Made by a program: the position numbers and the translations under genes. From NCBI GenBank assembly GCA_019351955.1, contig JABBOE010000010.1, forward strand, positions 1-40,765: a stretch of DNA of 40,765 bases. The letters are read 5' to 3'. The number at the start of each line of letters is the position of its first letter. Within the stretch, counting starts at the first letter, position 1. Below, piece by piece: positions 1 to 40,765 of the stretch. The notes below the pieces were generated by a model. It saw nothing but the letters and a program-made list of their open reading frames with translations, had not been told where the DNA came from and made no database searches. The DNA comes from Pseudomonadota bacterium. Lineage in GTDB: Bacteria > Pseudomonadota > Gammaproteobacteria > Burkholderiales > Burkholderiaceae_C.

Positions 1-856
1 TCCGCAGACGCGGGAAGCCGACACTCGTGAGAGCAATGCTGTCGACGACCGGTGCCTGCGGCATAGCGGCCATGGGCACACGCCGTGCCGAGCGACTGCA
101 CTGGCCTACTTCCTGTCACCGGCCGGTACTCGGCCTGAGCTGACATTGGGGCCGGGCGTGGCAACGTCAGCAATGCTGCTGATTGCCGACATCCGCATCG
201 TCGGGTTCATGAGCATCCAGTTCTGGCGACAACGAAATCGCGCTATCGACCCACAGAAGTCAGCGACCCGATGCAAGGCGACCAGTCACAGACGTCACTG
301 CTTCTAGAAACTCACCCTGCATTGCTTCAAGTCGGCACCAGCAACCAAGACTGGATAGCAAGAATGCCAGGCCGTTGATTTACGGGCTTGGCCTTCTCGA
401 TTGCTTCAGTTCTCAGGAAACCGGTGGTTTCTATTTCTGAGCTGCATGTACGGCAGTGAACCCAGCAGCTCGCTTAGGTGTCAAGGGGACGATTTCGGCG
501 GGCTACAACATCCAGTGGCTGCTGCGCCCTACCGTCCGTCTGGTTCTGGGGCCGGCCTTTTTGCGCCGACTGCGCCTGATGCTCTGGGCTGTGCAGGCTG
601 CCAGCGCCTCACAGTCGGCCCAAAACCATGGACAGGCGCTTGCCTGAGAACACGGAGTCTCGCCGCAGCCTTCATGACGCGACCGACCCAGGGGGTATGC
701 AACGCCATGAGCGAACGGGAAACGGATGTTTGAATTTTGCAGGGCCGACTAAGTATGCTGGCGCACAGACATCATCAAGAGTGCATGCTTGAATGAAACC
801 GTCGACCCGTGCCTGATTACCCTTGCTGAGGGCGGGCTATAAGATGGAGATTAAAA
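1..856. other. Unassigned region, no supportable gene
   Basis: No gene is recognised here. One frame is open from the left edge to a stop near 307 (about 100 codons) and short frames lie at 401-733, but their composition shows no recognisable domain and no convincing ribosome binding site. Given the insertion-sequence debris that follows, this is most likely decayed accessory DNA, or the edge of a gene lying mostly outside the window. Confidence 0.4.
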
Positions 857-916
857 ATGTATATTGGCATTGGCACTATAGTGATAATTATCATATTGGT
901 TTTGATTTTTCGTTAG
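857..916 (+). CDS. Possible 19-residue single-span hydrophobic peptide
   Basis: A short frame begins with ATG seven bases after a GGAG ribosome binding site (846-849) and encodes MYIGIGTIVIIIILVLIFR. This is a short polar-glycine start, a run of isoleucine, leucine and valine long enough to span a membrane, and a terminal arginine. The region is distinctly AT-rich compared with its surroundings. Small hydrophobic peptides of this sort are common in proteobacteria and are usually left unannotated. They can be stress peptides, toxin-like peptides or leader peptides. The frame, the ribosome site and the hydrophobicity are visible; function is unknown and expression is not proven. It could also be a fortuitous frame in AT-rich DNA. 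Confidence 0.4.
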   Translation: MYIGIGTIVIIIILVLIFR

Positions 917-928
917 GAATTTTCTATT

Positions 929-1603
929 TTAATCCCCGCTTAACTGTTTGCCGAATGAAATTGAATAAGCTGGAGAGCGAAACAGCAGGACGGGGTCATT
1001 CGTCGGTTCAATGCCATCAGCCATCACAAGCGGATCGAACTTGATCTCCTCACAGGGCGCCCCTTTTTGTGGGGACGCGGAAGTGATGGTCAATGTGCCG
1101 ACCTTGATCGTCTTACGGTCAGCAGGCCACAACAGCGTGGGATTATTTTCTGGATCGCCTGATTTACCGATCGTCAGCATCATGTCCCAGCGGACTGGGC
1201 CTTGTTTGAGTCGATCCAACAGTCTTTGCTGAAGGAAGTTTGGAGGCGACGACTTGAGTTCGGCATCAGTCATCTGCTTGTCCCCATCCTCGGGCACAAA
1301 CTGCCAGCGAACCAGAGTCGTCTTCTTTGCGCCGTTGACAAACTTGAACGTATGAATGCCGAAGTAGCTGCTGTTGGCCCAACTGGGCGGCGGATTGTGC
1401 TCCGCAAGGTATTTCGGCTGTGGCAAGCTATCGGGGTGACTGGCCCTTAAGGCTTTGATCTTTTCCGGATCAGGTTTGCCAGTGGCAGGATCCGGTTTCT
1501 TCGAGACAATATCGTCGTAAAAAGTCTGCGGCGTTGCAGCGCCAAAAACCGGTGTGTTGAGCATGGTCATATGCTGCAGGTGACCCTCTGTGCCCGGCGT
1601 CAA
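929..1603 (-). pseudogene. 5'-truncated catalase-family peroxidase (SrpA-like)
   Basis: The 224-codon frame matches the C-terminal two thirds of the small haem catalase-related peroxidases (SrpA-like, normally about 330-350 residues). Visible family-like stretches are MTMLNTPVFGAATPQTFYDD, the DPATGKPDPEKI segment, YFGIHTFKFVN followed by VRWQFVPEDG, and RWDMMLTIGKSGDPENNPT. The N-terminal part, which carries the distal haem histidine, is missing. Upstream the frame is closed by TAG, and the only start is a TTG directly after the stop of an IS3 orfB remnant, so an insertion-associated rearrangement has removed the 5' end. An active enzyme is not expected. Family assignment is secure; the exact junction, around 1585-1604, is inferred. 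Confidence 0.75.
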
Positions 1604-1702
1604 CTATCTTGAGCGGCGTGGCAAATAGTAGACAGCACCTCGGCTCATGACCAGCAGTTGGGCCTGACGCGTGATGCTGAGTTTGTGGTCTCGGTCGATC
1701 AT
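1604..1702 (-). pseudogene. IS3-family orfB (transposase), N-terminal stub
   Basis: About 33 codons remain of the second IS3 frame. It starts at an ATGA overlap with the stop of orfA and reads [17 protein letters not shown] then SRGAVYYLPR, the typical beginning of the IS3 OrfB helix-turn-helix linker. It ends at TAG, where the catalase-like fragment begins. The rve integrase core with its DDE residues is absent, so the element is dead. The junction marks a deletion or recombination between the insertion sequence and the catalase gene. Confidence 0.7.
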
Positions 1703-2010
1703 CGCTTTGCGCTCAGCAATCCCGCCTTGGTGAGCGCCCCTTCTAAAAAATCATTTTCCAGCGTGAGCTGCCCAATCTTGGCATGCAGCGGGGCCAAGTC
1801 CACTGGCACGACGGCCGGCGCCCCGCCAAAGGCATCGGCGGCATGCTCGAGCAACTGGCGCTTCCACTCCACGATCTGGGTGGGATGCACCTCGAACTGC
1901 TGGGCCAACTCGGCCAGCGTCTTGTCTTCACGCAATGCGGCCACAGCCACCTGGGCCTTGAACGTGGGCGTGTGGGTGCGGCGCGTCCGCCGCGCAGATT
2001 TCTTCAACAT
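1699..2010 (-). CDS. IS3-family transposase OrfA (of a broken element)
   Basis: This is a 103-residue OrfA of the IS3 group, the small DNA-binding half of the transposase. It has a basic start ([20 protein letters not shown]), then a helix-turn-helix reading [20 protein letters not shown] followed by [15 protein letters not shown], and a C-terminal leucine-zipper-like segment ([20 protein letters not shown]). The start at 2010 is chosen because AAGGAG lies just upstream; a longer frame to 2067 has no such signal. The gene looks intact, but its orfB partner is cut after about 33 codons, so it cannot support transposition by itself. Confidence 0.8.
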
Positions 2011-2238
2011 CCAAAACTCCTTCTCGCCAGACCGCGCTCGGCCCAGTTTCATGCCCGGAGTTTGCACTCATCGCACCGTTCAGATTTGCGGAGCCACCTC
2101 TGTGGTAGCAAGTCGGACACGAACAAGAGTTGATTGGTTCCCGCTACGTCCCCAGTCCATGGGCACGCCCTCACACCCGTCGTGCTGTTTCGCGTAGAGT
2201 AGACCCAACATTGTTGGCCCTGACTTTCATCGGTTTGC

Positions 2239-2306
2239 CGTTATAACGCATAACCTACTAGCCATAGCGTTGCTATGTCGTAGGCCAAGGGGGCGCGCGC
2301 CCTTGG
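2239..2306. other. Palindrome cluster, candidate oriT of the MobV relaxase
   Basis: Three dyads lie in a row directly upstream of the relaxase gene. The first is the perfect palindrome CGTTATAACG (2239-2248). The second is a hairpin with outer arms CCTAC/GTAGG (2254-2258 and 2280-2284) and inner arms CATAGC/GCTATG around GTT. The third is CCAAGGG/CCCTTGG (2285-2306). MobV plasmids such as pMV158 and pBBR1 carry oriT as inverted repeats just upstream of mob, so the position fits. The nick site is not identified. Confidence 0.45.
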
Positions 2307-2343
2307 GAATCCCCCGCACACCTTCCGCAACAGGAGAACCTGC

Positions 2344-3948
2344 ATGCAAAGCGTCTCAGTGCGTCTTGCGCACCTTCCGCCCAAGCGGGCGCGCGGCCAG
2401 CGCTATCACGACCTGCGCTTGGGTTTGGTGCCAAACTATGTGGCTACGTCGCGGGCACACTTGAATTCGGTCCTGATTGCGCCGCCGAAAGAGCGAGCGC
2501 TGGTCGATCTCTGCCAGGTTCGCCGGGCGGCGCGCGCCACGCAGCGCGTAATGAAATCGAATGCGTCAATCGCGACAACGGGCATCATCACATTCAGTGC
2601 CGAGGCGCAGCCAGTGATTATTGCCTTACCTGTTGAAGAACAAAACAGGCTTTATCTAGAGGTGGTCGGTCGCATCGCAAACGAGCTGAACAACACCGTC
2701 ACAGGTCTGGTCGTTCACCGCGATGAATCGGCCCCGCATGCGCATTTTCAAATGCCGGCATATAACATGGACGGCATTCCAATGAGTAAAGCCGTAAAAA
2801 TCGATATGGCCAAACGCCTGCAGGATCTCGCTGGTGCTGTCTATCAGCCCTATGGCATTACTCGGGGCAAACAAAAATCTCACCGCATTGCAGACGGAGA
2901 GCAATTATCTGCTTGGCTTCATCGCTCCGTGCGCGAGTTACACGACGATTTGCCCGGCGAGCTCGAAGCCGCCCGGCAAGCCTTGGCAGCCGCGCTAGAC
3001 AAACGCCGCAAAAACGAAGACTTGGCTCAAAAAGCGCAGGAGACAATCGACGCCAGACAGGGCAACCTGGAAAAATTGCAACGCAATCTCCAAGATTATC
3101 TGCGACTTGCCGAAGCGGCCCAGCAAACCATCGCCAATCAGGAAAACCGCTTGACACAACTGCGCCAGGTCGAATCCGGTCTCTTAAAGGATGCCCCGCC
3201 GCCGGCAAAGGCCACGTTACGCCATTATGAGATCGTCACCGGGAAAAATGCCTTGGGGATCAAACAGACCGAGATAGTCGATTTGGTAGCTGGCGAATCT
3301 GTGCGCGGCCTGACGCAGAGCTACGAGGCCCGTGAAAATCACATCCGGAAGCAGGCCGCGCTGCACGTGCATGCCGCCCACGACAGCCAAGCCCGCCTTG
3401 CCCAGGAGCTGCGCGACAAGCGCGCGCAACTCGAAGCTAGAGCGCAGGCGCTTGACATCCGGGTCGCGCAAATCCGGCTCCAGGAATCCAGCCTTCAAAA
3501 ACTGGCCACCTCCCTTAGCCGCCGCCCCTGCAGCCAGAGCACCGACGCCACGGACTGGACTGCCTTCGTGCAGACCGCTCCCGTCGAAGCCGCAGCGCAG
3601 ATCCTCGATGGGATCTCGCAAGAGCGTTATGGGGCGCTTGTGCAGGTCTTTCCGAACCGGGTGCTGATCCCCTCCCAACAGTCCACCCCCGCGCAAAAGG
3701 CTGCTGCCCTGTACCGCGTGACAAGCCAGACCGCGCAAGAGCAGGACTGGCCAGGCATCGTGTTCACGGTGCAAGATCCCGCCATCGCGGGAAAACTCCA
3801 CGCCCTGCGACAGGCGGACGGCCTGCAGGGCGTGATCCTTTTACACGGGGAGCCATACATCCCTCCCGAGATCCTCGCCACCGACGAGGCCGCGGAGATC
3901 TCCGACGCAGATCCTCCGACAACTCCGTTCATCCAGGGTCCCGGCTAA
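2344..3948 (+). CDS. MobV-family plasmid relaxase (Mob/Pre)
   Basis: This 534-residue protein resembles the MobV (Pre/Mob, PF01076) relaxases, which nick one strand at oriT and start conjugative mobilisation of small plasmids. The diagnostic metal-binding motif is visible as HRDESAPHAHF near residue 127 (family pattern HxDExxPHxH). It is preceded by a strand reading GIITFS near residue 80 and a basic N-terminus. Residues 200-380 are rich in charged residues, Ala and Gln and are predicted coiled coil, as in other MobV proteins. An AGGAG box lies seven bases before the ATG. The frame is intact, but no replication gene is present, so this is a captured or integrated plasmid segment. GGGCCC repeats downstream (3981-4000) may form a terminator hairpin, but no U-tract follows directly. 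Confidence 0.8.
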   Translation: MQSVSVRLAHLPPKRARGQRYHDLRLGLVPNYVATSRAHLNSVLIAPPKERALVDLCQVRRAARATQRVMKSNASIATTGIITFSAEAQPVIIALPVEEQNRLYLEVVGRIANELNNTVTGLVVHRDESAPHAHFQMPAYNMDGIPMSKAVKIDMAKRLQDLAGAVYQPYGITRGKQKSHRIADGEQLSAWLHRSVRELHDDLPGELEAARQALAAALDKRRKNEDLAQKAQETIDARQGNLEKLQRNLQDYLRLAEAAQQTIANQENRLTQLRQVESGLLKDAPPPAKATLRHYEIVTGKNALGIKQTEIVDLVAGESVRGLTQSYEARENHIRKQAALHVHAAHDSQARLAQELRDKRAQLEARAQALDIRVAQIRLQESSLQKLATSLSRRPCSQSTDATDWTAFVQTAPVEAAAQILDGISQERYGALVQVFPNRVLIPSQQSTPAQKAAALYRVTSQTAQEQDWPGIVFTVQDPAIAGKLHALRQADGLQGVILLHGEPYIPPEILATDEAAEISDADPPTTPFIQGPG

Positions 3949-4098
3949 CACGCGCAGGACGCTCTAGAACGCCCCCAGACGGGCCCAAAGGGACGGGCCC
4001 CGACCATCCGTTGCTCTTGTTTGTTTTGTTGTTGGGGAGTGAGAACGCCAAGCTGAAGGAGCTACCTGGACTAAGGCTAGGTGATGGTCATGGCAAAC

Positions 4099-4710
4099 CT
4101 ATCTCAGCGGGCGATGCAGCCAAAACTCTGCGAATGCCGCGAGGTCCGAATGCGTGGACTTCGCCAACGTCAATTCGGGGCCCACGTTCGGACTGCCCGT
4201 CACCCCGCGAATGATGAGGGCCGTGTGCACGTGCGATGGCACGCCACGCAGGTACGGCAGATAGTCATCCACGAAAGCCAGCGGACGCAGCGCCGCGAGC
4301 CTGTCGGCCTTGGGGCTGCGATCGCCCCCGTCGTGTGGCGTGGCGTACACGCGCTCAACTGGAAAGCCCAGTGCACGCAGATTCTTGAGTCGCGACGCTT
4401 CGAACGCAACATCGAGTGCGGACACGCAGACGAGCTCGAACCCCGCGTCGTGCAGTCGCGTGCAAGCCTCGACGGCGCCCGACATTGCTGGCAAAGAACT
4501 CCAGAAGTCGACGCCAAAATGCTTGCGGAATCGCGCGCGACCATCGGCGTCGAGCCGAGGCACGTCCCATCGCTCAAGGGGGCCGTAGCCGAGCGGATCT
4601 CGAACCGCAGGACGAGCGCCAAAGGCATCCCGCCAAGCGTCCGCGTAGCGGTCTAGATAGTCGAGCAAGACGCCATCAGCATCGAGCGCGAGAAGCGGGT
4701 GTCGTTTCAT
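4099..4710 (-). CDS. HAD-superfamily hydrolase
   Basis: This 203-residue HAD-type phosphohydrolase opens with LALDADGVLLDY, the DxD nucleophile motif I, close to the N-terminus. VCVSALD supplies motif II and FVDDYLPYL the acidic motif IV. The open frame continues upstream to 5103, but that extension is low-complexity, Arg/Pro-rich and unlike any HAD protein. The start is therefore placed at the Met of MKRHPLLALDADG (an alternative Met lies three codons earlier). No strong ribosome binding site precedes either. Substrate is unknown; small HAD proteins of this size are usually phosphatases for sugar or nucleotide phosphates. It faces the relaxase gene convergently and is not in an operon. Confidence 0.75.
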   Translation of the reverse strand: MKRHPLLALDADGVLLDYLDRYADAWRDAFGARPAVRDPLGYGPLERWDVPRLDADGRARFRKHFGVDFWSSLPAMSGAVEACTRLHDAGFELVCVSALDVAFEASRLKNLRALGFPVERVYATPHDGGDRSPKADRLAALRPLAFVDDYLPYLRGVPSHVHTALIIRGVTGSPNVGPELTLAKSTHSDLAAFAEFWLHRPLR

Positions 4711-5026
4711 CAGGCCCATTATCGGAGTGATGCCATCGAGCAGCCAAGGCCGGACCGTTCGACGGTGACGGGGGCGACGCAGCGGGATTGGACTCGCCAG
4801 GTGGGTGCGTCGGCCCGGGCACCGGCATGCGGCCACCTCGCGCGGCAGGTTCTCGGGCGGAACTGCGAGAAGTGCTCTTCGGAAAAGCGCTTGCGGATTG
4901 CTGTCGTTGCCCGGCCTCGCAGGCCAGAGCGGACCTTGTCGGGATGCCGTTGGACCGCAGAGAATGGGCTCAAACGACCGTGAAGGAGCCGGGCCGCCCA
5001 GCTGCGCCAGCCCAAGCAGTTGGCCG

Positions 5027-5186
5027 TTATGACCGGCTAAAGTCGATGCGCGCGACCAGCGCTGTTGCGTGCTCGCGGAAACCTTCGGTGTAGGAACCGG
5101 CAAAGATCAGCGCCAGCGACCCAAGCAGCGCCACCAGCATGACGCCGATCGTCGTCGGCAGCGAGCACGATCAGGGTGCTGACCAT
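5027..5186 (-). pseudogene. N-terminal remnant of an NhaP-type Na+/H+ antiporter
   Basis: On the minus strand, MVSTLIVLA is followed, after a frame change and loss of about 15-20 codons, by LPTTIGVMLVALLGSLALIF, a hydrophobic helix, and then by LVARIDFSRS and a stop. This matches the first residues and first transmembrane helices of CPA1/NhaP monovalent cation:proton antiporters, where LPTTIGVM is highly characteristic. Everything after the second helix is missing. It lies just downstream of the DUF389 gene on the same strand, so the two may once have formed a transport cluster. It is certainly non-functional. Confidence 0.6.
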
Positions 5187-5201
5187 GGGAAAGACGTTCA
5201 T

Positions 5202-6206
5202 TCAGGTCTTTCGCAACAGCAGAATCAACCCAATCAATCCTGCCAACAATGCTGCCCACAGTACGAGCGCGATGCGCGAAGCCTTTACGGCACGATTTTT
5301 CTCCCACCAGGTCGCCGGACGAATGCCCTGCGCGAGAAATGTGGCTACACCAGCCAAATTCACACAGATCACGTTCATCAGCAACAGCGATAACGCGTCC
5401 ATTGCCAGAACCACATGTCCGCCGCCCAGCAGTAGGCCAGAGGTCACCAGCGGCGGCAGCAACGCCACTGCCACCATCACTCCGATCAGCGTCGTCGACA
5501 CCCCCGTGGTAAATGCCAGTGCGCCCGCCGCGCCTGATGCCAATGCCACCACGAGGTCGCCCAGTGCCAATCCGGCGCGCGTTGCAATTTCAGGGGATGC
5601 CGGATTCACCTGCAGCATTACGCCGAGGACCACCGACAACGCCATCGCTGTCCCGATCCCGGTCACGCTCGTCTTCAGCGCGCGCCACAGCAACGGCAAA
5701 TCGCCCAGGGTCGTGGCGAGCGCCATGGCCATGTTCGGCCCGAGCAAGGGCGCGATCACCATTGCGCCGATGACAATGGCTACGCTGTTGTCATATAGCC
5801 CGATCGCTGCCACGATGGTCGACAACACCACCATGACCAGATAGACCCGCGAGCAGTGCGCGGCCTCTTTAATGTCCTCGTACAGCTCCTCACGGCCGAT
5901 CCGCTCCGGCGACTTTTCCTCGGTCCGCGCTTGTCCGCGCGTGGCGTCAATATCCGCTCGGGCGCGCGGCAAGGTCGCTTCGACAGGCAGAATTACCGCA
6001 CGGTAGCCTTCCTCATTGGTGTACCGGTTCCCCAATAAATCGAGCACCGCCTCGATCTGTTCCGCGTCCAGCAGAATCCGTATCAGCACTTCGCCATCCG
6101 GCAGTCGAATCTGGCGGTGTTCGAGCACCGTATGCTCCCTGAGGAGCTCGCGGACTTCCGCACCGTTCTCCTCCTTCAACACCATTTCGATCAGTCGCAG
6201 TGCCAT
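5202..6206 (-). CDS. DUF389 / TIGR00341 family membrane protein
   Basis: This is an intact protein of 334 residues. The N-terminal 100 residues form a soluble alpha/beta domain with a charged start (MALRLIEMVLKEENGAEVRE). From about residue 125 there are five or six transmembrane helices, including VYLVMVVLSTIVAAIGL and the glycine-rich IVIGAMVIAPLLGPNMAMAL, the hallmark of DUF389/TIGR00341 proteins. The family is widespread and uncharacterised; a transport or stress role is often proposed without firm evidence. A small unassigned frame ends eight bases upstream on the same strand, and the antiporter remnant lies 15 bases downstream. The family assignment is secure and the function is unknown. 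Confidence 0.85.
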   Translation of the reverse strand: MALRLIEMVLKEENGAEVRELLREHTVLEHRQIRLPDGEVLIRILLDAEQIEAVLDLLGNRYTNEEGYRAVILPVEATLPRARADIDATRGQARTEEKSPERIGREELYEDIKEAAHCSRVYLVMVVLSTIVAAIGLYDNSVAIVIGAMVIAPLLGPNMAMALATTLGDLPLLWRALKTSVTGIGTAMALSVVLGVMLQVNPASPEIATRAGLALGDLVVALASGAAGALAFTTGVSTTLIGVMVAVALLPPLVTSGLLLGGGHVVLAMDALSLLLMNVICVNLAGVATFLAQGIRPATWWEKNRAVKASRIALVLWAALLAGLIGLILLLRKT

Positions 6207-6213
6207 CGCGGCG

Positions 6214-6531
6214 TCACCGTTGCCATTTTCTGTCGCAAATCATCGCAATGTATCGTTTCGCTATTGTTTGGAATAGCGCGTGCCGGGCGGCGAGCAGATG
6301 GTCTTCGAGCCGGCCTTGGCACCGGCGTTCGCTGAACATCAAGTCAAATACCTGGCCGTCGGGAGTCCGGAGTTCGTCGTTGGCCAGGGTCTTGTCGGGC
6401 CCGACGATGCGGGATTTGCGCCACTTTTGGTTGCGTCGGACGGTCCCGCCGCCGCAGAACACGGTGGTGCGAATGCACGCGCCGGTGGCGATTGCTCGCG
6501 GCAGAGGGGAAGACGAGGTCGTGGCAGCCAT
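6214..6531 (-). CDS. Possible hypothetical protein, 105 aa
   Basis: A 105-codon frame ends eight bases before the DUF389 start on the same strand, an operon-like spacing. The first 25 residues are low complexity. The remainder (NQKWRKSRIVGPDKTLANDE, then an amphipathic segment RLEDHLLAARHALFQTIAKR) looks more like real protein, but I recognise no family. Because the neighbourhood is full of decayed genes, it may be the truncated end of a longer gene, or chance. No clear ribosome binding site was found. Confidence 0.3.
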   Translation of the reverse strand: MAATTSSSPLPRAIATGACIRTTVFCGGGTVRRNQKWRKSRIVGPDKTLANDELRTPDGQVFDLMFSERRCQGRLEDHLLAARHALFQTIAKRYIAMICDRKWQR

Positions 6532-7017
6532 CCGGGGTATCCAGACGGTAGATGGTGCGCGTCAATGTCCATAAGGCCGCATCCGCAAGCACGAAACGAC
6601 CGGACCAGTTGCCTTGGGCACAAACTCACCATGATTGGCTGCGGGGCCGACTCGCGGCGTCATGCTGGAGTTGCCCGCGCCCAGCAGGCTTGCGCGGGAG
6701 ACGCGCTGGAAGGTAGATTGGTAAGCTCGGATGGGTCTGTGCGCTGGTGAACTCAGCGCTGGCGATAGGAGCGCGAAATTCCGCTACAGAGCGCTATGGC
6801 CTTGGAGGCACACTCTGGTCTGAGCCACGGCACCGCCTTTCGGATAAGTCGCAGGATTCGTCCTCGTGCATGACACTCGTGCCGGTTTCATGTTGGACCG
6901 CCCAGACCGCACTTCATAGGTGAAGGAGCCGTCGGGCATGGACCTGTCCACGTTCGACAGCGGGCACGGCCGACAGCAAGGGGAAACCAAGCGCGACAGA
7001 TTCCAACATGAACCCAT
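6532..7017. other. Unassigned region
   Basis: No supportable gene is present. A minus-strand frame at 6784-7017 (VDRSMPDGSFTYEVRSGR in its middle) has faintly protein-like content, but it has no family, no ribosome binding site and no good start, and is treated as decayed or random. Confidence 0.35.
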
Positions 7018-7143
7018 TTACTTTTTCTTACGCGGCTCAGGAACCAAAGGTACCAAGGGGGCGCTGCCGGCGGGAAGAACGACCGGTTTGTCCTTCTTGG
7101 GCTTCTTCGCTTCTTTGTTGCCGCGCTGTTGACCTTTAGGCAT
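7018..7143 (-). CDS. Small basic conserved-type protein, 41 aa
   Basis: This is a 41-residue lysine-rich protein. It begins MPKGQQRGNKEAKKPKKDK, continues with a Pro/Val-rich middle and ends in PEPRKKK. A strong GGAGG ribosome binding site sits seven bases before the ATG. Proteins starting with M(S/A/P)KGQ-R-NKE-KKPK are found as short orphan genes in many proteobacteria, usually called hypothetical. The charge suggests nucleic-acid or ribosome association, which is inference. It is isolated, with insertion-sequence debris upstream. The strong ribosome site and recognisable N-terminal pattern make it a likely real gene despite its size. Confidence 0.7.
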   Translation of the reverse strand: MPKGQQRGNKEAKKPKKDKPVVLPAGSAPLVPLVPEPRKKK

Positions 7144-7421
7144 GATAAACCTCCAAAATAGCTGCCCGCGAATGGCGGACCCAGTCAAACAAGTGTAGGC
7201 GTAGCAGGACGAACCATGAAGCGATCGAAAAGAAATAAATCATTGCGATCCTCAAGCCTGCAGCGAACCTTGGGATGGGCGCCCCTGCACTGATTTTGCT
7301 TGGGTGGTGAGTCCGTGTTGTGTTCCCAACGCCCAAGTCAGCTCTTCGGCGTATGCCCAAGATACCTAGCGCTACGCCGCCAGCAGCCGCGTGCTGGGGT
7401 ACTTTGACGATCTTGGGAAAG

Positions 7422-7560
7422 TGACCCGCCCCGGGAAATTTTGGGCCGCCTGAAATTTGAGATGACAGCTCCCACCGACAAGGAGAGCTTAACGAGGAAA
7501 CGCCGGTTTGGCGAAGAGAAGATGGTGTCGATCCTCCGCGACGGCGACCGCGCGCCCCTG
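7422..7560 (+). mobile_element. IS3-family remnant (end plus start of orfA)
   Basis: TGACCCGCCCCGGGAAATTT at 7422 resembles the terminal repeat of IS3-group elements whose ends begin TGAACTGCCCCGGG. It is followed after about 70 bases by a frame reading TRKRRFGEEKMVSILRDGDR, the typical OrfA opening of that group. Homology stops after about 25 codons, and the downstream DNA (to about 7806) has no recognisable orfA or orfB continuation. This is a dead fragment; the right boundary is approximate. Confidence 0.5.
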
Positions 7561-7838
7561 GGCAAGTGCGTCCCGCGCAGGCGCGCGCAACGCCCGGCGG
7601 GCGAACCGGAGCCGCAAGACAGCCACGTGGCGCATGTCTTGATCGGCAGCGCCCTTCGCAATTCCGGGTGGCCGGCGCTCGCCGACGCGTCCGACTCCAT
7701 GCTTGAGTCCGAAGTCGTCGCCCGCAGCAATCTGCATGTGCTCGGGCTAGACCATAGCGACCGCGCTTGGGCACTTCAACTGCGGCCCTGGGTCGAGCGT
7801 TCCTGACTGTGCGTTGCTGGCTTGCGTTGCGCGGAGAT

Positions 7839-8089
7839 TCAGATCTCGCTGTCTTGCCGCTTCCTAAGCGCATCCTCGTCCATACGCTGATCGAGTGCCT
7901 GGTCTTGCACCGCGTCGCGAACCCGAACTCGGTAGATCCACCGAGGGGAACGCTTCCATCCTTGCCCAAACCATTTCGCCGGCTCGGGCGCATGAGTGTC
8001 CAACACATGGGCCGTGCCACGGTCCCGTCAAGGCCATAGAGCACGCTGTCAAGAGACACGCCCGCGGCTGGATGAGATTTTGAAACCAT
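7839..8089 (-). pseudogene. Frameshifted remnant of an unrecognised gene
   Basis: The minus strand reads MVSKSHPAAGVSLDSVLYGL in one frame. It then continues plausibly in another frame as GTAHVLDTHAPEPAKWFGQG and WIYRVRVRDAVQDQALDQRM, ending at TGA. The protein-like composition of both parts, joined by a single frame change near 8025, suggests a decayed gene. I do not recognise the family. It could alternatively be coincidence of two open frames. Confidence 0.3.
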
Positions 8090-8197
8090 TACGTGACCGG
8101 CGTAAGTAAATATGTCTTGTGTGCGGTAGCGTACTGTTTGAACAGCTGTTCTGGCGTAATTCTTACCCGACGGCGAATGCCGCATCTCGGAATTCCA

Positions 8198-8215
8198 TCA
8201 GGTGGAACCGCCTGA
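8198..8215. promoter_or_regulatory. Operator-like dyad upstream of the glucan/pentose phosphate operon
   Basis: TCAGGTGGAACCGCCTGA is an 18-bp dyad with one mismatched position, about 150 bases before the first gene of the large operon. Its size and symmetry fit a dimeric regulator site, but no regulator gene is adjacent and only one copy was noticed. No clear sigma-70 promoter was identified between it and the start codon. Confidence 0.25.
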
Positions 8216-8365
8216 GGTGGAAAGACCTCATCCCCGCATGATCAATCCACTTGGTTTGCAGTCGTCGTCTTCCGACTTTGCGACCAAGGAACAACGTCAA
8301 CAAGATGCGAGGCTGTCGATGCCCAGCTTTCCAGAATGCTCACTGAAACCACGTAGAGACAGTCA

Positions 8366-11300
8366 ATGAGAATCTCTCGGACCGTCAAGCCGGATTCATG
8401 CCGCGACTTGAGTCATTTACGCCCTGACGTGCATTTGCTGTCGAATGATGAATACCACGTCATGCTCACGAGCTCGGGTGGTGGTTACAGCCGATGGAAG
8501 GATCTTGCCGTTACGCGCTGGCGTGATGATGCGACCCGCAATAACTGGGGATCGTTTTGCTATATCCGCGATCTCGCGAGCGGACAGATTTGGTCGACGA
8601 CATATCAGCCGACGTTGAAACGGGGGGATATCTACGAAACGGTGTTCTCGGAAGGACTGGCGATCGTTCGCCGCCTTGATCATGGCATAAGCGTCGAAAC
8701 GGAAATTGCGGTCTCGCCGTTCGCTGACGTGGAGATCCGCAGAATCAGGATCAGCAACCAGTCGCTCGGCAAGAGAGCGATGGAAATCACAAGTTATGCG
8801 GAAATCGTGCTGACGTCGCCTGCAGCGGATTCCACGCATCCTGCATTTGAAAAGCTGTTCGTCGAAACGGAAATCTTGCCTGCGCAGCAAGCCATCTTGT
8901 GCACCCGCCGGGTGAGCAGTGCCAGGGACCACCCAGCCTCGGCGTTTCACCTGATGCAGGCATCGAAGCCGGCTTTGGGGAGGGTGTCCTACAACACGGA
9001 TCGCGCGGATTTCATCGGGCGCGGACGCACCGTGGAGCGTCCGCAAGCCATGGACCATGCCGCAATGCTTTCGGGTCGCTCCGGCTCGGTGCTCGATGCG
9101 GCCGTGTCGATTCGTTATCCGCTTGAGCTTGAACCCGGTGAAACCGTTGTCGTGCGTTGGCTTTGCGGCGTGGCGCAAACACGCAAAGTCTGCCTGCAAG
9201 ACATCGAGCGATATCAAAGTGGAGCCGCTGCTGACCAAATTCTTGTGGACGCGGCAAAGCGCGGATGCGAAACCCTGCATCGGCTGGCTATGAGCGAAGG
9301 CGATATGCAGTTGTATGCGGGGCTTGCCAGTTCCCTGATTTATGCCAACGCATCCATGCGTGCAGGCCCGGACATCATCGCGCGCAACAACCAGGGACAA
9401 TCGGCACTCTGGGCGTATTCGATTTCTGGCGATTTACCGATCGCGCTGTTGCAGGTGACGCGCCCGGCGCAGGGTGATGTGGTCAGAGAGTTCGTCCAGG
9501 CCCATGCGTATTGGCGATGGCATGGCTTGAAGGTGGATACCGTTTTTCTGTGTGAAAGTGACGGTAATGCCGCGAGCGTGGCTGATCTGCAAGCGCTCAT
9601 CCTGCGTGCGAGCAGTGCTTGCAACACGGCTGAATTGATGAATCAACCGGGTGGTCTATGGTTGCGCGACGCCAGCAACGTGCCCCCCTCAGACAGCGTC
9701 CTTTTGCAAACGGCGTCGCGCATCGTGATGCACGATGGCGACGGCTCTTTGTCGCAGCAACTCGCCCGCCGAAGTGCGACCAAAGCGCCATCGTCAGCCG
9801 CTGCAGATCGTGATGCGGGCAATGCCGACAATCCCACAAAGTTCTTGCAACCGGCGCCTGCGCGCGATCTGTTGCTCATGGACCGCGGCTTGGGCGGGTT
9901 CAGTGCCGATGGGCGTGAATACGTGATCACGGCCACGCCGGGGCAGATGACACCCGCGCCGTGGATCAATGTGCTGGCCAATCCGTCATTCGGCAGTCTC
10001 ATTTCGGAGAGCGGTAGCGCAAACACCTGGAGCGAGAACGCACAGACATATCGCCTCACCCCATGGTCGAACGATCCTGTTGAGGATGCCAACACCGAGG
10101 CGTATTACATCCGCGACGAAGACAATGGCCAGTTCTGGTCGCCCACACTGCTGCCCACGCCTGGAGCCGCACCCTACGTGACACGGCACGGCTTCGGCTA
10201 CAGCGTGTTTGAGCACAGCGAGCATGGCATCGACTCGGAACTCACTGTGTATGTGGCCATCGACGCACCGATCAAATTCGCCGCGCTGAAGCTGCGCAAC
10301 ATGACGACCGCGGCTCGGCGGCTCTCGGTCACGGCCTATGTGGAGTGGGTGCTGGGCGATGAGCATGCGAAGACCCGCATGTTTGTGGGAACAGCGATCG
10401 CTGCTGGCAGCGGTGCGATATTCGCCCGCAACCCCTACAACACCGATTTCGCGGGCCGGGTTGCATTTCTGGATGTTGATGGCATGGCCAAAGCCACCGT
10501 ATGTGGTGACCGCCTGGCCTTTCTCGGGCGCAACGGCACGCTGAGCAATCCAGCGGCCATGTCACAACCGCTGCTCTGCGGAGCTGTCGGCTTCGCGCTA
10601 GACCCCTGCGCGGCCATCCGTGTGCCGCAGACATTGGCTCCGGGGCAAGCCTGCGAGCTGATTTTCCGACTCGGTGCGGCCGAGAGTGATGCGGCCGCCT
10701 CCAGTCTTGTACAGCGCTGGCGTGGAGCCGCTGCGGCGCACGAGGCGCTCGATGCGGTGAAGCAGCACTGGGCGCTGACGCTGGGTGCCGTGCAGGTGGA
10801 AACACCCGACCCTGCCCTCGATGTCCTCGTCAACGGCTGGCTGGTCTATCAGGTGCTTGCTTGCCGTCTCTGGGGGCGCACGGCGTTTTATCAGTCAAGC
10901 GGAGCCTTCGGTTTTCGTGATCAATTGCAGGATGTGATGGCCTTGGTTCATGCCACTCCGGACTTGGTGCGCGAACACTTGCTGCGCAGCGCGTCCCGCC
11001 AGTTTCCCGAAGGCGATGTTCAGCACTGGTGGCATCCTCCGGCAGGCCGCGGCATCCGAACGCGCTGCTCGGATGATGCACTTTGGCTGCCGCTGGCGAC
11101 ATGTCGCTATGTCGAAGTCACGGGTGACCACGGTGTGCTGGATGTCATCGTGCCATTCATCGACGGTGCGGCCCTCAAGCCTGATGCGGTGTCCGACTAC
11201 GCATTGCCCACAAGGTCCGAGCAAACGGCAAGTCTGTACGCCCATTGCGTGCGTGCCATTGAACATGGCTCGCGCTTCGGCGAGCATGGCTTGCCGCTCA

Positions 11301-12289
11301 TGGGCTCGGGTGACTGGAACGACGGGATGAACCTGGTGGGCGTGGGTGGGAAGGGCGAAAGTGCATGGCTCGGCTTCTTCCTGCACACCGTTCTCTCACA
11401 GTTCGGCGCAATGGCGCGGCAGCGTGGTGACACCAAATTCGCCAGCCATTGCGCAAGCGAGGCCACCCGTCTGCGCAATGCGATCGAACAACACTGCTGG
11501 GACGGAGACTGGTACCGCCGTGGTTGGTTCGATGACGGATCACCGCTTGGCACGTCGAGCAATGCCGAATGTCAGATCGACTCCATCGCCCAAAGCTGGG
11601 CCGTGTTGTCTGGGGCGGCTGAGGCAACGCGCGCGCGGCGCGCCATGCACGCGGTCGATACCCGGCTCGTGCGTCGCGACGCCGCCGTGATCGAGCTGCT
11701 GGCGCCGCCCTTCAATCACTCTGATCCGAGCCCTGGCTACATCCAGGGCTATGTCGGCGGTGTGCGCGAAAACGGTGGCCAGTACACCCACGGTGCGGTC
11801 TGGGTGGCCATGGCGTTTGCCGCGCTTGGTGATGCCGCTCGGGCCTGGGAGCTGTTCAACATGCTCAATCCCATCCAGCATGCCAACTCGCCAGAGGCCA
11901 TTGCGGTCTACAAAACAGAACCTTATGTCATGGCCTCCGACGTCTACGCCTGCGCACCCCACATCGGCCGCGGCGGCTGGACTTGGTACACGGGTTCGGC
12001 CGGTTGGATGTACCGCTTCATCCTCGAATCGCTGCTCGGTCTGCAACGCGTGGGCGACCAGCTGCGCTTCGCTCCCCGCATGCCGCAAAGCTGGGCTTCA
12101 TTCCAGGTGCATTACCGTTATCTGAAAACAACCTATCACATCACGGTGAAAAAGGCGGCAGCGAGCGAAGGCGCGCCAAGGTTGTCCCTCGACGGGGTTG
12201 ATCGACCAGGAGCAGTCCTTGCATTGTTTGATGATGGTCGGGAACACACGGTCAGCGTGCAATGTCCAACTCAGCAAGAGCCCCACTAG
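8366..12289 (+). CDS. GH94 phosphorylase, C-terminal module of cyclic beta-1,2-glucan synthase
   Basis: This 1307-residue protein corresponds to the C-terminal GH94 part of cyclic beta-1,2-glucan synthases (NdvB/Cgs, about 2800 residues). It lacks their membrane and GT84 synthase domains. Residues about 20-290 form a first beta-sandwich domain (LLSNDEYHVMLTSSGGGYSR, then WKDLAVTRWRDD). A second copy lies at about 515-800 (REYVITATPGQMTPAPWINV), followed by the (alpha/alpha)6 catalytic domain. The GH94 motif GSGDWNDGMN places the general acid at Asp986, and GGWTWYTGSAGWMYR at about 1203-1217 is the usual phosphorylase motif. The family cleaves beta-1,2-glucan with phosphate to glucose-1-phosphate. 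There is no signal peptide, so it is cytosolic. It heads the operon, with gnd 15 bases downstream. Cellobiose or laminaribiose specificity is possible but less likely, given the two-sandwich architecture. Confidence 0.85.
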   Translation: MRISRTVKPDSCRDLSHLRPDVHLLSNDEYHVMLTSSGGGYSRWKDLAVTRWRDDATRNNWGSFCYIRDLASGQIWSTTYQPTLKRGDIYETVFSEGLAIVRRLDHGISVETEIAVSPFADVEIRRIRISNQSLGKRAMEITSYAEIVLTSPAADSTHPAFEKLFVETEILPAQQAILCTRRVSSARDHPASAFHLMQASKPALGRVSYNTDRADFIGRGRTVERPQAMDHAAMLSGRSGSVLDAAVSIRYPLELEPGETVVVRWLCGVAQTRKVCLQDIERYQSGAAADQILVDAAKRGCETLHRLAMSEGDMQLYAGLASSLIYANASMRAGPDIIARNNQGQSALWAYSISGDLPIALLQVTRPAQGDVVREFVQAHAYWRWHGLKVDTVFLCESDGNAASVADLQALILRASSACNTAELMNQPGGLWLRDASNVPPSDSVLLQTASRIVMHDGDGSLSQQLARRSATKAPSSAAADRDAGNADNPTKFLQPAPARDLLLMDRGLGGFSADGREYVITATPGQMTPAPWINVLANPSFGSLISESGSANTWSENAQTYRLTPWSNDPVEDANTEAYYIRDEDNGQFWSPTLLPTPGAAPYVTRHGFGYSVFEHSEHGIDSELTVYVAIDAPIKFAALKLRNMTTAARRLSVTAYVEWVLGDEHAKTRMFVGTAIAAGSGAIFARNPYNTDFAGRVAFLDVDGMAKATVCGDRLAFLGRNGTLSNPAAMSQPLLCGAVGFALDPCAAIRVPQTLAPGQACELIFRLGAAESDAAASSLVQRWRGAAAAHEALDAVKQHWALTLGAVQVETPDPALDVLVNGWLVYQVLACRLWGRTAFYQSSGAFGFRDQLQDVMALVHATPDLVREHLLRSASRQFPEGDVQHWWHPPAGRGIRTRCSDDALWLPLATCRYVEVTGDHGVLDVIVPFIDGAALKPDAVSDYALPTRSEQTASLYAHCVRAIEHGSRFGEHGLPLMGSGDWNDGMNLVGVGGKGESAWLGFFLHTVLSQFGAMARQRGDTKFASHCASEATRLRNAIEQHCWDGDWYRRGWFDDGSPLGTSSNAECQIDSIAQSWAVLSGAAEATRARRAMHAVDTRLVRRDAAVIELLAPPFNHSDPSPGYIQGYVGGVRENGGQYTHGAVWVAMAFAALGDAARAWELFNMLNPIQHANSPEAIAVYKTEPYVMASDVYACAPHIGRGGWTWYTGSAGWMYRFILESLLGLQRVGDQLRFAPRMPQSWASFQVHYRYLKTTYHITVKKAAASEGAPRLSLDGVDRPGAVLALFDDGREHTVSVQCPTQQEPH

Positions 12290-12304
12290 ACAAGGAGTAT
12301 CACC

Positions 12305-13339
12305 ATGCAAATCGGCATGATTGGACTGGGGCGCATGGGCGCGAACATGACCCGCCGGCTCATGCGCGCCGGCCACGGCTGCGTTGTCCACGACACACGA
12401 GCAGCCGCCATTGAGCCACTGGAGGGAGAGGGGGCTCAGGGCGCAAAGACTCTGAGGCAGTTGGTCAAGGCGCTGGACAAGCCGCGGACCATCTGGCTGA
12501 TGGTGCCAGCAGCCGTCGTTGACGACACGCTGGCCGCGCTGACCCCGCTGCTTGACAGGCGCGACATCGTGATCGACGGCGGTAACTCCTACTACCGCGA
12601 CGACATACGTCGCGCGAGCACATTGCATGCGCTGGGCCTGCACTATGTCGATGTTGGCACCAGTGGTGGCGTTGCTGGCTTGGAGCGCGGCTATTGCCTG
12701 ATGATTGGTGGTGAGGCGGCGACCGTCAAACACCTTGATCCCTTGTTTGTCGCCCTGGCCCCCGGTGCCGGAACCGCCGTGCCGACTCCAGGGCGCAGGG
12801 CCGATGCGGGAAGCGCCGACCAGGGCTATTTCCACTGTGGGCTGCATGGTGCAGGGCATTTCGTCAAGATGGTTCACAACGGTATTGAGTACGGCATCAT
12901 GGCGGCGTATGCCGAGGGGCTGAATATTTTGCGCAACGCCAACGTGGGTCAACGGGCCGACGTTGTCAATGCCGAAACCACCCCGCTCCGCGATCCCGCC
13001 ATGTACCAGTTCGACATGAACCTGCCCGAGATCACGGAAGTCTGGCGGCGGGGCAGTGTGATCGGATCGTGGCTGCTTGATCTCACTGCCACGGCGTTGG
13101 CCGCCGATCCCGCCTTGCACAGCTTTCAGGGCCATGTCTCGGACTCCGGCGAAGGTCGTTGGACGATTCAGGCCGCGATTGACGAAGCAGTGCCAGCGCC
13201 GGTGCTTAGTGCCGCGCTCTACGCCCGTTTCAGCTCGCGCAATCAGGCGGATTTCGCCAACCGCGTGCTGTCTTCCATGCGGCATGAATTCGGCGGTCAC
13301 GTCGAACCCAAGCCGGATTCACCAACGGCGAAGTCCTGA
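12305..13339 (+). CDS. gnd: 6-phosphogluconate dehydrogenase, short type (decarboxylating)
   Basis: This 344-residue enzyme converts 6-phosphogluconate to ribulose-5-phosphate and CO2. It belongs to the short class (about 300-340 residues) rather than the 470-residue E. coli type. Visible are the dinucleotide fold GLGRMG at residues 7-12, the substrate loop [19 protein letters not shown], and [16 protein letters not shown] with the catalytic lysine at 188. The residue ending the second strand is Asp (VVHDTR), which usually favours NAD+ over NADP+; this is inference. GGAG precedes the ATG. It lies between the GH94 gene and zwf, with one base separating its stop from the zwf start. Confidence 0.93.
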
Positions 13340-13340
13340 C

Positions 13341-14750
13341 ATGCATGATGACCCTTCCCCCGCCCCAGCCCAGCAGTCGGATGCGCTGGTGGTGTTTGGC
13401 GCCACCGGTGATCTCGCCGACAAGATGATTTTTCCGGCGCTCTATGCCATGCGAAAGAGCGGCGCACTGAATGGGCCTGTTATCGGCGTGGCCTCTTCGT
13501 CCTGGACGCCTGAGCAATTGCGTGCCCATGCGCAGCAAAGCATCGAGCGCGCCGGCGCCGTGGACGATGCGCCCGCACTGGCCCAAACGCTCTCTCAAAT
13601 TCACTACGTCAGTGGTGATTACAACGACGCGGGTACCTACGCCAAACTCAAACACGCACTCGGTGCCGCCCAGCGGCCAGCCCACTATCTGGCCATTCCC
13701 CCCGCGCTGTTCGCCACGGTCATACAAGGGCTGAGCAAGTCGGGTCTGGCTGCGCAGGGGCGTGTCATCGTCGAGAAGCCATTCGGCCGCGACCTGGCCT
13801 CGGCGCGCGAACTCAACCGTGTCGCGTCCGACGCCTTTCCCAGCGAGGCTATCTTCCGCATTGATCACTTCCTCGGCAAGGGGGCGATCATGAACATTCT
13901 TTATTTTCGCTTCGCCAATGCCTTTCTCGAGCCGATCTGGAACCGCCAGCACGTGGCAAGTGTGCAAATCACGCTTGCCGAGGCTTTTGGCGTCCTTGGA
14001 CGCGGAAGGTTTTATGAAAGCGCCGGTTGCCTGCGCGACGTCATCCAGAACCATCTCTTTCAGATTGCCGCCCTGCTGGCGATGGAGCCACCGACCAGGC
14101 GCGACTTCGCGGCCGTCAACGGCGAGAAGCTCAAGATCTTCAAGGCGATGCGTCCCTTGCACCCCGCCGACATGGTGCGCGGCCAGTACGCGGGTTATCG
14201 AGAGGAGCCGCAGGTCGCGAGGGATTCGGATGTTGAGACCTATTGCGCGATGCGTCTGCACATCGCCTCCAAACGCTGGGCCGGCGTGCCCTGGTATTTG
14301 CGGGCTGGCAAGCAGCTGCCAGTGACCAGCTGCGAGGTGCTGATTCGTTTGCAACCGCCGTCCCAGGCGCTGTTCGCAGACGCCGTGGCAAGCGGCGTGC
14401 AGACCAATTACCTGCGCTTCCAGCTATCGCCCACGTCGATGATCGCACTGGCCGCCCGCGTCAAACGTCCTGGCAAGGGCTATGAGGGCGATCAACGCGA
14501 ACTGACCCTGGCTGAAGATGACGCTGGCGAAGAAACGCCCTATGAGCGCCTGCTCACCGACGCCATGTCTGGCGACAACGCCTTGTTCACCAGTGAAGAA
14601 ACCGTGGAGGCTGCCTGGGCGGTGGTTGAGCCGGTTCTTTCCAAACACCCGCGTGCCCTAGTCTACCCGACTGGCAGTTGGGGGCCAGACCAAGCCGACC
14701 GCTTGATTGCAGCCGACGGCGGCTGGCACAACCCTGAAGCAGTGCGGTGA
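13341..14750 (+). CDS. zwf: Glucose-6-phosphate 1-dehydrogenase
   Basis: This is a 469-residue G6PDH catalysing the first oxidative pentose phosphate step. The Rossmann motif GATGDLADK sits at residues 20-28. The substrate motif reads RIDHFLGK (173-180) with catalytic His176 and Lys180; the usual Glu after this lysine is Gly here (GKGAIMN rather than GKETVQN). [10 protein letters not shown] is also conserved. The start is the ATG one base after the gnd stop; an in-frame extension upstream lies entirely within gnd and is rejected. No 6-phosphogluconolactonase gene follows, although it often does in other bacteria. Confidence 0.93.
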
Positions 14751-14754
14751 TGCC

Positions 14755-15468
14755 ATGACTCAGGATATTGTGTTCTTTCTGGACGTGGACAACACGCTAC
14801 TCGACAACGACCGTGTCATCCACGATCTCAGGCAGCACCTGGAGCGCACCTTCGGCCGCGCCAGCGCTGAACGCTACTGGGCACTCTTCGAGCAATTGCG
14901 CAGCGAACTCGGGTACGCCGACTACCTGGGCGCCTTGCAGCTCTATCGCATGGATGAGCTAGGCGATGCGCAGAGCGATCCGCGGCTTCTCGAAATGTCC
15001 ACTTTCCTCATCGACTATCCCTTCGCCGAGCGGCTCTATGCCGGGGCGCTCGGCGTCATCGAACGACTCCAAACATTCGGCACGACGGTGGTGCTGACCG
15101 ATGGCGACGTTGTGTTCCAGCCGCGCAAGGTGCAGCGCTCAGGCCTGTGGCGTGCTGTCGATGGCCGCGTGCTGATCTATCTCCACAAGGAACGCATGCT
15201 CCGCCCAATGCAGGAACGCTTCCCGGCGCAACACTATGTCATGGTGGACGACAAACTGCGCATTCTTGCCGCCATGAAGCAGGGCCTTGGCGCTCGGCTG
15301 ACGACTGTATTTGTACGCCAAGGCCATTACGCCACCGACCCGAACAATATTGCGCATTATCCGCAGGCCGACATGAGCCTCGATTGCATCGGTGATTTGC
15401 TGGCCATCGATCTCCCCACGTTGTTGGGGCAAAAATCAACCAGTCGTTCAAAACAGGAGTCGCCATGA
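14755..15468 (+). CDS. HAD-family phosphatase-like protein
   Basis: This is a 237-residue HAD hydrolase. Motif I is FFLDVDNTLLDND at the N-terminus, VVLTDGD supplies motif II, RKVQRSG the lysine motif III, and YVMVDDKLRIL the acidic motif IV. A helical cap fits between motifs I and II. It starts four bases after the zwf stop and its stop overlaps the tal start as ATGA, so it is an integral operon member. Its position suggests a sugar-phosphate substrate, but HAD substrate specificity cannot be read from sequence. It occupies the place where a lactonase (pgl) might be expected, but it is not homologous to one. Confidence 0.8.
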   Translation: MTQDIVFFLDVDNTLLDNDRVIHDLRQHLERTFGRASAERYWALFEQLRSELGYADYLGALQLYRMDELGDAQSDPRLLEMSTFLIDYPFAERLYAGALGVIERLQTFGTTVVLTDGDVVFQPRKVQRSGLWRAVDGRVLIYLHKERMLRPMQERFPAQHYVMVDDKLRILAAMKQGLGARLTTVFVRQGHYATDPNNIAHYPQADMSLDCIGDLLAIDLPTLLGQKSTSRSKQESP

Positions 15469-16556
15469 ATCCCACACAACAACTGCACGACCTCGGCCAA
15501 AGCATATGGCTCGACAACATCACGCGAGAGTTACTCGCCAGCGGCACGCTGGCACGCTATATCCGCGACCTGCATGTGACTGGCCTGACATCGAACCCCA
15601 CCATATTCGAGCATGCCATCGGTCACTCCACGGCCTACGACCCCGCAATTCGTGGCCAGGCCGGCACAGGCAAGTCGGACGGCAGCCTGTTTTTTGAATT
15701 GGCGCTGGAAGACCTGACCCAGGCGGCCGACTTGTTCCGCCCCACCTTCGATGCCAGCGCGGGGGTGGATGGTTGGGTCTCGCTGGAAGTGTCTCCCCTG
15801 TTGGCCCATGACGCCGCAAACAGCATCAAGGAAGCGGTCGAACTGCATGCGCGCGCCAATCGTCCCAACCTGTTCATCAAAATTCCGGGAACGGCTGAAG
15901 GCTTGGTAGCGATTGAGGCGTGCATCTTTGCCGGCACTCCCGTGAATGTCACGCTGCTGTTTTCGTGCAAGCAATACATGGCTGCGGCCGAGGCCTATTT
16001 GCGCGGCATCGAGCGGCGCATGGAGGCTGGGCGCGATCCCAATGTTGGCTCGGTCGCGTCGCTCTTCATCAGCCGCTGGGATGTCGCGGTGAAAGACGCC
16101 GTTCCACAGCGATTGCACAACCGCCTCGGCATTGCCGTGGCCATGCAAACGTACCAAGCGTATTGCGCCTTGCTCGCCTCGCCCCGATGGCTGAAGTTGG
16201 CTGCGGCTGGTGCCCGCGCGCAGCGCGTGCTGTGGGCCAGCACGGGCACCAAGGACCCGCAGGCGCCTGACACCTTGTATGTCGAGGCCCTGGCAGCTCC
16301 ACTCACCATCAACACCACACCAGAAAAAACGCTGCTTGCCTTCGCCGACCACGGCCAAGTCAAGCAGATGCTGCCGTCGGATGGAGGCGTAGCAGAAGCT
16401 ACGCTTGCAGACTTCGGCCGCCAGGGTATCGACCTCGATGTCCTGGCCGAGCGCCTGCAGCGCGAAGGCGCTGAGGCGTTTGTCGCATCGTGGCGCCAAC
16501 TCTTGCAAGCGATCGGCACCAAAGCAGCGCATCTTGCGCAGGTCAGCGCGTCATGA
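15465..16556 (+). CDS. tal: Transaldolase
   Basis: This 363-residue transaldolase moves dihydroxyacetone units between sedoheptulose-7-phosphate and glyceraldehyde-3-phosphate. The Schiff-base lysine is Lys139 in the motif [18 protein letters not shown] near residue 45, and VNVTLLFS shortly after the lysine, are family signatures. The length fits the longer actinobacterial/cyanobacterial-type transaldolase (TIGR00876), not the 316-residue TalB. AGGAG lies before the ATG, which overlaps the upstream stop (ATGA). The stop likewise overlaps the pgi start, implying coupled translation. Confidence 0.93.
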
Positions 16557-18238
16557 ACCGCACAGAACCCTCCCGATCACCGCGCTTGCTGCACCCGCGC
16601 CCATCGACACCACCGCTGATCCAGCTTCCTGCGTGGCAGGCGCTCATCGATCACCACCGCAGCATGGGCTCGCGGCACCTGCGCCAGTTCTTCGCTGATG
16701 ATCCGCAGCGCGGCGAACGCCTGCAGGTCGAAGCCGCCGGGCTTTACTTCGACTATTCTAAAAACCGGATCACCGACGAAACGCTTGCATTGCTTGTTGA
16801 CCTGGCCGAGCAATGCGGCGTGCGCGAACGCAGAGACGCCATGTTCCGCGGCGACCCCATCAACGCGACCGAGAAGCGTGCAGCGCTGCATACGGCCCTG
16901 CGGGCGCCGGCTGACGAGCGCATTGTCGTGGACGGTGTCAATGTCGTCCCCGAAGTCCACGGCGTACTCGACCGTATGGCAAATTTTGCGAGGCGCATTC
17001 GCAGCGGCGAATGGCGGGGCCATACCGGCAAACCCATACGCAATGTGATCAACATCGGCATTGGAGGCTCTGATCTAGGACCGGTGATGGCTTGCGAAGC
17101 CTTGCGCCACTACAGCCAGGCCGGCTTGCGCTTGGGCTTCGTCTCCAATATCGATCCCACCGATCTGGCCGAAGCGACGCAAGGTCTGGATGCCGGCGAA
17201 ACCCTCTTCATCATTTGCTCCAAGAGCTTCCGAACCTTCGACACGCTGACCAACGCACACGCCGCGCGCGCCTGGAGTCTGGCGCAGCTCGGGAATGAGC
17301 GCGCCATTGCAAGCCATTTCGTCGCCGTATCGACCAACGCGGAAGCGGTTGCCGCGTTTGGCATCGATCCCACCCATATGTTTGCGCTATGGGACTGGGT
17401 TGGCGGTCGCTACTCGATGGATTCAGCCATCGGCCTCATCACCATGGTTGCAGTCGGCCCGGAGCACTTTCGAGCCATGCTGGGCGGCTTTCGCGCGATG
17501 GACGAGCATTTTCACAGCACACCACTGGCCCGCAACATGCCCGTGCTGATGGGCTTGTTGGCCATTTGGAACAACAACTTTCTTGGCGCCGAGACGCTGG
17601 CCGTGCTGCCCTACGACCACGATCTCAAGCGCTTTCCTGCCTACCTGCAGCAGTTGACGATGGAAAGCAACGGCAAGCATGTCACCGCATCGGGGCAAGC
17701 CGTGAGCGCTTCCACGTCGCCCATTGTCTGGGGACAACCCGGGACCAATGGCCAGCACTCGTTTTTCCAGCTTCTGCATCAGGGCACGCGGCTGGTCGCG
17801 TGTGATTTCATCGGCTTCTCGCACAGCCAAAATCCACTGGGCGATCAGCACGACTTATTGATGGCCAATCTGTTTGCGCAGAGCGAGGCCTTGGCGTTTG
17901 GCAAAACGGCTCAGGGGCTTTTGGCCGAAGGTGTGACCGAAACACAGGTCGCGCAACGGGTGTGCGAGGGCAACCGTCCTAGCAATACCTTGCTGGCCGG
18001 GCGGCTGACACCATACACACTCGGAACCTTGGTGGCCCTGTACGAACACAGCGTCTTCACGCAAGGGGTTATCTGGAATATCGATTCGTTTGACCAGTGG
18101 GGTGTCGAACTGGGCAAGTTTCTGGCTCAGCGCATCGTGTCGGAGTTGGCCGACACCAGCCATGCTCCCCTCACCCACGACAGCTCGACCAACACCCTCA
18201 TACGGCGCTACAAACATCAACGTAAGGAGTCATCATGA
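16553..18238 (+). CDS. pgi: Glucose-6-phosphate isomerase
   Basis: This 561-residue isomerase interconverts glucose-6-phosphate and fructose-6-phosphate in the cytosol. Classical signatures are present: [13 protein letters not shown] near residue 168, [13 protein letters not shown] near 223, [12 protein letters not shown], and [18 protein letters not shown] near 394 with the active-site histidine. The start is the ATG overlapping the tal stop; an in-frame upstream extension inside tal is discarded. The stop overlaps the next start. In this operon it would let fructose-6-phosphate from transketolase and transaldolase re-enter the oxidative branch, allowing cyclic operation. Confidence 0.95.
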
Positions 18239-19182
18239 CCTCAGGCGACGACCAGGCGCTGTACTTGCTGCCTTTCGACCACCGGCATTCCTACATCACC
18301 GGCATGTTTCACTTCAAGCCGCCGCTGACCACGCAGCAGCACGCAGACGTCTGCGACAGCAAGCAGCTCATCTATGAAGGCTTTCAGCTGGCCCTGGAGG
18401 CGGGTGTGCCTCGCGACGCGGCAGGCATCTTGGTCGACGAAGAATTTGGCAGCGCCATCTTGCGAGATGCGCACCAGCGCGGTTTCATTATGGCGTTGTC
18501 CACCGAGAGTAGTGGCTCGGAGGAGTTCAGGTTCGAATACGGCGAAGACTTCGCCCGTCATATCGAACTCTTCGATCCGACGTTTGCCAAGGTGCTGGTG
18601 CGCTACAACCCCGAGGGTGACCATGCGCTGAACTTGCGCCAGGCGGAACGCCTGAAGCAACTATCCGATGTCTGTCAGGCCACCGGGCGCCGCTTCATGT
18701 TTGAACTGCTGGTGCCAGCGACAGAGCAACAACTTGCCGGGCTGAAGGGCGACCGTGCAGCGTATGACCGAACGATGCGGCCCCAGCTCATGGTCGAAGC
18801 GATCCATGCCTTGCAAGACGCCGGGATTGAGCCCGACGTGTGGAAGATCGAGGGACTCGCCGAGCGTGACGATTGCGCCCGGATCGTCGAGGCGGTCCGG
18901 CGCGGTGGGCGCAGCACGGTCAGCTGCATCGTGCTTGGCCGTGGTGCGGACGCCGCCAGCGTGCGCAGTTGGCTTGCGACGGCTGCCGGCGTGCCAGGGT
19001 TCATCGGATTCGCCGTGGGCCGCACCAGCTTTTGGGATGCGGTTGCCGCTTACCGCGAGGGGACCCTGACGCGCGTGGCGGCGGCAACACAAATTGCCGG
19101 ACGCCTACGCGAGTGGGTTGATATTTTCGAGCGTGGGCGCATGGCACGCAGCACCCGCGCCATGCCAGGAGTGGCATCATGA
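18235..19182 (+). CDS. DUF2090 protein, class I aldolase-like
   Basis: This 315-residue protein belongs to the DUF2090 family, the domain also found at the C-terminus of IolC-type kinases and related to TIM-barrel 2-deoxy-5-keto-gluconate-6-phosphate aldolases. Characteristic stretches are [17 protein letters not shown] at the N-terminus, [15 protein letters not shown] near residue 70, and [10 protein letters not shown] near residue 120. [16 protein letters not shown] and DVWKIEGL follow, the last with a lysine in the region expected for a barrel active site. AAGGAG precedes the ATG, and both ends are ATGA overlaps with pgi and tkt. An aldolase acting on a phosphorylated sugar is the best inference. 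The actual substrate is unknown, and no myo-inositol genes are nearby. Confidence 0.8.
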
Positions 19183-21347
19183 ACCAGCGTGTGCGGAGCA
19201 CTCTCCCCGCCGATCGCAACGAGGCGCCGACCCCGGCGCAACTCGATCAGCTCTGTATCAACACGCTGCGCACGCTGTCCATCGACGCCGTGCAAAAGGC
19301 AAACTCCGGCCACCCCGGTACGCCATTGGATGCAGCTCCCGCCGCTTACTGCCTGTGGCAGCGCTTTCTGCGCTACGACCCGAACGCGCCCGAATGGCCA
19401 AACCGCGACCGCTTCGTGCTCTCAGCGGGCCATGCCTCGGCGCTGCTCTACAGCCTCTTGTTGCTGTGCCGGGTGAAGCCCCAGGGCGCGCTCGGCAGCG
19501 AGACGGACGCCGAGCCGTTCGGCAAGGCCGTCACCATGGACGCGCTGCAGCACTTTCGCCAGGCGGGAAGTTGCTGCACGGGTCACCCGGAATTCGGTGC
19601 CGCGACCGGCGTCGAGACCACGACCGGTCCGCTTGGCCAGGGCGCGGCTACCAGCGTTGGCATGGCAATGGCGTCAGCTTGGCTCGCAGCCACCTACAAC
19701 CGCCCAGGCTTTGCGCTGTTCGATCACAACGTCTACGCCTTGTGCGGCGACGGCGACATGATGGAGGGCATCAGCAGCGAGGCGGCATCACTAGCCGGTC
19801 ATTTGAAGCTCGCCAATTTGTGCTGGATCTACGACGACAACCACATCAGCATTGAGGGCTCGACCGCCATCACCTTCACGGAGGACGTTGGCGCGCGCTT
19901 CGAAGCCTACGGCTGGCAGGTTGTCCATGTGGCGGACGCGAACGACCTCGATGCCCTGACGCACGGTTTGCAGCGCTTCATCGAAACCGATGACCGGCCG
20001 ACGATGATCATCGTGCAAAGCCACATTGGTTACGGCGCGCCTCACAAGCAAGACACCAAGGAAGCCCACGGCGAACCGCTTGGCATCGCAGAGGTACGTC
20101 TTGCCAAAGAGTTTTTTGGCTTCGACCCCGACGTGCAATTTGCGGTTCCAAATGGCGTGACAGAGCACTTCAGCGCGCAATTTGGCGCGCGTGGCGCCAC
20201 GACCCATGCGGATTGGACGATGTTATTCAACGCGTATCGACGCCAGTACCCAGATCTTGGGTTGCAGATCGAGCATATGCAGCAACGCGCCTTACCCGAC
20301 GGATGGGACAGATCGCTGCCGAGTTTCGCAGCGGATTCCAAGGGCATCGCCACGCGAGACGCTTCGGGCAAGGTGCTCAATGCCATTGGCGCGCACATGC
20401 CCTGGCTGCTGGGGGGTGCGGCTGATTTGTCACCATCGACCAAAACCCATCTGAGCTTTGATTTTGCAGGCGACTTCGAGCCACCTTCTGGTCATGAAGA
20501 CAGGGCGCATTCCTATGCCGGGCGCAACGTCCATTTTGGCGTTCGCGAACATGCAATGTGCGCTGTGGCGAGCGGCCTGTCTCTGTCGAAACTGCGTGCC
20601 TTCGCCGCCAGCTTCCTTGTCTTTACCGACTACTGCCGGGGCTCCATTCGGCTCAGCGCGATGATGGGGCTTCCGCTGATCTACATCTGGACGCACGACT
20701 CCATCATCATGGGCGAAGACGGACCGACGCACCAGCCCGTCGAGCAGCTGCCCTCGCTTCGGGCGATGCCCGGCATGGTGCTGCTGCGCCCGGCCGACGC
20801 CAATGAAGTAGTGGAGGCGTGGAAGGTCATCATGCACATGACGGACCGGCCCGTCAGCCTGGTGCTGACACGCCAGGCGCTTCCCACACTCGACCGCAGC
20901 CGCTACGCCAGTGCCTCCGGGCTCGCGCGAGGTGCCTATGTGCTGGCCGACACGGCTGATGGAAAACCGGACGTACTGCTGCTGGCGACGGGAAGCGAAG
21001 TGGCGTTGTGCGTTGCCGCGCGTGAAGAATTGATGCGCGAGGGCATACAAGCCCGCGTCGTCAGCATGCCATCGTGGGAGCTGTTCGAGGCGCAATCCGC
21101 GGAATACCGCGATAGCGTCCTGCCGCCAGCGGTGACGGCGCGTGTATCCGTCGAGGCGGCATCGCCGCTGGGCTGGGAGCGCTATGCGGGGCAACACGGC
21201 GCCATTCTTGGCATGCGTACGTTTGGCTTGTCGGCGCCGGGCAAGGTCGCCGAGGCGTTTTTTGGCTTTGACGTCGCGCATGTCGTGGCAGCCGCCAGGC
21301 AGCAACTGGCGCGCCGGCCATCATCTGAGTCAGGAGCACGACCATGA
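19179..21347 (+). CDS. tkt: Transketolase
   Basis: This 722-residue thiamine-diphosphate enzyme transfers two-carbon ketol units in the pentose phosphate pathway. Family features are NSGHPGTPLDAAP near residue 42, TGPLGQGAATSVGMAMA near 148, and the ThDP/Mg motif GDGDMMEGISSEA near 189 continuing into YDDNHISIEG. The pyrimidine domain carries FGVREHAM and LIYIWTHDSIIMGEDGPTHQ. The protein is somewhat longer than the usual 660-680 residues, the extra part being a loop region around 320-400. AGGAG precedes the ATG, which overlaps the stop of the DUF2090 gene; its own stop overlaps the pgm start. Confidence 0.95.
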   Translation: MNQRVRSTLPADRNEAPTPAQLDQLCINTLRTLSIDAVQKANSGHPGTPLDAAPAAYCLWQRFLRYDPNAPEWPNRDRFVLSAGHASALLYSLLLLCRVKPQGALGSETDAEPFGKAVTMDALQHFRQAGSCCTGHPEFGAATGVETTTGPLGQGAATSVGMAMASAWLAATYNRPGFALFDHNVYALCGDGDMMEGISSEAASLAGHLKLANLCWIYDDNHISIEGSTAITFTEDVGARFEAYGWQVVHVADANDLDALTHGLQRFIETDDRPTMIIVQSHIGYGAPHKQDTKEAHGEPLGIAEVRLAKEFFGFDPDVQFAVPNGVTEHFSAQFGARGATTHADWTMLFNAYRRQYPDLGLQIEHMQQRALPDGWDRSLPSFAADSKGIATRDASGKVLNAIGAHMPWLLGGAADLSPSTKTHLSFDFAGDFEPPSGHEDRAHSYAGRNVHFGVREHAMCAVASGLSLSKLRAFAASFLVFTDYCRGSIRLSAMMGLPLIYIWTHDSIIMGEDGPTHQPVEQLPSLRAMPGMVLLRPADANEVVEAWKVIMHMTDRPVSLVLTRQALPTLDRSRYASASGLARGAYVLADTADGKPDVLLLATGSEVALCVAAREELMREGIQARVVSMPSWELFEAQSAEYRDSVLPPAVTARVSVEAASPLGWERYAGQHGAILGMRTFGLSAPGKVAEAFFGFDVAHVVAAARQQLARRPSSESGARP

Positions 21348-23035
21348 ACACCCACATAAGCCCGCTTGCGGGCAAGGCAGCGCCCGTCGAATCCCTGGTC
21401 GATGTGGCAAAGCTCGTGACAGCGTATTACGTCAACATCCCCGATCCAACGGTCGCAGCGCAGCGCGTGACCTTCGGCACTTCGGGGCACCGTGGTTCGG
21501 CCTTTGACGCTTCGTTCAACGAAGCGCATGTCCTTTCCATCACGCAGGCCATATGCCAATACCGCAACGCGCATGCCATCAACGGGCCGCTGTTCTTGGG
21601 AATCGACACGCATGCGTTATCCGAGCCAGCATGCGCAAGCGCGCTGGAAGTTCTGGCTGCCAATGGCGTCGAGGTGATGCTGGCCTTGAACGATGAATAC
21701 ACGCCGACGCCAGCCGTTTCGCATGCCATCCTGACCCACAACCGTGGCCGCAGCACAGGGCTGGCGGACGGGATCGTGGTGACGCCGTCGCACAACCCGC
21801 CGCGCGATGGGGGCTTTAAATACAACCCGCCCAATGGCGGCCCCGCCGGTCAGGACATCACCGACTGGATTGGCGCTACGGCCAACCGCCTTCTCGAAAA
21901 GAGCCTTGATGGCGTGAAGCGCATGCCGCACACCAAGGCCCTGCGTGCAGCGACCACGCGTCGGCATGATTTTCTCGGCGCCTATGTCGGCGACCTTGGA
22001 AGCGTTGTTGATATGGACGTGATTCGCAGCGCCAAGATCCACATGGGCGTCGACCCGCTGGGCGGCGCGGGCGTGCACTATTGGGCCCGCATCGCGGAAC
22101 GCTACAAGCTCGATTTGCAAGTGGTCAGCGAGATCGTCGACCCGACCTTTCGCTTCATGACCCTAGACTGGGACGGGCAGATTCGGATGGACCCGTCATC
22201 GAAATACGCGATGCAGCGCCTGCTTGCGATGAAGGACCGCTTCGACATCGCCTTTGCCTGCGATACCGACCATGACCGCCACGGTATCGTCACTCCCACC
22301 GCAGGCTTGCTCATGCCGAATCACTATCTTTCGGTCGCAATCGATTACCTGTTTCGGCATCGGCCGCAATGGAGCGCGCAGGCTGCCGTTGGCAAGACCG
22401 TTGTCAGCACGCGCTTGATCGACCAGATCACAGCCCGACTTGGTCGTACCCTGGACGAAGTGCCGGTCGGGTTCAAGTGGTTCTCCAAAGGCTTGCTGGA
22501 CGGTACGCTGGGCTTTGCAGGCGAAGAAAGCGCAGGCGCTGCATTTTTACGCAGCGACGGCACGGTCTGGACCACTGACAAGGATGGCCTGACGGCGGCG
22601 CTTCTTTCTGCCGAAATCACCGCCCGCACTGGCCACGATCCTGGCGCCCTGTATGAGGAATTGGCCAAGGCCTTCGGCAATCCTCCGCTGGCTGACAGAG
22701 TGGAAGCGCCGGCCACAGCGCTGCAGAAAAAGCAGTTGGCTGCATTGACACCGCAACAGATTGGCTCAACCGAACTCGCCGGAGAAAAAATCGAGAACAT
22801 CCTCAACAAGGCGCCCGGCAACGACGCACCGATTGGCGGCATCAAGGTTGTGGCCAGCAGCGGCTGGTTCGCCGCGCGGCCATCGGGCACGGAAGACATT
22901 TACAAAATCTATGCGGAGAGCACCCAGGGCCCAGAGCACTTGAAGCGCATTCTCACAGAGGCGCAACGCATTGTGGATGCTGCCATTACGCCAGTGGCTC
23001 CGAAGGCCGCAGCAGTAGCCAGCCAAACCGGATGA
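21344..23035 (+). CDS. pgm: Phosphoglucomutase (alpha-D-glucose phosphate-specific)
   Basis: This 563-residue mutase interconverts glucose-1-phosphate and glucose-6-phosphate. It is of the E. coli Pgm type: TFGTSGHRG near residue 44, the phosphoserine loop VVTPSHNPPRDGGFKYN with Ser149, the metal loop ACDTDHDRHG, and the C-terminal phosphate-binding ARPSGTED. It is the link between the product of the GH94 phosphorylase and the glucose-6-phosphate-consuming enzymes of the same operon. AGGAG precedes the ATG. The start overlaps the tkt stop (ATGA). Confidence 0.95.
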   Translation: MNTHISPLAGKAAPVESLVDVAKLVTAYYVNIPDPTVAAQRVTFGTSGHRGSAFDASFNEAHVLSITQAICQYRNAHAINGPLFLGIDTHALSEPACASALEVLAANGVEVMLALNDEYTPTPAVSHAILTHNRGRSTGLADGIVVTPSHNPPRDGGFKYNPPNGGPAGQDITDWIGATANRLLEKSLDGVKRMPHTKALRAATTRRHDFLGAYVGDLGSVVDMDVIRSAKIHMGVDPLGGAGVHYWARIAERYKLDLQVVSEIVDPTFRFMTLDWDGQIRMDPSSKYAMQRLLAMKDRFDIAFACDTDHDRHGIVTPTAGLLMPNHYLSVAIDYLFRHRPQWSAQAAVGKTVVSTRLIDQITARLGRTLDEVPVGFKWFSKGLLDGTLGFAGEESAGAAFLRSDGTVWTTDKDGLTAALLSAEITARTGHDPGALYEELAKAFGNPPLADRVEAPATALQKKQLAALTPQQIGSTELAGEKIENILNKAPGNDAPIGGIKVVASSGWFAARPSGTEDIYKIYAESTQGPEHLKRILTEAQRIVDAAITPVAPKAAAVASQTG

Positions 23036-23089
23036 ATGGTGCCGGCATCTTGTCTGATTTCGGACTCCGACAAACCCGCTGGAAGGGTG

Positions 23090-24415
23090 ATGATGCATAC
23101 GTCGATCCAGCTTGACGCGGCGATCACGGCTGAGGCGATGAAACACGCCGATGCGGCCATGTTCGATAGCCTGCAGCAGGCCGCCTTCAGCTACTTTCCG
23201 AAAGCAAGCAACCCGCGAAACGGTTTGGTCGCCGACACCACGCGGCAGGGCTCGCCCGCAAGCATCGCGGTGGCCGGCTTTGCACTTTCGTCCTATCCGG
23301 TAGCGGTGGAGCATGGCTGGATTGAACGCGACGCTGCCGTGCAAGCCTGCCTGAGCTGCATGCGGTTCTTTTGGAACAGCGACCAGACGGGAGGCCCTGA
23401 GGCCACCGGCTATCAAGGCTTTTATTTTCATTTTCTCGACATGGAAACAGGCGTCCGTGTCTGGCAGTCCGAACTGTCGCTGATTGACACCGCCTTGCTG
23501 ATCGCTGGAATGCTCACCGCCGCCACGTACTTTGACGCCAGCACCCCTTCCGAGGTGGAACTGCGTGAACTGGCCGATCGCTTGTACCGCAGGGTGAATT
23601 GGCGCTGGGCGCAATACGACGGCGCAACCGTGGCCCAAGGCTGGAAGCCCGAGTGCGGTTTCTTGCACTATGGTTGGGAGGGCTATAGCGAAGCCATCCT
23701 GCTTTATGCCTTGGGCCTTGGTTCGCCGACGCATCCGTTCACCGCGCCAAGCTTTGAGGCGTGGACGGTGACCTATCAATGGGAGAATCTCTACGGCTAC
23801 GATTTTCTCTATGCGGGGCCTCTGTTCATTCACCAGTTCTCCCATGCGTGGATCGACTTTCGGGGCATCCGCGATCGATTCATGCGCGAGAAGCGAAGCG
23901 ACTATTTCGAAAACAGCCGTCGTGCCACTTATGTGCAGCGCGAATATGCCATTCGCAATCCGCACAGCTTCATCGGGTATGCAGATAACTGCTGGGGCCT
24001 TTCTGCGGGTGAAGGGCCAACCGCAGAGCCGCGACTCATCGGCGGTCAGCAACAACCGTTCTTCGGCTATGCCGCGCGGGGTGTTCCGTACGGCCCTGAT
24101 GACGGCACCATCGCGGGCCCATCGATCACGGCGTCGTTGGTTTTTGCGCCAGAGATTGCGCTGCCCGCGATGCGCAATCTCTTTGCCACAGGCGCGCCTC
24201 ACCAAGGCGAGGCCTTGCGTTCCAGCGGCATTAACGCCAGTTTCAACGCCACCGATGCAAGCTGGATTTCCGCGGGCGAATTTGGGCTGGACCAAGGCAT
24301 GACAGTGTTGATGATTGAAAACTACCGCAGCGGCCTCTTATGGGAATTGGGCCGTCAGTCAAGAATCCTCCAGACCGGCTTGCGCCGTGCTGGATTCAAA
24401 GGCGGGTGGCTGTGA
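23090..24415 (+). CDS. GH144-type (PF10091) beta-1,2-glucanase-like protein
   Basis: This 441-residue protein matches the glycoamylase/GH144 family, whose characterised members are endo-beta-1,2-glucanases. The same fold occurs as the middle domain of cyclic beta-1,2-glucan synthase. Family traits visible are FSYFPKASNPRNGLVADTTR near the start, SIAVAGFALSSYPVAVEHGW, GFYFHFLDMETGVR, SELSLIDTALLIAG, and YEWENLYGYDF-like and FIHQFSHAWIDFRG segments. It also has FNATDASWISAGEFGLDQG near the C-terminus. The start is placed at ATGATG after GGAAGGG (23081-23087); an ATG directly after the pgm stop has no such site. There is no signal peptide, unlike secreted GH144 enzymes, so a cytosolic substrate is implied. 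Confidence 0.8.
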   Translation: MMHTSIQLDAAITAEAMKHADAAMFDSLQQAAFSYFPKASNPRNGLVADTTRQGSPASIAVAGFALSSYPVAVEHGWIERDAAVQACLSCMRFFWNSDQTGGPEATGYQGFYFHFLDMETGVRVWQSELSLIDTALLIAGMLTAATYFDASTPSEVELRELADRLYRRVNWRWAQYDGATVAQGWKPECGFLHYGWEGYSEAILLYALGLGSPTHPFTAPSFEAWTVTYQWENLYGYDFLYAGPLFIHQFSHAWIDFRGIRDRFMREKRSDYFENSRRATYVQREYAIRNPHSFIGYADNCWGLSAGEGPTAEPRLIGGQQQPFFGYAARGVPYGPDDGTIAGPSITASLVFAPEIALPAMRNLFATGAPHQGEALRSSGINASFNATDASWISAGEFGLDQGMTVLMIENYRSGLLWELGRQSRILQTGLRRAGFKGGWL

Positions 24416-24434
24416 TCGCCGCAACCTTGCAACC

Positions 24435-25970
24435 ATGCCGATAACCACGCCGCCCCCCACGAACGCAAGCGCTGGCCTGGGAGGAGATCCCCACGAGCAA
24501 GAGCTTCTGTCCAACGTCAGCCCGGCCAACTGGATCAACCCGACGCCATCCGGCGTTTATCAGTTTCTCATCATTGGCGCCGGCCCTGGTGGCATTGCAG
24601 CCGCAAGCACCGCAGCCGCGCGTGGCGTGAAAGTGGCGTTGATCGAGCGCCACCGGCTTGGCGGCGGCTCGCTGAGTTACGGTTGCGTGCCTTCGAAGGC
24701 GATGATTCGAACCGCGCGCGTGTATGCCGACATGCGCAACGCCCCAAATTTTGGCGCTGTCCCACCGCGGGCAATTGAGGTTGATTTCCAGATGGCGATG
24801 GAGCGGTTGAGACGCATCCGCTCGCGCATCAGCCGCGTGGACTCAGCTGCCAGACTGATCGCTGAAGGCATCGATCTGTATTTCGGCGTTGCACACTTCG
24901 TCGGCGCCGATGCGGTCGAAGTCGCCGGCCAGCGCCTGCGCTTCAAGAAGGCGCTGATCGCCACCGGATCACGTTCCATCGTGCCCGAAGTCCCGGGCCT
25001 GACCGAGGTGGGTTACCTGACCAACGAATCGGTGTTCAACCTGACGGTGCCTCCGCGCAGGCTGCTGGTGATTGGCGGCGGTCCGCTTGGCTGCGAATTG
25101 GCGCAGGCGTTCAGTCGCTTGGGCGTGAAAACCATCATCGCCCACGACGCCCCCTTGTTTTTGCCCAAGGAGGAGCGTGACGCGGCGCAGATGATGTCTG
25201 ACGCATTGGCACGCGATGGCGTCGAGATCCACCTGAATAGCGATGTCGTCAGCGCCCGCATGGAACACGGCCGCAAACGCGTCGAACTGGTCAATGACGG
25301 TCAGGTCACCACCGTTGATGTCGATGAAATTCTGACTGGGATCGGTCACATGCCGGCAGTGCGTGCGCTCAGGCTGGAAGCTGCCGGCGTAGCTTACGAC
25401 CCTGAAGCAGGGGTCCACGTCGATGATTTCCTGCGCACCAGCAATCCACGCATTTACGCCGCTGGAGATGTTTGCCTGGAGCACAAGTACAGCAATATGG
25501 CGGTGGCATCGGCGGGCGTCGCGGTTCAAAACGCCTTGTTTTATGGACGCAAGCGCATGAGCGTCTTGACGATTCCGTGGTGCACCTACACCGACCCGGA
25601 AATCGCCCACATTGGCATGTCGGTGCGGCAGGCGCGCGAACGCGATATTCCAGTGAAAACCTTTACGGTGCTGATGCATGATGACGACCGCGCCATCACA
25701 GATGGCGAAGAAAACGGCTTTGTGAAAATTCACATCCGTGAAGGGACCGATACCATTCTTGGAGCCACCATCGTTGCCCGGGATGCTGGTGAAATGATCA
25801 ACGGCATTTCAATGGCGATGGTGGCGGGAATGGGCTTGGGCGCACTGGCCACCGTGGTGCATGCGCATCCCACGCAAGGTGAGGCGATCAAAATGGCAGG
25901 AGAAGCCTATTTGCGTACGCGGCCCCCACACGTTGTCGCCCGGCTGTTGCGCGCATGGGTGAGCCGATGA
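24435..25970 (+). CDS. FAD-dependent pyridine nucleotide-disulfide oxidoreductase-like protein
   Basis: This 511-residue flavoprotein resembles mercuric reductase and dihydrolipoamide dehydrogenase. It has an FAD fold LIIGAGPGGIAAAS near residue 45, an NAD(P) fold VIGGGPLGCELAQAFSRLG near residue 210, an FAD motif RIYAAGDVC, and a dimerisation domain with the His478/Glu483 pair (HAHPTQGE). The active-site segment reads GGGSLSYGCVPSK. The first redox cysteine (pattern CxxxxC) is Ser79; only Cys84 remains. It cannot form the normal disulfide, so a different chemistry or electron acceptor is likely. The N-terminal 40 residues are an unrelated Pro-rich extension. Start at 24435, 19 bases after the glucanase stop; the ribosome binding site is weak. 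It is the last gene of the operon. Confidence 0.82.
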   Translation: MPITTPPPTNASAGLGGDPHEQELLSNVSPANWINPTPSGVYQFLIIGAGPGGIAAASTAAARGVKVALIERHRLGGGSLSYGCVPSKAMIRTARVYADMRNAPNFGAVPPRAIEVDFQMAMERLRRIRSRISRVDSAARLIAEGIDLYFGVAHFVGADAVEVAGQRLRFKKALIATGSRSIVPEVPGLTEVGYLTNESVFNLTVPPRRLLVIGGGPLGCELAQAFSRLGVKTIIAHDAPLFLPKEERDAAQMMSDALARDGVEIHLNSDVVSARMEHGRKRVELVNDGQVTTVDVDEILTGIGHMPAVRALRLEAAGVAYDPEAGVHVDDFLRTSNPRIYAAGDVCLEHKYSNMAVASAGVAVQNALFYGRKRMSVLTIPWCTYTDPEIAHIGMSVRQARERDIPVKTFTVLMHDDDRAITDGEENGFVKIHIREGTDTILGATIVARDAGEMINGISMAMVAGMGLGALATVVHAHPTQGEAIKMAGEAYLRTRPPHVVARLLRAWVSR

Positions 25971-26054
25971 GTTGGTGCGACCAGTTCTCAGGCTGCGACC
26001 GACGGCAGGGTTGGGGGGGATGAAGATGCGCCGCACCGCCTTCCGTGGCGATCA

Positions 26055-26760
26055 TCAATGGCGATCAGATGAACTCTCCCGCCGCTCAACGCCTGGCGTT
26101 GTTGCGGGGGTGACCCGCGGCACCGACCCGAGCTGGAAGGCATTGCTGCTGTCCAGGCTGACCGTGGTCTCCGTGGGTGTGGCTTTGAACCGTTCCGGCC
26201 CTGGTTGAACCTTGGACCGCAGGCGAATCGTGCGCTTGCGGTCGCGCGCCCGGTCTTGGCCTGAGAGGATCCGACCCACGCCGCGCTGCGCAATCACGCG
26301 GGATGCGTTGGCGTCGGTGTTGTCCTGATGCCTGCAGCGTTGATAGACGAAAGCGGCCTGCGTGTGCCGATTGTCCGGGTGTAGGTGGCCGCACGCGGCA
26401 CATGCCCGCGCGCGGCGCCTTTTCAGTGCTGAATGCCTTGATCTGACCCCAGGCGCTGCGCAGGATCGCGGCATTGAGCCCCGATTTCGCGGATGCGTCA
26501 TTGCGCTGCCGGCGTCCCTGCTCGTCCTGCTTCGGCCTGCCGCTGCACGCCAAGGTCCTCGAATACGCACAGCAGCGCTCCAGGATTGCAGACCAGCGCA
26601 TGGGCTGGTGGGCGACGCCGTGCCGAGCCTCGACCCGCCGGGCGGCCTTGCGCCGGGTCCCGCCGCCCTTCGCTCGGCGCGAGAACTCGTGCGCTGACAG
26701 ACGCCTGGTTTTCGCAGCCTGCGTGAGGCCCTCGGGCAAGGACCGCAGCTTCGCTTCCAG
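26055..26760 (-). pseudogene. Decayed TnpB (IS200/IS605-type OrfB)
   Basis: Three minus-strand frames together give the C-terminal half of a TnpB protein, the RNA-guided nuclease of IS605-like elements. The pieces are CVFEDLGVQRQ (the catalytic Glu motif, around 26550-26595), then KSGLNAAILRSAWGQIKAF, then the zinc ribbon CAACGHLHPDNRHTQAAF and RHQDNTDANASRVIAQRGV with the last catalytic Asp. At least two frameshifts separate these. One zinc cysteine is Tyr (YQRC in place of CQRC), so the protein is dead. The N-terminal RuvC-I part was not found. It separates the operon from the convergently oriented phosphoketolase gene. Confidence 0.65.
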
Positions 26761-26802
26761 CGCCGGCAGCGGCTCGGTTTTCAGGTCATCCTTTGGCGCG
26801 GG

Positions 26803-29253
26803 CTACGCTGCAGGCTTAGCCGGGTCGGCGTCCGGTTTCGTGGCAGTTTCCTTGCGTCGTCTTTGGACATTGGCGTGTTCATTGCGGATTGCCCATGCCC
26901 AGTTGCGGATTTCGGGCATGTCCTGGCCATGCTGGTCGATGTAGCGTTTGTGCTCGATCAGCTTGTCCTGGAGTTGCTGCTTCAGGTACACGCCACGGTC
27001 GCCGGTCTGCGGCAGGCGGTCGATCACGTCTATCACCAGATGGAAACGGTCCAGATCGTTCAGCACTGTCATGTCGAACGGCGTGGTGATGGTGCCTTCT
27101 TCCTTGTAGCCACGGACGTGGATGTTGTGGTGGTTGGTACGGCGATAGGTTAGCCGGTGGATTGCCCACGGGTAGGCGTGGAAGGCGAAGATGACCGGCT
27201 TGTCCACGGTGAACAGCGCGTCGAAATCGACGTCGCGCAAGCCATGCGGATGCTCGCTTTGCGGTTGCAGGCGCATCAGGTCGACCACGTTGACCACGCG
27301 AATCTTCAGCGCTGGCAGGTGCTCGCGCAGGATCGATACGGCGGCCAGCGTCTCCAGCGTGGGCACGTCGCCGCAGCAGGCCATCACGACGTCGGGCGAG
27401 TCTTCCTCCTGATCGTTGCTGGCCCATTGCCAGATGCCGATGCCCTCAGCGCAATGCTTGACTGCAGCCTCCATGTCCAGCCACTGCGGCGCCGGGTGCT
27501 TGCCCGCGACCACCACGTTGACGTAGTGGCGGCTGCGCAGGCAGTGATCCATCACCGACAGTAAGCAGTTGGCATCCGGCGGGAAGTAGACGCGCACGAC
27601 CCCGGCCTTCTTGTTCATGACCACATCGATGAAACCGGGGTCCTGGTGCGTGAAGCCGTTGTGGTCTTGCCGCCAGACATGCGAGGCCAGCAGGTAATTG
27701 AGCGAGGCGATCTTGTGCCGCCAAGGCAGGTGCGAGCTGACTTGGAGCCACTTGGCGTGCTGGTTGAACATCGAATCGACGATGTGAACGAACGCCTCAT
27801 AGCAATTGAACAGCCCGTGCCGCCCTGTCAGCAGATAGCCTTCCAGCCAGCCTTCGCACTGGTGTTCGCTGAGCATTTCCATCACCCGGCCGCTGGGGGC
27901 CAGCCATTCATCGTTCGGCACGGTGGGTGCGTCCCACTGGCGCATTGTGACCTCGAAAAGGGACTCCAGCCCGTTGGACAGTGTCTCGTCCGGGCCGAAC
28001 ACGCGGAAATTCCGCTGCGCGCCATTGTTTCTCGCCACGTCGCGCAGAAATGGGCCGAGCACGTGGGTATCGCCGATACCGGGCGCACCCGGTTGCGGCA
28101 CGGTGCAGGCGTAGTCGCGGAAATCCGGCATGCGCAGGTCGCGCAGCAGGATGCCGCCGTTGGCATGCGGATTGGCCCCCATGCGACGCGTGCCTGTGGG
28201 CGCCAGTTCGGCCAGCTCCGCCCGCAAGCGGCCGTGGGAGTCGAACAGTTCCTCGGGGTGGTAGCTCTTCAGCCAAGTTTCCAGCTGCTGCAGATGTTCG
28301 GGCGGCGAGGACGCCGATATCGCGATGGGAACCTGATGCGCCCGGAAGGTGCCTTCGATCTGCAGGCCATCGACCACCTTCGGCCCGGTCCAGCCCTTGG
28401 GCGACCTGAGAACGATCATCGGCCAGCGTGCCCGCGTGAAATTGCCATGCTCACGGGCGTCGCGCTGGATCGCCCTGATCTGTTCCAGCGTCGTGTCGAG
28501 CGCGGTCGCCATCGCCGCGTGCATCAGCGCCGGCTCGTGCCCTTCGACGAAGATCGGCGCCCAGCCATAGCCGCGCAGCAACTGCTCCAGCTCCTCGTGG
28601 CTGATGCGCGCGAGCACGGTGGGGTTGGAAATCTTGTAGCCGTTCAGATGCAGGATTGGCAGCACTGCGCCGTCGGTCGCCGCATCGAGAAACTTGTTGG
28701 AGTGCCACGAGGTGGCCAGCGCCCCTGTCTCGGCTTCGCCATCGCCAATGACACAGGCGACGATCAGGCCGGGGTTGTCGAACACCGCGCCGAACGAGTG
28801 GCTGAGCGAGTAGCCCAGTTCGCCGCCTTCGTGGATTGAGCCAGGGCACTCCGGCGAGGCGTGGCTGGGAATGCCGCCGGGAAACGAAAACTGCTTGAAC
28901 AGCTTCTGCAGCCCCGCTTCGTCCTGGCTGATATCGGGATAGATCTCGCTGTACGTGCCTTCCAGGTAGGTGTTGCCAACCACAGCCGGGCCCCCATGGC
29001 CGGGGCCGGAGACATAGATCATGTCGAGGTCGTATTGCTTGATGAGCCGGTTCAGGTGCACGTAGATAAAGTTCTGCCCTGGCGTGGTGCCCCAGTGGCC
29101 GAGCAGCATGTGTTTCACGTCCGCCAGCGCCAGCGGTCGTTTCAGCAGAGGGTTGTCACACAGGAAAATCTGGCCGACCGCCAGGTAATTGGCGGCACGC
29201 CAGTAGGCGTCCATGCGCTGCAGCAAATCGGTCGGAAGTGTGGGTGTTTTCAT
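26803..29253 (-). CDS. xfp: Phosphoketolase (xylulose-5-P / fructose-6-P)
   Basis: This 816-residue ThDP enzyme splits xylulose-5-phosphate (and often fructose-6-phosphate) with phosphate into acetyl phosphate plus an aldose phosphate. Hallmarks are [19 protein letters not shown] near residue 60, [40 protein letters not shown], the ThDP/Mg site [19 protein letters not shown], and [13 protein letters not shown]. Length matches the family (about 790-825). The start at [12 protein letters not shown] is chosen because family proteins begin there; the upstream extension is unrelated. The C-terminal tail is Lys/Ala/Pro-rich. Convergent to the pentose phosphate operon, it would consume its products and supply acetyl phosphate. 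Confidence 0.95.
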
Positions 29254-29311
29254 GGCTCTGGGTTTCCGTACGCAGCCAGACGAACGGCTGCAACACACGC
29301 CACGTGCTCAC

Positions 29312-29325
29312 CCGACAGTTGTCGG
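29312..29325. promoter_or_regulatory. Perfect palindrome upstream of phosphoketolase
   Basis: CCGACA-GT-TGTCGG is a perfect 6-2-6 dyad 59 bases before the phosphoketolase start, a position suitable for an operator overlapping the promoter. No regulator is adjacent, and a 14-bp palindrome can occur by chance in GC-rich DNA. Confidence 0.3.
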
Positions 29326-30384
29326 CAGCAAGGAAAGCCAACGGGACGACAGATGCTGATTGGTGCACAAGACATTTTCAGGGCGCGAACCAGTGATTGC
29401 GGACATCGCCGAGTCGATGTGCTGATTCGGGCAAGCATTTGCACGGCGGCTGATCGCAGCGATCACAAAAATCTCCCGCCTGCTGCGCGACAGGCGCGGG
29501 TGGCGGTGGGGCAACAACGATGGTGCCGCCACTCCTTGCTCAGGTGCCCTGCGCGCCGACATCGCCGGTCATCCCTTGTATTTCCGTCTTGCGCGGGTTG
29601 CATTGGGGCCCCAGCGGACCTGTACAAGCTCCAAGCGCCAGATCTCCAGCAGCGTCACAGCGGATATTGAGTAAACCATGATGATTTCCTATCGAGATAC
29701 AGGTGAACGGGCCCACTGCACTTTGGTGGCGCGAACTGCATGCGTCTGTACGCTGCCGCACCAAGGCGTGACCACAAGGGTCGCGCAGAGCGCGCCAATC
29801 GGCTTTCGGGGCAACATGCACGACCCAGCAGGCATGCATGTCCTAACAATTTCGGGCGCGAGGTCAAGTGCATCCGCCGCGGGGGACGCGGCCACGCATA
29901 GGCTGAGAAACCCAAGGCTCTTCTTCTCCAGTCGAGGCTTTTTTCGGATGGCCGCCCTGCGTGCAGCTCAAGCGAATTGCTTCGATCGGCAGCATGGGCC
30001 CGAGGACGGCCACAGCGGTCCGCGGCAATGCCTGATTGACCCGCACGCAGACGAACGGGTGACCGGGAGCATGCGCCCGGGAGATCAGTGACTGCAAAAT
30101 CGAAGGCATAGAGCGTCGGGTTACAGCGAGATCGGCACGTCCTGTTGATTCGCCACAGCGGGCTCGACGAAGTGCTAAGCTGGATCACCGCCGTTACACG
30201 ATGTGATTTCTTCACGGGCAACGTCGAGCGGATGCTGTCGGTGGCGGTTCGTGTGGAAATCGAGTCACGTGTCGTCATTGGATGGGCAATAATCGAGGCC
30301 GTTTTCACAGCGAAAATGGCGCAGCGCGTCCGATTGGTTCGCCGCCGCGTGCTTTCACCCTTTCTCACTTCATCAGGATAACCA
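29326..30384. other. Unassigned region of about 1 kb
   Basis: No recognisable gene was found on either strand. Long minus-strand frames here (29655-30392) have Arg/Ser/Pro-rich compositions typical of non-coding GC-rich DNA. Scattered segments look faintly protein-like (for example TAVAVLGPMLPIEAIRLSCT on the minus strand near 30000), which may indicate decayed genes. No tRNA or clear terminator was seen. Confidence 0.4.
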
Positions 30385-30582
30385 TTGGCCAAGCCGAATT
30401 ACTCCTACGAAAAACGCCAGAAGGAACTCGCCAAGCAGCGCAAAAAGCAGGAAAAGCTCCAGCGCAAGGCACACAAGCCGGACGATCACCCGACTTCGGG
30501 CGAGGCCCAGGGCGGTAGTGCTGCAATCGATAGCCCGAGCCCTGCGGAGGTGCCCGGCGCGGCCCCCGGCACGACCAACTGA
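30385..30582 (+). CDS. Small basic conserved-type protein, 65 aa
   Basis: This is a 65-residue protein. The N-terminal half (MAKPNYSYEKRQKELAKQRK, then KQEKLQRK) is a highly charged amphipathic helix, probably coiled coil. The C-terminal half is Gly/Ser/Pro/Ala-rich and probably disordered. The M-KPNYS-EKRQ-ELAK pattern recurs as a short hypothetical protein in many proteobacteria. The start is a TTG preceded by AGGA; ATT just before it is an unlikely alternative. Function is unknown. Confidence 0.7.
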   Translation: MAKPNYSYEKRQKELAKQRKKQEKLQRKAHKPDDHPTSGEAQGGSAAIDSPSPAEVPGAAPGTTN

Positions 30583-30607
30583 TTTGCCCGGCGCTTCGAA
30601 CGGATGC

Positions 30608-30781
30608 ATGTGCGGTGTGCTGAGCAACCAGCCTAAGTGCTGCGTTTGTTGCGGCGAAATCCAGCCATATGGCCGAGGTGCCTCGATGACTGTCAGCATT
30701 GCCCGACGAGCCGGCACCATCTCCTTGCACTGCCCGGCCGGCGCAATGCAGGACCGCCTCAAGATTGCCGATGCGGGCTAG
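30608..30781 (+). CDS. Possible 57-aa cysteine-rich protein
   Basis: A 57-codon frame starts with ATG 25 bases after the previous small gene. It encodes MCGVLSNQPKCCVCCGEIQP followed by a region ending TISLHCPAGAMQDRLKIAD. The CxCC and HC pairs could bind zinc in a small treble-clef or ribbon, and the composition is protein-like. The ribosome binding site is weak and I recognise no family, so it may be a remnant of a longer gene. Confidence 0.4.
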   Translation: MCGVLSNQPKCCVCCGEIQPYGRGASMTVSIARRAGTISLHCPAGAMQDRLKIADAG

Positions 30782-31078
30782 GCTTCGATCGTGGTGCCTG
30801 TACGCAAGCCGTTGGGCATCTCCACATGGTCTTCCCTGAAGGATCCCGCCGCCCCAGGGATATCCAGGTGAGGCTGGTTACATCGATGCCATCGTGGCGC
30901 TGGGATGGGAAGGGCGCACTTCGGACATCCTCGCCCTTCTGCGAAGCTTCAGCGTGAAAAAACGCGGCACGGCGTCGCGCAGGGCGGGGTCGCAGCCCAT
31001 GGACTGGAGATCGACTCCTTGCCCAAGGCCGGACCCAACCCGCGCAACGCCGCAGCAAGGACTGCGCGGGGGCGTCGC

Positions 31079-32665
31079 TCAGCCCAATTCTTCATACAGC
31101 GGCAAAGTCAGGAATTCCGTGAATTCCTGACCGGTGGCCATACGCTCGAAAATCTGCGCAGCCTTGTCGAACTGCCCGTGAGCGCCGGTTGCCTTCACAT
31201 GGGCAAGCTCTTCGGGTATGAGCGCACGCACCATGTCGGCAGTGACCTTGCGCCCGTCGTCAAGCACCCCTTTTGGAGACTGGATCCATTGCCACACCTG
31301 GCTTCGTGAGATTTCAGCCGTGGCGGCGTCTTCCATCAAGTTGTGAATGGGTACGGCACCGCTGCCGGAGAGCCATGCGCCGAGGTAATGGATGCCGACG
31401 TTGATGTTGTTGCGCAGGCCCGATTCCGTAATCGGCTGTTCAGGCACGAAGTTCAGCAAATCGGCAGCCGTGATGGTCACGTCATCGCGCGTCTTTTCGA
31501 TCTGATTCGGTTTGTTGCCAAGGACGGCAACAAACTCCTCCATCGCGGAGGCAACCAACCCCGGGTGGGCGACCCAGCCGCCGTCATAGCCGTCGGTCGC
31601 ATCGCGCCGCTTGTCAGCGCGGATTCCCTCCATGGCGCGGGCATTTTTTTCCGCATCATTCTTGATGGGAATTAACGCGCTCATGCCACCAATGGCTGGC
31701 GCGCCACGGCGATGGCAGGTTTTGAGTAGAAGGAGCGCGTAGGCCCGCATGAAAGGCACGTTCATGGTGATCTGCGCGCGGTCGGCCAAGCAAAAGTTGC
31801 GGTCGACTTTGAACTTCTTGATGGCACTAAAGATGTAGTCCCAGCGCCCCGCGTTCAGGCCAGCACTGTGCTCGCGAAGTTCATACAGGATTTCATCCAT
31901 TTCGAACGCGGCCAGGATCGTCTCCACCAGCACCGTGGCCTTGATGGTGCCCCGTGGAATGCCAAGTGTGTCCTGAGCCATCACAAACACGTCATTCCAA
32001 AGGCGGGCCTCCAGATGGCTTTCCATCTTCGGCAGATAGAAGTAGGGCCCCGCGCCGCGCCCGATGAGCTCTTTCGCGTTGTGAAAGAGGTAAAGGCCAA
32101 AATCAAACAAGGAGCCGCTCACGCGCTGGCCGTCCACGCGCATGTGCTTTTCGTCCAGATGCCAGCCACGCGGGCGCACCTGCAGCGTGGCGATCTCGTC
32201 GTTCAGCTTGTAGGTTTTGCCACCCTGCTCAAGCACGATGGTGCGGCGAATGGCGTCCGACAGGTTGATCTGACCCTGGATCTGATTGTCCCAGTTCGGG
32301 CTGTTCGCATCCTCGAAGTCCGCCATGTAGCTGTCCGCGCCCGAGTTGAAGGCGTTGATGACCATCTTGCGATCCACCGGACCGGTGATCTCCACGCGCC
32401 GCGTCACAAGCGGCTTCGGCAACCGGGCAATGGTCCAATTCCCCTCACGGATGGCACGTGTGTCGGGGAGAAAGTCAGGGCGCTCGCCAGCATCGAGCCG
32501 CTTTGTGCGTGCTGCGCGCTCGGCGAGGAGCGCTTGGCGACGTGGCTCGAATGCCCGGTGTAGCGTCGCCACGAAGTTCAGCGCCGGCGGCGTCAGCACG
32601 CCGTCGAACGCGGGGTTGTGGGGAGCGGTGATGCTGATGCCCTGGGGTAGGTCTATGGATTGCAT
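31079..32665 (-). CDS. aceB: Malate synthase A
   Basis: This 528-residue cytosolic malate synthase condenses glyoxylate with acetyl-CoA in the glyoxylate shunt. It is of the A type (about 530 residues). Family motifs include [30 protein letters not shown] (Mg and substrate site), [31 protein letters not shown], and [36 protein letters not shown] and [14 protein letters not shown] follow. AGGAG lies six bases before the ATG. A LysR gene is divergent from it across a 253-base gap and is its likely regulator. No isocitrate lyase gene is in the window. Confidence 0.95.
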
Positions 32666-32918
32666 GCGAATCTCCTGTGAACGGCTTTTCAGAATTCAAA
32701 ATGATGCGGTGCGTCAATTGGCCAGGTCGCTCTTGGCGCGAACGATCGTTTTTTTATGCTGCACTGCAAAGTGTAGGTCGATCGGCCCGTGTCGTGGCCG
32801 CGCCAGCGTAAGACAGTCTTGACATCAATGGTGGTAATAAGGCCGAATCACGGCCTGGATACCCAAGAAATATGAAAGAGTTTTCACCTGCACGGCCCGA
32901 ATCAAGAAACGCACCAAT

Positions 32919-33872
32919 ATGGATCGACTCAAGCAGATTGAAACGTTCGTCGCCGTAGCCAGCCGCGGAAGCCTGACGGCCGCTGCAAATGCCGAAGGCG
33001 TGGCGCCCGCGATCATTGGGCGACGCATCGACGGACTGGAGGCCCGCTTGGGGGTCAAGTTGCTGGTGCGCACCACCCGGCGCATCACGCTCACGCACGA
33101 AGGCGTGTCCTTCCTGGAAGACTGCCAGCGGCTGTTGACCGACCTGCAGAGCGCGGAAGCGAGCGTGACCGCCGGCGGCGTCAAGGCCAGCGGGCACCTG
33201 CGCATTACGGCGCCCGCCGGCTTTGGTCGAAAGCATGTCGCGCCGCTGGTGCCTGCGTTCCGCGAGCGCAATCCGGACGTCACCTTGTCGCTGGACCTGA
33301 CCGACCGGCTCGTTGATCTGGTCAACGAGGGCTACGATTGCGCCGTGCGCGTGGGCGCGCTGGCTGACTCGCCGCTGATTGGCGTTCGCTTGGGGGAAAG
33401 CCGTCGCGCTTGCGTGGCGTCGGCGGCCTATATCGGTCGCCATGGGGCGCCGCACACGCCGCAGGATCTATCGCGTCACCGCTGTCTGGCCTATTCCTCG
33501 GTGGCAAGCCAGCCCCGCGGATGGGTCTTTCAAATTGACGGCGAACTGCAGCATTTGCGCGTCAGCGGCCCGCTTGACTGCACCGACGGGGCGGTGCTCC
33601 ACCAGTGGTGCCTGGAAGGGCACGGCCTGGCTTGGCGCTCGATGTGGGAAGTGGGCGAAGACTTGGCGGCCGGGCGATTGGTGGAGGTCCTTGCCGACTT
33701 CTGCGCGCCTCCCGTGGGCATTCACGCCGTGTTTGCGCAACGCAAGCACATGCCGTTGCGCCTGCGGCTGTGGGTCGACTATCTGAAGGACTGTTTTGCC
33801 GATCCCACGCTCTGGCCCTGGTCGGCCGCGGCCCAGGGCTCCATGACGCCCGGCACGAGAGTCTCCGGGTGA
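32919..33872 (+). CDS. LysR-family transcriptional regulator
   Basis: This 317-residue LysR protein has an N-terminal winged helix-turn-helix at about residues 4-62 (IETFVAVASRGSLTAAANAE, then GRRIDGLEARLGVKLLVRTT). It is followed by a periplasmic-binding-protein-like effector domain beginning GHLRITAPAGFGRKHVAPLV. That opening is typical of the large CrgA/DmlR-type subgroup. Divergent orientation from malate synthase suggests it controls that gene and itself from the shared 253-base intergenic region. The effector is unknown; a C2 or dicarboxylic acid would be logical, by inference only. Confidence 0.9.
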   Translation: MDRLKQIETFVAVASRGSLTAAANAEGVAPAIIGRRIDGLEARLGVKLLVRTTRRITLTHEGVSFLEDCQRLLTDLQSAEASVTAGGVKASGHLRITAPAGFGRKHVAPLVPAFRERNPDVTLSLDLTDRLVDLVNEGYDCAVRVGALADSPLIGVRLGESRRACVASAAYIGRHGAPHTPQDLSRHRCLAYSSVASQPRGWVFQIDGELQHLRVSGPLDCTDGAVLHQWCLEGHGLAWRSMWEVGEDLAAGRLVEVLADFCAPPVGIHAVFAQRKHMPLRLRLWVDYLKDCFADPTLWPWSAAAQGSMTPGTRVSG

Positions 33873-33970
33873 GGAGGTGACGGCGTTTCCTTTGTTACAG
33901 GCGCACACAGTGCGTCGGGGCGACCCTGCCGATAATGCGGGCCGTAACGCGAACCTGTCCTCTGCGACCC

Positions 33971-34132
33971 ATGTTTGGCTTGGCCGTATCCTTCATTTCC
34001 TACCCGGTGGCCGTGTGGTGGCTGCGACGCCTTTTCGAGAACATGGGGCTCGAATCGAACACGAAATTTCTCATATTCCTCTTGGCCAGCGCCGTGTCGT
34101 GGCTTGCAGGCACGGCCGCTTCACACTTTTAA
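33971..34132 (+). CDS. Small two-helix membrane protein, 53 aa
   Basis: This is a 53-residue protein with two predicted membrane helices, FGLAVSFISYPVAVWWL and FLIFLLASAVSWLAG, joined by a short charged loop (RRLFENMGLESNTK). An upstream in-frame ATG at 33935 would add 12 non-hydrophobic residues; the start just before the first helix is preferred, though neither has a clear ribosome binding site. Its 3' end overlaps the end of zur by 12 bases on the opposite strand. Function is unknown. Confidence 0.55.
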   Translation: MFGLAVSFISYPVAVWWLRRLFENMGLESNTKFLIFLLASAVSWLAGTAASHF

Positions 34133-34621
34133 GGCGGCGGGCTTGGGGCAACCCTGGCAACGCGGGCACAGTCCATGCACGGTGATTTCGGTCGCCAGGC
34201 TGGTCAGTCCTTGCTGGCGCAACTGATCCCGCACCTGGGCCAGCGCCTTCGGTAAGGCGGGAGCGGCAGGAAGCGGGGCCACGCTGTGGCAGCGCGTGCA
34301 GGCAAACATGCTGGCCGTGCTGCCGCCGGCATTCGAGCTGAAGCGCCAGGTGCGGTCCGGGCCCTGAAAGCGATGGATCAAGCTGGCGCAGGTCATGCGG
34401 TCGAGGATCCGGTAAAGCGTGACACGATCGACGGGCGACGATGTGGCCAGTCGGGCTGCGATGGCATCGTGCGCGAGTGGCGCAGCCGCTTGATCGAGCG
34501 CATGCAGGACTGCCAGCGCGGCTGGCGTGGCACGCAACCCGTGCTGGCGCAGCGTCTGGGCCAGTTGCTCCATGCGTGCCGAGGCCCGCACGAGGGATTC
34601 AGGAGGCGATGCCTGGCGCAT
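34121..34621 (-). CDS. zur: Fur-family regulator, probable zinc uptake regulator
   Basis: This 166-residue Fur-superfamily repressor has a winged-helix DNA-binding half (LRQHGLRATPAALAVLHALD, then VDRVTLYRILDRMTCASLIH) and a dimerisation half. The latter carries the structural zinc cysteines CTRC near residue 110 and CPRCQGC at the C-terminus. Position at the end of the znuACB operon identifies it as Zur rather than Fur. The ATG lies inside the last codons of znuB (23-base overlap); an internal Met 16 codons later (MEQLAQTL) is an alternative start. With zinc bound it should repress this operon, probably through the palindrome before znuA. Confidence 0.85.
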   Translation of the reverse strand: MRQASPPESLVRASARMEQLAQTLRQHGLRATPAALAVLHALDQAAAPLAHDAIAARLATSSPVDRVTLYRILDRMTCASLIHRFQGPDRTWRFSSNAGGSTASMFACTRCHSVAPLPAAPALPKALAQVRDQLRQQGLTSLATEITVHGLCPRCQGCPKPAALKV

Positions 34622-35414
34622 CGGCGGGATGCATGAATTGCGCTGCGACGTAGAGTGCGAAACTCAGCGAAGCAATCCAGGTGCTGGACGGATAGCCGAT
34701 GTAATACGCCGCTGCGAGTCCCGCCCACGTGAGGAGGAGGGCAAGAACCATGGCCAGCAGCACGCCGCGCGCCATGCCGCGCGTCAGCGCCTGCGCTGCA
34801 GCGGCTGGGCCGATGAGGAAAGCGAAAATCAGCAGTGCGCCGATCACCGGCACCGCAATGGCCACCACCGCAGCCACCAAGGCGATGAACAGAAGATCCA
34901 GAGCGCGCACCGGCACGCCGCGCGCGCGCGCGGCCTCAGGGTTGAGGCTGGCGAATGCCAGCGGGCGGTAGATGCCCGCAAGCGCCAGCAGGCAGGCGAG
35001 TGCCACGCCGAGCGACAAGGCGGCCTGCTGTGCCGTGATCCCGACGATGCTGCCGAACAGGATGCTCATGGCAGCCTGCGCGTTGGCCGTATACAGGTTA
35101 AGGAACAGCACGCCCAAACCAAGCGCGAACATCAGCACCATGCCGATGCCGATATCGCGCTCGCGCAGTCTGCCGCCGGCCAGGCCCAGCGCCAGCGCAG
35201 CCGCCAGCGTGAAGGCAAACAGGCCGAGATAGGGGCTCAGTCCCAGCAAAATGGCGCCCGCTGCGCCTGTGAAGCCGACGTGCGACAGCGCATGAGCAGC
35301 AAAGGCTTGCCGCCGTAGCGTGACGAAGTAGCCGATCGCCGCGCTGGCCACGGCGATGCTGCTGGCGGCCAAGAGCGCGTGGCGCATGAAGCCATAGTCC
35401 AAACCGAGGATCAT
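34599..35414 (-). CDS. znuB: Zinc/metal ABC transporter permease
   Basis: This 271-residue inner-membrane permease of the ABC-3 (ZnuB/MntB) family has about eight hydrophobic helices. Characteristic sequence includes RRQAFAAHALSHVGFTGAAG near residue 40, the cytoplasmic coupling region FASLNPEAARARGVPV, and VPVIGALLIFAFLIGPAAAA. GGGAG precedes the ATG, which overlaps the znuC stop as ATGA. It pairs with ZnuC for import of the metal delivered by ZnuA. Confidence 0.92.
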   Translation of the reverse strand: MILGLDYGFMRHALLAASSIAVASAAIGYFVTLRRQAFAAHALSHVGFTGAAGAILLGLSPYLGLFAFTLAAALALGLAGGRLRERDIGIGMVLMFALGLGVLFLNLYTANAQAAMSILFGSIVGITAQQAALSLGVALACLLALAGIYRPLAFASLNPEAARARGVPVRALDLLFIALVAAVVAIAVPVIGALLIFAFLIGPAAAAQALTRGMARGVLLAMVLALLLTWAGLAAAYYIGYPSSTWIASLSFALYVAAQFMHPADAPGIAS

Positions 35415-36304
35415 GGCGCGCTCCCAGAGTTGTGCGCGTGGCCACAATGGGGTGAGACCTCGGGCATGAAGCCATGCGTCGGGTGAATGAACATGTAGCC
35501 GTCATGCCGCGCCACGGACATGGGCAGGCCATACAGCGCACTGAGCGACTCGGCGTTGACCACTTCGTCGACCGTGCCCATGCGACCGCGCTTGCCCGCA
35601 AGATAGAGCACTTGATCCATCACGGGCAGCAGGGGGTTGATGTCATGCGCGGTCAGCAGCACCGTCAGGCCTTCGTCACGGCACAAGCGGTTCACCAGCA
35701 GGAGAACGCTTTGTTGGGAGCGCGGGTCGAGGTTCGAGAGCGGCTCGTCCAGGAGCAGAAGGCGCACCGGATTGATCAGCGCCTGTGCAATGCACACACG
35801 CTGGCGTTCACCGCCCGAAAGCCCTGCCATCGGTCGGGCGGCCAGATGCAGCGCATCCACGCTGCGCAGCGCCTGCTGCAGGGCTTGGTTTCGCCTGCTC
35901 GCCCCACGCAGACCTAGGCCCCAGCGCTCACCTTCCCAGGCGGCGCCGACGAAGCTGGCCACGGCCACACGCCCGTATGCGCCTTCGGGGACGCTCTGGG
36001 CCACGTATCCAACGCGCGTACGCGCCTGCGCCGGATCTTCTCCCAGCAATTCAAGTTGGCCCCCACCGACAGGCAATATGCCAGCCAGGGTTTGCAGCAG
36101 CGTGGTCTTGCCCGATCCGTTACTCCCGAATACGCCGACCAACTGGCCAGGGGCGATGCGCAGGTCCAGCGTTTCGATCACCGCGCGTGCCGCGCGCCTG
36201 CATGTCAAGGCGTTGGCACAGACGGCCCAGGCCGATGGCGCCGCGGCCGCAGCATCGGCATCGCGGCCGCCAAGGGTTGCGTCGCCCTGCACAGGGTGTC
36301 TCAT
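35411..36304 (-). CDS. znuC: Zinc/metal ABC transporter ATP-binding protein
   Basis: This 297-residue ABC ATPase has a Walker A motif GSNGSGKTT near residue 61, a Q-loop (VGYVAQSVPEG), the signature LSGGERQR, Walker B LLLLDEPLSNLD, and the switch histidine in LLTAHDINPL. It has a 35-residue Ala/Asp-rich N-terminal extension and a C-terminal tail ending in His-containing sequence (PHCGHAHNSG), which might bind metal. The ATG overlaps the znuA stop (ATGA) and its stop overlaps znuB, indicating coupled translation. It energises metal uptake from the cytoplasmic side. Confidence 0.93.
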   Translation of the reverse strand: MRHPVQGDATLGGRDADAAAAAPSAWAVCANALTCRRAARAVIETLDLRIAPGQLVGVFGSNGSGKTTLLQTLAGILPVGGGQLELLGEDPAQARTRVGYVAQSVPEGAYGRVAVASFVGAAWEGERWGLGLRGASRRNQALQQALRSVDALHLAARPMAGLSGGERQRVCIAQALINPVRLLLLDEPLSNLDPRSQQSVLLLVNRLCRDEGLTVLLTAHDINPLLPVMDQVLYLAGKRGRMGTVDEVVNAESLSALYGLPMSVARHDGYMFIHPTHGFMPEVSPHCGHAHNSGSAP

Positions 36305-37185
36305 TGCGCCTCCGCTTTGTGCAGCGCCTGTTGCACGGTGCGCAAGCTGACAAGCAACCATTGTGCGTACCCCCTGCCGGGTGGCGCGAATTCATCGAGT
36401 CCTACGGTTGGTATGCCGCTCGCGCGCGCGGTATCGCGCATGCGTTGAGTCAGCGGATCGCTCACTTGCCGGTTATAGATCAAGAGCGCCACGCGGCGGT
36501 GACGAAGATTGTCTTCATAGCGCGCAACCACCCCTGGTGTTGGCTCGGTGCCATTCATCACGTTCAACTGGAAGGTCTCGCCAAGGCTTTTCCAGTCCAG
36601 CAGGCCCAGCATGTAATCAAAAAGCGGCTCCGTGGCCGTCACGGCAAGATGGGGGTGCCGCGCGCGAAGTTGGGCAATCGCGGCGTCCACCGGCCGCAAG
36701 CTCTGTGCGAAGGCCCGCAAATTGCGCCGGAAATCGCCCGCATGTGCCGGGTCCAGGCTCTCCAGTTGGCTTGCCAACTGCTGGGCCACCAACAGGCCGA
36801 CGCGCGGGTCGTAGAACACGTGCGGATTCTTGTTGGGCATCACGATGGAGGCGCCCAGCTGCGCGGCAACCATCACCACCCGGCCAGGCCGGGGGTTGGC
36901 AGCCAGCATGCTGCGCATCCAGTCGTCATACCCCAGGCCGTTCATGATGACCACCGCAGCCTGTGCCACGGCGCGGGCTGTCTGCGGTGAGGCCTCGAAT
37001 TGGTGGGGATCCACATTCGGGTTTTGGATGATGCTGTTGACCCGCACATAGGGCCCGCCAATGGCCTGCGCGATGGTGCCGTATGTGCTTTCCGCGGCCA
37101 CGACCGGGACGGGCGCCGCCTGGGCGCAGGCGCATAGCGCTGAAAACAGCCAAAAGCCGAGCGCAGCCAACGGGTTTGAACGCAT
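36301..37185 (-). CDS. znuA: Metal ABC transporter substrate-binding protein (ZnuA/PsaA family)
   Basis: This is a 294-residue periplasmic cluster-9 binding protein. The signal peptide is residues 1 to about 23 (hydrophobic LAALGFWLFSALCACAQA, cleavage after AQA). Metal-ligand regions are visible as DPHQFE (first His), NPHVFYDPR (second His), and ATEPLFDY (Glu where ZnuA has His). An Asp in VGLDEF completes the set. There is no His-rich loop. The His-His-Glu-Asp set resembles Mn-type PsaA more than E. coli ZnuA, but linkage to zur favours zinc. The frame is open far upstream to 38124, antisense to another gene; the start before the signal peptide is clearly right. It is the first gene of the operon. 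Confidence 0.85.
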   Translation of the reverse strand: MRSNPLAALGFWLFSALCACAQAAPVPVVAAESTYGTIAQAIGGPYVRVNSIIQNPNVDPHQFEASPQTARAVAQAAVVIMNGLGYDDWMRSMLAANPRPGRVVMVAAQLGASIVMPNKNPHVFYDPRVGLLVAQQLASQLESLDPAHAGDFRRNLRAFAQSLRPVDAAIAQLRARHPHLAVTATEPLFDYMLGLLDWKSLGETFQLNVMNGTEPTPGVVARYEDNLRHRRVALLIYNRQVSDPLTQRMRDTARASGIPTVGLDEFAPPGRGYAQWLLVSLRTVQQALHKAEAQ

Positions 37186-37257
37186 GGGGTTCTGAGTGGG
37201 AGGGAGACGGGGGGTAATCGGAGGCAACAGCCCTACCAGGCGTCCTCCTATCGGAGA

Positions 37258-37282
37258 TCTATTGCAATTGAGTTGCAATAGA
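37258..37282. promoter_or_regulatory. Candidate Zur operator
   Basis: A perfect inverted repeat with arms TCTATTGCAA and TTGCAATAGA around TTGAG starts 73 bases before znuA. Its length (25 bp) and AT-rich arms fit Fur-superfamily sites, and the operon encodes its own Fur-family regulator. It lies in the 320-base gap between znuA and the divergent 214-aa gene, where nothing else was recognised. Confidence 0.6.
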
Positions 37283-37506
37283 CTGTCAAGCGCTGACGCG
37301 GCATTCCTGGTGGGCAGTTCCAGCCGGCCAAGGGCGTCGTTGGGGTGCCGCGATGATGTTTTCGGCTGGTTCGCTTTGCGGCTCCCAGTTCTGGAGCGCG
37401 GCGGGAGCGCCGGGCGCGGCAACCTTCGAAACATTCCACCGCATGTAATGCCGGATTTGCGCGCGGGATATGCTCTGCGGCACACGACACGCTTGGAGCA
37501 CAGCGC

Positions 37507-38151
37507 ATGGACACGACTTCGCTCACCGCATCTTCGACCCCTTCTGCGCAGTCCTTCAGCAGGCTGCTTCGCCCCGATATTCGCGTCGGCGATGAGTGGC
37601 TGTTTCTCACTCGCACCCTGGACGACAGCGATCACCGGGACGCCGGCTTGCGCATGCGCAGCCGGGTCGTGGCGCTCCTGGACGGCGGGCATATTCAAAT
37701 CGAGGTCAACAACGGGGACAAAGCAGACGCCACGTGGTTGAAGAATATCTACAGCGACCAGTTCGACTTGGTCTCGCGCGAAATGGTCCCGGGGGAGGCC
37801 GTGACCTACAGCCCGGCCTTTCCGCAATTCCGGTTTCCCATGGCACCGGGCGAGAGCTGGAGCGAGACCATCATTCAAAGCCAACCGGAATGGGAGTTGC
37901 ATGCGTCGATTGAGGTCCAGGTGACGGTTGAAGCGGAGGAATGGGTTCAGGTGCCTGCGGGGACGTTCAACACGCTGCGCCTTCAGGGGCGCTACGCCAC
38001 GCCAAATGCCACGGTCATCACCCATTTTTGGTATGCGCCCACCGCCGGACGTGCGGTGAAGGGGATCGAGGAGACGGTGGCGAAGGTCAACGCTTCGAAG
38101 GTGCGCGTGGAATATGAGTTGCATCAGCTCAATCGATTACGGAAGGTCTAG
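37507..38151 (+). CDS. Conserved hypothetical protein, 214 aa
   Basis: This 214-residue protein has no obvious signal peptide or membrane helix. The sequence is mostly beta-strand-like: IRVGDEWLFLTRT near residue 25, SRVVALLDGGHIQIEVNN, then FPQFRFPMAPGESWSE, VQVPAGTFNTLRLQGRYATP and THFWYAPTAGRAVKG. This pattern resembles beta-rich lipocalin-like or DUF3108-like proteins that test for product accumulation or bind lipid, but I cannot assign a family. It is 57 bases upstream of hemE on the same strand and may be co-transcribed. It is divergent from znuA across the palindrome. Confidence 0.7.
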   Translation: MDTTSLTASSTPSAQSFSRLLRPDIRVGDEWLFLTRTLDDSDHRDAGLRMRSRVVALLDGGHIQIEVNNGDKADATWLKNIYSDQFDLVSREMVPGEAVTYSPAFPQFRFPMAPGESWSETIIQSQPEWELHASIEVQVTVEAEEWVQVPAGTFNTLRLQGRYATPNATVITHFWYAPTAGRAVKGIEETVAKVNASKVRVEYELHQLNRLRKV

Positions 38152-38208
38152 CCGCTGCAAGGATGGGGCGCTTGGGGTCGGGCATCCGGGGTTTGCGACA
38201 ATACCCCG

Positions 38209-39297
38209 ATGACCGCTCTCTCGAACGACACTTTTCTTCGCGCCCTTCTGCGTCAGCCGACTGCCTACACGCCAGTGTGGCTGATGCGCCAGGCCGGGCG
38301 CTACCTGCCTGAGTACAACGCCACACGCGGGCGTGCCGGCAGCTTTCTGGCCTTGGCCCAGAATCCGGACTTCGCCACTGAGGTCACGCTGCAACCGCTG
38401 GAGCGCTTCCCTCTGGACGCGGCGATCTTGTTTTCCGACATCCTCACTGTGCCAGATGCGATGGGCCTTGGCCTGCAGTTCGCGGCGGGCGAAGGGCCAC
38501 GCTTCGAGCGCCCGCTGCGCACCGAGGCGGACGTTTTGGCGTTGCGCCCGCCTGATCTTGGCCGGCTGCGGTATGTCTTCGACGCGGTGGCACAAATCCG
38601 CCGGGCGCTGCAGCAGGGCGACACCCAACGTGTGCCGCTCATTGGCTTTTCTGGGAGCCCGTGGACATTGGCGTGTTACATGGTGGAGGGACACGGCAGC
38701 GATGACTGGCGCCTCACCAAGACGCTTTTGTATTCACGCCCTGATCTGATGCACCGCATCCTGGGCGTGAACGCCGACGCCGTTGCCGCGTACCTCAACG
38801 CGCAGATCGATGCTGGCGCGCAGGCGGCAATGATCTTCGACTCCTGGGGCGGTGCCTTGGCCGACGGAGCCTTTCAGGAGTTTTCACTGGGCTACAGCCA
38901 GCGCGTCATTTCCCAGCTCAAGCGGGAGCATGAGGGCAGGCGGGTGCCAGTCATTTTGTTTACCAAGGGTGGCGGTCCGTGGCTCGAAGCCATGAGCCAT
39001 AGCGGTGCCGACGCCTTGGGCGTGGACTGGACGGTCAATCTCGGTGCGGCGCGGGAGCAGGTTGGCCACCGTGTGGCACTTCAGGGCAATCTCGATCCCG
39101 CCATTTTGTTCGCGCCACCGGACAGCATCGCGGCGCAGGCACGCGCGGTTCTTGAGAGTTTCGGTCCCGTCGCCGCGAACGCGGCTGCGGGGCATGTGTT
39201 CAATCTCGGGCACGGCATCTCGCAATTCACGCCGCCCGAGCATGTGGCAGCGCTGGTCGAGGCCGTGCACGCGCATAGTCGAAAGCTCCGCGTCTAG
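38209..39297 (+). CDS. hemE: Uroporphyrinogen decarboxylase
   Basis: This 362-residue enzyme decarboxylates the four acetate side chains of uroporphyrinogen III to coproporphyrinogen III in haem synthesis. The signature [15 protein letters not shown] lies near residue 22, with the arginines that bind substrate carboxylates. [17 protein letters not shown] contains the catalytic Asp, followed by [24 protein letters not shown], and the C-terminal VFNLGHGI. Length is standard (about 355-365). It is followed by an unusual 345-base gap with DnaA boxes before priA. Confidence 0.96.
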
Positions 39298-39642
39298 AGC
39301 GATGGCGGTGCGCATACCCACCACAAACGTGCGCTCAGGTCAAGAACGGTGCGCGCTTATGCACATTTTGGGATGATATGCAGTGCAGCATGAAAATCAC
39401 AGGCTTGACTTGAAGTTCTCCTGACTAACAGATTGATTTAAAACGAAAAAATCAAGTTTTTGCAACTGCGTGAAAAGATACTCACATTGTTATCCACAAG
39501 CTTGATTTCGCAGAAGACGCAGCCTATGCACAAAGTTATTCACAAGCAGACTTGACTTTTTCGGTTTGTCCACGGCCTGAAAAATCGGGCGGCTGCGTGC
39601 GAGTCAACACTCACTTAATTCTCCCCCTCGCGACCCCATCTC
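39298..39642. other. Origin-like intergenic region with DnaA boxes
   Basis: Three exact DnaA boxes (TTATNCACA) lie in one orientation: TTATGCACA at 39357-39365, TTATCCACA at 39490-39498, and TTATTCACA at 39536-39544. A one-mismatch copy (CTATGCACA) lies at 39524-39532. An AT-rich stretch (about 39421-39480) separates the first two. The octamer CTTGAYTT occurs at 39404, 39501 and 39551, and inverted at 39449. Together this resembles a replication origin, or a strong DnaA-binding/titration or regulatory site before priA. By contrast, oriC in most betaproteobacteria lies at dnaA, so origin function is only a hypothesis. Confidence 0.6.
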
Positions 39643-40765
39643 GTGGAAAACCCTGACCCAGCGCACAGGCCGACAGTCGGGAATCCGCCCGTCGTTGTGC
39701 TTCACATCGCGGTGGATGCACCGCTTTGGGACGTGCTGGATTACACGCACACCGAAGCCTTGGTACCCGGCACGCTGGTGCGCGTGCCGCTCGGGCGCCA
39801 GACGGTGGGAGGGGTTGTGCTGGATGCAGCCGGACCAGCGCGCGCGGCGTCGGCAACGTTGCGCGCGGTGACCGAGGTTGTGGACACGTTGCCGCCGCTC
39901 GGTGCGGACTGGCTGGCCCTCCTGCGCTTTGCCGCGAGCTATTACCAGCGGCCACTGGGCGAACTGATGGGGGCGGCCTTGCCCGGCTGGCTTCGCAGCC
40001 GCAGTGCGGCCGCTGTGGCGGCGCGCGTGGCGGCACAGCGCGCGCGCCGGGAGCACGCAGCCTTTCGGCTGACCCCGGCAGGGCAGGTGGCGCTGCGCGC
40101 CGCGATCGTGCCCCGCCATGCCGCCCTTGCGCGCTTGACCTCCGCGCTCGGGCTTACGCAATTGGAGGAGGATGCGGGCGACGCCGAGACCCGCGCCACG
40201 CCGCCCTTGGCGATCGCCGCTGCGCGCCGGCTTCATCCAAAGGCCGCGGCGCTCCTGCGCGACTGGACTGCCCAGGGCTGGGTGGAGCCTGTGCCAGGGC
40301 CGGCGGCGCGCATGCCCGATGACCCCGGTGTACCCGCGGAGATCCGGCCGCCGCACGCGCTGCAGGCGGCGCAGCAGGCCGCCGTGAACGCGTTGTGCGA
40401 GGCACAGGGGTTCGCACCATTCCTGCTTTTCGGAGTCACCGGCAGCGGAAAGACCGAGGTCTATCTGCGCGTCGTTGCGCATGCGCTGGCGAAGGATCCA
40501 CGCACGCAGGTTTTGGTGCTCACCCCCGAAATCAACCTGACGCCACCGCTGGCAACGCGCCTGGCCGAGCGGTTTCCGCAGGAGTCGATCGCCTTGTTGC
40601 ACAGTGGCCTTGCGGAGGCCGAGCGCTTCGACCACTGGCGCGCGGCGCATAGCGGCGAGGCGCGCATCGTGCTGGGCACCCGTCTGGCGGCGCTGGCCAG
40701 TGTGCCGCGCCTGGCCCTGATCATTGTGGACGAGGAGCACGATCCCTCCTACAAGCAGCAGGAAG
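39643..40765 (+). CDS. priA: Primosomal protein N' (PriA helicase), 5' part
   Basis: The first 374 residues of PriA are present; the gene runs off the right edge. PriA is the 3'-5' helicase that reloads the replisome at stalled forks. The N-terminal 3'-DNA-binding domain (VVVLHIAVDAPLWDVLDYTH, then GTLVRVPLGRQTVGGVVLD) is followed by a winged-helix region. The helicase core then has Walker A GVTGSGKTE near residue 264, LTPEINLTP, HSGL and the DEEHD box (DEAH-type) close to the window end. The GTG start is chosen because TAA closes the frame nine codons upstream and no ATG lies between. Confidence 0.92.
   Translation, partial: MENPDPAHRPTVGNPPVVVLHIAVDAPLWDVLDYTHTEALVPGTLVRVPLGRQTVGGVVLDAAGPARAASATLRAVTEVVDTLPPLGADWLALLRFAASYYQRPLGELMGAALPGWLRSRSAAAVAARVAAQRARREHAAFRLTPAGQVALRAAIVPRHAALARLTSALGLTQLEEDAGDAETRATPPLAIAAARRLHPKAAALLRDWTAQGWVEPVPGPAARMPDDPGVPAEIRPPHALQAAQQAAVNALCEAQGFAPFLLFGVTGSGKTEVYLRVVAHALAKDPRTQVLVLTPEINLTPPLATRLAERFPQESIALLHSGLAEAERFDHWRAAHSGEARIVLGTRLAALASVPRLALIIVDEEHDPSYKQQE

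Follow-up and report, generated by a model that had tools for sequence, protein, structure and literature searches.

Why would a bacterium encode enzymes of beta-1,2-glucan breakdown in the same gene block as enzymes of the pentose phosphate pathway? The question is raised by the window, the whole 40,765-nucleotide stretch of DNA analysed here (contig JABBOE010000010.1), whose block is hosted by a Thiomonas-group bacterium. A sequence-only reading had described eleven tightly packed genes combining a GH94 phosphorylase of the cyclic glucan synthase (CGS) type and a GH144-type endo-beta-1,2-glucanase with pgm, zwf, gnd, tal, tkt and pgi. All eleven open reading frames were found between positions 8366 and 25970, on a single strand and with zero internal stops; family matches bear out the claimed make-up, and the intergenic gaps in the window, -4 to +19 bases, are tight. 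The block and its neighbours are as follows.

8184..8315, + strand: 3′ relict of a gene for a CRP/FNR-type regulator (52% to the regulator of genome G335 across 44 aa)
8366..12289, + strand: GH94, stand-alone CGS-type glucan phosphorylase, 1307 aa (PF06165 twice, PF17167)
12305..13339, + strand: gnd, NAD-type 6-phosphogluconate dehydrogenase (TIGR00872, 401.5 bits, cut-off 297.2)
13341..14750, + strand: zwf, glucose-6-phosphate dehydrogenase (TIGR00871, 458.5 bits, cut-off 400.6)
14755..15468, + strand: HAD-type hydrolase (PF00702; PDB 2p11, E 6.8e-89)
15465..16556, + strand: tal, transaldolase (NF002881, 457.4 bits, cut-off 367)
16553..18238, + strand: pgi, glucose-6-phosphate isomerase (NF001211, 810.8 bits, cut-off 492)
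18235..19182, + strand: DUF2090 protein, aldolase-like (PF09863; weak tagatose-1,6-diphosphate aldolase match, E 0.003)
19179..21347, + strand: tkt, transketolase (TIGR00232, 768 bits, cut-off 682.25)
21344..23035, + strand: pgm, phosphoglucomutase (TIGR01132, 852.7 bits, cut-off 778.05)
23036..24415, + strand: GH144-type beta-1,2-glucanase without a signal peptide, 459 aa (PF10091, 'glucoamylase'; PDB 8xul)
24435..25970, + strand: FAD-containing oxidoreductase (NF004991, 692.1 bits, cut-off 620)
26803..29298, - strand: xfp, phosphoketolase, convergent (PF09364, PF03894, PF09363)

The block recurs in four further genomes of the genus, and the culturable Thiomonas delicata DSM 16361 is a carrier. 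The gene order, which the earlier reading had proposed to look for elsewhere, is identical in all five carriers. The -4 junctions ahead of tal, pgi, DUF2090, tkt and pgm are likewise present in 5/5, with the start codon taken in the junction comparison as the one closest to the expected position. Two comparisons gave dN/dS values of 0.10-0.20 across all eleven genes. The operon supplies zwf and gnd of the oxidative pentose phosphate pathway and is missing a 6-phosphogluconolactonase (pgl) gene.

The closest solved relative of the GH94 protein is the Agrobacterium CGS (PDB 8rf9 residues 1540-2788, 971 bits), ahead of the cellobiose and chitobiose phosphorylases, the next solved protein scoring 291 bits. 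The alignment spans query residues 21-1265, including the Rossmann-like insert stretch, and a Pfam scan found both the supersandwich and catalytic domains of GH94 and no glycosyltransferase or PF10091 match; unlike the synthase, the protein has no membrane, glycosyltransferase or cyclase parts and sits in a catabolic gene block. Both predicted active-site aspartates are present. D852 (GFRDQ) is kept in 32/32 aligned rows, its equivalence having been counted along the CGS alignment with a 19-residue offset between 8rf9 and 8rf0, and D986 (GDWND), kept in all 31 rows that reach that position, we take from its motif to be the counterpart of the second CGS aspartate. In the available part of the Agrobacterium report, the two aspartates are D2393 and D2528 (PMC10901819). 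From these sequence comparisons we infer that the GH94 protein acts on beta-1,2-glucan, and in the direction of phosphorolysis. SOGP shares its family and expected reaction, whereas the sequence likeness is distant: PDB 5h3z, presumably SOGP, matches at E 1.7e-06, against 5.8e-291 for CGS.

Stand-alone GH94 enzymes seem to have arisen from CGS twice. Trees place them in two origins (AU test p 2.3e-53, a test subject to the same model pull and presupposing a group named in advance). The Thiomonas and G459 stand-alone enzymes form a clade that pairs with the CGS domains of Thiomonas as its sister group (96/96) in one tree only, the second giving no resolution of this join, and the GH94 of G649, a genome of another genus, appears to derive from another CGS lineage, as a long branch in a tree where the L052 sequence (PUL_L052) covers query residue 496 onward only. 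The synthase may thus have been the source of its own catabolic enzyme, its length-control half seemingly becoming a free phosphorylase on two occasions, and both freed enzymes seemingly ended up with the same pathway.

For the GH144 protein, the closest solved relative is PDB 8xul (XCC2207), with E 5.5e-111. A study of the GH144 enzyme XcSGL mentions XCC2207 once (PMC12102758); we read the two names as one protein, a reading backed by a Gln at the E239 place. Counted along the 8xul alignment, E219, F264 and Y345 of the block enzyme are the equivalents of the clan-defining E239, F286 and Y367 of XcSGL, and the catalytic E219 is kept in 10/10 alignment rows. The enzyme would presumably hydrolyse beta-1,2-glucan. 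It shares with XcSGL the family and the three clan residues and differs from it in having no hydrophobic N-terminus; the earlier observation that neither the GH94 nor the GH144 protein carries a signal peptide held in a hydropathy test, used instead of SignalP, which found no hydrophobic N-terminus in either. The enzyme falls in a group of similar enzymes, many of them plasmid-borne.

A source for the glucan lies in the same genome, which separately encodes an open CGS of 2892 aa (L015:1592-10267) that matches GH94 and PF10091 and, weakly, a GT2-type family (E 6.7e-4). Among 28 genomes of the genus, CGS-length proteins occur in seven, those outside the window's genome having been called from frame length plus a GH94 part, and the operon is found in five of these seven, compared with 0/21 genomes that have no CGS. 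Stand-alone GH94 is present in 5/28, all CGS-bearing (a 52-residue match in G333, E 5.5e-4, was counted as absent), and GH144 in the same five operon genomes and in G355, which also bears a CGS. The synthase in the same genome and this co-occurrence lend support to the suggestion of an intracellular glucan, a location that we presume. CGS-type GH94 matches at E 1e-100 or better, mostly in CGS-length frames, occur in 87/399 sampled genomes of the order, which may make the question relevant to a wide range of bacteria.

Beyond the genus, G649 carries a rearranged version within about 33 kb: gnd-zwf-HAD-tal-pgi-DUF2090-pgm-tkt, GH144-FAD oxidoreductase-pgl (pgl by TIGR01198), a stand-alone GH94 and a CGS, the pathway and the GH94 forming separate transcription units and the first 1398 residues of the CGS giving no Pfam match. 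Ten stretches from eight genomes with candidate stand-alone GH94 genes (G430, G641 and G731, with short frames, were set aside) contain other operon genes only in G649 and G459; those of G596, G384, G369, G509, G556 and G674 have GH94 alone, at or near a contig edge, and may for that reason hold cut CGS genes. The DUF2090 gene, used as a marker, was found in 2/274 genomes of the class at E 1e-20, the second as a 687-aa frame of 29% identity, and in 3/399 genomes of the order at E 1e-30, the third (G454) having only the HAD gene and a DUF2090 gene with an internal stop in 39 kb. A version of the operon partnered with glycogen phosphorylase had been expected, and this marker search of genomes did not find it. 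The earlier statement that no such system has been described stands to the extent that literature searches found nothing contradicting it; the composition itself recurs beyond this genome. New here are the CGS in the operon's own genome, the co-occurrence of operon and CGS, and the G649 and Variovorax plasmid versions.

These observations suggest that the operon is probably a cytoplasmic breakdown module for a self-made beta-1,2-glucan, yielding glucose-1-phosphate, NAD(P)H and pentose phosphates. Points against this reading are the missing pgl gene, the separate transcription units of G649 and, among the plasmid relatives described below, the GH15 gene of Variovorax and the many GH144 loci free of pentose phosphate genes. 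The Agrobacterium CGS makes cyclic glucan on the cytoplasmic side, and the full-length CGS encoded elsewhere in this genome would similarly produce cyclic beta-1,2-glucan, whose rings and chains the export-signal-free GH144 could cut. The GH94 enzyme, a phosphorylase domain freed from CGS, would take off terminal glucose as glucose-1-phosphate, and for this reason at no ATP cost for glucose activation. Pgm would convert this to glucose-6-phosphate, from which the zwf and gnd products would generate NAD(P)H, CO2 and ribulose-5-phosphate, with tal, tkt and pgi recycling carbon and the neighbouring phosphoketolase potentially yielding acetyl phosphate from pentose or hexose phosphate. The route that the sequence-only reading had drawn from glucan through glucose-1-phosphate and glucose-6-phosphate to NAD(P)H and pentose phosphates is in this respect well supported by the sequence. 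In Synechococcus elongatus, according to the available portion of one report, night-time glycogen breakdown involves glgP, zwf and gnd under RpaA (PMC5400509); as far as that portion goes, polymer phosphorolysis is similarly tied to the oxidative pentose phosphate pathway, whereas the polymer there is an alpha-glucan and the operons are separate, in place of a beta-1,2-glucan pair in a single block.

A storage role for the glucan is plausible, and we infer reserve use under energy, oxygen or metal stress. The full proposal, which we advance tentatively and regard as possible, still open to considerable doubt, is that cyclic beta-1,2-glucan serves as an intracellular store of carbon and reductant replacing glycogen, made by CGS, opened by GH144, phosphorolysed by the CGS-derived GH94, burned through the pentose phosphate enzymes of the block, once under control of the CRP/FNR type and, in two relatives, near a homologue of KaiC. 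Were this correct, it would constitute a phosphorolytic bacterial carbohydrate reserve other than an alpha-glucan, of which no bacterial case is known to us, and cyclic beta-1,2-glucan would take part in metabolism in addition to its functions in osmotic adaptation and host interaction. Glycogen fills a comparable job in many other bacteria, and the window's genome gave no match to glycogen synthase (GT5), glycogen phosphorylase (GT35) or GH13 families. GT5 is absent from 25/28 genomes of the genus, including all 21 without CGS; this lack cannot be credited to the operon, because it is the rule genus-wide and extends to CGS-free genomes. G335 holds the operon together with glycogen genes. Thiomonas sp. 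3As, in the available part of one report, carries genes to synthesise glycogen and polyhydroxybutyrate, along with two mdoDG clusters (PMC2829063), on which account the genus may have further reserves and a glucan of another kind.

Cyclic beta-1,2-glucan is a known envelope and osmotic glucan, and the operon might merely clear or recycle such a glucan, with NAD(P)H as a by-product or put to anti-oxidant use. The hypo-osmotic sensitivity of Agrobacterium that has no CGS, as given in the available part of that report (PMC10901819), and the position of operon relatives in metal-resistance regions of plasmids are consistent with such turnover. We nevertheless consider it rather unlikely, since tal, tkt, pgi, zwf, gnd and pgm in the same block seem superfluous for simple recycling. 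A ChvA-type exporter was also above the family cut-off in none of the 28 genomes of the genus, a weak piece of evidence because 0/14 controls passed either.

The plasmid relatives, of which 12 loci were inspected (the Shinella and Cupriavidus stretches bearing no annotation), bring in a further alternative. Variovorax sp. WDL1 plasmid 3 (NZ_LR594691.1) carries a near-complete operon beside copper-resistance genes, with GH94-gnd-zwf-HAD-tal-tkt-pgm-GH144-FAD oxidoreductase in order at 65-80% identity (the GH94 and first GH144 are missing from the PLSDB gene table). It differs from the window in having a GH15 gene, by which an alpha-glucan is also indicated, in having no pgi or DUF2090 match, and in being followed by convergent acetate kinase and phosphoketolase genes. 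A Criblamydia plasmid locus carries glgP, and these two loci back the idea of a glycogen partner in part. Since plasmid loci with GH15 or glgP also have phosphoketolase and acetate kinase and adjoin metal-efflux or copper genes, the operon might be a general mobile stress-energy cassette of metal-resistance elements, equipped with whichever alpha- or beta-glucan enzymes are available. Against such interchangeability, the GH94 and GH144 pair is retained by each of the five operons in the genus as well as by G649 and Variovorax, and the GH94 was apparently recruited from CGS twice, so that we hold this explanation, too, to be fairly unlikely. Most inspected plasmid GH144 loci have no pentose phosphate genes, some having GMC and SDR oxidoreductases instead: no match to an operon pentose phosphate gene was found in the Acidiphilium, Shinella, Sinorhizobium M14, Mesorhizobium, Methylomagnum or Cupriavidus loci, and none is listed for Methylophaga, judged by annotation rather than by sequence comparison. 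On Acidiphilium pACRY01, a CGS gene is divergent from a group containing GH144 and the FAD oxidoreductase, and the DUF2090 gene of a Deinococcus plasmid (57%) has genes for a sugar ABC transporter, GH1 and DUF488 as neighbours and no other operon gene.

The use of external beta-1,2-glucan, with oligosaccharides imported and then cleaved in the cytoplasm, is suggested by the occurrence of GH144 and stand-alone GH94 together in two utilisation-like loci, L052 (genome G027), where a solute-binding protein lies beside the pair, and L009, where a LacI regulator, an outer-membrane receptor, a solute-binding protein and ABC parts were recognised by eye. Those loci, unlike the block, combine importer-like genes with a GH144 that is hydrophobic at its N-terminus, and have no operon-type pentose phosphate gene in the stretches seen. 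The block has neither importer genes nor an exported glucanase by ORF scan and hydropathy, no sugar importer being found in the operon or among the other scanned ORFs of the window, and the operon GH144s separate from those of L009 and L052 (100/100), as do the GH94s; external use is accordingly improbable. That the GH94 instead synthesises linear beta-1,2-glucan from glucose-1-phosphate while the operon balances sugar phosphates is very improbable, the glucanase and two oxidative dehydrogenases of the same block indicating breakdown, even though glycoside phosphorylases are generally reversible and SOGP has, in the available text of one study, been run in reverse to make linear beta-1,2-glucan (PMC11842490).

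With respect to regulation of the proposed breakdown module, G335 has an intact 237-aa regulator (PF13545 and PF00027) directly 5′ of GH94, where the window retains the relict. Promoter-like and terminator-like sites are in no excess (4 versus 4.3 expected and 12 versus 16.5 expected), and FNR, CRP and sigma-54 site patterns gave zero matches 5′ of GH94. The phosphoketolase is a probable associate of the module: it also adjoins the operon in G334, where it is partly visible at the edge of the stretch, and occurs likewise in the Variovorax, Polaromonas and Criblamydia plasmid loci. Neither the convergent phosphoketolase nor the separate CGS had figured in the sequence-only reading. In the FAD oxidoreductase of the block, the redox pair has Ser in place of its first cysteine; the counterparts of this enzyme in Variovorax and Acidiphilium bear the annotation mercuric reductase. 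A KaiC homologue is encoded near the operon in two relatives.

The window spans bases 1-40765 of a 48,222-base contig (C127), within a genome of 3.87 Mb and 99.6% completeness, and carries these features:

929-1985: catalase fragment, and sequence similar to IS3 transposases from Burkholderia glumae plasmids
8184-8315: what is left, the 3′ end only, of a CRP/FNR-type regulator gene ahead of GH94
8366-25970, plus strand: eleven open reading frames (GH94, gnd, zwf, HAD, tal, pgi, DUF2090, tkt, pgm, GH144, FAD oxidoreductase)
24435-25970, plus strand: the FAD oxidoreductase gene, last of the eleven
26803-29298, minus strand: phosphoketolase gene (xfp), convergent with the block

The tight packing proposed in the sequence-only reading was borne out, as all eleven frames are open on one strand with intergenic gaps of -4 to +19 bases, and the starts of tal, pgi, DUF2090, tkt and pgm each overlap the preceding stop by 4 bases. 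A search of other genomes for this gene order, also suggested in that reading, recovered the same eleven genes in identical order in all five members of the genus that carry a stand-alone GH94, that is, a phosphorylase domain of the cyclic β-1,2-glucan synthase (CGS) type without the synthase parts (G000, the window's own genome; G334; G358; G335; and Thiomonas delicata, G032), with relatives in G649, a genome of another genus in the same family, and on a Variovorax plasmid. For all eleven genes dN/dS lies well below 1 (0.11-0.20 against T. delicata, 0.10-0.16 against G358). The conserved order and these ratios together indicate that the block is a real, maintained operon-like unit. The catalase fragment and transposase-like stretch suggest that the left flank has been rearranged.

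Residues 21-1265 of the 1307-residue window GH94 align with residues 1540-2788 of the Agrobacterium CGS (PDB 8rf9, E 5.8e-291), a match far ahead of those to chitobiose and cellobiose phosphorylases. A domain scan of this protein found neither glycosyltransferase nor cyclase parts, and a stretch matching the Rossmann-like insert is retained; with domain borders that are estimates, identity to the CGS of the same genome is 41% in this stretch and 65% in the catalytic domain. In the alignment, D852 and D986 correspond to D2393 and D2528, aspartates that were mutated in the Agrobacterium enzyme (PMC10901819). The nearest match to the window PF10091 protein is XCC2207 (PDB 8xul, E 5.5e-111), which is named in the report of the GH144 β-1,2-glucanase XcSGL (PMC12102758); we take the two to be one protein. 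Counted by hand, E219, F264 and Y345 of the window GH144 equal E239, F286 and Y367 of XcSGL. In all five carrier genomes both glycoside enzymes lack a hydrophobic N-terminus (maximum 0.95, as the highest 12-residue Kyte-Doolittle mean within the first 50 residues), in agreement with the earlier claim that both lack a signal peptide. By the same measure, the GH144s of two utilisation-type loci, which also hold a stand-alone GH94 and importer-like genes, reach 2.2 and 2.4. Eight of 11 plasmid GH144s score 0.72 or less; a Cupriavidus plasmid copy reaches 1.63 at residue 9, and those of Acidiphilium and Methylophaga reach 2.2-2.3 at residues 44-47, which we take for conserved core, the protein being short.

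The second GH94 match in the window's own genome lies inside an open frame of 2892 residues (C266) that also contains PF10091 and a weak GT2-type match, and thus by its domain content the maker of the putative substrate, a CGS, is encoded there. Among the 28 genomes of the genus, CGS-length proteins occur in seven and stand-alone GH94 in five, all within those seven; under random placement, ignoring shared descent, this has a chance of 21/98280, about 2e-4. GH144 and strong tal matches are each found in the same five genomes plus G355, a CGS carrier in which tal and the CGS frame run in divergent directions about 0.3 kb apart; the remaining tal matches in the genus are weak (E 4e-6 or worse). 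Of the 399 genomes sampled across the order, 87 yielded a GH94 match with an E-value of 1e-100 or lower, mostly within frames of 2700-3100 residues. In T. delicata the CGS gene is immediately followed by a second zwf (54%; L048:15668-17053), and in G358 and G351 a Band 7/SPFH-domain gene stands immediately ahead of CGS (L109:14592-15470 and L107:3987-4763). CGS-type genes (annotated as NdvB, cyclic beta 1-2 glucan synthetase or glucoamylase family) also occur on several Enterobacteriaceae plasmids, for example in Klebsiella variicola.

In G649, a stretch of contig C22 of about 33 kb holds gnd-zwf-HAD-tal-pgi-DUF2090-pgm-tkt (identities of 53-71%; pgm and tkt have changed places), followed by genes for DUF488 and a PQQ-type dehydrogenase and, on the other strand, by GH144 (64%), FAD oxidoreductase (60%) and 6-phosphogluconolactonase (TIGR01198, above cut-off), together with its stand-alone GH94 (42%) and a CGS-length protein of 2906 residues. 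G459, from the order-wide sample, has a GH94 fragment at a contig edge (62%), a DUF488-like frame and a CGS-length protein; its tal (67%) and the start of zwf share one frame (L125:5973-7316). In a GH94 tree of 32 rows, the stand-alone copies of Thiomonas and G459 fall into a single clade whose sister group is the Thiomonas CGS domains (96/96), and G649 joins CGS domains from other members of the family (100/99); forcing it together with the other stand-alone copies was rejected (AU p 2.3e-53), with some doubt on its placement owing to its long branch. Adding Variovorax and two CGS rows kept the stand-alone clade (100/100, Variovorax inside), left G649 apart (100/99) and supported no particular sister group for the stand-alone clade. 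The operon GH144s form one group (100/100; 92/87 once plasmid relatives are added). Given separate GH94 clades and a single GH144 group, it seems that a different phosphorylase of CGS origin came together with the same glucanase and pathway. Such a combination argues for function more strongly than common ancestry would.

The families and predicted catalytic residues can be read off the sequences; the substrate, direction and purpose of the pathway we infer. On the best reading, which gives steps to all genes of the block but HAD, DUF2090 and the FAD oxidoreductase, CGS would make β-1,2-glucan, which GH144 would open and from which GH94 would release glucose-1-phosphate; pgm and then zwf and gnd would oxidise the derived sugar, tal, tkt and pgi would recycle carbon, and phosphoketolase may tap acetyl phosphate.

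Relatives of the module on mobile elements are arranged as follows:

Variovorax sp. WDL1 plasmid 3: GH94 (65%), gnd, zwf, GH15, HAD, tal, tkt, pgm, GH144 (69%), FAD oxidoreductase (73%), then acetate kinase, phosphoketolase (67%) and a second GH144 (55%); copper-resistance genes adjoin
Polaromonas pPNAP02: tal-pgm-phosphoketolase-acetate kinase-tkt; HAD-gnd; DUF2090-GH144; metal region
Acidiphilium pACRY01: 8.4-kb CGS-type gene divergent from SDR-GMC-glycosyl hydrolase-GH144-FAD oxidoreductase
Criblamydia: GH144, acetate kinase, glgP, phosphoketolase, flanked by metal-efflux genes
Shinella: GH144 adjoining FAD oxidoreductase

Because phosphoketolase recurs at the loci of plasmid relatives, that of the window is probably part of the module. 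The GH15 of Variovorax and glgP of Criblamydia show that α-glucan enzymes too join such cassettes, which counts against a pure β-1,2 reading, as does the lack of pentose-phosphate genes in view at most plasmid GH144 loci opened. The first cysteine of the FAD oxidoreductase redox motif is serine in the five Thiomonas-group copies; both cysteines are present in G649 and Variovorax, and neither in Acidiphilium and Shinella. At loci L141, L146 and L147, the Acidiphilium and Mesorhizobium GH144 genes lie with genes for a GMC oxidoreductase, an SDR and a glycosyl hydrolase of no assigned family, and that of Methylomagnum with SDR and glycosyl hydrolase genes. Behind the T. delicata operon are Nramp, VIT-family and cation-efflux metal transporter genes (L046:9625-12959).

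The sequence-only reading had considered a storage polymer. GT35, GT5 and GH13 gave no match in the window's genome (14 controls were positive in 12, 12 and 13 cases, respectively), and all three are also absent from T. delicata and G334; in G358 the one match is a GT35 stretch of 61 residues, and G335 is positive for GT5 and GT35 and weakly so for GH13. Since 25 of the 28 genomes of the genus lack GT5, missing glycogen is a background of the genus and not a mark of the operon. Glycogen and polyhydroxybutyrate genes reported for Thiomonas sp. 3As (PMC2829063) argue against a simple view in which the genus lacks other reserves.

Among the open-access matches listed, no title describes such an operon, a negative that rests on titles and in which the wording of one search may have hidden matches; open-access papers pairing 2-glucan with pentose phosphate do exist. 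No open-access paper was found for Thiomonas together with cyclic glucan, or for 2-glucan together with phosphoketolase.

The regulator that survives as a remnant in the window is intact in G335, ending just before GH94, and its matches are split over two frames in G358. About 1.2 kb downstream of the operon in these two genomes, on the same strand, lie genes for a double-domain KaiC homologue and a GGDEF-histidine kinase (L152:10115-14088 and L151:8259-13529), a place occupied by phosphoketolase in the window; behind the pair is a Crp-type regulator in G335 and a look-alike frame in G358. The G335 KaiC homologue scores 210 bits, below the NCBIfam cut-off of 408. In Synechococcus, glgP, zwf and gnd are reported to be under clock control (PMC5400509), which the presence of KaiC near the operon may be said to resemble, as a resemblance only.
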